This document shows positions 1 to 64,000 of a stretch of 64,000 nucleotides of DNA, in pieces. Location of the stretch: positions 1-64,000 of the forward strand of contig JAQGDQ010000576.1 in NCBI GenBank assembly GCA_030141605.1, read 5' to 3'. Under the pieces are notes generated by a model. It did not search any database and was not told the origin of the DNA. It worked only from the letters and a program-made list of their open reading frames with translations. This DNA comes from Tubiluchus corallicola (lineage: Eukaryota; Priapulida; Priapulimorpha; Priapulimorphida; Tubiluchidae). Within the stretch, counting starts at the first letter, position 1, and each line of letters opens with the position of its first letter. The position numbers and the translations under genes are program-made.

Positions 1-200
1 ACATTGCACTATATACTATATTGTATATTACTTTAAAATAGTTAACCTGTGAGGATAAAGAAATTATTGTACAGTTGGTAGGCCGTGTTGTGTTTAGCGC
101 TCGGGCTTGGACGGAAATCGGTCAGTTTCCTTTACCACGGATGACGTCCGTCTTATCCAATATCCGGGCTAACGGGGTCCGATTTAACGAGGGTCGACTG
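1..200. mobile_element. Tigger/pogo-like MITE, cut by window edge
   Basis: The right end reads TTTAACGAGGGTCGACTG followed by TA, the terminal inverted repeat seen at both ends of the copies at 23630-23975 and 59769-60197. The left end lies outside the window. A TIR of this type with TA target duplication is typical of Tc1/mariner-pogo (Tigger) non-autonomous elements. The short open frame inside is not a gene. Confidence 0.75.
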
Positions 201-469
201 TATATGATTTATTTTGAATTATTGAACCATAACAGATTTATTGGATCAGTTACATAAATAAACAACAAAACAATTTCAGTTAGTAGTAAAAAACTCAACT
301 CACATTTTTGCATAAATAACATGCGCTGTTATGCCATTTTCACTATACAATATTGACCATGATTTTACGTTGCCGGATCACAAATTATTCGCAACATAAA
401 TGTTGCAGAACATCATTTAACTGCTGACTAAAAATGAAAAATCACTTCAGTTTAAGTCACTTAAAACAT
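201..469. other. 3' flank of the ANKRD49-like gene
   Basis: AT-rich DNA between the MITE and the stop codon of the minus-strand ankyrin gene. It presumably holds that gene's 3' UTR. I see no other structure. Confidence 0.4.
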
Positions 470-717
470 CTATAACATAGGAAATAGTGATGAGCCTTTA
501 GCTTGTGTAAGTTCTTTAAGTTCTTTAGCTTTCTTAGATATGATGCTTCTAATTTTTGGATAATCAAACTTATCGTAGTTACCATTATATTTACATCGTA
601 ACCAAAACGTTGACTGCACAGAATATTTTGAACTCAGAAGCAAATTACTGCCGTTAATACGCGACATAAATAATTTTGCAATTTTGGTTTCAAACCGGGT
701 ACTCAGATGAAGCACGT
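470..717 (-). CDS. ANKRD49: ANKRD49-like, terminal exon, frame not continuous
   Basis: Acceptor TTTATCAG precedes 717. The open frame LHLSTRFETKIAKLFM runs to a TAG at 470-472 with a Lys-rich tail. LHLS followed by a helix matches the last ankyrin repeat of ANKRD49. However, exon 3 ends in phase 0 while this frame needs two leading bases, and the expected 13-15 residue turn (the family's ..ADINA..TPLHL) is missing. This may be an assembly indel, a missed micro-exon or true decay. Confidence 0.6.
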
Positions 718-788
718 CTGATAAATAAACAGGGTGTGAAGCAAACGCTTACGGTCCTGAAGGAGTTAAATGTGAAACGAAAATTTAC

Positions 789-899
789 CTGTAAAAGCAA
801 TGAAGCACATTTATAATTATTCCATCGACAAGCGCTGTGAATGGGCTGCCATCCGTCAACCGTTTTTGCATTAACATCACAGCCAAACTTCATCAAAAC
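789..899 (-). CDS. ANKRD49: ANKRD49-like, exon 3 (ankyrin repeat)
   Basis: Acceptor TTGTAG at 902-900, donor ACAG/gtaaat after 789. It encodes 37 residues beginning VLMKFGCDVNAKTVDGW and ending CASLLLQ. DGWQPIHSACRWNN corresponds to the second full ankyrin repeat of ANKRD49. It continues exon 2 in phase 0. Confidence 0.88.
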
Positions 900-1652
900 C
901 TACAACAATTCATTAATATGCTACACACGTCTAACATAAATTTATTCACAAATGTTTATATTATTATATTAATTTGCAAACTTCTGAATGAACAGTGGTG
1001 GTTTAGCAAAATATTTTAAATTAAGCAGTATACACTCATATCTCTGTTTGCCGGACAAAAGCAGAGAAACGAAACGTCGGTCCAAATTTGCTGATTGTCC
1101 GTATTCGGCGATAATAAGCTAGTACGGAAGGCACAGTGTATTAGAGTCACAGTAATGTAGAATCAATCTCACCTAATTGTCTCAAAAACATCTAGTACGG
1201 GCCGTGCTCTTATGCAAAACTCAATGCTATGCTAACTGACTCAAACAACTCTGCATAATGGACTCTGCATTTTTTTGTACTTGCTTTACACTGATGGAAT
1301 GATATAAACAAAGCGGCGGCCCCCCTACCAGTTCGCAAAACAACAGACTACTGTATCCTCAGAATGCGAGACTTTTTAACGGTCTCAAAAATTTCTAGTG
1401 TGGGTCACTCTTGACATACAAGCTACAAGTGTCATTACACCATTACGTGGTTACACTGATGTAACGATATAAACAAAGTGACGGCGCGCCAACTAGTGGT
1501 CAGTTAGTGAAACAACGGACTACTGCATCCTCAGAATGCGAGACTTTTTAATGGTCTCAAAAATATAATATAGAGGAAAGGATGAGCCATTTTGCATGAA
1601 AGGTTTATTTTACTGTCATCAGTTAAACTAAACTGTCTATAAAGCATAAAGT
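900..1652. other. Intron sequence with a two-copy ~120-bp duplication
   Basis: Part of ANKRD49-like intron 2. A segment with 'gatataaacaaag' and 'cctcagaatgcgagacttttta' occurs twice, around 1280-1395 and 1450-1565, in the same orientation. No coding signal is seen. Confidence 0.5.
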
Positions 1653-2256
1653 TCTACTACCATTGTACTATCAAAGCTATACTACTGTTTATACTACCAT
1701 TGTACTATCAAAGCTATACTACTGTTTATACTACCATTGTACTATCAAAGCTATACTACTGTTTATACTACCATTGTACTATCAAAGCTATACTACTGTT
1801 TATACTACCATTGTACTATCAAAGCTATACTACTGTTTATACTACCATTGTACTATCAAAGCTATACTACTGTTTATACTACCGTTGTATTATCAAAGCT
1901 ATACTACTGTTTGTACTACCATTGTACTATCAAAGCTATACTACTGTTTGTACTACCATTGTACTATCAAAGCTATACTACTGTTTATACTACCATTGTA
2001 CTATCAAAGCTATACTACTGTTTATACTACCATTGTACTATCAAAGCTATACTACTGTTTATACTACCATTGTACTATCAAAGCTATACTACTGTTTGTA
2101 CTACCATTGTACTATCAAAGCTATACTACTGTTTATACTACCGTTGTACTATCAAAGCTATACTACTGTTTGTACTACCATTGTACTATCAAAGCTATAC
2201 TACTGTTTGTACTACCATTGTACTATCAAAGCTATACTACTGTTTGTACTACCATT
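1653..2256. repeat. 37-bp tandem repeat, ~16 copies
   Basis: The unit contains ACTATCAAAGCTATACTACT followed by GTTTATACTACCATTGT. Copies differ mainly by tat/tgt (TTTATACT versus TTTGTACT) and a few CCATT/CCGTT changes. Because 37 is not a multiple of three and the unit has no stops, all three plus-strand frames stay open, giving spurious Tyr/Leu-rich ORFs. It lies antisense within ANKRD49-like intron 2. Confidence 0.95.
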
Positions 2257-2902
2257 AAATAGAAATTGCCAGGACCAGTGGTAGCCGCCATTCACTTGAA
2301 AATTATGACGTAACTGATGTACATCTTACTTGTAAGTGCATCGTGGTTTTGCATAATTTACTTAATGTTTATGCAACAATATCACAAAATTAGTTATCTA
2401 ATTTTTTGTAAAAATTTATTATGCTTTCGAGGGAGATTGACACGGTGCAATTTTTCTTCAGTTCATTAGTTTTACTCGTGTGTATGAATATTTTTCAATG
2501 ATTGCAGTGAAATATAACCTATAACTTCTTCACAGCTTCTTCGCTAGCTGCCATTTTTGTACTCGAAAACTATTTTTATAGACACGTGTGCTACTTTCTC
2601 GTTAACAACTATATGACTACATCACTACATGCATCACAAGTCAACGAATTTAAAGCCCACAGTTTGCAACACTGTGGTTTAAAAACGTGCACATTGTGTA
2701 AGACCAGAAAAACAAAGAAAAAATGCAAGAACTCGGTTTACTTGTGCAAAATACTGCCTTTTAATCAGTGTGTAACACGTGTATTTTGCTCTGGATTAAC
2801 CTTGATTAATTCAATTGTTGAATAAATGGATTTATACACAGTTGTAATCGTGATTAATTCCATTAATCTATTAATCACCCTTTGCTACCAGATATTGACG
2901 TT
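2257..2902. other. Intron sequence, no firm feature
   Basis: AT-rich intron DNA. A 79-codon plus-strand frame at 2586-2825 is Cys/Lys-rich (HCGLKTCTLCKTRKTKKKC). It could be a decayed transposase zinc-binding tail, but the match is too weak to call. Confidence 0.4.
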
Positions 2903-3653
2903 GGGCGCCGAGTAGCCCACTAGTCAAAGTAGGACAATTGGCGTACATAGGCTAGCCCAAGAAGAATGCGTCGTACATGGGCTGCCCAAGTAGGACACTA
3001 GACACAGGTCACAAATTGAGTCGTTAGCCGTACTGGCAGCACCTGTTGTCCTTGATTATTTAATAATAATAATTGAAAACGTTAAACAGGCTGAATAATT
3101 TCTTATACATCTGGTAAAATAAAACAACCTTATTTTGAGTTAGTAATATGGTCAATGTTAAATTTGGCTTCGATATTAATCTCTTTGAAGTGAAATAAAC
3201 CCACTCCTTAGGCGATTCCGACATTTGCTTAAGGTACATCACTTTCATTTTGTCTCGCTTCACAGACAGGTGACCCGTTTCACTCCCTCTTGGACAAATA
3301 ATTGTTTTCTACTAAGTAAACGGGTTAGCGAGTTATGTGCCCTACGTAGTTTCTCTCTTTAAAGCATCAGATAGTTTAATGTTATGATGATATTAATGGA
3401 GCTAATAATAATGATGATATTGATGTAAAAAATACATTTGTAAATTGTCAAGGAGTATCCATCATTATTATAAAGTTACTTTTTTCTAAAACAAATTTAG
3501 TTTTACGTTTCATGATGTCATAATTCTCGATTCTCGACAGAAATCGCCAGTGTCCTACTTGGGCTGCCCGTGTACGACACTGTTTTTCCACAAATTTAGC
3601 ACACGCGTTTTACCGGACGTGTCCTACTTCGGCCAGTGGTTTACTCGGCGCCC
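2903..3653. mobile_element. TIR foldback element (superfamily unknown)
   Basis: The ends form the inverted repeat GGGCGCCGAGTA (2903-2914) and TACTCGGCGCCC (3642-3653). Inner similarity continues around AAGTAGGACA at the left end and TGTCCTACTT at the right. No coding capacity and no clear target duplication. It ends 32 bases from ANKRD49 exon 2. Confidence 0.6.
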
Positions 3654-3685
3654 TACAATTGATAATTTTAGCTTTTACTTAATAC

Positions 3686-3846
3686 CTCCATACAGTCAAT
3701 GTTTCCACTATAACAAGCCCGGTGTAAAGCTGTATATCCATCTTCATCAATCAGATTAACCAAGGATGAGTTTTCGTCCAGGAGTGCTTCTAGCATCTTC
3801 ACGTTGTTTGTCTCTGCTGCCCACAGTAATCTCTTGTTTACGTCTT
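3686..3846 (-). CDS. ANKRD49: ANKRD49-like, exon 2 (ankyrin repeats)
   Basis: Acceptor TTTGCAG at 3850-3847, donor GAG/gtatta at 3685. It encodes EDVNKRLLWAAETNNV, a linker, then DEDGYTALHRACYSGN and DCME. The TALHRA and YSGN elements are ankyrin consensus and match ANKRD49 better than generic ankyrins. This exon is not visible as a long open frame because it is only 161 bases. Confidence 0.9.
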
Positions 3847-4288
3847 CTGCAAACGAGACGCATCGGCCGCCGTTAATGTTTATTTCTACAATTTTTACGG
3901 AGCTTAGAGAAGCAGCAAATTTATCCGATGTTTACGTTTGTGGGGTTAACATTTTTCTGACATGCTTGCTCTTTAAAAGCGGGATTTTAATGTTATTAGA
4001 CTGAAGGTTTTTTCTGCATCTAAAGGAAGTTCTCGAAAAGCACATTTTTAGAAATGGATAGTGATTTTCTAAACGATTACATCAGTTAGGGGTCTGTTAA
4101 ATGTTTAAATGTCTTAGACTTACTTGGCTTCAATAATAGATTGTTTTTTAAAAGTAACTACTTGCGGAAGTAATGAAGACTGTTTCAGCAATCAGTCAAT
4201 GTCGTTATAACTATTGTCAAGCTATTAGGTTTAATGTGCATCTGCTTTGATTTTCATTTCATCTGCTTGCTGATTTATACCAATTAGC
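3847..4288. other. Intron sequence
   Basis: First part of ANKRD49-like intron 1. AT-rich, with no repeat, RNA gene or coding signal that I can support. Confidence 0.4.
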
Positions 4289-4654
4289 CTTTTCACAGTT
4301 CCAGTGATTGATGACGATCGTGAAAAGGTCAAAGGTTAAATGTACCAGACGACGCATTTGTGTACACTTGACAACGCCTCGCAGCCCGTGCTATTGTAAT
4401 AGTAACAGTATTAATAACTAGATAGAACCACACATAGTTCATTTTTTCGTGTTCTGCTAGTAAGTCACTCTGCGCACAAACTAATGCATAATTAGGTAAA
4501 GTCCACGTAAAACAACCGAAGTTGTGAACTGATGTGGCAGACAGCTTTGCTTTACCAACATGACACATGACGTTTGTAGTTAAGACACGTTGCTGTGGTA
4601 CACTTAACCTTTGATTACAACAACTGCATGTGCACACAATGAAACTGTGAAAAG
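4289..4654. mobile_element. Foldback MITE, 12-bp TIR
   Basis: Ends CTTTTCACAGTT (4289-4300) and AACTGTGAAAAG (4643-4654). A related single end, including 'gaaaaggtcaaaggtta', recurs at 45666-45728 in a UFSP2 intron, which supports a dispersed family. No target duplication was recognised. Confidence 0.55.
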
Positions 4655-4805
4655 ACTCATTTGCTAAACAACCAACTAGGCCTTATAATGATACATCGAT
4701 GATAGCTTTTATTACAATATTGCCAAAGTGCAACTGTATCCTGATAATTACAGTCAACGATATAATTTAGCAAATTAGCATGCGCTTAACCGTATTCCGA
4801 TTACA

Positions 4806-6645
4806 ATGATGTGAAGTAATTCAAGCGGCAGCTGTAGAGTGTACTGTAGATACGTAACAATCAGTCAAGTAATTCAAGCTGCAGCTGTAGAGCATACTGT
4901 AGATACGTAACAATCAGTGAAGTAATTCAAGCTGCAGCTGTAGAGAGTACTGTAGATACGTAACAATCAGTGAAGTAATTCAAGTTGCAGCTGTAGAGTG
5001 TACTGTAGATACGTAACAATCAGTGAAGTAATTCAAGCTGCAGCTGTAGAGCATACTGTAGATACGTAACAATCAGTGAAGTAATTCAAGCTGCAGCTGT
5101 AGAGAGTACTGTAGATACGTAACAATCAGTGAAGTAATTTAAGCTGCAGCTGTAGAGAGTACTGTAGATACGTAACAATCAGTGAAGTAATTCAAGCTGC
5201 AGCTGTAGAGTGCACTGTAGATACGTAACAATCAGTGAAGTAATTCAAGCTGCAGCTGTAGAGCGTACTGTAGATACGTAACAATCAGTGAAGTAATTCA
5301 AGATGCAGCTGTAGAGCGTACTGTAGGTACGTAACAATCAGTGAAGTAATTCAAGCTGCAGCTGTAGAGCATACTGTAGATATGTAACAATCAGTGAAGT
5401 AATTCAAGCTGCAGCTGTAGAGCATATCGTATATACATACCAATCAGTGAAGTAATTCAAGCTGCAGCTGTAGAGCATACTGTAGATACGTAACAATCAG
5501 TAAAGTAATTCAAGCGGCAGCTGTAGAGAGTACTGTAGATACGTAACAATCAGTGAGGTAATTCAAGCTGCAGCTGTAGAGCATACTGTAGATACGTAAC
5601 AATCAGTGAAGTAATTCAAGCTGCAGCTATAGAGCATACTGTAGATACATAACAATCAGTGAAGTAATTCAAGCTGCAGCTGTAGAGCGTACTGAAGAAA
5701 CATAACAATCAGTGAAGTAATTCAAGCTACAGCTGTAGAGCATACTGTAGATATATAACAATCAGTGAAGTAATTCAAGCTGCAGCTGTAGAGCATACTG
5801 AAGAAACGTAACAATCAGTGAAATGATTCAAGCTGCAGCTGTAGAGTTTACTGTAGATACGTAACAATCAGTGAAGTAATTCAAGCTGCAGCTGTAGAGC
5901 ATACTGTAGATATATAACAATCAGTGAAGTAATTCAAGCTGCAGCTGTAGAGCATACTGTAGATACGTAACAATCAGTGAGGTAATTCAAGCTGCAGCTG
6001 TAGAGAGTACTGAAGAAACGTAACAATCAGTGAAATGATTCAAGCTGCAGCTGTAGAGTTTACTGTAGATACGTAACCATCAGTGAAGTAATTCAAGCTG
6101 CAGCTGTAGAGCGTACTATAGATACATAACCATCAGTGAAGTAATTCAAGCTGCAGCTGTAGAGCGTACTGTAGATACGTAACAATCAGTGAAGTAATTC
6201 AAGCTGCAGCTGTAGAGCATACTGTAGATACGTAACAATCAGTGAAGTAATTCAAGCTGCAGCTGTAGAGAGTACTGTAGATACGTAACAATCAGTGAAG
6301 TAATTCAAGCTGCAGCTGTAGAGTGCACTGTAGATACGTAACAATCAGTGAAGTAATTCAAGCTGCAGCTGTAGAGCGTACTGTAGATACATAACCATCA
6401 GTGAAGTAATTCAAGCTGCAGCTGTAGAGCGTACTGTAGATACGTAACAATCAGTGAAGTAATTCAAGCTGCAGCTGTAGAGTGCACTGTAGATACGTAA
6501 CAATCAGTGAAGTAATTCAAGCTGCAGCTGTAGAGTGCACTGTAGATACGTAACAATCAGTGAAGTAATTCAAGCTGCAGCTGTAGAGCGTACTGAAGAA
6601 ACGTAACAATCAGTGAAATGATTCAAGCTGCAGCTGTAGAGAGCA
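4806..6645. repeat. 53-bp minisatellite, ~34 copies
   Basis: The unit reads GTGAAGTAATTCAAG, CTGCAGCTGTAGAGC, then ATACTGTAGATACGTAACAATCA. Each unit centres on the palindrome AGCTGCAGCT and an E-box-like CAGCTG. Variant units (CTGAAGAAACGTAAC, then GTGAAATGATTCAAG) recur at spaced positions near 5690, 5800, 6010 and 6595, hinting at higher-order duplication. The array is inside ANKRD49-like intron 1. Spacing is uniform with no distinct spacers, so it is not a CRISPR. Confidence 0.95.
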
Positions 6646-7187
6646 GCTGTTGAGATATATCTCAATGCAAAATATATTGTACACATAAAAACTTGTGAAA
6701 TGGCAATGTAAAAATGCACTAGGAACTTTTAAACCTAAAGTATTGATATGTTTTTTTTTTTGGTGGCTTGCATTACAATGCAAACATTACGCAAGTAATA
6801 AATAAAAATCAAAAGGTCTGTCGAGTTATTTTAGCATTTAGCAATTCTAAAACTGTTGAGTGATAAAATATGTTTAGCATTTATTATCAACAGCTTCATC
6901 TACTTTTATTTTGAAAACCTGCAAATTCAGGTGTATCATGATACGCATCATATCGTGAGGTCGGTATCGTCGTCACATGTATCATATCAAGACTTAAGTG
7001 TATCATTACAGCCCTATATCATCATCATACACCCGTCAAGTCTATTGTAGACATTGGGCAGGCAGAATTCTAAAATAAAAGAATAATTCAGCCCTATATC
7101 TAAGCATTGATTGTTCAGCAAGATGGTTTATCTTCGCATACAAGACAAGACTCAAACCCCTCATCGTAGATGAACACCCCATTTTAC
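6646..7187. other. Intron sequence
   Basis: The rest of ANKRD49-like intron 1 up to the exon 1 donor. No other feature recognised. Confidence 0.4.
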
Positions 7188-7377
7188 CTGGAACGTGACT
7201 AATTCTTTTAGCTTCTGTTTCATCTTCTTCTTCCGTAACGTCAAACACGCTCTCAAATTGACTAGGATTGCCTTCCTTCGCTCGGAGAACTTCTTCCATC
7301 AGTTGTTCATTAAAACTAGGTCTGCGATCACTTTTCTTATCGTCACCGTCACTGTCAGCACCGTCGTCCTCCTCCAT
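7188..7377 (-). CDS. ANKRD49: ANKRD49-like, exon 1 (start codon, acidic leader)
   Basis: The ATG at 7377 opens an acidic segment (MEEDDGADSDGDD) followed by a helical stretch and ends ISHVP+G at a consensus donor (CCAG/gtaaaa), phase 1. The next exon starts with AA, rebuilding a Glu codon. The family also has an acidic N-terminus before the LLWAAE motif. No ATG-initiated extension upstream is needed. Confidence 0.82.
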
Positions 7378-7509
7378 GGTTTTATTTGATTTAAACGGTT
7401 ATGTTAGCAGACCTGTAAAAGATTTCAACCATTCAGATATGTATTATCGTGTAAGTCATCAATTCATTCAACAAGTCTTGGACATGGCTTGGGGGTTGGA
7501 CATTTAAGG

Positions 7510-10380
7510 TAGTGATGGGCGGACCAATGATCGGTGAACATGTTCTGATTGGTTCGTCACTAAATTACTGATTGGTTCAGTAAATTATTGAGCCTGTCAC
7601 AACATCAAAATTGTGGAATCTATAAGAAAATATGAAGAATTTCTGAAGGTAAATTGCTAAGACATCAGAATAGGTAGAATACAGGTGAGCTTTATTTATA
7701 AATCATTAACAACACTATACATTGTTCTCTCAGTTTAAGAAACATGCTTACTAAATGATCTCTGAAAGCCAACTGCCCAGGGAAGTTTTTTCCATGAAGC
7801 AAGGAAGCCAGCAATTCAATGAAGGTAAATGTTATGCATAATAGTTCAAGGATGAAAGTTTAGACTGTATATAAAGAAACTGACTTATTTTATAGCTGAA
7901 ATTTCTTGTGTGGGATTTTTGATATTTTAACAAGAGAATGTAATAATATGACATGATAAATAAAAAATAATGACATAATAATAAAAAATAAAATCAAGAA
8001 ATCGTGAGCTTCAGGACAGAAAATGTAAAAATAAAATATTTGAAGCTTACAGCAAAAGTCTTGAAATGTTCAACACATAGTTACAATCAAATTATTTACA
8101 TAATCCCACCGTAATTCATCGCACCAGGTTAAGAATTGGTTTCTCACAACGTAATGATCATCTATGTAGCGACGGTTGTAAGCACACTACTGGAAATTAT
8201 CTTACTAAAAATTGTTTATGTGCAGGCCACTTTATTTAGGTCATTTGACCTAAATAACCTAAATAGCTTATTTAGGTTGCTTTTCAGATTTTATTTAGGT
8301 CATTTTAGGTTTTTGTCAAATTAGTGCTGAATTCGATGCCAAAAAGTCAGATTTTTAGGCAGTTATAGTGATATTCATTTATTTTGTTTTTCTTTCCTTT
8401 CAACACAGTGAATAAATTGTACCAAATTATTCCTTATCACTATCTGTTATCACATTTTCATCAGTTCGAAAAACTGTTTTGCTTGGAGGCACCCCTCCAG
8501 GCTGAAGTCTGTCATGCTCTGCTTGTAGCAATCTTTGATTTCCCCAACAATGCTAAAGTCAGCCTCTACAGTAGCAGTTGTCGGAAAGAGAGTTGCACGT
8601 CCTCCAGCAAATCCCATCAAGGAAGAGTAGCGATCGAAGCGGCAAAAAAGCAAAAAAAGTTATTTAGGTTATTTTTCAGATCTTCTTTAGGTCATTTTAG
8701 GTCTAAACAACCTAAATAAAGTGGCCTGTTTATGTGGATATCATACTGAAAATATTCACAATTATCTACCCGATTGCCCTTTGTATATTGCAAGTAGAAG
8801 TCAACTCCATAAAAAACTCTATGATTTATTTACTTCTAAAATAATATTAATTTAGGTAGCTGTTAATTTCAATAATCAATTATCAACCCTGCTATCCGGC
8901 AATGCCACAACTAAGCCATGATCAAAATGATCACATATTTCAGTTAGTGCAGAGACATATTAAAGAGACAAAAAGATTCAACTGTAGACATTGGTCAATA
9001 CTCAGTACTTTTAGCAGCTAAAATAATTAGAAATTAGTGAACTTACAAAGTGTAATGCATTTTTGTTAATGTAATATCGTCCAATGCTTCATCGTCAATT
9101 TAATTCTCAATGTAATTTTCAATGTATGTATCAGCCTCGGGTACATGTAGACGTATTTTTACTGTTCACCTTGGGCTTTATAATATAACAAATAAAAAAT
9201 ACGTTTATATAAAAAAATATTTAGATGTGGCAATCACATTTTGTTCACTTGCCTTCCTGATGACATCCTACGCTCAAACGGCACAGCCAAACGTAAACAG
9301 CAGCTTAAAAGCACAGGAAAACCCTTCATAAACATAAAGCTTGAAAAATCCGTTTTGAAATTTTATATCACTTACATACTGCCTTTTTGCGTACAGGACT
9401 TTAACTGGCAGTCACGCTGTATAAAACTTGTAAATTTGAACTGCCGCGATGACCGTTAGACGCAGCCATTTTCACGGCAGGTCATTTGAAACAAGTTTAG
9501 GTAACATTTTGTAAAGTTTAAAAATAATCAGAGCATTCGTAGCGCACAAGTCACTAACTAATAAAATTTAAAATTACTGTATCTTGTCGATAAGATTAAA
9601 AATACGTTTTTTGGCTAGTGAGTGGTGCACCCTGGAGGGTGAGTCAAAAGCATTTTACCAATTCATGAAAACATTTTAAATAATTAATAATTTTCTTTTC
9701 TTGTTACATAAGTCTTTCTAGTAGGCAAGTGAAAATCTAAGTAATATAGATTTGCACGGAAAGTCTTTTGAGATATAATTTAACATTGCCTTTTCTTCCC
9801 TTGACTTACGTTTGGTAGATGACGTCATGTAATGGCGACTTCAAAACAGTATTGCGGGAGATTAAAAATGAAGACAAACTAAAATTCCTTTCAACGTGAG
9901 TAAGATATACGCATAAAATTGCTATAAAATAATATAATTTTTCAAGTCGATTTTTCCGTAACCTACTTCAGATACCCCTTTTCTTGTCCTTTAAGTATTT
10001 CAGTTCCATTTGCTGATCATTCAAGCTGTTTTGTTGCGCTACTCATCTCACATCATTTAGTTTGCAACAGTTTTTTGCTAATTTTTTTATAAATCAGATC
10101 ATTTTTTTTGAAGTCCTCGCACATTACCTATTTTTCCCCTTGCAAGCCGTATCAATCAAATCTAATAAGTGATTACAAACAAATGATGATTCATTATTGC
10201 AACCTTGTGGGGAATATGACATCTTTCGACACGTAAATAAATGAAAAGACAATACAGTTTAAAAATAATTTCTTAGCAGCAATATTTACATGTTTTATCC
10301 AACTTGCGATCAGTCAGTATCGGTGAACAGCAAAGGCGATTGGCTCGTTATCCAAGAATAGTGATCGGTCCCCATCACAA
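7510..10380. mobile_element. Non-autonomous hAT-like element, 2.9 kb
   Basis: Ends TAGTGATGGG and CCCATCACAA are inverted, each with a nearby GATCGGT motif in opposite orientation. The flanks carry a near-perfect 8-bp duplication, ATTTAAGG (7502-7509) and CTTTAAGG (10381-10388). TIRs of this form with 8-bp duplications are typical of hAT transposons. There is no transposase frame of its own; a second hAT element is nested at 8223-8728. A segment around 9290-9550 recurs at about 55040-55290. Confidence 0.7.
8223..8728 (-). mobile_element. Nested hAT element with transposase C-terminal remnant
   Basis: TIRs CAGGCCACTTTATTTAGG and CCTAAATAAAGTGGCCTG, with a perfect 8-bp duplication TTTATGTG on both sides (8215-8222, 8729-8736). 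On the minus strand 8450-8653 encodes FPTTATVEADFSIVGEIKD and then MTDFSLEGCLQAKQFFEL, resembling the C-terminal region of hAT transposases (VESDFS..TDFSLEGILHAKQ). It is an internally deleted copy and cannot encode an active enzyme. Confidence 0.85.
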
Positions 10381-10388
10381 CTTTAAGG

Positions 10389-11694
10389 ACATTTAACAAA
10401 AAAATCCGCTACCTGATTCAAATGGCTGATCTTGCTTGCAATAATTTTCTATGAAATTATAATACATGCATCTGGCTATAGACCCACCTACCCATTATGG
10501 GGTTACTGTGACATTAAAATGGATTTTTCTAATTGTCTCCAGGTGAAATAATTTCACGTTTATTTTTACTCGCTATCGCCAATTGCAGATTAATGAACAA
10601 ATCGTTTTTTCAATTCGATTCAATTTGGAACTTTATATATCTCCAATACTATATTCATAAGACAGTGTGTAGTGTAGCGTAAAGTGTGTAGGGAAGGGGT
10701 GAAGAAAGGCCAAGAGGTCATCGACTCAGTCACCCCAACTTAAGAATGACAAATGGCGTAAAGGACTGCAGAATACATGATTAGGCTACTGTACAGATTT
10801 TACTTAGAAACTGATTTGATAGACCCAATCTGCCATCAGGAACGTGAACATACTAGCTAATGACAGCATCCTAGCAGTCCTGGCATACTACGTACTAGTT
10901 AGTCACTGAAGTAAGTGTAAATTATCCAAGAATATCTTATCCAAGTACTACCAACACCACTACTACTACTTATACTACTTTGGAATTCGAGTTCAAATGC
11001 GAATCGCTGCTGCAACACTAATTTAATAGGCCTAGTAATATAATTTTAAGTAAAAACTAAAACGCACATTTGGTGTCTCAACTGTTTCTTTCTATCGTTT
11101 AAGTGAGTTCTTGGAAAAATTCTATTTCCATGCAGAACATACCAAAGCCCAGTTACGTCTTATATCACGACCCGGAAATTTGCTCTACTCCTATCTTAAG
11201 CGGCACAATAAATTATTAGTTAATTTACCCATGAGCAGTTGAGCATGACTTTTTTACAAATTTCGATTCAAGCAGTAGCAGAAATCTTATACGAAACCAG
11301 CTCGTTTCGGAACAGTCGTTTTAACTGGGGCATTTCCTGACACTGAGCCTAATTAAGAGATGATCTCATTTTGAGGTTGTGTTTTACGTGTTACCGTTTT
11401 TGGAATCATTTTTGGCTTGCAGGAAAACGAAATTTGTAAAAATTGACTAACTTGTTATCAGCAATTATTGCTACATAAACTCATAAGCAACAAAAGCGAT
11501 TTAGAACTCCAATTCCTTGATATTAAAAGTTCTCAAGTCATAAGTAACATGTGGGAAACGCGCAAAAGAAACAAGCTAACCAAACCAACATAGACAGTAA
11601 TGCCTGATGTCTGTTTAATTTGGCCACTTGTGTTATTCAGTATGGTGAAATGCTGTTGTAACGGCCAAAATTGCAATAAATACTGCTGCTGTAA
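10389..11694. other. Intergenic, nothing recognised
   Basis: AT-rich sequence between two transposons. I see no ORF, RNA gene or tandem repeat of note. Confidence 0.4.
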
Positions 11695-12760
11695 TTAGGG
11701 TTGCCAGATTAAAAAATTGGAAATACGGGACACTCCAAAAATTTCTCTGCAGATTACTATACATATAGTTATATAAATTTATAGGTGCCTATTAGGGGTG
11801 AGCATCGAACGTTCGAATCGAATTCGATTCGAACGAGTTTTTTTAGTTCGAACTCGATTCGAATCCAAAACTATAGATTTGAATAATTCAGTACTTCAAT
11901 CACCCATGTTCTTTATCACTAAAACGATTGAAACATTATACAATTAGCATAATTTAGCTGTGATTTTTGCACACAATTTTAAAGAAATTGCTAGTCGTTT
12001 TATTGCAGAACAAAATTTAGTGATATGCGTGATCTTTGTAAGACTAATTTTTACTGGTGGTTCGAAAACCTGTTCGAAAATCTTTCGATCTCAATTCGAA
12101 TTCGGTTTACTGAATTCGAAGTTAAAAACATAAGGCAAGGATTTTAATGGATTATGAGGAAAAGAAAATCATTTGAAAATTATTTAATACAAGCTAAAAA
12201 AATTCTGTAAAGGTGAAATTATTTGAAAATATTTATTTAATACAGACAACAGAAAAATATTATTATTATTTAATACAGGCAATAGAGATAACGAAAAGAA
12301 ATTTTGAGAAAGTGAAATCATTGAAATTCTTATTCAATACAGACAATATAAAAATGTAAAGGAAAATATTTTTGAAAATTATTATTTAATACAAACAATA
12401 CGAAAAATAAACTAAAAATTGTTTTGTGTAGATAATATGAAAAAAAGCAAAACTAAGAAACTTGTATAGACACGTCAGTTTTGCATAAACTTCTAGCAAT
12501 ATCAGTTTCCTCATTACATTTGGATTGATTTCATCAAGAGAATCTGAGAAAAGAAAGTATAGGCGTAATTATTATTTATAAAGTTATTTATCAGCCTACT
12601 TATAAAATTACAGCTAACAACCATAAGAAGGTAGTAAAAATAAAATTTTATTACGAAATTTGAAGATGAACAAATACGGGACATTTAGGTATCCCTGAAA
12701 GGTCAGTACGGGACAAAATTATCAAATATGGGATATATAAGGGACGTCTGGCAACCCTAA
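11695..12760. mobile_element. TIR element, 1.07 kb, with TTCGAA-rich core
   Basis: TIRs TTAGGGTTGCCAGA and TCTGGCAACCCTAA, flanked by CTGTAA on both sides (11689-11694, 12761-12766). Inside at 11800-11875 and 12060-12125 are runs of GAATTCGA/TCGAATTC that fold back on themselves. No coding capacity. Confidence 0.7.
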
Positions 12761-12766
12761 CTGTAA

Positions 12767-13247
12767 TGTAGCAGTGGCACTTTTATGATACCGAATTATT
12801 AACATCGTCTGCCTCAATAATTATAAAACTTTAACTCGATTTAGCAAACTCAAATTTAAATGAAAATTGAATTTAAAGAGTTCAGTAACATTTCATAGAT
12901 ACAAACAAACTGAGAATATGTAAGTTACTTACAACCATATCAATAACATATAAAAATATTTAAACTTTTATTATTTTTTTAGTTAGCAATAATTTTACAT
13001 GTGCGAATAATAGTAATAAAACAAGGAATGTTAATATACATCTGTGCAAACAAGCAAAGTTTTTAATTATTAATTAAATGCAATAAATGCTATGATAATT
13101 GTAAGTGTTTATGAACTCCTCAAAAAACTCACTAATATTGCAATTATTAATTAATTATTCTTAATTTTAAGAATGAAGGAGAGAAAAATTTATTACAGTA
13201 TTATTTCCTCAAATGCTGTAAATTAGGCTGACAGTAAGTACTAGTTT
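12767..13247. other. Intergenic, AT-rich
   Basis: Very AT-rich with short homopolymers. No feature recognised. Confidence 0.4.
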
Positions 13248-13868
13248 CTTAAATGAAAACAGGATGATTTTTTATATACTACCCCATTTTCAAGTATGGC
13301 AAGAAGTATACATTTTAACACCAATGATACTGCAAAAAAGTATTAATTAAATAATAGACTAAAATCATAACTAAAGGCTGGCGAGCCCAATTAGTGATGA
13401 CATCACAAACTAACATAATTTTCAACAGCAAAAATATTTCACGAGCGTGTTGCACGTGTTTGCAAAAGCAAAAATTGAAGTACAGTGCTACTGTAAGATA
13501 TTCAGTGTGTTGTACTAAAACTCAGGCAACTTTTAAGATAGCAAGTGAAATTTCAAATTTACTGCTGTGCTCACGCACAAGCTGTTGAATGTGTGCAGTA
13601 TGTCACAAACTAATAGAATTGAACTGAGAGGTACGGCACCTGTTTTTTGTGCAACGCATATCCGAAAAGCAGGTGCTAGTGGCCGTTTAACTAGCGAATG
13701 GCGAAATGCATGTAACAGGGAAGAACTAGTGGCGCGAACGTGAAATTGTGTTTGTGCGGTAATAATTCTTTCACCCAAGTCATTCTTGAAAAAATCCTGT
13801 TTCCTTTCAATATTTTGAAAGAGTAGATTGTTGATCTACAGTTTAAGATTGGGTCCAGTTTTCCTTTA
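13248..13868 (+). repeat. Dispersed repeat family R1, copy 1
   Basis: About 600 bases shared, in the same orientation, with 20280-20836 and 46020-46435. Common landmarks are 'atatactaccccatttt', 'atgacatcacaaac' and 'cacgagcgtgttgcacgtgt', ending near 'ggtccagttttcctttaa'. No TIR, LTR or coding frame was identified, so the class is unknown. Confidence 0.7.
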
Positions 13869-14347
13869 ACAGAGTGGAAAAATTTAAACAGGTTTAGTTT
13901 TCATCCACTGACATTTTCCATAGAAAATTACAACAAGGAAAGACTCAAGCATAATGTCTTAATCAGGCTACTTTAATCTAGTAATGAAGACCTGTAAATA
14001 TAGGCTTCCAGTCCAAATGAAGCCTGATCAAAACGTGGAACTTTGGCTATTAAGCAAAACCAAACAAAAATCTCTTAATTAATACTTAACATGAACAACT
14101 TTGATGACAGTTTGTTTAATTACACAAATCAACACAATCACCACATTCATATATAAAATATTCTCACAGTTTTCATTGTAGCAAATAATGCAAATGCCGG
14201 GTTCTACAAATCGACAAGGACATTTATACAAACCAGCCTTCAAATAAAAATGTTTAGTAATTTCATTCCAACGAGTAAATAAATTGCTCAAAATGTTCAA
14301 ATCACTAAGCATCAAATAACTTGATAATATTTAGTCTGGCAATTAAT
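13869..14347. other. Intergenic, nothing recognised
   Basis: AT-rich sequence between repeat R1 and the solo LTR. No coding or RNA signal. Confidence 0.4.
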
Positions 14348-14352
14348 AAAAG

Positions 14353-14853
14353 TGTGGAAGTTGTAACTGTATATATTTAGGTGCTGCCATCTATTGACTA
14401 ATCACTTTACATTTTACTAGCCAAACTCACCCCTAGTATAATTGTTCGGTCCAGTGAATATGCATACTCACTGGATCTCTCCCTATTTTACAGTAATGGT
14501 TTTTGTGAAGCCAAGTTTGCATAGTTGCCTCTACCTATATATACTGACTGGATTCTACTTCTAGTCACTGTCTCACTCTCAGTGCAGTGCAGAAGTCATG
14601 CTAGTCGTGCTACACAACTGTCTAACTCACACTCTCAGTGCTGTCCAGCAGTCGTGATCCTCATTTTACTTACTGTCTAACTCTCAGTGATCAGTGCAGG
14701 ACACTCTGGTCCTCAGTGTTCAGTGTAGCAGGCATTCTACATGTGTGTATGTAGTCTAATAAACGTTTTCAGTTTTTTGTGCAAATATGTAGTACAGTGT
14801 TTTATTCTTTTTCTACTAAGTGTTCAACTACAACCTCATACATGACTTTCACA
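14353..14853 (+). mobile_element. Solo LTR, copy 1 (501 bp)
   Basis: Starts TGTGGAAGTTG and ends CATGACTTTCACA, with the 5-bp duplication AAAAG on both sides (14348-14352, 14854-14858). It contains TATATATACTGACTGG as a TATA region and AATAAACG near the 3' end as a poly(A) signal, the layout of an LTR. It shares these landmarks with 21992-22679 and 61777-63284. No internal retroelement region is adjacent, so it is a solo LTR. Confidence 0.88.
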
Positions 14854-15080
14854 AAAAGTGCAGATTAACGTATGCACATATATCTTCTTGGATGTCGGCA
14901 GTCCAGGACACAAGTTATCACTGAGCTGTTGAAAAATAGAAACCACTCAAAGTAAATTGGCTTGTCAAATGTTTGCTAGTCAATTGCTGTTACAAATGTA
15001 AGTAACAATGGATGTATCAATTAAAAATGTGAGACAAAAACTGCAATCGTCTAATCAAACATTAGCAAATAATTCGACAG

Positions 15081-15167
15081 CTATATGATGACTGGTCGCT
15101 GAGGCAAACACAGATTGTAATGAGCAGTAGCATCCCAGAAATCATCTCTTTTCCATCCACACCAACC
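15081..15167 (-). CDS. UFSP2: UFSP2 terminal exon
   Basis: Acceptor ATTTCAG at 15168-15170, then [11 protein letters not shown] and [13 protein letters not shown] followed by TAG. The [19 protein letters not shown] ending is diagnostic of UFSP2. It joins the previous exon (..IIQSK) in phase 0. Confidence 0.95.
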
Positions 15168-16485
15168 CTGAAATTACAGTAAAGTTAGAATATGATCAGT
15201 GTTCATTAAATATATGTAAACATAGCACAATCTGTTACCTTTCTTGCTACCATTTCCACTAACACATCCTTCTACCCTTCCTGTGTGATCTAACCTTTCT
15301 CCCAGTTCTTTTTTTTGTTCACTCATCCATTCTTTTTAATCGGGTTCACATGACAGTGGGCTTATACAAGCCTTTGCTTCTCTAGCCCACTGCAGTACAA
15401 TTATTCTTTTATGATAACGATAGTGTATGAAACATAAAAATTTAATACAGTAGATGTAATAATTTTGATGTCACTGTGTGCTTTATATTGTACTGAATGT
15501 GATAATAATGATAAATAAAATAAATAAAAAAATAAAACATTGATTCTGTTACCATACAAGTCATAGCCGCCATTCATACGCTTTAATTTAATCGCCTGTT
15601 GAGAGACTATGGGAATTACTTGCATTATAAAGCGAGCATGCCAAATATTTGGCAATAATTTTTTTTAACATTGAAGTTCAGCAAGGTGCCAGTGTACAGT
15701 AAATATGGTTGACGTTCATCTAGAGTTCGAATCACAAAGAATGAACTGGATGTAGCCAAATTTTTTTTAGAATAAACTAGCCAGTCAAAAATAAAATAAA
15801 TTTATACTAACATAAAAATATGAATCATTATTGAAAAGGAAATTCAAGAGTTAATTCGCAAAGAGGTAACGGGTTTGTCAATTGCTTATAAGCATTATAT
15901 TTACAAGGAATTTGTTTAAGTAACAGATATGAAGGTCTTAACTCACAGATTTCGATCACCTTCAATTTTCTTTAAAAGGTGCGTCTCAAAGTGTAAATAA
16001 GTTTACGATCAACAATCAGGCACTGACAAATTTACAAAAATTAATTTTAGAACATGTTCCTGAACTGATCCAAGTAGCTTTGTCTGTTCCAACCTTAAAG
16101 ACATACAGCGGAAATAACTTTGGAGAACCAGAAAAGTTCAGTACGGGTCTCAACAACAGTGTTTGGTAGTAATGCATTATTGTAGTCAGGTTACCAGTGG
16201 CAGCTGTTGTATAGGTAGTGTGGAACTGCAGCACCCCCTATATTCACTCGATATTATCGATAATATTCAATATGATAAGCCTTTTTTCTTAGTTCTTTCT
16301 TTATACTTGTACGGTCCAGAACACGTGAGGGTAGTACTGTTTGCTTCACAACCCAGCACAGCGTGTTCACAGCTCAATTATCGTGGTGCTTGGCTGTTGT
16401 GTGCATGCGGTCATGCGCACACGTCTGAGATAAGTTGCTGCACTCTAGGTAGAGAGAGCGAGTACTGTCGCTCATGCAGTGTGTG
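15168..16485. other. UFSP2 last intron, unfeatured part
   Basis: AT-rich intron DNA with a few near-palindromic stretches (for example 'gatattatcgataatatt' at 16250). No other gene is visible. Confidence 0.4.
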
Positions 16486-16836
16486 CGATCCTTGAACGTC
16501 TCCAGGGCGCACGCCTGGGCAAGGTGTATGGAGATGCTGAGTTGCCCAGGCAACAGGAACCCCCTCTCTTCCTCCCTGGTGTAGTCCAAAGGAAAGCGGA
16601 GCGATACGTTTGGCACCAGGTTGGCTGCAGGAGCTGCCGGAGTCAGTGAGCATGCTGCACTGGTCCGCCTTCGGGGCTCCACTCCTGATTTGGAAGGTTT
16701 ACTCCTCTACACATGGCCGTTAGGTCACTTGACCTCCTCCGCCCTCTAGCCGTTGGCTGCTTGTGCAGCTCCTCCGCCTAGTGTCGAGATACAGTGTGGG
16801 CATCCCGCAAGCTACAGCACCTGGTATTCCTAGGCG
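16486..16836 (-). mobile_element. 5S-headed SINE, copy A (interrupted by gap)
   Basis: On the minus strand it reads, from the gap, CGCCTAGGAATACCAGGTGC (the 3' end of a 5S rRNA-like head), then the common body starting ATGCCCACACTGTATCTCG. It stops at the GATCG point of the body, so the 3' third is missing. The rest of the 5S head falls in the N run. Confidence 0.8.
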
Positions 16837-17135
16837 NNNNNNNNNNNNNNNNNNNNNNNNNNNNNNNNNNNNNNNNNNNNNNNNNNNNNNNNNNNNNNNN
16901 NNNNNNNNNNNNNNNNNNNNNNNNNNNNNNNNNNNNNNNNNNNNNNNNNNNNNNNNNNNNNNNNNNNNNNNNNNNNNNNNNNNNNNNNNNNNNNNNNNNN
17001 NNNNNNNNNNNNNNNNNNNNNNNNNNNNNNNNNNNNNNNNNNNNNNNNNNNNNNNNNNNNNNNNNNNNNNNNNNNNNNNNNNNNNNNNNNNNNNNNNNNN
17101 NNNNNNNNNNNNNNNNNNNNNNNNNNNNNNNNNNN
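16837..17135. other. Assembly gap (299 N)
   Basis: A run of 299 undetermined bases directly abutting the 5S-like head of SINE copy A. The repeat probably caused the assembly break. Open frames drawn through it are meaningless. Confidence 1.
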
Positions 17136-17406
17136 CAGAGGACTGGAGCAGTTCAGTACCGGTCTTATCAGGGTGACCATCATAGCGAACACGGTGAATT
17201 GATTTCAATTCCAGCGATGCGAAGATTTCAACAGGTTTGTGCCAAACAATATTACAAAATAGTATAAGAAGGTATTAAGATTATTCCGGAATTAGCCAGC
17301 AAAAAATCTGGAGTCAGCCAAATAAAACTCCTCGAAAATGTTCCTGGCAAAGTGCCAGGAAGTTCGTTAATGTTTAGGAAAAAAATTAACAATGATCACC
17401 TATTCC

Positions 17407-17915
17407 CAGGGTGCATAAGATTATGGATATGTGTAAAATAAATAAAATAGCTTATTTTATGGATTTTTTTAAATTTCATTTTATGGATTTTTGGTCTTAT
17501 TTTATGGATACTAATAAAATAAGAAATAGACTATATCTGGAACGAGATGCCCAGGGGGAAATCAATTAAAAAGTAAAAACAGGAGTGCTTGAAACGTGTT
17601 TTTAAACACGCAGGACTTAGTTTTAATTTTATCGGTTTCATATCACTTCAAATTTAATCAAATTTTACGAGACAATGCCTTGTAATTCATCACTTCAGTT
17701 CAAATAATTCATCTATTTGGTACGAATGTAGAATGCCCTCTAGGCTGAAGTTTCCGATCCAATGCCTGTATTCAGTTTTGATTGCCTTATTTTGTACAAA
17801 AAATCACAAAAAATATTTTTTTACTTTATGCATTTCTTATTTTATGGATTTTCCAAATTTTATTTTATGGATTTTTGGTCTTATTTTATGGATATCCATA
17901 ATCTTATGCAGCCTG
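17407..17915. mobile_element. hAT-type MITE, 509 bp
   Basis: Ends CAGGGTGCATAAGATTATGG and CCATAATCTTATGCAGCCTG, with the perfect 8-bp duplication CCTATTCC (17399-17406, 17916-17923). The interior repeats 'ttattttatggat' in both halves. Non-coding. Confidence 0.88.
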
Positions 17916-18159
17916 CCTATTCCACAATGTTAATGAATTATGTCCATTTCTAGTCAAAGTTTAAAAAATCAGCGTAAAGAAAAAAGCTTTCCGCTTGATC
18001 ACAACACGTTTCTAATTTCCTTGAAAAATTAACTTTAGAAGAAATACTCTCACTGGAATCACGTCGTCACACATTTGATGGTAATGAAATTTTCCGCTAA
18101 AAAGTGCTGCCAAAAATAACCGTCTCTTAATGAACCTCGCAAGTTTTCTGTTCACATAC

Positions 18160-18284
18160 CTTTGACTGTATGATTTTCAAATCCTCTGCGCCTGTATAAT
18201 GTGGATCCAGGATCAGATATTTCACATCTCCAGTGGCGTCATTCCAGTAAATGCCAAGAATAGTATGCGCTAGTACACCGCCAC
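18160..18284 (-). CDS. UFSP2: UFSP2 exon with Asp-Pro-His catalytic box
   Basis: Acceptor CATTAG before 18284, donor AAG/gtatgt after 18160. It encodes [15 protein letters not shown] and [21 protein letters not shown] supplies the catalytic Asp and His of the family. The leading GT completes the Gly codon of the preceding exon (MIG/GG). Confidence 0.96.
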
Positions 18285-18431
18285 CTAATGGGAAAATTAT
18301 GTAACAGTTTCACACGTTCTTATTAGGCATGGTGTACTAATATAATTATATATTTTACTATTACAAACTTGCACAGCTGGGTTTTACTTGTGTTTGCCAC
18401 AACGTATGTAAAGTCCATTATTCCTTTAGCA

Positions 18432-18931
18432 CAGGGGTGTGCAAATTGCAGCCCGCGGGCCACTTGCGGCCCGTCGAGAGAATTTGCGCGGCCCGCGAAG
18501 AGATTTGTCAACCTAATGAAAGTGCGGGCCGGGCGATTAATTGAGTGTATCCAGCTGAAGTCCGTGCCACGATCCTAAAGATAGTGCGGGTAGTTTTTTC
18601 TACTAGATCGGATGCCATTAGCCCTTACAAGACGGTTGTAGCTTAATGTCACTGTACTACACAGGCTGTGTGATACACATTACTAATATGCATTGTAATG
18701 AAATTACCACTATCTGTCCTGAGTGTAGAAATATATGGTTTGTAATATAAATTTTAATAACTTCTAAAATAGTTTCTTGAGTATAGTAGTAATGATGTGT
18801 GCAGGTCGGATGCAAAAAATCGTTATTAGGCCTTTCTGTACTTGGCTCCTTGATCAAACTGCCTGTGGCCCGCAGGAATTGTGGGAAAGTTTAATGTGGC
18901 ACAGCTAGTCTGATAATTTGCACACCCCTGT
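18432..18931. mobile_element. hAT-type MITE, 500 bp
   Basis: TIRs CAGGGGTGTGCAAATT and AATTTGCACACCCCTG, then a GGCCCGCGGG-rich subterminal region. The flanks CTTTAGCA and TCCTAGCA agree at 6 of 8 positions, an aged 8-bp duplication. A relative lies at 53456-53873. Confidence 0.85.
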
Positions 18932-18939
18932 CCTAGCAG

Positions 18940-19309
18940 GTTATGTGGCAGGACGGGAAGACGATGGGGATGCAACAGAAGAAAATATTGTCACCTGATG
19001 TCCTTAGTAGTAATAGAAGTTGCTGTTGGTAATGCTACCGTTCTTACCGTGTACTGACAAATGACGAAAGGTGAAATTGACAACAAAACGAAATTTTAAA
19101 CAGATCGTTAGCAAACTAGTGTTAAAACCAGGTGTCCTTCTAAAAAATTAAACGAGTGTTTACTTCTAAGGTGGGAAGATCGTTTACCAGAGCCACCTGT
19201 TGAATATTTGTGTCAGACAGTTTAGCAGTAATGAGCTGTAAAAGAGCAGAAGTGAGTTTTGCAAAACAGGTGGTGGACAGGAATAGGATGAAAAAGAAAG
19301 TAGGCTCTG
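18940..19309. other. UFSP2 intron, unfeatured part
   Basis: Sequence between the hAT MITE and the piggyBac-like element. No feature recognised. Confidence 0.4.
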
Positions 19310-19313
19310 TTAA

Positions 19314-19884
19314 CCCTTTCATACGAATTGTATCCCGTGGGATATGAGAATATTTTCTGCCATTAAAATTAATAAAATTTTAAAACTGACAGTTATTTGA
19401 TCTGTTAATAGTTATTTTTATTTAAGCCAATAACAACAGACTAAAAATGGTGATAAAATGGCAAACTAGACAATCTACGTAGCATAAAAAACTGCGCAAG
19501 GTACAGTACTTTAGAAACGACATTGTACAGATCAGCATAGCATGCACACTAAATGTCTTAAATACTTTAAAAAATTATCAGCAGTTGCAAAATGAAGCAC
19601 ATTTTATGCTTCCATTGAATCCCAATGTATCTCGTGGAATACAGGCTATATTTAGGTAGAAAAAATTATCAGCAGTTGCAAAATGAAGCACATTTTTTAC
19701 TTTTGTTGTGTTTTTAAAAAAGTCAGACTTTGTTTTTTTGCACATGACAAAGAATGTTGTGTATGTAGGTAGGTAGAATGAAGGTAGAAAAAAATTATTA
19801 TTATGTGTAAACAAGATGGACTGAACAAAAGTAGCAAGCCAAAAAATTATTTCTTATTAAAAAAATAATTTGGGACTGAAAGGG
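19314..19884. mobile_element. piggyBac-like MITE
   Basis: The ends CCCTTTCA and TGAAAGGG are inverted and bounded by TTAA on both sides (19310-19313, 19885-19888), the hallmark target site of piggyBac transposons. The interior has two related motifs with 'gtatcccgtgggata' and 'gtatctcgtggaata' and no transposase. Confidence 0.78.
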
Positions 19885-20057
19885 TTAAGGATCTACCAAG
19901 ATGGAGAAGCCAAAAAAACATTTAATGAGGTTTGTTTTAAACCTTCTTCAAGAATTATAATAAAAAAGTTCGTGTAGAAATGTAAAGAATACCACAAAGA
20001 AGCAGCACTGGTTTACATCATTTCTGCTTTACAACTCAAGGCAACATTGTTTTTTAC

Positions 20058-20160
20058 CTATCATAACTGGAGTCCCCTGTGTCTGAAAATGGACGGCTAA
20101 CTCACGAGCCTTGCTGCTAAGTTCGGATCCCGAACTCACGAAAAGAATTTTTGACTGAAT
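20058..20160 (-). CDS. UFSP2: UFSP2 exon
   Basis: Acceptor TTTTCAG, donor ATAG/gtaaaa. It encodes [19 protein letters not shown], then [15 protein letters not shown] plus the first base of a Gly codon. It matches the UFSP2 core between the IGS..LD.LLG and [11 protein letters not shown] motifs. Confidence 0.95.
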
Positions 20161-20279
20161 CTGAAAACAACGCAAGATAACTCATGTTTAAAGCACGTTA
20201 TGTAAGACAGCGGTATTGAATTGTGAATTCTACGTGTAAATCAAAACGAGAAAACTAATATAAATAGTAAATAGACCAA

Positions 20280-20836
20280 TTTTTTTTAAACGAAGACAGG
20301 ACGATTTTTCATATACTACCCCATTTTGAAGTACGGTAAAAAGTATACATTTCAACACAATCAATACTGGAAAAGCGTTTCTGATAGTTAAATAATAGAT
20401 TGAAATCTTAATTAATGGCGGGCGAGCCCAACTATTAATGACATCACAAACGAACATAATTTCCAACAGCAAAAATATTCCACGAGCGTGCTGCACGTGT
20501 TTGTGAGAGAGAAATTGAAGAACAGTGCTACTGTAAGAGATTGTACTAAAACTCGGCAGGTTTTAGGATTTGCATGAGTTGTTGAACGTGTGCAGTACGT
20601 CACAAACTAACACATCTGAACTGAGAGGTACAGTACCTGTTTTTTATGCAATACATTTCTGAAATGCAGGCGCTAGTGGGACGAACGCGAAATTGCATTT
20701 ATGTGGTAATAATTCTTTCACTAGTTTGAAAATTATTATTTTTATTATTATTATTAATAATTATTTCGTTTAATATTTTAAGGAGTTAACTGTTTTGATC
20801 TACAGTTTAATATTAGGTCCGGTTTTGCTTTAATTG
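20280..20836 (+). repeat. Dispersed repeat family R1, copy 2
   Basis: Same landmarks and orientation as 13248-13868, including 'cacgagcgtgctgcacgtgt' and the ending 'ggtccggttttgcttta'. It lies in a UFSP2 intron. Confidence 0.7.
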
Positions 20837-20994
20837 GTGCATAACATATTTTCCCCAAACTGTGTTTGTGGATATTTCTTAAAACTCAAGAGCATTTGTC
20901 CCTGGAATACTTTCATTATTATCAAGATGGAGCTGCTATGTTCAGTTAATTAAATAACATGTTATTAGCACTATCAACATTTTACAATATTAGC

Positions 20995-21512
20995 AAACTT
21001 ATCATTGAATATGTCATTGTATCTTGGTGGAAGTGATACCTTTAATGTTTTGATGGTAAGTGTAAATCATTTTACAATATTAGCAAACTGTATCATTGAA
21101 TATGTCATTGTATCTTTGTGGAAGTCATACCTTTAATGTTTTGATGGTAAGTGTAAATCATTTTACAATATTAGCAAACTGTATCATTGAATATGTCATT
21201 GTATCTTTGTGGAAGTCATACCTTTAATGTTTTGATGGTAAGTGTAAATCATTTTACAATATTAGCAAACTTATCATTGAATATGTCATTGTATCTTGGT
21301 GGAAGTGATACCTTTAATGTTTTGATGGTAAGTGTAAATCATTTTACAATATTAGCAAACTGTATCATTGAATATGTCATTGTATCTTTGTGGAAGTCAT
21401 ACCTTTAATGTTTTGATGGTAAGTGTAAATCATTTTACAATATTAGCAAACTGTATCATTGAATATGTCATTGTATCTTTGTGGAAGTCATACCTTTAAT
21501 GTTTTGATGGTA
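20995..21512. repeat. 91-bp tandem repeat, ~5.7 copies
   Basis: The unit begins ATCATTGAATATGTCATTGT, continues through CCTTTAATGTTTTGATGGTA and ends ATTTTACAATATTAGCAAAC. Copies alternate between 'cttggtggaagtgatacc' and 'ctttgtggaagtcatacc' forms. Each unit contains GATGGTAAGT, a strong splice-donor-like string. Confidence 0.93.
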
Positions 21513-21985
21513 AGTATAAATTTTTTTATTGCATTTAAAATTACATTAGGAGCACTAAACATTTTAACATGAACAGACTTTAGGATCCTTTTTATGTATG
21601 TATGGAAAATTTTAAGATACTCAACGACTCTTATTGTTTACTGTTCAATTATCTATAATATTCGTTGTATCACAATGTTAACTTTGATGTGTACATGCCT
21701 TTTTGTTTGTATTTATATTACTTCATTTTATTTGCACTTCTGCTTGTACACATGACTTGCACAGTGGGGATTCAGTTTTAGAACTGTCTAATCTAACTAA
21801 ATAAACTATGTTTAAACTAAACTAATATATAAGCTAAAAGAACAATTAAACAAAAATCTTCTTCATCCTGCATAAATTAACATATACTTTGAGGTAATTT
21901 TTATCAGCCAGTTCCTTAATAATTTTATTGGTTTTTGATTTTTAGATCAATGATGTAGAAATTTGCAAACATGTTATTGTAAAAC
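21513..21985. other. UFSP2 intron, unfeatured part
   Basis: AT-rich; no feature recognised before the LTR duplication at 21986. Confidence 0.4.
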
Positions 21986-21991
21986 GTATAC

Positions 21992-22679
21992 TGTGGAAGT
22001 TGGAATTGTACATTTTAATTAGGTGCTGCCATCTATGGGCTAATCCTGTTACATTCTACCAGCTGACTTACCCCCAGTATAATTGTATGGTCCAGTGAAT
22101 GCATACACACTGGTCCTCTCCCTATTTTAAAGTAATGATTGTTGTGAAGCCTGTGCAAGTCTGCATAGGTCACCTATACCAATATATACTGACTGTTTTT
22201 ACTTTCTAGTCACTCTCACTCTCAGTGTTCAGTGCAGGAGACTCTCACACTCTAACTCTCAGTGTTCAGTGCAGACTCTCTCTCACTCTCAGTGTTCAGT
22301 GCAGGAGACTCTCACCCTCACTCTCAGTGTTCAGTGCAGGAGACTCTCACACTCTAACTCTCACTGTTCAGTGCAGGAGACTCTCACTCTAACTCTCAGT
22401 GTTCAGTGCAGGAGACTCTCACACTCTAACTCTTACTGTTCAGTGCAGGAGACTCTCTCACCCTCACTCTCAGTGTTCAGTGCAGGAGACTCTCACTCTC
22501 TAACTCTCAGTGTTCAGTGCAGCAGTCATGCTATTCATGTGTCTGTAGTTTCAATGAACACTTTTCTGTTGTGTGCCGTGCAAATATGTATTATAGATTT
22601 TTTATTCTTGTTCATACTTCTGTGCCTAAACTCAATCATAACGAAGTGAGTGATCTACAACTTCAAAATGACTTTCACA
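21992..22679 (+). mobile_element. Solo LTR, copy 2 (688 bp)
   Basis: TGTGGAAGTTGG to TGACTTTCACA, flanked by GTATAC on both sides (21986-21991, 22680-22685). Same TATA and downstream landmarks as 14353-14853. It carries about nine units of a CTCTCACTCTCAGTGTTCAG, TGCAGGAGA minisatellite in its middle. Confidence 0.9.
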
Positions 22680-22685
22680 GTATAC

Positions 22686-23629
22686 AATGTTCACTTCAGT
22701 AGCAAAATTGAACAAACAGTCATAAAAGTTGGCAATATGATACTGTAGACATTTTGTATTCTTTAACATTGCTTTAACAGTAGAAAATTTGCATCCTTTC
22801 TCAATGCTGTCTCTCTAGATCAACTGAAACTTGCATGCCTGAGAGAATAGAGCTGTAATCACATGACCAGAGATTCAAGTTCCTATTGGAAGGTACATCA
22901 CATTCATGCATACAGACCATAAATGGAAAGGTCACCTATACTCTACAGACTACTAGTTAAACCAAAATCAAAGTCTACTTGGCTTTTTTGATAGCAGAAT
23001 AAAGATTATTGGTTTACAGAAAGCTGTGTTATAATGTTATAATTTTTCTCTATTTAAACTTGAGTAAGAGAGTTAGAACCAGAATTAAAGCATGAAATTA
23101 ACAACCTAATTACTCTGATTAATGAATACGTATCAAAGAAAAGGGAAATAATATTTAGAAACAAAATCAATCTCTGACAAACTTTGTACAATTAGAGTAA
23201 AACAATGACTGTAGATGGCAGCATAGACTAATTCAGTACTTTAGTGTAGTAGACTGACAATTAAATGGGTCACATAACACTACAATCGCGTACTCGGTAC
23301 AATAAGCGACAAATGACACATTAATGATTTTGATCGGCCGACTTACCTTGTACACTGGGTTCGTTAAGGTCATCAAACAAATTGGGTTTTTCGGGGTTAC
23401 CCATGCTTCACATTTTGGATTGGACATGAACGTGAAAGGAAAATTCAAAATGATGCTTTCCAATCTTTCAAAAAACCCATGTGTCAGAAGTACCAACAAA
23501 CAGCACTACCGAACAAAACTATTGCCAGGAAATTTTCTACATTTTGCTGACAATTTTTATTGAAGTTGACCAACTAAAATTGTAATTGTGCCATCACCAG
23601 CCTTGTGAGCCCACGCAAGCAAATTTATA
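22686..23629. other. UFSP2 intron, unfeatured part
   Basis: An 88-codon minus-strand frame at 23233-23499 shows no family signature. I see no other supported feature. Confidence 0.4.
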
Positions 23630-23975
23630 CTGTCGACCCTCGTTAAACCGGACCACGTTAGCCCGTATATCGGATAAGACGGACGTCATCCGTGGTAAAG
23701 GAAACTGACCGATTTCCGTCCGGGCCGGAGCGCTAAACACAACACGGCCTACCAACTGTACAATAATTTCATTATCCTCACAGGTTAACTATTTTAAAGT
23801 AATATACAGTATAGAATATAGTGCACAGTATATAGTGCAATGTATATAGGCCTTATTAAGGTGATTATTCCTGTATAATATAGATCATATATAGGCATAT
23901 CGGGTAAATCGGACAATCGGCTAAACCGGACCACCCCCCCCCCCCCAATTAGTCCGGTTTAACGAGGGTTGACTG
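23630..23975. mobile_element. Tigger/pogo-like MITE (346 bp)
   Basis: Inverted ends GTCGACCCTCGTTAAACCGG and CCGGTTTAACGAGGGTTGAC, flanked by TA. An internal C-tract lies at 23933-23946. It ends 48 bases from a UFSP2 exon. Confidence 0.88.
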
Positions 23976-24022
23976 TACTATCGCTACGACAAGCAGCAAT
24001 TAGAGAAATTACAAAAGCTTAC

Positions 24023-24121
24023 TCCTAATAGATGATCAAGACAGAATCCGACTTCGCTGGATCCAATCCACTGTTTTGACCCAACTAAACTGGATGGTTT
24101 GTCTCCAATATCAACCAGCGC
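24023..24121 (-). CDS. UFSP2: UFSP2 exon (LVDIGDKP)
   Basis: Acceptor TTTTTTAG, donor GGA/gtaagc. It encodes [18 protein letters not shown], then [15 protein letters not shown], a hallmark UFSP2 stretch following HREIQQ. Both ends are phase 0. The exon sits at the downstream end of the 21-kb intron that houses the GPCR array. Confidence 0.96.
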
Positions 24122-24289
24122 CTAAAAAAGAAAAAAATGCGTATTAAGACTAACGAATGTTTGAAAAATTCCTCCAGAGTTCACTCGGATAACAAATCGA
24201 TGAGAAAAGCATAACATCAAGGTAAATTCTGCGAGTCCTGCACATTGTCATCCATTTCTTTTTCTTCAGTTCCATCTGTTGTAAACATT

Positions 24290-24800
24290 GAGGCATTAAC
24301 GTTTATTAGAGTATTTCACCCACTCCTACCCGCAGATAATAGCGTAAGTTCTTCTACTTCCTAAAGATAGATTTGGTTGAAGTTGTTGAACATCTTTATT
24401 TATCTTAGTTATTCAAGTTGTTTTTGGTTTGTCACAAGGTTTTAAGGCTTCCTTTAAGGCGATTCTTACTGGTGCTTCATTTGGTAATCTTAGATGGCGT
24501 CCAAGCCATCTTATTAACCTTGATTTTTGAACTCCCAAGAAATTTCTTTCGTTCTGCTGCATAAATCTTCATTTTTGAATATGTATGGCCATCATATTTT
24601 TAAAACTTTCCTTGGAAGACTTCTATGAAATGTGTCAATCTGCTTTTCTTAAGTAACCATTAAATCCCATGTTTCACTGCTGTACATAAATATGCTGGTA
24701 ATGTAAGCATTAAATAATCCAAGTCTTATGTACGTTCTTGTGTTGAAGAAAAGCATGCATTTTTGCTTGCTACTTTCTACTTTTAATATCACATTCGGTG
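24290..24800 (-). pseudogene. LINE reverse-transcriptase C-terminal remnant
   Basis: The minus-strand conceptual translation, broken by stops and shifts, shows FNAYITSIFMYSSETWDL, then WPYIFKNEDL and a region corresponding to RWLGRHLRLPNEAP. These resemble the C-terminal part of non-LTR retrotransposon reverse transcriptases (LLRKIL..W..NE.LY..T, RLRWLGHLLR). It is decayed and 5' truncated. Confidence 0.7.
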
Positions 24801-25055
24801 TTTATGTCTAGTATTTAATATTATGATCTATGAGCTTCTCAAAAGCGAGTTATCTTCCCACTCTTGATTAGTGCCTTTGTCATACCGAAAAGGTTTCATG
24901 ACCTACACTGTTTGCAAGAAACTGCAAATTACCATAATGACATGCAGCTAATGGATGATAATATTACATGCATCGTTATTTGCCATTTTCTTTGTTGAAG
25001 TACATAGATTTGCGTAGATAGTACAAACAAGTCATAACTCAGGCATTACCTCTTG

Positions 25056-25091
<36 letters not shown>

Positions 25092-25258
25092 GAATGTTCA
25101 TTATTATAACTGTATGACATGTAAATGATAGGTATATACTCGTTTGCATTTTGACTGCAGAAATTGTGTAGTACAACTTCTGTCAAGCGTGTAATTCTTG
25201 AAAAAAATTAGTAATCAAACAGCAAAAGAGCTTGATGATTTTGTGTATCGATCTTAGA
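24801..25258. other. UFSP2 intron with CA/TA microsatellite
   Basis: Contains (CA)n(TA)n at about 25056-25091. No other feature recognised. Confidence 0.5.
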
Positions 25259-25760
25259 GTTTATGTAGTCTACCTTCTGTACGGTACATTGCTTTTGTGC
25301 ATGCTGTTCAAGTGTGTCTGCAAATAAATTGAAAAGGCAATGCGAGACAGTTTATGTAGTTTATCTTCTGTACGGTACATTGCCTTTGTGCATGCTGTTC
25401 AAGTGTGTCTGCAAATAAATTGAAAAGGCAATGCGAGACAGTTTATGTGGTTTATCTTCTGTACAGTACATTGCCTTTGTGCATGCTGTTCAAGTGTGTC
25501 TGCAAATAAATTGAAAAGGCAATGCAAGACAGTTTATGTAGTTTATCTTCTGTACGGTACATTGCCTTTGTGCATGCTGTTCAAGTGTGTCTGCAAATAA
25601 ATTGAAAAGGCAATGCAAGACAGTTTATGTGGTTTATCTTCTGTACGGTACATTGCCTTTGTGCATGCTGTTCAAGTGTGTCTGCAAATAAATTGAAAAG
25701 GCAATGCGAGACAGTTTATGTGGTTTATCTTCTGTACGGTACATTGCCTTTGTGCATGCG
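25259..25760. repeat. 91-bp tandem repeat, ~5.5 copies
   Basis: The unit includes TTTATGTAGTTTATCTTCTG, TACGGTACATTGCCTTTGTG, CATGCTGTTCAAGTGTGTCT and AAATTGAAAAGGCAATGCGAGACAG. The TTGCCTTT and AAAGGCAA strings can pair within one unit. It is unrelated in sequence to the other 91-bp array at 20995. Confidence 0.93.
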
Positions 25761-26193
25761 AGACACCAGCAGTGGTAAAACGAACTGAAAGCTGAATGCA
25801 TGATTGCTTAAGACAGCCACAGCAAGTGAATGGGTTAATTTGCAAAATGGAAATTGGCAAACTGTTGAATGATTTAAATAAGTGTATGAGATTTTCTTGC
25901 CGTTATTGTCCAACTTAAGTCCAAACATTGAGAACCTGGCCCAGCTGAAGGAATCATCGAAATTAAGCATAACATTGTAATTTAAATTTCATCTTACGCT
26001 TTAATATACTTGTTTTTACCAGTCTTAACTTATTATTAGAACCCTAAACTGTCCCACATTTAATTTTATGTAATTGTAAAAAAGACCAAGCTGAAGAAGA
26101 CACTACCAGATTGGGAGGCTTCATACGTATCAGTCCAATAAACAGTGACAGAGAGAGAGAGAGAGAAATTAAGTGACTATTTGATAGGATTGA

Positions 26194-26266
26194 TTGACAA
26201 AGTAGCCATTACTTGCCTACATATTCCTTTTGTTCACACCATTAACTGGAAAGCAAATATTTTACG
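26194..26266 (+). promoter_or_regulatory. Conserved upstream block, GPCR unit 1
   Basis: A diverged version of the block found before every receptor: AAAGTAGCCATTACTTGCCT, then ATTCCTTTTGTTC and TAACTGGAAAGCAAATATTT. It ends about 170 bases before the ATG. No TATA box is visible in this unit. Confidence 0.55.
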
Positions 26267-26438
26267 GACAATTATAGTGCACATACCAGTTAAACGTTCA
26301 CCGGCAAAAACATTTTTGTCGCAGATGTGCTAATAATTTCAATTATGCGCATGCTCATTTCTCCATATTAAGCATACTATCTAAAGTTATCAAACAAATT
26401 TGCAATTTCTAAGGCATTATTTAAAGTAATGATAAGTG

Positions 26439-27290
26439 ATGACTAATCAGACAGGAAATACAACTTACAGCGAAAAACAAGGGAATGTTCTTATTTTGTC
26501 AGTGGTGCTGCATTTACTCTTGGCAGTCCTTGTAACGGTCAGTAATCTTCTAGTTCTGGTTGCAGTTTATAAATACAAAGACCTACAGACTAAAATGAAT
26601 GTGATGGTGGTGTCTCTAGCTGTTACGGATTTGTTAATTGGAATAGTCGTAATTCCAATAAAAATCGCCAACAGAGTGCTAGGTTTAGAATGGCTAAAGA
26701 CGGGCTCGATGGTTGTGTTTATTACTTTGAGTTACGTGAATATTCTGCATCTGTCTGTCATAGCTACTGAAAGATATGTGGCTGTTTTGCATCCGTACAA
26801 GTACAATGTGTACGTTACAAAGAAAACCTTAATTTGCACACTTGCTGTAACATGGTTACTTGGAAACGGTAGCGCATGGATATTCAGTTTATATTTATGG
26901 CATAAAAATGAAGTGATCTCTATGATCCTCACTTTTGAACGCATTTTACTCTTCCACATACCGATGGTTATAATTTGTGTCTTGTACGGGCTAATATGGA
27001 GGGCAGCACGGAGGCAACTAATGAGAATTCATCAAGAAAATCAGCAAACGAGAATAAAAGTATCAGAAATGAAAGCAACAAAAATGCTGACTGCAGTCAC
27101 GCTGGCATTCGTGATTTGCTGGGGTCCTAGGTTTAACGTACCGGCAGACCTCATTTCTTCTGAGAAATTGCGATCGCTTTTTGCATGGCTAGGAAACTGC
27201 AACAGCTTTGTAAATCCATTCATCTATGCAATCCTCAACAGCAAATTCAGAAAAGCCTTTAAGACGATTTGTATGTGCAAAAGTGAATAG
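26439..27290 (+). CDS. Class A GPCR 1, adenosine-receptor-like orphan
   Basis: Intronless receptor of 283 residues from ATG 26439. Seven membrane segments and the class A landmarks are visible: SNLLVL in TM1 (N1.50), LAVTDLL in TM2 (D2.50), ATERYVAVLHPYKY at the end of TM3, TW in TM4, HIP in TM5, FVICWGP in TM6 and NSFVNPFIY in TM7. The N-terminus is short with N-glycosylation sites (NQT, NTT) and the tail is only about 15 residues. It is the most diverged member of the array: residue 7.43 is Asn and 3.32 is Phe. No Asp at 3.32 argues against an amine receptor. CNSFVNPFIYA and FRKAFK resemble adenosine/MECA-group receptors, but the ligand is unknown. It lies antisense within the large UFSP2 intron. 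Confidence 0.93.
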   Translation: MTNQTGNTTYSEKQGNVLILSVVLHLLLAVLVTVSNLLVLVAVYKYKDLQTKMNVMVVSLAVTDLLIGIVVIPIKIANRVLGLEWLKTGSMVVFITLSYVNILHLSVIATERYVAVLHPYKYNVYVTKKTLICTLAVTWLLGNGSAWIFSLYLWHKNEVISMILTFERILLFHIPMVIICVLYGLIWRAARRQLMRIHQENQQTRIKVSEMKATKMLTAVTLAFVICWGPRFNVPADLISSEKLRSLFAWLGNCNSFVNPFIYAILNSKFRKAFKTICMCKSE

Positions 27291-27599
27291 GCTAACTGGT
27301 GTTATTTTTACATTTTAATCACGAGATTTTGCAAAATGTTTCTACAGTCCACATACTAACTATTCCATTGTTTGTTGGTAATCAATTTATCGCTATTCTA
27401 CAACATAAAGTCAGACGAGAACTTGACATTATTAAGAACTAATTTTATGTGGAATGCAGCAGATGAAGTGAAGCAAAATGTTTTCTGTCCTCTGCACTTT
27501 CTGTTTTATTTGCACACTGACACTGCTATAATTGCTGGTGACTCACTAGTCCCTTGTCACTGCATTATTTGTAGCCACACGAAATACGAACAGCTCTAA

Positions 27600-28012
27600 A
27601 CTAAAATTAACCCGGTCGATACGTCTCTAATTGCAACAAATTGGAGAAACTTTACTCGTATGGTGTTGATGGCAAAGTGAACAGTTGGATAACGAGCTTC
27701 CTGAGTGATCGAACTCAGTTTGTTGTAATCGATGGTGCATCTTCGATTAGAGCCTCTGTTAAATCTGGAGTCTCTCAAGGATCCGTACTTGGGCCGTGCC
27801 TATTTCTATTTACATAAAAGATATCGCCAAAGGTTTGTGGTCTAAAATGCACCTGTTTTCTCAACACACCATGTCTTACTAAGCAGCAAAGAATGAACAA
27901 GATGCTAGAAAACTTCAAGAGGGTCTGGATGATCATGTAGCCTGGTCAAGCAAATGGAAGATGGAATTCAGCCTGACAAGTACAAAGTCATCAGTATAAC
28001 AAGGAAGACAAA
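27600..28012 (+). pseudogene. LINE reverse-transcriptase fragment
   Basis: Interrupted translation with WITSFLSDRTQFVVIDG, then VKSGVSQGSVLGPCLFLF, and later LQEGLDDHVAWSSKWKMEF. SGVSQGSVLGP..F is the RT palm motif before the catalytic FADD box, here degraded (LFSQHTMSY), so the two catalytic Asp residues are lost. A decayed jockey/CR1-like non-LTR element between GPCR units 1 and 2. Confidence 0.85.
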
Positions 28013-28017
28013 TGCAG

Positions 28018-28063
28018 TGAAGTAAGTACGCATGCATGTATGTGTGTATGTATGTATGTATGT
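28018..28063. repeat. GTAT microsatellite, unit 1 end
   Basis: A short (GTAT)n tract at the place where the later units carry long (AAGT)n tracts, followed by the same 'aagttattttgcttcaaaca' boundary sequence. Confidence 0.7.
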
Positions 28064-28526
28064 AAGTTATTTTGCTTCAAACATAAGGTACATAAAACAT
28101 ATTTACAGAGAGATTTTATAAGGTTAATAAAATAAATGTTTACATGTTCGAATTTTGACAAACATACAATGTAAATTGTTAGTTTATTTGTAAGTTTGCC
28201 TAATCTTACATGATGAATGCAGTCCTACATATGTCATGCTTAACTTGACGAATCTCTAAAAATGCATCCATCCTTTGTAACGCGGATAAAAATTTGTACA
28301 AGTCTGCTTTTACAGAGGTGTAGGAATATTTATCCATCCTTTTAGTGCAGATAGCATTTGTTCAGGTCTGCTTTTATAAAGGCATAAAAGACAGAAGACA
28401 GAAGCATTTTATACAAATAGGTTTTTTTGTATCACTTTATTTATGTAACATGAAAGACACTCATATAATGGGGGAGTTATGACAGCAACAGAGTGACAAA
28501 AGTTAGATGATGTTTGACAGAGACAT

Positions 28527-28727
28527 TAACAAAGCAGCAATTACTTCCACACATGTTCCTTTTATTTGCGCTGTAGACCTGTAATGGGTAAGCAAACGTT
28601 TTACCTGCACTAGTGAAAGCTGTGCTCATTGATCGTTATTAGCAAAAACATTCGGTTCGCAGATGAGAATGCAACAACTGTGACTTGTGGTGCTAATTAT
28701 TTTGCTTAAATTTCAAGAAGTATATAA
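28527..28727 (+). promoter_or_regulatory. Conserved block plus TATA-like box, GPCR unit 2
   Basis: The block 28527-28610 contains AACAAAGCAGCAATTACTTC, ACACATGTTCCTTTTATTTG and GGGTAAGCAAACGTTTTACC. TATATAAA is at 28720-28727, about 54 bases before the ATG. Position and conservation across units suggest a shared promoter. Confidence 0.6.
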
Positions 28728-28780
28728 ACAAACACTGTCTATCACAGAACTTTGCAGTTTATAGTAATCTGTTCGAGGCG

Positions 28781-29629
28781 ATGACTAATTTGACAGAGAA
28801 CATCACTTACAGCGAAAAACAAGACAGCGAAATCATTTTAGTGTTGACTCTGCATTTAATCTTGGCCATTCCCATAATTGTTGGTAATCTTCTTGTTCTG
28901 GTTGCTGTTTGTAAATATCAACAGTTGCAGACAAAAATGAATGCAATGGTCGTGTCACTAGCTGTTACGGATTTGTTAATCGGCGTAATCGTTATTCCGC
29001 TAAAAGTAGTCGACATACTGAAAAATTTAAGAGAGTCTAGACCAGTAATGGTTCTAGTAGTTGTGACGTTAACTTATACAAGTATTCTGCACCTGGTTGT
29101 CATAGCTGCTGAAAGATACATGGCTGTTTTACATCCGTACAAGTACAATATATATGTCACTAAGAAAACGATAATTTGTGCACTTGCCATTACATGGCTG
29201 CTTGGGACTATTGCAGCCTGCATTTTCATCTCATTTTCACAGGACAAAAAGGAAATGTTGTTCATTTTCTTCATTTTCGAACGCATTTTACTTTTCTACA
29301 TACCGATAATTATAATTTCTGTTTTGTATGTGTTAATATGGAGGGCAGCACGGAGGCAAGTGTTGAGAATTCATCAAGAAAATACGGAAACCAGTATAAA
29401 AGTATCAGAAATGAAAGCAACAAAAATGCTGACTGCAGTCACCCTGGCATTCGTGATTTGCTGGGGACCTAGATTCATCGTGCCTGGGAGCATTATGTCC
29501 ATTGAAATGCAAATGTTCATCTTCTGGTTGGGGCATTGTAATAGTTTCGTAAATCCACTCATCTATGCAGTTCTGAATAGCAAATTCAGAGAAGCCTTCA
29601 AGAAGATTTGCTTGTGTAAAAATGATTGA
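28781..29629 (+). CDS. Class A GPCR 2, adenosine-receptor-like orphan
   Basis: 282 residues in one exon, starting at MTNLTENITYSEK with two N-glycosylation sites. Motifs: GNLLVLVAVCK (TM1), LAVTDLLIGV (TM2), AAERYMAVLHPYKY (TM3), ITWLLG (TM4), FYIPI (TM5), FVICWGPRF (TM6) and CNSFVNPLIY (TM7); tail KKICLCKND with cysteines suited to palmitoylation. By Ballesteros numbering 3.32 is Val, 3.36 Thr and 7.43 His, as in adenosine receptors, but 6.55 is Pro instead of Asn. There is no Cys at 3.25 and none in ECL2. The in-frame upstream extension of units 3-5 is destroyed here by a 2-base difference, which supports this ATG. The TM4-TM5 segment is nearly the same as in receptor 4. Confidence 0.95.
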   Translation: MTNLTENITYSEKQDSEIILVLTLHLILAIPIIVGNLLVLVAVCKYQQLQTKMNAMVVSLAVTDLLIGVIVIPLKVVDILKNLRESRPVMVLVVVTLTYTSILHLVVIAAERYMAVLHPYKYNIYVTKKTIICALAITWLLGTIAACIFISFSQDKKEMLFIFFIFERILLFYIPIIIISVLYVLIWRAARRQVLRIHQENTETSIKVSEMKATKMLTAVTLAFVICWGPRFIVPGSIMSIEMQMFIFWLGHCNSFVNPLIYAVLNSKFREAFKKICLCKND

Positions 29630-29662
29630 GTTCAGCCATGTTAAAGTGCGTGTACAAGGAAC

Positions 29663-29780
29663 AGTGTTTTTCCGGCTGGAAACAGTAACAGTTTCGTGAA
29701 CCGGTCGTCTATGCAACTATTAACAATAAGTTCAGAACAGCCTTTAAGAAGATTAGCTTGTACAAAAAAACCAACTGTTT
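29663..29780 (+). pseudogene. Fossil TM7/tail copy after GPCR 2
   Basis: About 35 bases after the stop comes a second, decayed copy of the receptor 3' end: AACAGTTTCGTGAACCGGTC, GTCTATGCA, then AATAAGTTCAGAACAGCCTT and AAGAAGATTAGCTTGTACAA. A one-base deletion breaks the NPxxY region. Equivalent fossils follow receptors 3-6. Confidence 0.8.
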
Positions 29781-30618
29781 GATGGGTAATGTTTGTTTGC
29801 TTTTTATGGGCCAATGTCGTGCAGTCGAAGTGCAACCACTGATGCAAAAATAATGACGTCATGTATAGTTTTCTTCAGCAACTGCTGTTAGTACATGAAA
29901 TCTACGTAACCTACTTATAGGCAAATTGTTATTGTACTGTAACTGTAATTGTAAGTGAATAGCATTGCACAATCTGTATTGCACAGTTGTCGCAAATGGA
30001 AGATTTTTTTCATTTTTCATTAGTTACTAGTTGTAATAAAAAATTTCAATTGTGGATGTTAAACTGGACATCAAAATCCTTCATATTGCAAAGTCCTCAA
30101 TTTTACCAGCTGGTCAAAATTGAATGACATGACAATTTAAAATACAACAAAACTGCATGTTTCTGTTAACTATAATTCGTTCGTCTTTAAGTTTACCTAT
30201 TCACTTATTCACCTTTATTCGAATCTTTTGTTTAGCAACAAGTCACCTATTCAAGTTTAAATTGTTTGCTTGTTTGCCCAACGTTACTTTATTATTCCAG
30301 CCCTATGCTGTCCCACATTTAACTTAATGACATTGTGTGAAATAAGACTTAACTGAATCTTATAATCAGCTTCAAAGTCTTTGCAAATCCATGCAAGCAT
30401 GTTTAGTTGCTTGTTGTTTGAAACATATTATGGCTAGACATCTTTTATTAGTTTTACTGAGTGAAGATACAGGAAGGAAGATTTATGTATACAACTCGCT
30501 AATCTAAAAGCACGGAAGGTGGAAGAAGTGATGTGCAGTCTATTAATGGCTTTATTTGTGTCACAACAATAAAATTTTCTCCTGACAGTTCACCTTTAAG
30601 GTCACTTGAGATGTTCAA

Positions 30619-30830
30619 GTAAGTAAGTAAGTAAGTGAGTGAGTGAGTGAGTAAGTAAGTAAGTAAAAAAATAATTAAGTAAGTAAATAATTAAACAAGT
30701 AAGTAAATACGTAAGAAAGTAAATAAGTAAGTGAGTGAATAAGTAAATAATTAAGTAAGTAAATAAATAAATAAGTAAATAAGTAAGCAAGCAAATAAGT
30801 GAGTAAGTAAATAAGAAGGTAAGTAAAAAA
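30619..30830. repeat. (AAGT)n/(AAAT)n microsatellite, unit 2
   Basis: Imperfect tetranucleotide tract of AAGT, GAGT and AAAT. It gives spurious minus-strand Leu/Thr/Tyr-rich open frames. Confidence 0.95.
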
Positions 30831-30831
30831 A

Positions 30832-31234
30832 TACCGTAAACCGCAAATAAGCCTACATCATATAAGCCGACCCCTAAAAGTGCTAAATGGCCAGTTTTTG
30901 CAAAAACCCGTATATAAGCCGACCATCAACTTGTCAATTTTACTCCACACCCAATCAACAAAATTGATCTTTTTGTCACATTTTGTTAATTGGTATTTTT
31001 GGTTCATAGAATTTTTTACTATAAAGATGTAAAATGCTTACTTTTATGTTACATACTAGAAGAAATTATACATTGGTGACACACAACCAAATAAAGAGTC
31101 GATAGCGATGAAATGTGGCTGGAAAATTGGCATTAGTGTCTGTCCTTGTTCATTTTGTATGCGCATATAAGCCGACCCTCATTTCAGTATTGTATTTATA
31201 GTTCTAAATTCGGCTTATATGAGTATATACGGTA
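30832..31234. mobile_element. Mariner-like MITE inside the unit 2 microsatellite
   Basis: Ends TACCGTA and TACGGTA with subterminal AATAAGCC and GGCTTAT; the interior repeats ATATAAGCCGACC. It is present only between receptors 2 and 3, so it inserted after the array had formed or escaped copying. Confidence 0.75.
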
Positions 31235-31683
31235 CGTAAGTTATTTTGTTTCAAACACAAGGTTAAGAAAGCATATTTACAGCGAAACACTTAAATTTAC
31301 AGAAATTATAAGATTAATAAAATAAATGTTCACAAGTTAGCATCTTGTACAAAATACAGTAAATTATAAGTCATAAATTTATCTAATCTGACCTTATGAG
31401 CCCAGCCCTATATTGTCTGCAAAAAGATTCATCCATCTTTGGCAACTGGGATAAAAAATTTGCAAGTCTGCTTTTACGGCCGAGTAAAAACATTTATCCA
31501 TCCTTTTAGTGCAGATAACACTCATACAAGTCTGTTTTCATGAAGGTATAAAAAGCAGAAACATTTTATACAAAACACTTCTATGTATCACTTTATTTAT
31601 GTAACTTGAAAGGCAATCATATAATGGGGGATTTATGAGAGCAAAAGAGGAACAAAAGTTAGATGGTGTTTGACAGAGACATT

Positions 31684-31884
31684 AACAAAGCAGCCATTAC
31701 TTCCACACATGTTCCTTTTATTTGCGCTGTAGACCTGTAATGGGTAAGCAAACGTTTTACCTGCACTAGTAAAAGCTGTGCTCCTTTATCATTATCAGCA
31801 AAAACATTTGACTCGCAGATGAGAATGCAATAACTGTGACCTGTCGTGCTAATTATTTTGCTTAAATTTCAAGAAGTATATAAA
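31684..31884 (+). promoter_or_regulatory. Conserved block plus TATA-like box, GPCR unit 3
   Basis: The block 31684-31766 reads AACAAAGCAGCCATTACTTC and so on, as in unit 2. TATATAAA is at 31877-31884, 55 bases before the ATG. Confidence 0.6.
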
Positions 31885-31938
31885 CATAAACACTGTCTAT
31901 CACAGAAATTTGCAGTTTATCGTAATCTGTTCGAGGCG

Positions 31939-32787
31939 ATGACTAATTTGACAGAGAACATCACTTATAGCGGAAAACAAGACAGCGAAATCATTTTAGT
32001 GTTGACTCTACATTTAATCTTGGCCATTCCCATAATTGTTGGTAATCTTCTTGTTCTGGTTGCTGTTTGTAAATATGAACAGTTGCAGACAAAAATGAAT
32101 GCAATGGTCGTGTCACTAGCTGTTACGGATTTGTTAATCGGCGTAATCGTTATTCCGCTAAAAATAGTCGACATACTGAAAAATTTAAGAGAGTCTAGAC
32201 CAGTAATGGTTCTAGTAGTTATGACTTTAACTTATACGAGTATTCTGCACCTGTGTGTCATAGCTGCTGAAAGATACATGGCTGTTTTGCATCCATACAA
32301 GTACAATATATATGTCACTAAGAAAACGATAATTTGCGCACTTGCCATTACATGGCTGCTTGGGACTATTGCAGCCTGCATTTTCATCTCATTTTCACGG
32401 GATAAAATGGAAACGTTGTTCATTTTCTTAATTTTCAAACGCATTTTATTTTTTCACGTACCAATAATTATAACTTCTGTCTTGTATGGGTTAATATGGA
32501 AGGCAGCACGGAGGCAAGTGTTGAGAATTCATCAAGAAAATCCGGAAACCAGTATAAAAGTATCAGAAATGAAGGCAACAAAAATGTTGACTGCAGTCAC
32601 GCTGGCATTCATGATTTGCTGGGGTCCTAGATTCATCATGCCTGGGAGCATTATGTCCATTGAAATGCAAATGTTCATCTTCTGGTTGGGGCATTGTAAC
32701 AGTTTCGTAAATCCATTCATCTATGCAGTTCTGAACAGCAAATTCAGAGAAGCTTTCAAGAAGATTTGCCTGTGTAAAAATGATTGA
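31939..32787 (+). CDS. Class A GPCR 3, adenosine-receptor-like orphan
   Basis: 282 residues from ATG 31939 (MTNLTENITYSGKQ). An in-frame upstream stretch opens with GTG rather than ATG, so it is not used as the start. Motifs AAERYMAVLHPYKY, FMICWGPRFIMPG and CNSFVNPFIY are present; 7.43 is His. It differs from receptor 2 mainly in ECL2-TM5 (RDKMETLFIFLIFKRILFFH against QDKKEMLFIFFIFERILLFY), while the ECL3 segment GSIMSIEMQMFIFWLGH is the same. The TM6 variant AFMICWGPRFIMPGSIM is shared with receptor 5. Confidence 0.95.
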   Translation: MTNLTENITYSGKQDSEIILVLTLHLILAIPIIVGNLLVLVAVCKYEQLQTKMNAMVVSLAVTDLLIGVIVIPLKIVDILKNLRESRPVMVLVVMTLTYTSILHLCVIAAERYMAVLHPYKYNIYVTKKTIICALAITWLLGTIAACIFISFSRDKMETLFIFLIFKRILFFHVPIIITSVLYGLIWKAARRQVLRIHQENPETSIKVSEMKATKMLTAVTLAFMICWGPRFIMPGSIMSIEMQMFIFWLGHCNSFVNPFIYAVLNSKFREAFKKICLCKND

Positions 32788-32823
32788 GTTCAGCCGTGTT
32801 AAATTGCATCTATTGGGAACAAT

Positions 32824-32938
32824 GTTTTTCAGGCTTGACACAGTAACAGTTTCGTAAACCATTCGTCTATGCAACTGTTAGCAATAAGTTCAGAACAGTC
32901 TTTAAGAAGATTAGCTTGTGCAAAAAACCAAATGTTTG
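32824..32938 (+). pseudogene. Fossil TM7/tail copy after GPCR 3
   Basis: Equivalent to the fossil after receptor 2: AACAGTTTCGTAAACCATTC, GTCTATGCAACTGTTAGCAA and TTAAGAAGATTAGCTTGTGC. It cannot be read as a continuous frame with any receptor. Confidence 0.78.
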
Positions 32939-33771
32939 ACGGTGATGTCTGTTTGTTCTTTATGGGCCAGTGTCATGCAATCGAAGTGCAACCACTGATT
33001 CAAAAATAATGACATCAAGTATAGTTTTCTTCAGCAACTGCTGTTGGTACATGAAATCTACGTAACCTACTTATAGGCAAATTGTTATTGTACTGTAACT
33101 GTAATTGTAAGTGAATAGCATTGCACAATCTGTATTGCACAGTTGTCGCAAATGGAAGATTTTTTTCATTTTTCATTAGTTACTAGTTGTAATAAGAAAT
33201 TTCAATTGTGGATGTTAAACTGGACATCAAAATGCTTCATATTGTAAAGTCCTCAATTTTACCAGCTGGGCAGAATTTAATGACATGACAATTTAAATAC
33301 AACAAAACTGCATGTTTCTGTTAACTATAATTCGTTCGTTTTTAAGTTTACCTATTCACTTATTCACCTTTATTCGAATCTTTTGTTTATCAACAAGTCA
33401 CCTATTCAAGTTTAAATTGTTTGCTTGTTTGCCCAATGTTACTTTATTATTCCAACCCTCTGCTGTCCCACATTTAACTTAATGACATTGTGTGAAATAA
33501 GACTTAACTGCATCTTATAATCACCTTCAAAATCTTTGCAAATCAATGAAAGCATGTTTAATTGCTTGTTGCTTGAAACATAGTATGGCTAGACATCTTT
33601 TATTAGTTTTACTGAGTGAAGATACAGGAAGGAAGATTAATGTATACAACTCGCTAATCTAAAAGCACGGAAGGTGGAAGAAGTGATGTACAGTCTATTA
33701 ATGGCTTTATTTGTGTGACAATAATAAAATTTTCTCCTGGCAGTTCACCTTTAAACTCACTTGATATGCTC

Positions 33772-34070
33772 AAATAAGTAAGTAAGAAAGCAAGTAAATA
33801 AGTGAGTTAGTGAGTGAGTAAGTAAATAAGTAAGTGATTGAGTGAGCAAGTAAATAAGAAAGTAAGTAAATCTGTATGTAAGTGGATAATTAAGTAAGTA
33901 AGCGAGTGAGTGAGTGAATGAATGAGTAAGTGAGTGAGTGAGTGAGCAAGATAGAAAATAAGTATGCAAGTAAGTGAATGAGTAAGTAATTAATTAAATA
34001 TTAAGTAAGGATGAAAGTAAGTTAGAAAGTACATAAGAAAGAGAAGTAACTGAGTAAATAAGTAAGTAAG
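33772..34070. repeat. (AAGT)n microsatellite, unit 3
   Basis: Imperfect AAGT/GAGT tract. Its interruptions ('gattgagtgagcaag', 'ctgtatgtaagtgga') recur in the same order in unit 4. Confidence 0.95.
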
Positions 34071-34579
34071 GTATTTTGTTTCAAACACTAGGTTAAAAAA
34101 CATATTTACAGCAAAACACTAATATTTACAGAAATTATAAGATTAATAAAATAAATGTTTACAAGTTAGCATCTTGTACAAAATACAGCAAATCATCAGC
34201 CATAAATTTACCTAATCTGACCTTATGAACTTAGCCTATATTGTCTGCAAATAGAGTCACCCATCCTTGGTAACTGGGATAAAAATTCGTACAAGCCTGC
34301 TTTTACAAAGGTGTAGAAATATTTATCCATCCTTTTGGTGCAGATAACATTTGTACAAGTCTGCTTTTACAAAGGTGTAGAAATATTTATCCATCCTTTT
34401 GGTGCAGATAACATTTGTACAAGTCTGCTTTTATAAAGGCATAAAAGACAGAAGACAGAAGCATTTTATACATGACACTTCTATGTATCACTTTATTTAT
34501 GCCATCTGAAAAAGGTACTCATATAATGGGGAAGAATCAACAGAGGAACAACAGTTAGATGACTGTTTGACAGAGACAT

Positions 34580-34781
34580 TAACAAAGCAGCCATTATTTC
34601 CACACATGTTCCTTTTATTTGCACTGTAGACCTGTAATGGGTAGGCAAACGTTTTACCTGCACTAGTGAAAGCTGTGCTCATTTATCATTATCAGCAAAA
34701 ACATTTGGTGTGCAGATGACAATGCAATAACTGTGACCTATGGTGCTAATTATTTTGCTTAAATTTCAAGAAGTATATAAA
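34580..34781 (+). promoter_or_regulatory. Conserved block plus TATA-like box, GPCR unit 4
   Basis: Block 34580-34663 and TATATAAA at 34774-34781, 54 bases before the ATG. An extra in-frame ATG lies upstream of the TATA at 34740, so it would not be in a transcript started from this box. Confidence 0.6.
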
Positions 34782-34835
34782 CATAAACACTGTCTATCAC
34801 AGAAATTTGCAGTTTATAGTAATCTGTTCGAGGCG

Positions 34836-35684
34836 ATGACTAATTTGACAGAGAACATCACTTACAGCGGAAAACAAAACAGCAAAATCATTTTAGTGTT
34901 GACTCTGCATTTAATCTTGGCCATTCCCATAATTGTTGGTAATCTTCTTGTTCTGGTTGCTGTTTGTAAATATGAACAGTTGCAGACAAAAATGAATGCA
35001 ATGGCCGTGTCACTAGCTGTTACGGATTTGTTAATCGGAGTAATCGTTCTTCCGCTAAAAATTGTCGACATACTGAAAAATTTAAGAGAGTCTAGACCAG
35101 TAATGGTTCTAGTAGTTATGACTTTATCTTATACGAGTATTCTGCACCTATGTGTCATAGCTGCTGAAAGATACATGGCTGTTTTACATCCATACAAGTA
35201 CAATATATATGTCACTAAGAAAACGATAATTTGCACACTTGCGATTACATGGCTGCTTGGGACTATTGCAGCCTGCATTTTCATCTCATTTTCACAGGAC
35301 AAAAAGGAAATGTTGTTCATTTTCTTCATTTTCGAACGCATTTTACTTTTCTACATACCGATAATTATAATTTCTGGTTTGTATGTGTTAATATGGAGGG
35401 CAGCACGGAGGCAAGTGTTGAGAATTCATCAAGAAAATCCTGAAACCAGTATAAAAGTATCAGAAATGAAAGCAACAAAAATGCTGACTGCAGTCACCCT
35501 GGCATTCGTGATTTGCTGGGGACCTAGATTCGTCGTGCTTGGGCAAAATACACCTATTCAAATGCGAGGGTTTATCTTCTGGTTGGGGGATTGTAACAGT
35601 TTCGTAAATCCATTCATCTATGCAGTTCTGAACAGCAAATTCAGAGAAGCTTTCAAGAATATTTGCCTGTGTAAAAATGATTAA
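34836..35684 (+). CDS. Class A GPCR 4, adenosine-receptor-like orphan
   Basis: 282 residues from ATG 34836. An in-frame ATG at 34740 would add 32 residues (MVLIILLKFQEVYK..), but that stretch spans the TATA-like box and is out of frame in unit 2, so I prefer the inner start. Class A motifs are intact. Its ECL3 is distinctive (VVLGQNTPIQMRGFIFWLGD) and it has Asp at 7.43 where the others have His or Asn. The ECL2-TM5 segment SQDKKEMLFIFFIFERILLF equals that of receptor 2. TM2-TM3 agree with receptor 5 (LPLKIVDILKNL, MTLSYTSILHLC). Confidence 0.94.
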   Translation: MTNLTENITYSGKQNSKIILVLTLHLILAIPIIVGNLLVLVAVCKYEQLQTKMNAMAVSLAVTDLLIGVIVLPLKIVDILKNLRESRPVMVLVVMTLSYTSILHLCVIAAERYMAVLHPYKYNIYVTKKTIICTLAITWLLGTIAACIFISFSQDKKEMLFIFFIFERILLFYIPIIIISGLYVLIWRAARRQVLRIHQENPETSIKVSEMKATKMLTAVTLAFVICWGPRFVVLGQNTPIQMRGFIFWLGDCNSFVNPFIYAVLNSKFREAFKNICLCKND

Positions 35685-35720
35685 GTTCAGCCGTGTGAAA
35701 TTGCATCTATTGGGAACAAT

Positions 35721-35836
35721 GTTTTTCTGGCTTGACACAGTAACAGTTTCGTAAACCAGTCGTCTATGCAACTGTTAGCAATGAGTTCAGAACAGTCTTA
35801 AAGAAGATTAGCTTGTGCAAAAAAACCAACTTTTTG
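35721..35836 (+). pseudogene. Fossil TM7/tail copy after GPCR 4
   Basis: Same decayed 3' copy as after receptors 2 and 3, here with AGTCTTAAAGAAGATTAGCT, i.e. a further base change in the FKK region. Confidence 0.75.
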
Positions 35837-36674
35837 ACGTTGATGTTTGTTTGTTTTTTATGGGTCAGTGTCGTGCAATCGAAGTGCAACCACTGATGCA
35901 AAAATAATGACGTCATATATAGTTTTCTTGAGCAACTGCTGTTAATACATGAAATCTACGTAACCTACTTATAGGCAAATTGTTATTGTACTGTAACTGT
36001 AATTGTAAGTGAATAGCATTGCATAATATGTACTGCACCGTTGTTGCAAATGGAAGATTTTTTTCATTTCTCATTAGCTACTAGTTGTAATAAAAAATTT
36101 CAATTGTGGATGGTAAACTGGACATCAAAATCCTTCATATTGCAAAGTCATCAATTTTACCAGCTGGTCAAAACTTAATGACATCACAATTTAAATACAA
36201 CAAAATTGCATGTTTCTGTTAACTATAATTCGTTCATCTTTAAGTTTACCTATTCACTTATTCACCTTTATTCGAATCTTTTGTTTAGCAACAAGTCACC
36301 TATTCAAGTTTAAATTGTTTGCTTGTTTGCCCAACGTTACTTTATTACTCCAGCCCTATGCTGTCCCACATTTAACTTAATGACATTGTGCGAAATAAGA
36401 TTTAACTGAATCTTATAATCACCTTCAAAATATTTGCAAATCAATGCAAGCATGTTTAATTGCTTGTTGTTTGAAACATAGTACAGCTAAACATCTTTTA
36501 CTAGTTTTACTGAGTGAAGATACAGGAAGGAAGATTTATGTATACAACTCGCTAATCTAAAAGCACGGAAGGTGGAAGAAGTGATGTACAGTCTATTAAT
36601 GGCTTTATTTGTGTGACAATAATAAAATTTTCTCCTGGCAGTTCACCTTTAAACTCACTTGATATGCTCAAATA

Positions 36675-36970
36675 AGTAAGTAAGAAAGCAAGTAAATAAG
36701 TGAGTTAGTGAGTGAGTAAGTAAATAAGTAAGTGATTGAGTGAGCAAGTAAATAAGAAAGTAAGTAAATCTGTATGTAAGTGGATAAGTAAGTAAGTAAG
36801 CGAGTGAGTGAGTGAGTGAATGAACGAGTAAGTGAGTGAGTGAGTGAGCAAGATAGAAAATAAGTATGCAAGTAAGTGAATGAGTAAGTAATTAATTAAA
36901 TATTAAGTAAGGATGAAAGTAAGTTAGAAAGTACATAAGAAAGAGAAGTAACTGAGTAAATAAGTAAGTA
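36675..36970. repeat. (AAGT)n microsatellite, unit 4
   Basis: Almost the same interruption pattern as the unit 3 tract, which indicates recent common origin. Confidence 0.95.
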
Positions 36971-37414
36971 AGGTATTTTGTTTCAAACACTAGGTTAAAA
37001 AACATATTTACAGCAAAACACTAATATTTACAGAAATTATAAGATTAATAAAATAAATGTTTACAAGTTAGCATCTTGTACAAAATACAGCAAATCATCA
37101 GCCATAAATTTACCTAATCTGACCTTATGAACTTAGCCTATATTGTCTGCAAATAGAGTCACACATCATTGGTAACTGGGATGAAAATTCGTACAAGAAT
37201 GCTTTTACAAAGGTGTAGAAATATTTATCCATCCTTTTGGTGCAGATAACATTTGTACAAGTCTGCTTTTATAAAGGCATAAAAGACAGAAGACAGAAGC
37301 ATTTTATACAAGACGCTTCTATGTATCACTTTATTTATGCCATCTGAAAAAGGTACTCATATAATGGGGAAGAATCAACAGAGGAACAACAGTTAGATGA
37401 CTGTTTGACAGATA

Positions 37415-37620
37415 CATTAACAAAGCAGCAATTACTTCCACACATGTTCCTTTTATTTGCACTGTAGACCTGTAATGGGTAAGCAAAGTGTTTTACCTGC
37501 ACTAGTGAAAGCTGTGCTCATTTATCATTATCAGCAAAAACATTTGGTGTGCAGATGACAATGCAATAACTGTGACCTATGGTGCTAATTATTTTGCTTA
37601 AATTTCAAGAAGTATATAAA
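37415..37620 (+). promoter_or_regulatory. Conserved block plus TATA-like box, GPCR unit 5
   Basis: Block 37415-37501 with TATATAAA at 37613-37620, 54 bases before the ATG. Confidence 0.6.
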
Positions 37621-37674
37621 CATAAACATTGTCTATCACAGAAATTTGCAGTTTATAGTAATCTGTTCGAGGCG

Positions 37675-38523
37675 ATGACTAATTTGACAGAGAACAACAC
37701 TTACAGCGGAAAACAAAACAGCAAAATCATTTTAGTGTTGACTCTGCATTTAATCTTGGCCATTCCCATAATTGTTGGTAATCTTCTTGTTCTGGTTGCT
37801 GTTTGTAAATATGAACAGTTGCAGACAAAAATGAATGCAATGGTCGTGTCACTAGCTGTTACGGATTTGTTAATCGGAGTAATCGTTCTTCCGCTAAAAA
37901 TTGTCGACATACTGAAAAATTTAAGAGAGTCTAGACCAGTAATGGTTCTAGTAGTTATGACTTTATCTTATACGAGTATTCTGCACCTATGTGTCATAGC
38001 TGCTGAAAGATACATGGCTGTTTTGCATCCATACAAGTACAATATATATGTCACTAAGAAAACGATAATTTGCACACTTGCGATTACATGGCTGCTTGGG
38101 ACTATTGCAGCCTGCATTTTCATCTCATTTTCACGGGATAAAAAGGAAATATTGTTCATTTTCTTCATTTTCGAATGCATTTTACTTTTCTACATACCGA
38201 TAACTATAGTTTTTGGTTTGTATGTGTTAATATGGAGGGCAGCACGGAAGCAAGTGTTGAGAATTCATCAAGAAAATCCGGAAACCAGTATAAAAGTATC
38301 AGAAATGAAAGCAACAAAAATGCTGACTGCAGTCACGCTGGCATTCATGATTTGCTGGGGTCCTAGATTCATCATGCCTGGGAGCATTATGTTCCCTAAA
38401 ATGCGAGAGATCATCTTCTGGTTGGGGCATTGTAACAGTTTCGTAAATCCATTCATCTATGCAGTTCTGAACAGCAAATTCAGAGAAGCTTTCAAGAATA
38501 TTTGCCTGTGTAAAAATGATTAA
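37675..38523 (+). CDS. Class A GPCR 5, adenosine-receptor-like orphan
   Basis: 282 residues from ATG 37675 (MTNLTENNTYSGKQ). Nearly identical to receptor 4 through TM1-TM4, then different: RDKKEILFIFFIFECILLFY and ITIVFGLY in ECL2-TM5, AFMICWGPRFIMPGSIM in TM6 (shared with receptor 3) and its own FPKMREIIFWLGH in ECL3. His at 7.43. The Arg before TM5 found in most copies (FER) is Cys here (FEC). All class A signature residues are present and the tail ends NICLCKND. Confidence 0.95.
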   Translation: MTNLTENNTYSGKQNSKIILVLTLHLILAIPIIVGNLLVLVAVCKYEQLQTKMNAMVVSLAVTDLLIGVIVLPLKIVDILKNLRESRPVMVLVVMTLSYTSILHLCVIAAERYMAVLHPYKYNIYVTKKTIICTLAITWLLGTIAACIFISFSRDKKEILFIFFIFECILLFYIPITIVFGLYVLIWRAARKQVLRIHQENPETSIKVSEMKATKMLTAVTLAFMICWGPRFIMPGSIMFPKMREIIFWLGHCNSFVNPFIYAVLNSKFREAFKNICLCKND

Positions 38524-38559
38524 GTTCAGCCGTGTTAAATTGCATCTATTGGGAACAAT

Positions 38560-38670
38560 GTTTTTCTGGCTTGACACAGTAACAGTTTCATAAACTGGTC
38601 GTCTATGCAACTGTTAGCAATGAGTTCAGAACAGCCTTTAAGAAGATTAGCTTGTGCAAAAAACCAACTG
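38560..38670 (+). pseudogene. Fossil TM7/tail copy after GPCR 5
   Basis: Decayed 3' copy: AACAGTTTCATAAACTGGTC, GTCTATGCAACTG and CCTTTAAGAAGATTAGCTTG. Confidence 0.75.
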
Positions 38671-39507
38671 TTTGACGGGTAATGTTTGTTTGTTTTTTAT
38701 GGGCCAATGTCGTGCAGTCGAAGTGCAACCACTGATGCAAAAATAATGACATCAAGTATAGTTTTCTTCAGCAACTGCTGTTGGTACATGAAATCTATGT
38801 AACCTACTTATAGGCAAATTGTTATTGCACTGTAACAATAATTGTAAGTGAATAGCATTGCATAATATGTATTGCACCGTTGTCGCAAATGGAAGATTTT
38901 TTTCATTTCTCATTAGCTACTAGTTGTAATAAAAAATTTCAATTGTGGATGTTAAACTGGACACCAAACTCCTTCATATTGCAAAGTCCTCAATTTTACC
39001 AGCTGGTCACAATTTAATGACATGACAATTTGAATACAACAAAAATGCATGTTTCTGTTAACTATAATTCGTTCGTCTTAAAGTTTACCTATTCACTTAT
39101 TCACCTTTATTCGAATCTTTTGTTTAGCAACAAGTCACCTATTCAAGTTTAAATTGTTTGCTTGTTTGCCCAACGTTACTTTATTACTCCAGCCCTATGC
39201 TGTCCCACATTTAACTTAATGACATTGTGTGAAATAAGACTTAACTGCATCTTATAATCACCTTCAAAATATTTGCAAATCAATGCAAGCATGTTCAACT
39301 GCCTGTTGTTTGAAACATAGTATGGCTAGGCATCTTTTATTAGTTTTACTGAGCAAAGATACAGGAAGGAAGATTAATGTATACAATTGCTAATCTAAAA
39401 GCAAGGAAGGTGGAAAAAGTGATGTGCAGTCTATTAATGGCTTTATTGGTGTGACAATAATAAAATTTTCTCCTGACAGTTCACCTTTAAGCTCACTTGA
39501 GATGTTC

Positions 39508-39738
39508 AAGTAAGTAAGCGAGTAAATAAGTGAGTGAGTGAGTAAGTAAGTGAGTAAGTAAATAATTATGTAAGTAAATAAATAAGTAAGTAAGTAAATA
39601 AGTAAGTAAATAAGTAAGCAAGTAAATAAGTGAGTGAGTGAGTCAGTAAGTAAGTGAGTAAGTAAATAAGCAAGTAAATAAGCGAGTGAGTGAATAAGTG
39701 AATAAGTAAATAAGAAGGTAAGTAAGTAAATAAGTACG
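39508..39738. repeat. (AAGT)n microsatellite, unit 5
   Basis: Imperfect AAGT/GAGT/AAAT tract. Its interruptions resemble units 2 and 6 more than units 3 and 4. Confidence 0.95.
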
Positions 39739-40156
39739 TAAGTTATTTTGTTTCAAACACAAGGTTAAGAAAGCATATTTACAGCGAAACACTTAAATTT
39801 ACAGAAATTATAAGATTAATAAAATAAATGTTCACAAGTTAGCATCTTGTACAAAATACAGCAAATCACAAGCTGTAAATTTACCTAATCTGACCTTATG
39901 AACTCACCCATCCTTGGTAACTGGGATAAAAATTTGTACAAGCCTGCTTTTACAAAGGTGTAGAAATATTTATCCATCCTTTTAGTGCAGATAACATTTG
40001 AACAAGTCTGCTTTTGCGAAGGCATAAAAGACAGAAGCATTTTATGCAAAACGGTTCTTTGTATCACTTTATTTATGTAACTTGAAAGGCACTCATATAA
40101 TGGGGGAGTTATGAGAGCAACAGAGTGACAAAAGTTAGATGGTGTTTGACAGAGAC

Positions 40157-40360
40157 ATTAACAAAGCAGCAATTACTTCCACACATGTTCCTTTTATTTG
40201 CGCTGTAGACCTGTAATGGGTAAGCAAACATTTTACCTGCACTAGTGAAAGCTGTGCTCATTTATCATTATCAGCAAAAACATTTGACTCGCAGATGAGA
40301 ATGCAATAACTGTGACCTGTGGTGCTAATTATTTTGCTTAAATTTCAAGAAGTATATAAA
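40157..40360 (+). promoter_or_regulatory. Conserved block plus TATA-like box, GPCR unit 6
   Basis: Block 40157-40242 and TATATAAA at 40353-40360, 54 bases before the ATG. Confidence 0.6.
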
Positions 40361-40414
40361 CATAAACACTGTCTATCATAGAAATTTGCAGTTTATAGTA
40401 ATCTGTTCGAGGCG

Positions 40415-41257
40415 ATGACTAATTTGACAGAGAACATCACTTACAGCGGAAAACAAAACAGCAAAATCATTTTAGTGTTGACTCTACATTTAATCTTGTC
40501 CATTCCCATAATTGTTGGTAATCTTCTTGTTCTGATTGCTGTTTGTAAATATGAACAGTTGCAGACAAAAATGAATGCAATGGTCGTGTCACTAGCTGTT
40601 ACGGATTTGTTAATCGGTGTAATCGGTCTTCCAATAAAAACTGTGAACATACTGACAAAAAAGGATAGTCCAGTAATATATCTAGTATTTCTGACTTTAA
40701 CTTATACAAGTATTCTGCACCTGGTTGTCATAGCTGCTGAAAGATACATGGCTGTCTTGCATCCGTACAAGTACAATATATATGTCACGAAGAAAACGAT
40801 AATTTGCACACTTGCGATTACATGGCTGCTTGGGACTATTGCAGCCTGCATTTTCATCTCATTTTCACCGGATAAAAAGGAAATGTTGTCCATTTTCTTC
40901 ATTTTCCAACGCATTTTACTTTTCTACATACCGATGGTTATAACTTCTGTCTTGTATGTGTTAATATGGAGGGCAGCACGGAGGCAAGTATTGAGAATTC
41001 ATCAAGAAAATCCGGAAACCAGTATAAAAGTATCAGAAATGAAAGCAACAAAAATGTTGACCACAGTCACCCTGGCATTCGTGATTTGCTGGGGTCCTAG
41101 ATTCATCGTGCCTGAGGGCATTATGTCCATTGAAATGCAATTGTTCATCTTCTGGTTGGGGCATTGTAACAGTTTCGTAAATCCATTCATCTACGCAGTT
41201 TTGAGCAGCAAATTCAGAGCAGCTTTCAAGAAGATCTGCTTGTGTAAAAATGATTAA
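40415..41257 (+). CDS. Class A GPCR 6, adenosine-receptor-like orphan
   Basis: 280 residues from ATG 40415. It differs from receptors 2-5 mainly at the end of TM2 through TM3, where TVNILTKKDSPVIYLVF replaces the two-residue longer DILKNLRESRPVMVLVV. ECL3 is VPEGIMSIEMQLFIFWLGH with His at 7.43. Motifs AAERYMAVLHPYKY, FVICWGPRF and CNSFVNPFIY are intact. The tail has LSSKFRAAFKKICLCKND. Like its neighbours it lacks the conserved TM3-ECL2 cysteine pair. Confidence 0.95.
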   Translation: MTNLTENITYSGKQNSKIILVLTLHLILSIPIIVGNLLVLIAVCKYEQLQTKMNAMVVSLAVTDLLIGVIGLPIKTVNILTKKDSPVIYLVFLTLTYTSILHLVVIAAERYMAVLHPYKYNIYVTKKTIICTLAITWLLGTIAACIFISFSPDKKEMLSIFFIFQRILLFYIPMVITSVLYVLIWRAARRQVLRIHQENPETSIKVSEMKATKMLTTVTLAFVICWGPRFIVPEGIMSIEMQLFIFWLGHCNSFVNPFIYAVLSSKFRAAFKKICLCKND

Positions 41258-41291
41258 GTTCAGCCATGTTAAAGTGCATCTATTGGGAACA

Positions 41292-41412
41292 ATGTTTTTC
41301 AGGCTTGTGCAATGGGAACAGTTTCGTAAACCATTCGTCTATGCAACTGTTAGCAATGAGTTCAGAACAGCCTTTAAGAACATCAGCTTGTGCAAAAAAC
41401 CAACTGTTTGAC
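41292..41412 (+). pseudogene. Fossil TM7/tail copy after GPCR 6
   Basis: GGGAACAGTTTCGTAAACC, GTCTATGCAACTGTTAGC and CCTTTAAGAACATCAGCTTG form the same decayed copy of the receptor 3' end. Confidence 0.75.
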
Positions 41413-41756
41413 AGGTAATGTTTGTTTGTTTTTTATAGGCCAATGTCGTGCATTCGAAGTGCAACCACTGATGCAAAAATAATGACGTCAAATATAGTTT
41501 CCTTCAGCAACTGCTGTTAAATGGAAGATTTTTTCATTTTTTAGTAGCTATTAGTATAAAAAATTTCAACTGTGGATGGTAAACTAAACATCAGATCCTT
41601 CATATTGCAATGTATGCAGTTTTTCTGGCCAGGCAAAATTTAATGACATCCCAATTAGAATACATTCGTTCATCTGCAAGTTTACCTATTTGCCTGTTCA
41701 CCTTTATTCTAATCACTTTTTTATTATTAAGCTCACTTGTTCAAGTTTAAATTATT

Positions 41757-42247
41757 TTGTTATGGGCTTATTGATTTCTCTGTTTTTTCTAAAGTATTTC
41801 CTGTTTCTTGTTTTGTACAAACTTTCGCCACTAGGTCATTGACTTAGTAATTGCTTGTAACAAGCGGAACCTCATGAATGTCATCTAGTTAAAAAAGCTC
41901 CCTGATGCAGCAAAGTATTTTGCTGTTAAAAAAAGGTAATGAAAAAGCTGACAGAGAGGCAGTAACTTTCGGCAGTCACTCTGTAAACACAGTGTCCTTC
42001 ATACATTCTGTCTCTGGTGAAGTAGGCTTTAAACTGCTTCATCAAAGTTTGGCTAATTGGAAAAGGTTATCTTTTATTGTTCATGTCTCTTATCAAAACG
42101 TTATGGTTGGAACGAAGAAAATAGAAAAGCGATTTAACTTAAAATAAACAGACTTGAACTCTAAACCTGCAGTTCAGTGAATTTTTACCAACGCATGTAC
42201 TGTGAAACGATCGTGGAAGAGAACCATTACAAAACGCCACAATAACA
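41757..42247. other. Unit 6-specific insertion, unidentified
   Basis: Sequence absent from the other units, inserted within the 'caagtttaaattgtttgctt' stretch. It holds an 80-codon plus-strand frame (41905-42147) without recognisable family. No TIR or obvious duplication was seen. Confidence 0.5.
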
Positions 42248-42600
42248 GTTTGCTTGTTTGACCAATGTTACTTTACTATTCCAGCCCTATGCCATCCCAC
42301 ATTTAACTCTATAACATTGTGTGAAAAAGGACTTACACTGCATCTGATAATTGCCTTCAAAATCTTTGCAAATCAATGCAAGCATGTTCAACTGCCTGTT
42401 GTTTGAAACATAGTACGGCTAGACATCTTTTTGTTAGTTTTACTGAGTGAAGATACAGGAAGGAAGATTAATGTATAGAACTCGCTAATCTAAAAGCACG
42501 GAAGGTGGAAAAAGTGATGTGCAGTCTATTAATGGCTTTATTTGTGTGACAATAATAAAATTTTCTCCTGACAGTTCACCTTTAAGCTCACTTGAGATGT

Positions 42601-42957
42601 TCAAGTAAGCAAGCAAGTAAATAAGTGAGTGAGTGAGTGAGTAAGTAAGTAAATGAGAAAGTAAATAATTAAGTAAGTAAATAAATAAATAAGTAAGTAA
42701 ATAAGTAAGTAAATAAGTAAGCAAGTAAATAAGTGAGTGAGTGAGTGAGTAAGTAAGTAAGTGAGTAAGTAAATAATTAAGTAAGTAAATAAATAAATAA
42801 GTAAGTAAATAAGTAAGGAAGTAAATAAGCAAGTAAATAAGTGAGTGAGTAAGTGAGTAAGTAAATAAGAAGGTAAGTAAGTAAATATGTGAGTAAGTAA
42901 GTAAATAAGTAAGTAAGTAATTAAATAATTAAGTAAGCAAGTAACTAAATAGGTAAG
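42601..42957. repeat. (AAGT)n microsatellite, unit 6
   Basis: The longest tetranucleotide tract of the array. Its minus-strand Leu/Thr/Tyr-rich frames are artefacts of the repeat. Confidence 0.95.
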
Positions 42958-42958
42958 T

Positions 42959-43480
42959 AAGTTATTTTGTTTCAAACACAAGGTTAAGAAAACATTTTTA
43001 CAGCGAAACATTTAAATTTACAGAAATTATAAGATTAATAAAATAAATGTTCACAAGTTAGCATCTTGTACAAAATACAGCAATGTTACTTTATTATTTG
43101 TTATTATTTATTATTTGTTTGACCAATGTTACTTTACTATTCCAGCCCTATGCCATCCCACATTTAACTCTATAACATTGGGTGAAAAAGGACTTAACTG
43201 CATCTTATAATTGCCTTCAAAATCTTCGCAAATCTACTTTTTTCGAAGTCGTAAAACACACAAATGTTTAAAAAAAAACATGTTTCTATGCCAGAAGCTG
43301 TTAGCTGAAGGATTAGGAAACTTTATTTTCATAAGGTTCAGCTGTATAAGCTGCAACAGAAATTAGCAATTATCTGACAGCAACAGTAACAAAGTAGTCA
43401 TTACCTCCACACATACTGCTGTTATTTGCCCTATAGGCACTTAACCAGTAAGCAAATATTTTATTATAATTGTGAATACG
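42959..43480 (+). repeat. GPCR tandem unit 7, truncated, no receptor
   Basis: Begins with the unit boundary ('gttattttgtttcaaacaca'), then a partial re-duplication of 42250-42370 ('gaccaatgttactttactat'), then a diverged upstream block at 43386-43464 (AACAAAGTAGTCATTACCTC, CAGTAAGCAAATATTTTA). Nothing resembling a receptor follows. Confidence 0.7.
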
Positions 43481-43735
43481 GTGTATGAACTGTATATTAT
43501 TATATGGTATATTGTATATATATTATATTATACATATTACAGATCTATAGATTTATACATTTAAATCTATACGGCTACGCAAATTTTGAACAGAAATTTC
43601 AGTATGATTTGCAAAATGGTTAACATGTAACCTATTTTTACAGCTAGATGGTACCCATTTTACCAACATTCTAACTGTATGATCAGCATTCCTCAAACCA
43701 AACTGGTGCATATGGTTACATTTCCTGTCTTTAAG
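43481..43735. other. UFSP2 intron, unfeatured
   Basis: AT-rich, with TATAT runs at 43490-43540. No supported gene. Confidence 0.4.
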
Positions 43736-44505
43736 CATCCTTGAGCATTAGAGGTGCCCGCCTTTGAGCATTAGAGGTGGTCATCTTTGAGCATTAGCAG
43801 TGCCCGTTTTTGAACATTAGAGGTGCCCGTCTTTGAGCATTAGAGGTGCCCGCCATTGAGCATTAGAGGTGTTCATCTTTGAGCATTAGCAGTGCTCGTT
43901 TTCGAACATTAGAGGTGCCCGTTTTGAACATTAGAGGTGCTCGTCTTTGATGATTAGCGGTGCCCATCTTTGAGCATTAGAGGTGCCCATCTTTGAGCAT
44001 TAGAGGTGTTTATCTTTGAGCATTAGAATTGCCTGCCTTTGAGCATTAGAGGTGCCCGCCTTTGAGCATTAGAGGTGCCCGCCTTTGAGCATTAGAGGTG
44101 TTTATCTTTGAGCATTAGAGGTGCCCCTCTTTGCACATTAGAGGTGCCCGTCTTTGAGCATTAGAGGTGTTTATCTTTGAGCATTAGCAGTACCTGTCTT
44201 TGAGCATTAGAGGTGTTTATCTTTGAGCATTAGCAGTGCCTGCCTTTGAGCATTAGAGGTGCCCATCTGTGAGCATTAGAGGTGCCTATTTTTGAGCATT
44301 AGAGGTGCCCGTCTTTGAGCATTAGCAGTGCCCGCCTTTGAGCATTAGAGGTGCCCCTCTTTGCACATTAGAGGTGCCCGTCTTTGAGCATTAGAGATGT
44401 TTATCTTTGAGCATTAGCAGTGCCTGCCTTTGAGCATTAGAGGTGCCCATCCTTGAGCATTAGAGGTGCCTATTTTTGAGCATTAGAGGTGCCTGTCTTT
44501 GAGCC
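43736..44505. repeat. ~23-bp minisatellite, ~33 copies
   Basis: The unit is GCATTAGAGGTGCCCGCCTT plus TGA with frequent variants (GTGTTTATCTTTGA, GCAGTGCCTGCC). Variant types recur in blocks, e.g. 'cccctctttgcacattag' at about 44124 and 44353, indicating block duplications. Confidence 0.93.
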
Positions 44506-45337
44506 CATACACGAGATGCAGGTGACCGAGCAGGACTGAACAAGTCATAAGAAATTATAAGTTAGCTTCTAATTTCAGCAGGAAAATCTGCTCATACTTT
44601 CAAAACTGACTTAGAATGTGAATGTGGAGAAAATATGGCGAACATAATAATATTAGACACCACAAGGTGATCACAGAAACTACAAAAACGCAACAACACC
44701 AACCAACTGCAGTTTTTCTCAGAAATAGTCTCATCCTGGCCAGACTACATTTACTGTCGCAGATGCGAGCATTTAATATTTACAGTTTATTAATAATTTT
44801 GATTTGTAGTTTTAAACTTTTTGTTTTTCACTACCACTAAGTCAGTGCTGACATCTGTTTGTACACTTGGAAGTTTCCAATATATGTATGTACTTGCTAC
44901 TGCTATATGTTTGCATGGAACTGGGTCACTTGGCTTCTCTGTGAATAACTACTACTCTTTACTTGGTAGCAAGATGACAGGACAAGCAATAGGCTTAAAC
45001 AGTGGTTTTGTTATAGTAACGTTTTGACTCAGGTGCCATGATATATTGGCTGATGGATTTACTTTAACTTTTGTTTACTACTGTTGATTACGTTTACCAT
45101 TTTCGTGTATATGTGGATTGACTATGAGACTATGATTTTGAGTAAAATACAGATCGCAAAGTTAAACCATGTTTTCAACCAGTGATTTCATCTGTTTAAC
45201 ACGAACATCGCAACTACAAAAACAGTCTGATAAACCTGCCAATGTCGGTTGTTGGCTCTCCCCCAAAACACCCCAGCGACAACTTTAGCGTCACGACGTC
45301 TACTGCATGACATGGGTAGAAAATTATCTAAACATAC
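44506..45337. other. UFSP2 intron, unfeatured
   Basis: Start of the large intron in gene direction. Two short plus-strand frames (44622-44840, 44821-45027) have no family signature. No repeat recognised. Confidence 0.4.
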
Positions 45338-45516
45338 CTGTTGAATTTCACGATGAGATGGGATGGGCGTGTCCGTGTAACCCTGCAGCCGAAACCATGA
45401 GCATATTGTCTGTAACGAGCGATAGGCGCAACCCCAACCGCTGTCGTCCATTCGGTCTTGCATGTAGTGGTGATACGCGTAGTGACCGTAAACAAGATAC
45501 GGCTGACCGGGCATGG
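45338..45516 (-). CDS. UFSP2: UFSP2 exon with catalytic cysteine
   Basis: Acceptor TTTTTCAG before 45516, donor CAG/gtatgt after 45338. It encodes [38 protein letters not shown] and IPSHREIQQ. The Cys in [11 protein letters not shown] is the nucleophile of the UFSP family, and YHHYMQDR..D is the preceding conserved loop. Phase 2 start, phase 0 end. Confidence 0.97.
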
Positions 45517-46019
45517 CTGAAAAATACCAAAATAATTTTCGCAGACAAATCAATATTAGGGAGGGCAGTGGTCACAGTGAAAGAGTGACCACTGGGAGGG
45601 CAGTGGTCACAGTGAAAGAGTCACACATCAGTAGCCATACACACATACGTAATACACAACAACAAGCCTTTTCACAGTTCCAACGATTGATGATGACCGC
45701 GAAAAGGTCAAAGGTTAAGTATACCAGACAATGAAAATCTAATTCTCTGATTTAGAAATGTAATTAAGCGAAGACAATGTTTAGGTGGTAAACAGAATTC
45801 ATTGACAGTACAACATGCGGCGAAAATATGTTATTATTACCTTTCAAAGAACATGACAAGCGACATTCAAAAATATTGATTACTTTTTAAACACAATTCA
45901 AAAATTGCAGAAATTCGGCATTTTTGAAATGGACAGTTAGCTAAGGCCTGCCGAGAATGCATAATTTTCAAGTCGATTACGAAGGACATTGTTCAATCAT
46001 GACCAGTTTTTAATTAATG
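45517..46019. other. UFSP2 intron with a short duplication and a MITE end
   Basis: The 28-base stretch 'gggagggcagtggtcacagtg' onward is repeated in tandem at 45559-45620. At 45666-45728 lies one end of the foldback MITE family seen at 4289. Otherwise nothing. Confidence 0.5.
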
Positions 46020-46435
46020 ACAGGTGAGACCAGGTGGTGACGACATCAGACATGAACATAATTTGCAACAACACAAACATTCCACGGGCGTGTTGCACAT
46101 GTTTGCAAAAACTCAAAACACGACAAATTTAACACTAAAAATTCAAGAACTTGTGCTCTACTTCACAACTGAACGCCTTTGATATGAAAGGCACAGCATC
46201 TGTTGTTTGTGATACGCGTTTTCGAGATGTAGGAGGTAGTGGCCATCTAACTAACAAATGGTAAAATGCACGTAATAGCGAAGAACTAACAGCACGACCA
46301 CAAAATTAACTGACTATGGCAAAATTCTTTCACATAAGTCACTCTTGAAAAAATATCATGTTCCCTTTAATACCTCATAGAGTAGATTGTTTTAAGTTAT
46401 AGTTTGAGATAGGGTTCAGTTTTCCTTTAACAATG
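46020..46435 (+). repeat. Dispersed repeat family R1, copy 3
   Basis: Shares 'gacatgaacataatttgcaac', 'cacgggcgtgttgcacatgt' and the terminal 'gggttcagttttcctttaa' with the other two copies. It is the most diverged of the three. Confidence 0.65.
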
Positions 46436-46890
46436 AGCTAGGTCCCCGTCCCCTCACAACCATCTATATCGAGTTGAACTTGCAACTGAATGCTAGGTTC
46501 CAACTCGCAATGTACAAATAGAACACGTCAATTTTGTGATTTGAATACTGTTCAATCTCTTACTCATGCGGTGTTAGCATAATCTGAAACTATATATACT
46601 GTCTATGTTCAAGATTGAATTCTTTCAAGACACAACTCACTAAACAATGGAAAAATATTTGTATAAACTTGATAAAATTCCTGGAAATGATGCTTTGTAA
46701 ATATCCACAATTGTAATATCCACAACGCACTAAAATTATATTTCATGTAATGATGCATCTTGCTTGTCACTGGACAAATTGTTTTTTTGATATGTTGCAT
46801 TTTTTGACTTGTCTGTAGAAAATGCTGAATTTGTTAATATATATATATACTTATATTACACGAATATGTGTCAAACGTGGTAAGCAATAT

Positions 46891-47180
46891 TGTTGGTATC
46901 CTTCTGTCTCGGAAGACAATGGAGTGTGCACCAAGAGAGTCAGTTATTGATCACATTGATGGAGCTGCAGCGTCAACTGTGGCTGAGCAGTACGATCCTT
47001 GAACGTCTCCAGGGCGCACGCCTGGGCAAGGTGTATGGAGATCCTGAGTTGCACAGACAACAGGAACCCCTTCTCTTCCTCCCTGGTGTAGTCCAAAGGA
47101 AAGCAGAGCGATACGTTTGGCACCAGGTTGGCTGCAGGAGCTGCCGGAGTCAGTGAGCATGCTGCACTGGTCCGCCTTCG
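46891..47180 (-). mobile_element. 5S-headed SINE family, copy B (5' truncated)
   Basis: Minus-strand copy from the tail motif (GTCTTCCGAGACAGAAGGAT) back to CGAAGGCGGACCAGTGCAGC, lacking the 5S head and first body part. It abuts a reverse fragment of the 51782-53052 hAT family. Confidence 0.8.
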
Positions 47181-47381
47181 TTGTTAATATGTTCTATGTT
47201 AATTAGGGCCCAGGAGAACAATAAGTGCCCCTCCCAAGAGGCAAGTCGTCATTTTGAGTTATTGACCAATGAAAACATTACAAGAAGTTGAATAAAATGG
47301 TATGGAAAAGATACGATAAAGCTACGGACAAATATATATTTTAACAAATTAAGCATTTTCTACAGATATTATATGTATATA
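47181..47381 (-). mobile_element. hAT fragment related to 51782-53052
   Basis: 'cccaagaggcaagtcgtcat' and 'gaccaatgaaaacattacaa' match, in reverse orientation, the segment at about 51905-52015 of the larger element. SINE copy C was inserted at its edge. Confidence 0.65.
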
Positions 47382-47394
47382 TATATAATACAGA

Positions 47395-47813
47395 TGCCCA
47401 CACTGTATATCGACACTAGGCGGAGGAGCTGAACAAAGCAGCCAATGATTAGAGGGTGGAGGAGGTCAAGTGACCCAACGGTCATGTGTAGAGGAGTAAA
47501 CCTTCCAAATCAGGAGTGGAGCCCCGAAGGCGGACCAGTGCAGCATGCTCACTGACTCCGGCAGCTCCTGCAGCCAACCTGGTGCCAAACGTATCTCTCC
47601 TTTGGACTACACCAGGGAGGAAGAGAAGGGGTTCCTGTTGTCTGGGCAACTCAGGATCTCCATACACCTTGCCCAGGCGTGCGCCCTGGAGATGTTCAAG
47701 GATCGGACTGCTCAGCCACAGTCGACGCTGCAGCTCCATCAATGCGATCAATAATTGACTCTCTTGGCGCACACTCCATTGTCTTCCGAGACAGAAGGAT
47801 GTCAACAAATAAT
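47395..47813 (+). mobile_element. 5S-headed SINE family, copy C (headless)
   Basis: Starts TGCCCACACTGTATATCGAC, the first body bases after the 5S head, and ends at GACAGAAGGATGTCAACAAA. A perfect 13-bp target duplication TATATAATACAGA flanks it (47382-47394, 47814-47826), proving insertion without the head. Confidence 0.9.
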
Positions 47814-47843
47814 TATATAATACAGAGCTTGCATTTACGATAC

Positions 47844-47987
47844 CTGGCTTAGATAAGCCTTCATGGGGGTTCAGTAGATAACCTCCCGTGACCGATGTGC
47901 TTTGAAACGAATAAGCATTCTGGCGGCGAAATAACGGCCTGTCTGGAGGTAGTAATAAACGCTGGTGTAACTCTTTCCTATAAGGTT
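47844..47987 (-). CDS. UFSP2: UFSP2 exon (ELHQRLLLPPDRP)
   Basis: Acceptor TTTTACAG, donor CCAG/gtatcg. It encodes PYRKELHQRLLLPPDRPLF, RRQNAYSF and YLLNPHEGLSKP. Human UFSP2 has the equivalent YRKELH..F.LP.DRP.F.R.NAY..NPH string before its catalytic domain. SINE copy C lies 18 bases from the donor side. Confidence 0.93.
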
Positions 47988-50174
47988 CTGTAAAATAAGT
48001 TAAATTTCAGTTCCATTTCAAATTCAATTCAATTTCAATTTATTTATCTCTCTATAGTGTTACAATAAAACATGATTAATAAAAAAATCTCTAATAAGTT
48101 TTGAAGAATGGTTTAAATGTATAGATAGATCTAGAACTAGAGAAAGGATAGCGAAAAGACTATAAAATCACCTAGTCTGCTATCCTTTACCTAATATAGA
48201 TAAAAAGATTTTTTAGACACTGGTGGGCATTAATGCTATCAGTTTAATTTAGGAAACATTAGTAATTTTTAAAATTACGACATTTGCTATATAATCCAGA
48301 GAAAAGAAAATACATGTAGTTTAATTAGCGGGCAACAAAATAAGGTCAATCTTGATTAAACTAAAAATTGCATTTAGATTTTATTGTAAATTAAAAAAAC
48401 GTCACAGGTCCAAAAATATAAATGCCAAGAGCCAAAAATTTCTCTTGTTCAAATGACCAGGATTTCTGTATTATCCACTTCATTGCCTCTATGACAAGAA
48501 TCTGCCTACATGAACAAGCTATTCTGACTGCTTCTATGAAGAGACTGTACCATTATGCGAAAATGTGAGAATTAACAGCTACGTAAGTCAATGATACCTA
48601 CCAGGGACACTTCATGAATCAGACTACTGAAAATAAACAGTGGTGCTGTCATCTGTTGGCCAATAGGCTAATATATAGGCCACAAAATGATGCCTATAGC
48701 CAAAACGTGGGCAAAATTTGCAGAAAAGATTGCTGTTATTACTGAATGTGTGCTGCAGACGGCTTTGTTGTGACTTTTATTCTCTACCTTATATTTGAAA
48801 GGTGCTTTGAATTATACCACAGAAAAAAAACTAGTTTTGAAATGACTTGATGAAGATGGTGTCGATGAAAATAATGGTACTCGCGATGGTAGAGGTGGAC
48901 AGCAGAGGTGGTTGCAGCAGTGGGGGGGGGGGGGGTCTGGTGTCAACAGCTGTGGTGGTGGCAATGATAGTAAAAGTGATAGTGATGTAGCCAATGTTGC
49001 AGTGACCTGTTTCTTCCTTCATTGTTTAACTTCATTGTTCAAGAGTTTAACTTCATTGTTGCAACATTTTCCTAGAACGATGTGCTGATTTAAACTTGTA
49101 TTGCCCCCTCTTTTCTGTTATAAATTGGTTTCCTTTTAAACAGGTCATGTGACCGGTGTTTTACCTGTACACTTACCTGTAGATTGTAGTCACTCAGACA
49201 TTCACACACACTGCAGTGACAGATTGTTTAGCGTCATTCACTGATTCGTTGTTATAATTTCATAATTACACTTATAGAAGATCACCATGTAAGTTGATTT
49301 ATTAATTTCTTAAATCTTGAACCTTTGTTTATTAAAAAGACTAGAGATTAGATTTTATAATTTGTGTAAAACTGTTAAACTGAATTAGATCAGTTTGGTT
49401 TAGATTTCGATGTAAAATTGAGCAAAATTATATAAAATTATCTGATTTGTTTTCAGATTAAACGATACAAGCTACACAAGTATGTTGTTGGAGATTTTTT
49501 ATAAGAAGGTAGCACAGTTTAATAGTTTAATCTACTCTCACGTTTCCTTCAATGTCAGGTGGCAATTACGGAATGAACTCATGTTATTAAATTTTATTTT
49601 ATTAAACCAAACATGCCAAAAACATACGAAAATGTGGAAAAGTCACGGCACAAGTCGGGTACTCAAATACCCTAATCAGTAGACCACACAGTCCCTTGTG
49701 AACAAAGCAGTCATTGCATTAATCTTAATAGGTTACCGATCATGTAAACGCAATACTAAATTTAAAAAAAGCGGAAGAGTTTTGTCCGCCACTGGGATTC
49801 GAACTCGAGTCCTACTGCTCTTCAGGCAGCTATGCCAACCTTTATACCACAGAGGTACTCGACTTTTCAGACTCAGACATTCACATGATAACCCGCTAGT
49901 TTATTCATGGTACAGTAATTAACTAACTGATTAGTTTTCAATAATTGGTTATTCATGATAACCCCCTAGTTTATTCATGCTACAGTAATTAACTAACTGA
50001 TTAGTTTTCAATAATTGGTTATCTATCATAGTAATTTCAACGTTATCAACTAACTATGAAAAAAAAACAGGAAAATCAAAACCAAATTTCAGTGGAATCG
50101 GTTTCAAAAAATTTGATAATTGCCCGAATACATCATTAATAATAATATTGCAAATAAGTTTATAAATACATTAC
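47988..50174. other. UFSP2 intron: simple repeats and LINE-like tail
   Basis: 48017-48065 is rich in 'attcaattcaatttcaattt', like the 3' tail of a LINE in reverse. 48800-49020 is GT/GA-rich with a 13-base G run at 48924-48936. 49900-50030 has two copies of 'attaactaactgattagttt'. Short open frames here have no signature. Confidence 0.45.
49775..49866 (-). repeat. tRNA-derived repeat (tRNA-Phe-like)
   Basis: On the minus strand CTGTGGTATAAAGGTTGGCA resembles a tRNA D-arm/box A, CTGAAGA is a Phe (GAA) anticodon loop on a CTGC/GCAG stem, and GAGTTCGAATCCC is box B. The acceptor-stem halves do not pair, so this is a SINE head or tRNA pseudogene, not a working tRNA. Confidence 0.6.
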
Positions 50175-50277
50175 CTAGTGAAGTATCGTCTAAGGCATCA
50201 GGGTATATAACCGTTACGAAGTGTGGTAACGAATAAGGCTTGAAATGAATCGGCCGTAACAAAGACGTCTGAATATT
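50175..50277 (-). CDS. UFSP2: UFSP2 exon (PIHFKPYSLPHFVTVIYP)
   Basis: Acceptor GTTTCAG, donor CTAG/gtaatg. It encodes NIQTSLLRPIHFKPYSLPHF, then VTVIYPDALDDTSL. The pattern LLRP..F..P....VT..YP corresponds to the linker between the N-terminal domain and protease domain of UFSP2. Phase 0 in, phase 1 out, matching both neighbours. Confidence 0.88.
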
Positions 50278-50864
50278 CTGAAACAGCGAAATTGAAGTAG
50301 TGTATTCTCAGTTTGGCTGCTAAATTTCACTTTAGGAATGTGTAGTTACTACTACAATAAGAAAAAATAGATACAAAGTAAACAAAACTTTATTACTTCT
50401 GTAAACTCATTAATCCCTTCTTTAGACATGTTTTTTTATAAGCGGGCACTACCAAAACTATTTCCGAGTTTCTACGGTCTTACTACGGTGCATCAATATT
50501 TGATATGTGTGATTTTAACATAAATCTGTTATGTGTTGAATTCAGAAAAAAACATTACGATGAACATTGCCAAGAAGTGCACATCACAGCATGACGATAA
50601 GTATTGTCAATATGAAGCCACTGATGAACTTCTTTGTTAAACGAACGCTAAAGTTAATAAAATGCCTTGATATGTCTGATAATTCTATTTTAAACACACT
50701 GTCAATTTTAAACAATCACACTAGTATAGATTTTACATGTTAACTCAAATGTAGATTTGGGTAATTCAAATGTGTCTTGGTAACTCAAATGTAGCACTGT
50801 ATTGTATTATCAATGGTAATATTATTGCATTATTTATATTTATTTGTGACTGCATATATGTGAC

Positions 50865-51360
50865 GGCCAAATCACGTTGAAAACACCGGTTCTCGTCTGA
50901 TCACCGAAGTTAAGCAACGTAGAGCCTGGTTAGTACTTAAATGGGTGACCGCCTAGGAATACCAGGTGCTGTAGCCTTGCGAGATGCCCACACTGTATCT
51001 CGACACTAGGAGGAGGACCTGCACAAGCAGCCAACGGCTAGAGGGCGGAGGAGGTCAAGTGACCCAACGGCCATGTGTAGAGGAGTAAACCTTCCAAATC
51101 AGGAGTGGAGCCCCGAAGGCGGACCAGTGCAGCATGCTCACTGACTCCGGCATTAAACTACATCAGGGAGGAAGAGAGGGGGTTCCTGTTGTCTAGGCAA
51201 CTCAGGATCTCCATACACCTGCCCAGGCGTGCACCCTGGAGACGTTCAAAGATCGGACTGCTCAGCCACAGTCGACGCTGCAGCTCCATCAATGTGATCA
51301 ATAACCGACTCTCTTGGCGCACACTCCATTGTCTTCCAAGACAGAAGGATGCCAACCAAC
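50865..51360 (+). mobile_element. 5S-headed SINE, copy D (full length)
   Basis: A 5S rRNA-like head (about 50861-50980) contains TCTCGTCTGATCACCGAAGT, TAAGCAACGTAGAGCCTGGT and ATGGGTGACCGCCTAGGAAT, i.e. the 5S internal promoter (box A, IE, box C). It is joined to the common ~380-bp body and the tail GACAGAAGGATGCCAACCAA. A 12-bp target duplication CATATATGTGAC lies at 50853-50864 and 51361-51372. This is the SINE3-type architecture. The open frames inside are not genes. Confidence 0.92.
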
Positions 51361-51372
51361 CATATATGTGAC

Positions 51373-51773
51373 AATGTGTGAATAAAGATAGTACATATAA
51401 TGGTCTACTGTCATCAATACATGATGAGTGACATACATTACTGACAATTATGTTACAGATTGATAAATTTTAAACTTTACTAACAGTTTAACAGGCATTA
51501 AATTAATAACCATCTTCCGTTTCTGCTAAGCTACGCACATGTGCACAGTACTGTTACGTACCGGGTGACCTAAAAATTATATAACATTATGAACACAGTA
51601 TTCACTGAAATTGTTTTAATCTAACAATACGAAAATTTAACACGAGAACAGCCAAATGGCCACAGCGTGTGGACTGCAAAGCTAAGCAACACCGAATCTA
51701 GTTAGCAGAGAGGGTGCCAAGAATATGTTTTTGAACCGTATGATCTGTTAGGCTGCCCCCCCCCCCCAGGTAT
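51373..51773. other. UFSP2 intron with possible 5S fragment
   Basis: 51690-51735 reads AAAGCTAAGCAACACCGAAT, CTAGTTAGCA, reminiscent of 5S box A/IE but without box C. A C-run lies at 51757-51768. Confidence 0.35.
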
Positions 51774-51781
51774 TCCTTGTA

Positions 51782-53052
51782 CAAGGCTGGCAGTACGGTA
51801 CGAAAACTCTTAAAAGTACGGTATGAAATTATGGTACAGAGTTTTTTCAACAATAGGGTGTAGTACGAAATTACGGTATTTTTTGTACCTTTATCGTATT
51901 TTTTCTACACCATTATATTCAGCTTTTTGTAACGTTTTCATTGGTCAGTAACTCAGCATGACGACTTGTTTTGCCTCTTGGGTAGGGACTTATTGTTGGG
52001 GATTTGTACGCTAATTAAGATTACACACAAATATAGAGTACACACAAGGGTACACACAATAATTAAGAGTACACACAAGATTACACACAATAATTAAGAG
52101 TACACACAATAATTAAGAGTACACACAAGAGTACACACAACAATTAAGAGTACACACAATAATTAAGAGTACACACAATAATTAAGAGTACACACAATAA
52201 TTAAGAGTACACACAATAATTAAGAGTACACACAATAATTAAGAGTACACACAAATAAAATGGCTAGATTGATCCTTCTTTGGTGCAAAAGCGCAAAGTT
52301 GTTTAGAAGTGCCGTTCTCATTTCCCGTAAATTATCTAACCTTTATTGTTGTACTTATACAAACTGCTTACCAAGTTTGTCACCTTTCACCTAACACAAC
52401 TGCTCCAGCTGCTATTTCTAAGAATTGTACAGCAATGTACGGTGCACGATAAAATTGACGCGGTAAACACCGTACATTTGTTCCCCGTGCGAGTTTTACC
52501 CGCATTTGTTTTTGTTTCAAAAATCTGCATATCTTGAGCGCAACATCTGAGCTAAAGATATGCTTTGCATATGAAAGAAATTCAAGATATACTGACCTAA
52601 TGCGTTAGCCTGTGTAGCCTGAGTGATGTAGTTGCAAATGTTTAGGTAAGACGCTATATTTTAATCATAATTAAAATCTTGTCACTAATGAGCATGTAAT
52701 TTAAGACAACCGTTGAAAACTAGTTAGTAGTGCCACAAAATTATTTTTTAAGAAAAAGTAACTCAAGATAAATTTATATCTCATGTATAATTTCATGTAA
52801 TGATACAGCAGTTCTGTTTTCACAGGACGCATAAATTCATAACAATAATTGATAAACTTATCGTTTTTACAATTAATTTTTATACTAGATCCTACATGCT
52901 TTTGATACGGAATTTGGTACGATAGTTTATCGTACTGGTATGGCATTATTTGCACATTCGATTTGAAGGTACGGAATGGAAATACGATATGGTACTTTTT
53001 AAAGGTACGAAGTACGGTATGTTTTTCATGACTTACCGCACTGTCAGCCTAG
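51782..53052. mobile_element. hAT-like element, 1.27 kb, with internal array
   Basis: Ends CAAGGCTGGCAGTACGGTA and CCGCACTGTCAGCCTAG, subterminal TACGGTAC repeats, and flanking TCCTTGTA/ACCTTGTA (7 of 8 agree). It contains a 17-19-bp tandem array at 52020-52255. No transposase frame. Confidence 0.75.
52020..52255. repeat. 17-19-bp tandem repeat, ~13 copies
   Basis: Unit AGTACACACAATAATTAAG, with shorter units lacking part of AATAATTA in the first third. Embedded in the hAT-like element. Confidence 0.93.
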
Positions 53053-53091
53053 ACCTTGTATGAAGAATGCTGAACACGCGCACCCATCCAC

Positions 53092-53113
53092 GCACGCACG
53101 CACGCACGCACGC

Positions 53114-53152
<39 letters not shown>
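53092..53152. repeat. (CGCA)n(CA)n microsatellite
   Basis: CGCACGCACGCA followed by a pure CA tract. Confidence 0.97.
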
Positions 53153-53156
<4 letters not shown>

Positions 53157-53175
53157 TTTATCCTATCTAGTTTAC

Positions 53176-53327
53176 CTGATAAAAACGCTTGAAAGACAAC
53201 TGCACTGCATCTAGCTGCTTCTGTAATGCATTGCTAAGAATGAATGGTATGTCAGTTACGGGTGCCAGTCCCGTCACACTTGCAATGGCGTCCATTGGAA
53301 GATAATGAGTAACGGCAACAAATGATT
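53176..53327 (-). CDS. UFSP2: UFSP2 exon (HYLPMDAIASV), most 5' found
   Basis: Acceptor CTGTGTAG, donor CAG/gtaaac. It encodes SFVAVTHYLPMDAIASV, then FILSNALQKQLDAV. The YLPMDAI..V and A...QL pattern fits the N-terminal domain of UFSP2. It begins with AA of a split codon, so at least one upstream exon must exist; I did not find it between here and 57480. Confidence 0.82.
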
Positions 53328-53455
53328 CTACACAGAACAATAGGCAGAAGTTACTATTTTCAGTGGACAGTCGAATTGAGACTCGGCGTATGATCAGTTT
53401 GATGCTCAAGAAATTGGACTTGAATTTTACCCCTATAACTGGTATGGATCTAGAT

Positions 53456-53873
53456 CAGGTGTGTGCAAATTATCTGACTAGCCGGGCCACATTAAACATT
53501 CCAGCAATTCCTGTGGGCCACATGCAGTTTGGTCAAGGAGCCAAGTACAGTAGGACCTAATAACGATTTTTTTTTGCAACCGATTTGCGCACATCATTAC
53601 TACTGCACTACTACACTCAAGAAACTGTTTCAGAAGTTATTAAAATTTATATTAAAAAACCAAATATTTCGTCATGCCCGACAGTGACATTAAGTGACAA
53701 TGGTCTTGTAAGGGTTAATGCCATTCGATCTAGAGGAAAAAACTACCCGCACTATCTTTGCGATATTGGCACAGACTTCAGCTGGATCGCGTGGGCCGCA
53801 CTTTCATTACATTGACAAAGCTCTTCGCGGGACGCACAAGATCTCTCGGCGGGCCGCAGTTTGCACACCCCTG
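53456..53873. mobile_element. hAT-type MITE (inverted relative of 18432)
   Basis: Ends CAGGTGTGTGCAAATTATC and GCAGTTTGCACACCCCTG, with flanks ATCTAGAT/CTTTAGAT (6 of 8). The interior carries the GGGCCACA and GCGGGCCGCA subterminal motifs of the element at 18432-18931, reversed. It lies just upstream of the first UFSP2 exon found. Confidence 0.82.
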
Positions 53874-54164
53874 CTTTAGATCCAGTCTGGCACACAACTA
53901 CCAAGATCTGAGTCCTGTCTAGATCCAGCAAACTTGGATCAAATCCATCAATTCAAACCGTATATTCTATTCACACCGATACTTTTTCACTAAATTACAA
54001 TAATAACGTTTATCGAAAAATCTCATGATTTTGCAATTTAAACAATCAATACAACAAAATAGGTTACAATCGATAAGACAAAAAACAATGATAAAAGACT
54101 AAATAAAATTACTATAACCTTACTGCACTTGTGCAAAAAAAATTCACGCGCATGCAGCATGAAC

Positions 54165-54255
54165 CTAGCTGCAGAATTGAACCCACGACCTCGCGATACT
54201 CTAAAAATCAAATAGCAATGTTCTTGATGCTAACTTACTCATCTCTATTTGTATC
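54165..54255 (-). repeat. tRNA-like fragment (weak)
   Basis: Minus-strand GAGTAAGTTAGCATCAAG and GTCGTGGGTTCAATTCTGC look like box A and box B of a tRNA-derived repeat. No complete cloverleaf is formed. Confidence 0.35.
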
Positions 54256-54920
54256 ACAGGAACACAGGAAAGGGTTCTAACACTAGCCACGCGTCCGGTC
54301 GACTTTAGAACAAGATTCAAATCAACAACCTGGAAAAAAACGCAGAATGTTACACTACCTTGTACCTTAGAAGGCTAGAAAAACTGTCTTGTAGCATTTT
54401 ACTAGGACAAGGTAACTTTAAAGATTTTCTTTTTAAAATTGGATACATACACGAAAATGCCTGTATATGCTCAGAGGAAGCACAAACAGTTGAACATTTG
54501 CTTTTTAATTGTACTTTGGTCGACGAAAATAAAAGATTAGCGCTCGCAAATAGCCTACAATTTCAAAACATTAGTAAAATTTATACATCTCGAGACAAAA
54601 ACCTGCTAGTTGCTTTCTCTGAGTTAGTTTGTGCTTCGTTTTTACAAACTTTAGTATAAAATATTGAACTTTTATATTATATCTGTCACTTATGTTATAC
54701 AGGTCGTTTTGTGTAAATTGATACTATTTGATTTTAGTTGTTCTTTTATTGGTATATTGATTTATTGGTATTTAAAAGTCTTACGAATATAACAGCTATT
54801 TTATTTACAAAGTTTTTTAACCATACCCTGCAAATAGAGGGTCCCTGTATGTATTTTATGTAAATATTTGTATATGCGTACAATTTTAAATTTTAAATAA
54901 AGAATTATAATAAAAATAAT
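54256..54920 (+). pseudogene. LINE 3' end with CCHC-like tail motif
   Basis: 54360-54659 encodes LEKLSCSILLGQGNFKDFL, then CICSEEAQTVEHLLFNC, a zinc-knuckle pattern common after the reverse transcriptase of jockey/R1/CR1-type LINEs. An upstream frame (ERVLTLATRPVDFRTRFK) is joined by a frameshift. The 3' end has AATAAAGAATTATAATAAA and an AAT-rich tail. 5' truncated, inactive. Confidence 0.75.
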
Positions 54921-55670
54921 AATAATTGTACTGCACCAAATCTAGTATAGTATACAAAAGCAAACAGGTGTCATATGAAATACATCATTAATACAATTGC
55001 ACAAAATGCATGAATTCAGAATGCAGCTGATATGCTACTCAATTTTACACAAAGTGCAAGAAAACACTCTTTATGAAGAAAACCTAAAAAGTTCGTCTTG
55101 AAATTTTTATGACTTACATGCAGGCTTACTGCATACAGAGCTTGTGTTAACAGTAACACGGTATAAAATTTGTAAATTTAAGCTCCGTCGATGACCATCA
55201 GGCGCAGTCATTTTGACGGTACTTGAAACAAATTTAGGTAACGTCGCATAAAGTTGGAAACAATAATCAGAGCATTTGTAGTGCATTCTTCTCTAACTCA
55301 GCAAAAGAACGAATCATTTTATATTGTCAATAAGATCAATAATGTGTTTGTGATTTTTTTTGGTGAATCAGTAGTGCACAGTGGGATAGCGATGCAGTGA
55401 CGTACTAGCAGTTGGCACACATATTGTAAATTATTACGAATTTTCTATTTCAATTACATCAGTCTTCTACTGCTTTTTTAATATAATTTTGTAATGAAAG
55501 TTTTTTTGGGGATGTACACTAAAATTGCCTTATCTGCCCCTTTAATGCTTTGAACCATCTGATGTTTTCTTTCCTGGAGTTTTAAAGGCTGTTTTTTCTG
55601 TTTTTGTGAGTTAAAAGCACAAGCATGATATACCTTTAGAACAGTTTAACAAAATCATATGCAGTCTTTT
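54921..55670. other. Intergenic with a copy of a hAT-internal segment
   Basis: 55040-55290 resembles 9290-9550 ('tttaggtaac', 'aataatcagagcatt', 'gatgaccatcaggcgcag'). No other feature. Confidence 0.5.
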
Positions 55671-55674
55671 GCTG

Positions 55675-55742
55675 AGGTGTAGCGGTTAGCATAGTGAGCG
55701 GCGGGAGAAAGCCTGGGTTCGAATCCCAGTGTAGATGCAAAA
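55675..55742 (+). repeat. tRNA-derived repeat (Leu-like)
   Basis: GTGTAGCGGTTAGCATAGTG is a good box A/D-arm and CTGGGTTCGAATCCCAG a perfect T-arm. The anticodon loop would read GGGAGAA (GAG). Acceptor ends do not pair, so it is a tRNA-derived SINE or pseudogene. Confidence 0.6.
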
Positions 55743-56384
55743 CATTTTCAGACTTTCTGATTTAGTATTGCTTCGCGCGTTTATGATTTTCTATGCTCTC
55801 CTGTTTTGCCTTCAACAAATAATAGCAGCATGGAGTGACATTCACCAGTTTTGTCTACGCGTAAAAAGAAAAAGTGAATAACTGAGCAAGTTACGTCAAA
55901 ACATTTCAGTTTTCTGTTTGTCTGCGCACTTTACACTCCACTGCGCAGGCAGATTTGTTTAATCTGCAAACCACTAACTCTAGGCTACGTGTACGAAAGT
56001 GAATAGATCGATGCACTGCCACCAGAGCTAAAAATAGACATTACGTAGCGCACGCTCTATGGTCGATTGCACCATCATACGCAATTTGGCTGCGCGTAGT
56101 TTCGATTCCAACAAACATTACCTAAACTCCATTACAAACTCCACTAGCACTTGGCAAATGAATTTGTTTGGTTTTTATATGTACGTTGTGAACTTGCGCA
56201 ACAATTTAATAAAATTACGTCAGTGAAGATTTGAAGTTCTAAACGTGTAAAGTGTATTTAGAGAGAAGAAAGAGACAACTTTAGGCAAGTCAAATAAATT
56301 TAGTGAGTTGCAAATCTAAAGTTGAAAATGGTCTTTAAATGGCGAGGGGATAAATTACATTATCGTTGGTGAGAACTGCTGGGT
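55743..56384. other. Intergenic, nothing recognised
   Basis: Mixed-composition sequence after the tRNA-like repeat. No gene or repeat supported. Confidence 0.4.
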
Positions 56385-56450
56385 GCTTGCTACCACAGTT
56401 ATGCAACACTGGACCTGGGTTGGTAACTGGATGGGCGACTGTCAAAAGGA
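56385..56450 (+). repeat. 5S rRNA-like fragment
   Basis: GTTATGCAACACTGGACCTG, GGTTGGTAACTGGATGGGCG and ACTGTC follow the order box A, intermediate element, box C of 5S rRNA. Only the internal-promoter region is preserved. Confidence 0.5.
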
Positions 56451-56689
56451 GCTGTTTCACGATGCTCCTGTTATGCATAAAAAAGACCAAACTGAGCTGT
56501 AGATTACAGAAAGCAAATAAGTAGTTTTTCAACATCTCTACATACATATGTGGATGGTGATAGCTTTATAGTCTATAATAATAATTTAAGTCACTTTTTA
56601 TTACAGGCACTTACAGCTATAGTTAAAACACCACAACTTTATTAAAACTTCTAGTTAAAGTTTAGATACTATGTAGTTTAGGTTCAAGG

Positions 56690-57654
56690 CTGATTACCAG
56701 GATGTGATTAACGCCATTGTTACGAGAATCTAAAGATTGTTATGAGAACATGCAATGACATCCAATTCCATTTCGTCCCCCTTAAGCCTCAGACCCACCT
56801 GTCTGGAGACAGCATCGCATTCAGCCGACAAGGCAAATGCATCCTAGTACATTCTGACAGTAACATGATGATGTTGCATAGGTACTATGAGTCAAAATGT
56901 TAAATGACAATTGAAACGCAAGATAAATGAGATTAAAATGAATGAAATTGAAATTAAAAATAATAACTGGCATATGACTAAATCTAGAAAAGACAATACA
57001 GAAGACAATACTTGGTTAATATAAGTGGTTGGTATATGTCCATCAACATAAGTAAACAACAAAGAACTGTTGAGATAAATAGTTCGTATGTGGCTACAAT
57101 GCCCACACTGTATCTCGACACTAGGCGGAGGAGCTGTACAAGCAGCCAACGGCTAGAGGGCGGAGGAGGTCAAGTGACCCAGCGGCCATGTGTAGAGAAG
57201 TAAACCTTCCAAATCAGGAGTGGAGCTCCGAAGGCAGACCAGTGCAGCATGCTCACTGACTCCGGCAGCCAACCTGGTGGCAAATGTATCGCTCTGCTTT
57301 CCTTTGGACTACACCAGGGCGGAAGAGAGGGGGGTTCCTGTTGTCTGGGCAACTCAGGATCTCCATACACCTTGCCCAGGCCTGCGCCCTGGAGATGTTC
57401 AAGGATCGGACTCTCTTGGCGCACATTCCATTGTCTTCCGAGACAGAAGGATGCCAACAACAACAACAATGTGGCTAGATAGTCCACAATAGTTCATATA
57501 TTAGGCTCTTTCCTTTCTCCCCCACGGTGAGGAACTGCAAGAGGCTTACATAATAAACAAACTGAAATGAAGAACTGATTACCAGGATGTGATTAATGCC
57601 ATTGTTATTAGAATCTAAAGCGTGTTATGAGAAAATGCAATGACATCCAATTAC
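56690..57654. repeat. Local ~80-bp direct duplication flanking a SINE
   Basis: 56690-56767 and 57575-57654 share 'ctgattaccaggatgtgatt', 'gccattgtta' and 'atgcaatgacatccaatt'. SINE copy E lies between them. The rest of the interval has no gene. Confidence 0.7.
57097..57468 (+). mobile_element. 5S-headed SINE family, copy E (headless)
   Basis: Starts CAATGCCCACACTGTATCTC, the body without 5S head, and ends GGATGCCAACAACAACAACA. Flanked by the 9-bp duplication ATGTGGCTA (57088-57096, 57469-57477). It lacks a short body piece before the tail relative to copies C and D. Confidence 0.88.
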
Positions 57655-58071
57655 AGTCATGTGACAATGGACAAGAGCTCGGTGTCCTCCTGGTGGCACT
57701 TTTGAGAGCGTGAAGGTCAGTTAAACGTCAGCATAAGGAAATTAGGATATTTTAAAACGCAACACTGGAGTACAATTAGGAAACGAAATAACAAAACAAG
57801 TGGAAGAACAGAATCCAATTTAATAACATTAGCAAAAGCAATTCTCAATAATGCAGTAGTTTACAATCTTATCTTTTTACAAGTGTTAAGATTCGAATTG
57901 CTAAAAACTTAGTCGAAATAGAGAAGGTCTTTCTAGCCTTTTTCTGAAATAGGGTTTAAGGCATATTCAACACTTGCGTATGAAGAAAATGTCATCACAG
58001 CATAAAATATACACAAAAAATGAAGAAATTTTATCTTTTTTTCAGAACTATTAAAAAGCCAGAGCCACGAA
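57478..58071. other. 5' flank of the zinc-finger gene
   Basis: Contains the second copy of the ~80-bp duplication and AT-rich sequence. TTTTTTTCAG at about 58036-58045 is a good acceptor, so an upstream (UTR or coding) exon probably exists. Confidence 0.45.
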
Positions 58072-58185
58072 ATGGAAAGTTTCTCTTGCAAATATTGCAA
58101 CATGATATTCAATGGACCAGCACCCTATCGGCAACACATAGTGAGCGAAAAGCATCGAAAAAAGCAAGCGCAAGCTTCCACACCA
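58072..58185 (+). CDS. U1-type zinc-finger protein, exon 1
   Basis: ATG 58072 encodes MESFSCKYCNMIFNGPAP, then YRQHIVSEKHRKKQAQ: a C2H2 finger of the U1/matrin type (C6, C9, H22, H28). It ends at TCCACACCA/gtaagt, phase 0. The frame stays open upstream to the acceptor at 58045, so an additional upstream coding exon is possible. Confidence 0.82.
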
Positions 58186-58436
58186 GTAAGTTGACCAAGC
58201 TGACCGATTTTTCCATGAGTGCTTCTCATTGTAACTCATTATCTATAATTAATTTCCAGGATGAAGCAAAATGATAATATTTGTCCGTGTTTTTGTATTT
58301 TGTGTAATGACATTCATATCTCGGTTTGCCGAACATGGGAAAAAATTTTACGGATATCGGAAAAATTCTGTCACTTTAACACTTGGAATGCAAGTGTAGA
58401 ATAATTTTTTCCAAATTCATTTATTTTTCTAATTAG

Positions 58437-59501
58437 ATGAGAGATTTGTCAACACCTGATGTCGGATCTGAAATGGGAAGTGCACATACTTTTTCCAGTT
58501 CCTTTTTAACAAACGACAACGAGATTAATCATCGTGCAGAGGTGTGCAATGTTCCAAAACCAGCAACAAATTATTGCTCTTTGTGCTCAGTAACGACGTC
58601 AGGAGAAATGGATATGGCGCAACATTACTACGGAAAGCAACACAAAGCTGCTCAAAGGCATATGAAGGAGTTAGAAGAGTTTATGAAAGCGCGGAATCCC
58701 AGCTTGACCCAAGACCAACTCAGATTAAATCTTGACGCTTTGGGAAAAACTACAAACGACAGAAAGCCGGAGTGCAAGGACACTCAGAGCGCTCATCCAG
58801 TCAACGACAGAAAGCCGGAGTGCAAGGACACTCAGAGCGCTCATCCAGTCAACGACAGAAAGCCGGAGTGCAAGGACACTCAGAGCGCTCATCCAGTCAA
58901 CGACAGAAAGCCGGAGTGCAAGGACACTCAGAGCGCTCATCCAGTCAACGACAGAAAGCCGGAGTGCAAGGACACTCAGAGCGCTCATCCAGTCGATAAA
59001 GAAGAAAGTCTCACGAACAGCTTGAGCATCAACAATAACGGATGTAAAGAAAATGAGGAACAAAATATAAATTATTGTGCCTTGTGTCAAGTGACGTTTA
59101 CTAGTAAAGTACATGCAGCATCGCATTACGCAGGGAAAAACCATGAAAAGAAAAAAAGGGCAAAAAACATGGCAAGTCTTACGACCATGACAACAAGACA
59201 AGTCATTCCGGTTTATCAGGCCGAAGTAAAACAAGCAAACGGTGCTGCCACTCTCTCACCTCCGAGAAAGCAGAATCCGAAAGTCATCATAGTAGATGTA
59301 AATAAAAAAATCGTAGACGCAAAAGAAGGAAAGGTCGAAGAAAAAGCGCCCGAAAAGAAAGTATCGAGGCAGACTTTGTTTGTGTTTCCAAAAGAAATGA
59401 TGGCAGAAGCAGAAGAATTGAAGCGCAAAATTAAAGTAAAAATTTCAGAAAGTAAGAAACCGGGAAAAGAAAGACAAAAAGAAGAAATGGAAAAAAATTG
59501 A
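58437..59501 (+). CDS. U1-type zinc-finger protein, exon 2 (fingers 2-3, 16-residue repeats)
   Basis: Acceptor TAATTAG precedes 58437 and the frame continues exon 1 in phase 0, giving a 392-residue protein. Fingers: NYCSLC..H..GKQH (C85, C88, H101, H107) and NYCALC..H..GKNH (C252, C255, H268, H274), spacing C-x2-C-x12-H-x5-H as in ZNF346/ZNF385/ZMAT proteins, which bind double-stranded or structured RNA in the nucleus. Between them are five identical copies of NDRKPECKDTQSAHPV (residues 145-224). The C-terminus is Lys/Glu-rich and probably a nuclear-localising, disordered tail. I cannot assign a precise orthologue. Confidence 0.88.
   Translation: MRDLSTPDVGSEMGSAHTFSSSFLTNDNEINHRAEVCNVPKPATNYCSLCSVTTSGEMDMAQHYYGKQHKAAQRHMKELEEFMKARNPSLTQDQLRLNLDALGKTTNDRKPECKDTQSAHPVNDRKPECKDTQSAHPVNDRKPECKDTQSAHPVNDRKPECKDTQSAHPVNDRKPECKDTQSAHPVDKEESLTNSLSINNNGCKENEEQNINYCALCQVTFTSKVHAASHYAGKNHEKKKRAKNMASLTTMTTRQVIPVYQAEVKQANGAATLSPPRKQNPKVIIVDVNKKIVDAKEGKVEEKAPEKKVSRQTLFVFPKEMMAEAEELKRKIKVKISESKKPGKERQKEEMEKN
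58755..58994 (+). repeat. 48-bp coding tandem repeat, 5 identical copies
   Basis: The unit AACGACAGAAAGCCGGAGTG, CAAGGACACTCAGAGCGCTC, ATCCAGTC is repeated five times without a mismatch, in frame. It is richer in G+C than its surroundings. Confidence 0.97.
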
Positions 59502-59768
59502 GTTAAAAAAAACAATCGGCCACTTTTGTAAAGGCAGAAGTCAAATGTTGTACAAGTGATTGTTCAATAACCAAGTACTGAGTACCAATATCACACAAGT
59601 ACTACGTGACAGACTGTTTCTCAACAATTGTACAGATTTATGAAAGGCAGTAATACACTTACAAAGTATACCTTTTTCAATTTAGTCAAATCTTTAAAAT
59701 CAAATCTACTATTTAAAATTTGCTACGCTAGATGTGAAAAAGTAATTAAAATGATTAATGCGACAATA
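59502..59768. other. 3' flank of the zinc-finger gene
   Basis: AT-rich sequence up to the MITE, probably containing the 3' UTR. No clear AATAAA close to the stop codon. Confidence 0.4.
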
Positions 59769-60197
59769 CAGTCAACCCTCATCGAACCAGGCTAATTGGG
59801 GGGAGGGGGTGGATGGTCCGGTTTAGCCGATTGTCCGATTTATCCGATATGCCTATATATGGTCTATATTATACAGGAATAATCACCTTAATAAGGCCTA
59901 TATACATTGCACTATATACTATACTGTATGTTACTTTAAAATAGTTAACCTGTGAGGATAAAGAAATTAGCGAGTGCTTTCGATGGGGTAAGCAAACTGA
60001 ATTTTGGTGGGAATCGTAGCAGCCTGGGCGGCACCGCGAGCCGCTTCGGCCCGTCAATGGCTCGTGGTGAGTTGGTAGGTCGTGTTGTGTTTAGCGCTCC
60101 GGCTCGGACGGAAATCGGTCAGTTTCCTTTACCACTTATCACGTCCGTCTTATCCGATATCCGGGCTAACGGGGTCCGATTTAACGAGGGTCGACTG
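59769..60197. mobile_element. Tigger/pogo-like MITE, long form (429 bp)
   Basis: CAGTCAACCCTCATCGAACC at the left and TTTAACGAGGGTCGACTG at the right, flanked by TA. Relative to the copies at 1 and 23630 it has about 80 extra bases in the middle (59970-60070, GC-rich), so it is nearer the ancestral element. Confidence 0.88.
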
Positions 60198-60199
60198 TA

Positions 60200-61771
60200 C
60201 TAATATTAATATAAAAATTGATGGAAGACCTTTTATATGCTGTTTATGCTAGCAAAAATTAATAACTCATCATGTATCTTATTCAAGAGATAATGTATAA
60301 ACAAGTAATTGCTGTAACAAAACTTATTGTTAAATAATGTTTGTTTACCTACCGGATCTTGATCGTCTTTTATGGTTTACCTATCTTTCTGAGTCATGTA
60401 CTTTTAAGTTACATACAAATAAAAGTTTTAAACATACTAATGATTTATTCTTAAATACATTTAACTTATATGTACATGTGTGACAAACCATCTATTATTT
60501 ACGATATTTTTGTTTACTTGTTTGTCACCTTTTCATTTCACAGTCAAGTTCTTTATAGTGATAGCGGTAGCACTTGCTAGTGTAATTTGCTTACATTAAA
60601 TTAGTCACTATAGTAGTACTGTATTGTTAGAGTAATTAGTGTAGTAGTGTAGGAGTCCTACTAACACCCCCTCATCTTATGGTTGTGTTCTGCAATACCT
60701 GCGATACTTGCGGCTTATTTCAAATGTGTGAAACCCGTACAGGTGTGAAATGTACATGATACATACGTCACAGCTATAGTCTGAGACGTGCAACCTGGCA
60801 GTCAGTCGGCCGTTATTGAAAGGCCTAGGTCACGTAAAATGACCATCGTCTGATTTTCACATGTCTGTGAAAAGACAGTCAAAAATGTCGATTAGCATCG
60901 TCGATGTTATAGTGCAGTAGACGTCACTATTTCTTTTGTCAACAGCCATTGCTTACAGAGCTGACGGGTCTTTGTCGAGTACGTTGTCTTGGTTTGATGA
61001 GGTGGTTACCGTTACCGTCATTGTCTGAGGATTCGTTCAAACCTGAAGTCACGCTAAAGTTCATGGTGGACAGTCCATTGTTGGTAGAGCAAACCATAGT
61101 TGGTAAATCCATGGATGTTACCCCACAGGTTAGCAGCTGCAGTTTCACACAATGTTCATGGGGTGTCTGGTAAGACAAGACTTTTGTACTTTTGCTCAGC
61201 GTTTGCTAGCTAGCATAATTCCGTTTCTATATGATCATCGTTGGATTGCCGTCATCGAGAGTGCGTCATCATTTGCACGTGCTACCCCCACTAACACCTC
61301 CCTTCTCTATTATTAGATTAGAGAATATATTTGCTGTACTGTGATTAATTGTTATTGTTAACTATTTCTTTTCTCCGGGTTAAAGTAGTAATCAATTAAA
61401 TTTTGTTATATACAGCTTAATAGTTGGTTTGGTATTCTATCTACCATCGAATATTACTAGCTCATTAAGACTCCTAGGCTCGGGTTCCGCGTGCCCCCGT
61501 ATGAAACAACAAAGCCTTAGCCCAACTCCAGGATGCTAATAGTAAATTATCTAACACTATAGAACCCCAGAACCACGTGTTACACCTCGTTTATAGGGCG
61601 GTCGTGCCTGCTTTTCAAGACATTGAGACTCGGAGTACGTAACCTATAGACATGGCGTCACAACATGATTCTTGAGTATATGTTGTTAAGACCTTGTTTA
61701 TTGTTAAATATTATATATTTATTACATATGTAAAAAAATTAAGTTAATAGTGATTGATCCCAGCAATTTTA
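60200..61771. other. Intergenic, unidentified
   Basis: 'ctaacaccccctc' (60663) and 'ctaacacctccct' (61288) echo each other. GC-richer segments at 60780-61180 and 61480-61640 may be decayed transposon, but no diagnostic end is visible. Confidence 0.35.
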
Positions 61772-61776
61772 CTGAG

Positions 61777-63284
61777 TGTGAAAGTTGGAATTGTACATTT
61801 TAATTAGGTGCTGCCATCTATGAGCTAATCCTGTTACATTCTACCAGCTGACTCACCCCCAGTATAATTGTATGGTCCAGTGAATGCATATTCACTGGTT
61901 CTCTCCCTATTTTAAAGTAATGGTTGTTGTGAAGCCTGTGCAAGTCTGCATAGGTCACCTATACCTATATATACTGACTGGTTTTGCTTTCTAGTCACTC
62001 TCACTCTCAGTGTTCAGTGCAGGTGACTCTCACACTCTAACTCTCAGTGTACAGTGCAGGAGTCTCTCTCACTCTCACTCTCAGTGTTCAGTGCAGGACA
62101 CTCTCACTCTCACTCAGTGTTCAGTGCAGGAGACTCTCACTCTCGGTGTTCAGTGCAGGAGACTCTCACACTCTCACTCTCAGAGTTCAGTGCAGGAGAC
62201 TCTCACTCTCAGTGTTCAGTGCAGGAGACTCTCTCACTCTCACCTGTGTTCAGTGCAGGAGACTCTCACTCTCTCACTCTCAGTGTTCAGAGAAGGAGGC
62301 TCTCACACTCTCACTCTCAGTGTTCAGCGCAGGAGACTCTCACTCTCTAACTCTCAGTGTTCAGTGCAGGAGACTCTCACTCTCTAACTCTCAGAGTTCA
62401 GTGCAGGAGACTCTCACTCTCACTCTCACTCTCAGAGTTCAGTGCAGGAGACTCTCACTCTCACTCTCACTCTCAGAGTTCAGTGCAGGAGACTCTAACT
62501 CTCTCACTCTCAGTGTTCAGTGCAGGAGACTCTCACACTCTAACTCTCAGTGTTCAGTGCAGGAGACTCTCACACTCTAACTCTCAGTGTTCAGTGCAGG
62601 AGACTCTCACACTCTAACTCTCAGTGTTCAGTGCAGGAGACTCTCACTCTCACTCTCAGTGGTCAGTGCAGCTCTAGCCCTCAGTGTTCAGTACAGGAGA
62701 CTCTCACACTCTAGCCCTCAGTGTTCAGCGCAGGAGACTCTCACACTCTAGCCCTCAGTGTTCAGCGCAGGAGACTCTCACACTCTAACTCTCAGTGTTC
62801 AGTGCAGGAGACTCTCACACTCTAACTCTCAGTGTTCAGTGCAGGAGACTCTCACTCTCACTCTCAGTGTTCAGTGCAGGAGACTCTCACACTCTAGCTC
62901 TCAGAGTTCAGTGCAGTAACTCTCAGTGTTCAGTGCAGGAAACTCTCACTCTCACTCTCAGTGTTCAGTGCAGGAGACTCTCACACTTTAACTCTCAGTG
63001 TTCAGTGCAGGAGACTCTCTCATACTCTAACTCTCAGTGTTCAGTGCAGGAGACTCTCTCACTCTCTAACTCTCAGTGTTCAGTGCAGGAGACTCTCTCT
63101 CTCTCACTCTCAGTGTTCAGTGCAGCAGTCGTGCTACTCATGTTTTCTGTAGTTTAATAAACACTTTTCTGTTGTCTGCAGTGCAAATATGTATTATATA
63201 TTTTTTATTCTTGTTCATACTTCTGTGCCCTAAACTCAATCATAACAAAGTGAGTGATCAACAACTTCAAACATGACTTTCACA
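61777..63284 (+). mobile_element. Solo LTR, copy 3, expanded to 1508 bp
   Basis: TGTGAAAGTTGG to ATGACTTTCACA with a 9-base perfect terminal inverted repeat (TGTGAAAGT/ACTTTCACA) and the 5-bp duplication CTGAG on both sides (61772-61776, 63285-63289). The region 61995-63128 is filled with ~38 units of CTCTCAGTGTTCAGTGCAGG, AGACTCTCA. Outside the array it matches the LTR at 21992-22679 throughout. Confidence 0.92.
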
Positions 63285-63489
63285 CTGAGGTTTTTTGTTA
63301 AGCTAAAACGTCTGTCAGTTGATTGTTGATAATTGAAGATTGTATGTATGAATTAATAAACAGTATTGTAAAGATGTAATATCTATACATTCAATGAGCT
63401 GAATGAAAGAACTGTTCTGTACAAATTTACTTAATTTACGTTGCCTTGAAATATTTGCATTTTTTCTATCTCGGATGAATTCTTATCGT

Positions 63490-63934
63490 CTCTCACCCAT
63501 ATACTCTCTCAAGTATGGGCCATAACTGTAATGACATAGTAGCTAAAACTCTGATCAATACATTTTGTCTACAAATTTTGTTATACGGATGCGAAATTGG
63601 GGGTATATCAAACAATGAAGTTAATGCCATAAGGGTAAAATGGAACACAGCTTATAGAAAAATATTGGGTTTTAGACAAAATGAAAGCGTCAAATTGTTA
63701 ATGTATTTTTGTGGCACAACGCCTGCGAATTATTTAATAGATAGTCGAAAATTAAACTTTGTGAGAAAAATTATAAACTCTTGCACATTGAGAATTCCAA
63801 AGCTGTGCTACTATGTAAATAACAGTCGAGTAAATTTAAGATTCAAATATGGTTGTACTGTAGATCTAAAGGAAAATGTAAAATTAAAGGTTAAGAACTC
63901 ATTTAAAGATTATGTTTTAAGATATCTATTATAG
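63490..63934 (+). pseudogene. LINE reverse-transcriptase C-terminal fragment
   Basis: The open frame 63515-63934 encodes INTFCLQILLYGCEIGG, then VKWNTAYRKILGFRQNESVK, resembling the region after the catalytic motif of non-LTR retrotransposon reverse transcriptases (K.F..P.LLYGCE, WN...RKI.GF). It has a stop codon and AT-rich 3' sequence but no upstream RT in the window, so it is a 5'-truncated copy. Confidence 0.75.
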
Positions 63935-64000
63935 CTCCTTACAACACTGTATAATGTAATATAATTACAAGGGAACTACAATGTGTGGTTATTATAAAGT

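Follow-up and report, generated by a model that had tools for sequence, protein, structure and literature searches.

Six class A receptor genes lie antisense within one UFSP2 intron of the priapulid Tubiluchus corallicola

Clusters of paralogous genes within one intron of an unrelated gene have been described in insects, where TipE-like genes lie in CG18675 and GMC oxidoreductases in flotillin-2. According to the accessible part of that report, the nesting is old, being present in most insects examined and lost in silk moth and beetle, and the TipE cluster and its host gene are poorly correlated in expression (PMC3240667). The coding gene 2mit lies inside an intron of timeless2, and the available text on it states that intronic genes are often antisense to their hosts (PMC3786989). 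In human cells, nested genes can disturb the splicing and polyadenylation of their hosts, as the accessible part of a further report describes (PMC3192792). Among the titles and abstract openings of the open-access literature we found no description of receptor genes nested in introns, or of UFSP2 with nested genes.

The window analysed here is a stretch of 64,000 nucleotides of contig JAQGDQ010000576.1. Its minus strand carries eight UFSP2 exons, which join into one in-frame 329-residue C-terminal part of the protein with the terminal stop as its sole stop codon. The spliced protein is collinear with residues 159-478 of the UFSP2 structure 3oqc (E 1.4e-123), which we take to be the mouse enzyme. 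Splicing frame and alignment to 3oqc place exons at 53176..53327 (the most N-terminal located), 50175..50277, 47844..47987, 20058..20160 and 15081..15167 (the last coding exon, stop codon included); the alignment to 3oqc also places those at 45338..45516, 24023..24121 and 18160..18284. Both motifs of this peptidase family C78 protein are present, GWGC in the exon at 45338..45516 and DPH in that at 18160..18284; the GWGC cysteine and the Asp-Pro-His are presumably the catalytic motifs of UFSP2, and the 3oqc chain has S where GWGC has its C. A search of the window and the next 10 kb with an approximate human probe gave nothing convincing for residues before 3oqc position 159. In the genome, C78 matches were found only on C1722, C2043 and C698, the latter two in genes that we take to resemble UFSP1- and ZUP1-type paralogues, and no second UFSP2-like gene without the array was among them.

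The exons at 45516-45338 and 24121-24023 are bounded by AG acceptors and GT donors, and their junction is in phase 0. In both the spliced protein and 3oqc, HREIQQ is followed directly by ALVD, with no residues lost at 45338/24121. As the junction joins residues that are adjacent in 3oqc, positions 24122..45337 on the minus strand constitute one GT-AG, phase 0 intron of 21,216 bases. The sequence at the 45338/24121 junction predicts that it would be used in RNA. The seven located introns, taken from the exon coordinates, measure 2898, 2187, 2327, 21216, 3862, 1773 and 2992 bases, and the only large one is that which bears the array. The single N run of the window, at 16837-17135, lies outside it. 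The window's one Rfam match is to 5S rRNA, and ARAGORN found no tRNA in the window. In the genome as a whole, searches gave no hit to COX1, which was detected in 8 of 14 control genomes, nor to GFP or to the anemone cytotoxin family (taken as a lineage marker); the latter two were detected in none of the controls, and their absence carries little weight.

Within this intron lie six intact single-exon class A receptor genes, all on the plus strand, with open reading frames of 280-314 amino acids. R1 (26439..27290, 283 aa) is a diverged copy, 65% identical to R2. It is followed by R2 (28781..29629), R3 (31939..32787), R4 (34836..35684) and R5 (37675..38523), each of 282 aa, and by R6 (40415..41257, 280 aa). 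All six translate and align without internal stops. The likely start codons are the ATGs at 26439, 28781, 31939, 34836, 37675 and 40415; the mechanically called frames of R3, R4 and R5 begin 93-96 bases upstream of these ATGs and cross a TATA-like motif. The sequence TATATAAA sits 60-62 bases 5' of the ATG in R2-R6. TATA-type matches were present in 8 of 20 receptor upstream regions versus 21 of 210 background stretches, a weak signal in which five of the eight are the near-identical R2-R6; R1 has no TATA-type match at that place upstream of its ATG. The upstream sequences of R2-R6 would fit putative independent promoters. A search with R2 (tblastn) detected a relic of a duplicated receptor C-terminus on the plus strand just 3' of R2 (29689..29766), with similar relics after R3 (32850), R4 (35747), R5 (38598) and R6 (41319), each of 21-26 codons, and no further receptor copy in the window.

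Receptors and their flanks are arrayed as plus-strand tandem repeats (28039..43083), each unit being about 2.7-3.2 kb long and including an AAGT/TAAG microsatellite. Unit copies are 87-93% identical in alignments of at least 1.6 kb, intergenic DNA included, with some shorter pieces lower, and the 3' flank of the R6 unit is rearranged. About 3.0 kb of one unit is also held by another contig, C353. R1-R6 and this stray copy form one clade (99/98), within which the coding-DNA tree groups R4 with R5 (97/95) and R6 with the stray copy (98/100). Trees from coding and flanking DNA disagree, and the C353 move may have gone in either direction. Within the range examined, C353 was rejected as a second haplotype of the UFSP2 locus: 18.8 kb of its flanks gave UFSP2 matches of E 6.9 at best, and the C78 matches included no second UFSP2-like gene.

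The six proteins are class A (rhodopsin-like) G protein-coupled receptors. R1, R2 and R6, the three of the six submitted to Pfam, match PF00001 (7tm_1) with 130.7-135.2 bits against a cut-off of 30.5, and R3, R4 and R5 are 89-93% identical to R2. The residues E111 R112 Y113, C227 W228 P230 and N258 P259 Y262 are invariant in 19 aligned family members, and correspond to the (E/D)RY, CWxP and NPxxY motifs of class A receptors. A model of R2 has a seven-helix fold, at modest confidence (pLDDT 63.9, pTM 0.56), and its best PDB match is the beta1-adrenergic receptor 2ycz (E 4e-10, TMq 0.74). Two features of aminergic receptors are absent. At residue 94, which we take to be position 3.32, where aminergic receptors carry aspartate, R2-R5 have V, and R6, the C353 copy and R1 have F (the position lies 18 residues before the arginine of ERY, in R1 by the same count; the D2 receptor was also aligned). 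Aminergic receptors also have a cysteine at 3.25 that is disulphide-bonded to the second outer loop. The corresponding residue 87 is R in R2-R5, S in R6 and the C353 copy, and K in R1 by count; the second outer loop of the R2 model (153-155) has no cysteine, although one occurs at residue 147, where helix 4 ends. The description 'chemoreceptor-like' is plausible.

The first-pass annotation had proposed that a whole receptor family was amplified antisense between neighbouring UFSP2 exons. The single intron is borne out by the in-frame GT-AG phase 0 junction and the adjacency in 3oqc, the antisense arrangement by plus-strand frames within a minus-strand host, and amplification as one tandem group by the repeat units and the clade. 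The family itself is far larger: at least 138 related matches, the six among them, are spread over 39 contigs. The annotation also raised antisense transcription or a linked expression domain as possible consequences of the nesting.

Eleven other loci of this family were examined, and host exons were found on both sides in two of them. An intron of an ACOX1-type gene (C1442) contains two relatives, and an intron of a CAD-type gene (C1882) one intact and one broken relative, in both cases with in-frame GT-AG junctions. An excess over chance need not be invoked to account for these two. At two loci a host signal was found on one side only: C2289 has a CAD exon to its right and CBM_14 to its left, and C1297 has EGF exons to its right. 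Flank scans of limited sensitivity found no host around C353, C1449, C1735, C2257, C2114, C2 and C1944; the flanks of C353 (ANAPC4_WD40, TPR_12, UPF0122) and of C1449 (EGF) gave matches below curated cut-offs only. The flanks of C353 and C1442 were scanned in six frames, and those of the other nine loci as codon-usage-selected segments; one flank was taken for C2114, and the right flank of C2257, consisting of receptor segments only, was left out. Low-complexity, repetitive or receptor segments were omitted from L033 (5/8), L034 (7/13), L035 (2/2), L037 (4/8), L038 (1/9), L040 (1/5), L041 (3/7), L042 (1/3), L045 (6/10, and one shortened) and L046 (1/7); all segments were kept for L029, L030, L032, L036, L039, L043 and L044.

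These observations suggest a history that we regard as very likely when taken as a whole. An intronless class A receptor gene would have become lodged antisense in the UFSP2 intron, with retroposition considered as a possible route. An early duplication within the intron would have separated R1 from the ancestor of R2-R6, and later, in recent time, entire units of 2.7-3.2 kb would have been copied in tandem, each with its own upstream region, enlarging the intron to 21 kb. One unit also lies outside, on C353. UFSP2 would tolerate the array because splicing removes it, and each receptor is most likely expressed as a single-exon mRNA from its own promoter. The nesting itself is probably incidental, since members of a large, dispersed, intronless family will come to lie in introns from time to time, and have done so in the ACOX1-type and CAD-type genes.

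A stronger reading, which we think unlikely, is that introns of housekeeping genes such as these three act as nurseries: intronless receptors would settle in them repeatedly and expand where chromatin is permissive, with units duplicating recently and diversifying on the ligand side, and copies such as that on C353 would be sent out from them. It is quite unlikely that the nesting is functional, either through interaction of transcription from opposite strands or with the array using the constitutively open chromatin of UFSP2 as its expression domain. The antisense placement of all six receptors in one intron would fit such a role, as would the effects of nested genes on hosts in human cells (PMC3192792); but six copies made by tandem duplication count as one orientation event, antisense placement is frequent among intronic genes anyway (PMC3786989), the TipE cluster provides a precedent for weak coupling to the host (PMC3240667), and the two receptors in the ACOX1-type intron point in opposite directions.

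The oldest split, R1 versus the rest, has dS 0.70-0.80, and the five young copies R2-R6 have dS 0.04-0.14. Among young pairs dN/dS is raised, up to 0.94; together with the degenerate C-terminal relics after five copies, this might indicate a non-functional, decaying array, kept because intronic deletions are not selected. Decay is very unlikely, however, given six frames open over 280-283 codons, the invariance of the class A motif residues across the family, and the distribution of changes along the protein. With outer and inner halves set from the modest-confidence model after the alignment had been seen, the young copies and the C353 copy have 45 variable to 10 silent codons in the outer, predicted ligand-facing half and 19 to 20 in the inner half (p = 0.0014). 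Among young copies pN/pS is 1.07-1.15 in the outer half and 0.24-0.25 in the inner, G-protein-facing half, which is thus under purifying selection. The contrast between halves is no longer significant when two block-like stretches are excluded (p = 0.13), and conversion blocks may therefore drive it. The receptors would act at the cell surface, and their ligand-facing halves may have diversified between copies, as in chemosensory-type repertoires.

An assembly artefact that joined an array from elsewhere into UFSP2 is extremely unlikely: the units are repetitive and a similar one lies on C353, but 24122-45337 contains no N run, unit copies differ by several percent and are thus not collapsed, the C78 matches include no array-free second UFSP2, and similar nesting occurs at two unrelated genes.

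This genome offers a young array and two more host genes with nested members of the same receptor family, so that what it costs a host to splice out a 21-kb intron bearing antisense genes, and how the nested copies are expressed, are open to direct measurement. More frequent expression of nested receptors than of intergenic relatives, if observed, would point to an influence of host introns on which genes of an expanding receptor family remain active.

In marine invertebrates such as Acanthaster planci, rhodopsin-type receptor families have reportedly been proposed as olfactory. These and R1-R6 are alike as invertebrate G protein-coupled receptors proposed for chemosensing. Like the TipE-like and GMC clusters, as described in the available text, the UFSP2 array places several paralogues in one intron of an unrelated gene; it differs from that old nesting in that five of its six members are young tandem copies, in encoding class A receptors and in having UFSP2 as host (PMC3240667). 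Its coding genes, like 2mit in the accessible account, lie entirely within an intron of a host that is read from the other strand, but 2mit is a single nested gene and the UFSP2 intron holds an array (PMC3786989). The first-pass description of the arrangement as unusual is weakened by the insect clusters, as far as the available text describes them (PMC3240667), and by the ACOX1-type and CAD-type nestings. The UFSP2 array clearly exemplifies a known arrangement, that of nested genes, and is not a new kind; what is new is that ACOX1-type and CAD-type introns of the same genome also host relatives of its receptors.

Eight UFSP2 exons were mapped on the minus strand of the window. From the most N-terminal located to the one with the stop codon, they lie at 53327-53176, 50277-50175, 47987-47844, 45516-45338 (ending HREIQQ), 24121-24023 (beginning ALVDIGDKP), 20160-20058, 18284-18160 and 15167-15081. 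All located splice boundaries are AG or GT as expected, and splicing the eight exons gives a single open frame of 329 residues. The spliced protein covers residues 159 to 478 of mouse UFSP2 structure 3oqc (E 1.4e-123); the residues ahead of 159 (3oqc numbering) were found neither in the window nor in a further 10 kb of contig beyond it. The intron at 24122-45337 is 21,216 bases long, and the remaining six located introns, measured from the exon coordinates, are 1.8-3.9 kb each. The sole N run of the window, 16837-17135, falls outside the long intron. The first-pass annotation had placed six antisense GPCR genes in this one intron. That finding is real and correctly placed. The residues of the HREIQQ / ALVDIGDKP junction between the two neighbouring exons are continuous in 3oqc (hreiqqalvdagdkp).

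The intron contains six single-exon open reading frames on the plus strand, R1-R6, of 280-283 codons and all free of stops. The three that were submitted to Pfam matched 7tm_1 with 130.7-135.2 bits, and the ERY, CWxP and NPxxY residues do not vary across an alignment of 19 family members. The predicted model of R2 is seven-helical, with modest confidence (pLDDT 63.9, pTM 0.56), and its best 50 PDB matches are adrenergic, dopamine, adenosine, serotonin, muscarinic and histamine receptors. A check of the receptor sequences found both the aminergic aspartate 3.32 and cysteine 3.25 missing. A monoamine ligand is therefore not implied.

In a tree with 12 other family members, R1-R6 form a clade (99/98) together with a stray copy on another contig, C353. 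R1 is separated from the rest by dS of 0.70-0.80 (dN/dS 0.27-0.33), and within R2-R6 dS is 0.04-0.14 (dN/dS 0.29-0.94). Start-to-start spacings from R1 to R6 are 2342, 3158, 2897, 2839 and 2740 bases. From R2 onward the units resemble one another along most of their length, with an AAGT/TAAG microsatellite among the shared parts, and therefore arose by duplication of whole units; the R6 unit is rearranged on its 3′ side. Decayed duplicates of the receptor C-terminus follow R2-R6 (29689-29766, 32850-32927, 35747-35821, 38598-38660 and 41319-41396), and these relics are inherited along with the unit. A stretch of approximately 3.0 kb from one unit is present on C353. In trees, the coding sequence of this stretch groups as sister to R6 (98/100 on DNA, 93/94 on protein) but its flanks are not sister to those of R6, a discordance that suggests exchange between copies and would allow a move in either direction. 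On the simplest reading, a founder receptor would have been present in the UFSP2 intron before R1 split off, and would have expanded there.

To compare selection along the receptors, outer (ligand-facing) and inner (G-protein-facing) halves were drawn from the R2 model helices, with the alignment already seen and residues 1-29 excluded. Among R2-R6 and the C353 copy, amino-acid differences occur in 45 of the 101 outer codon columns and silent differences alone in 10, against 19 and 20 of the 150 inner columns (Fisher p = 0.0014). Summed over non-independent pairs, pN/pS is 1.15 for the outer and 0.24 for the inner half (1.07 and 0.25 without C353). The p value stays at 0.001 to 0.05 when the boundaries are shifted by up to 8 residues, and becomes 0.13 when residues 71-95 and 235-246, where the variation looks block-like, are removed. 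Thus constraint on the inner half is firm; diversification of the outer half is likely, and may be concentrated in a few blocks.

Upstream of R2-R6 the motif TATATAAA starts 60-62 bases before the ATG. TATA-type matches at -110 to -30 were found in 8 of 20 upstream regions and in 21 of 210 background stretches, with none at these positions in R1. As a predicted expression signal, the TATA-type motif is suggestive only.

Other features were observed in the window. A 5S rRNA match (50859-50977, 102.8 bits) lies within another UFSP2 intron and adjoins a repeat found again at 16483, 46890, 47393 and 57099; a short interspersed element derived from 5S and a dispersed 5S gene are both possible readings. 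A zinc-finger (zf-met) open reading frame at 58437-59501 contains five exact 48-base tandem repeats through which the frame stays open, and a 53-base satellite forms an array of about 35 copies at 4803-6641. A minus-strand stretch at 3716-3814, met as a chance match of a UFSP2 probe, is presumably ankyrin-like and is a possible downstream neighbour gene.

The receptor family is represented in the genome by at least 138 related matches, spread over 39 contigs and many of them in tandem arrays, a lower bound from 1,027 first-look candidates scored in part; 9 of the 138 have in-frame stops. Flanks were inspected for host genes, with limited sensitivity, at 11 other receptor loci; nesting was shown at two and no host was found at seven. 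On C1442, a minus-strand acyl-CoA oxidase gene (ACOX1-type) has a 5,355-base intron (191343-185989) that holds two receptors, one in each orientation (186083-186913, minus; 188742-189581, plus). The reading frame is kept across the host splice junction (KWWPGNMAHLSTHVILMAQL). When translated and joined, the host exons match acyl-CoA oxidase 1is2 at E 1.3e-63 and 7q84, a peroxisomal acyl-CoA oxidase 1, at E 1.4e-63. On C1882, a 10,126-base intron (89417-99542, plus) holds an open-frame receptor with 46% identity to R2 (90936-91730, minus) and a broken relative matched over residues 96-276 only, with an in-frame stop (~93148-93668, minus), both antisense to the host. The homology of the host exons is to the aspartate carbamoyltransferase portion of CAD, the one CAD domain examined. 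This intron has a GT donor, an AG acceptor and whole flanking codons, and the residues flanking it are adjacent in human CAD. At C2289 303712-311258, receptors are followed by a CAD exon copy 97% identical in amino acids to the C1882 downstream exon; the opposite side has a CBM_14 (chitin-binding domain) match, and no upstream CAD exons were found within the 6 kb inspected. This locus duplicates the CAD intron region in part, by segmental duplication, haplotype or assembly join. A further locus, C1297, is flanked by EGF exons, on one side only. The tree puts the C1442 copy outside the clade of UFSP2-nested receptors, and the C1882 copy is more distant. As the receptors in the three hosts belong to different lineages, the nestings look independent on these sequence comparisons. 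Introns make up a large share of most animal genomes, so no excess of nested loci over chance can be claimed. The two extra nestings add somewhat to the interest of the UFSP2 array.

Published work describes comparable arrangements. TipE-like genes are clustered within one CG18675 intron, and GMC oxidoreductases within one flotillin-2 intron (PMC3240667); in both, as at UFSP2, a cluster of paralogues occupies a single host intron. Nested genes make up ~6% of genes in fly, 2.1% in worm and 0.5% in human, and antisense orientation is frequent among them, according to PMC3786989. A further paper reports that nested genes cause transcriptional interference in human cells (PMC3192792). The first-pass annotation had raised antisense transcription or a linked expression domain as possibilities. 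The TipE cluster is expressed in a pattern that correlates only poorly with that of its host gene (PMC3240667), and a linked expression domain is therefore not to be assumed for the UFSP2 array, a good new instance of an arrangement already known.
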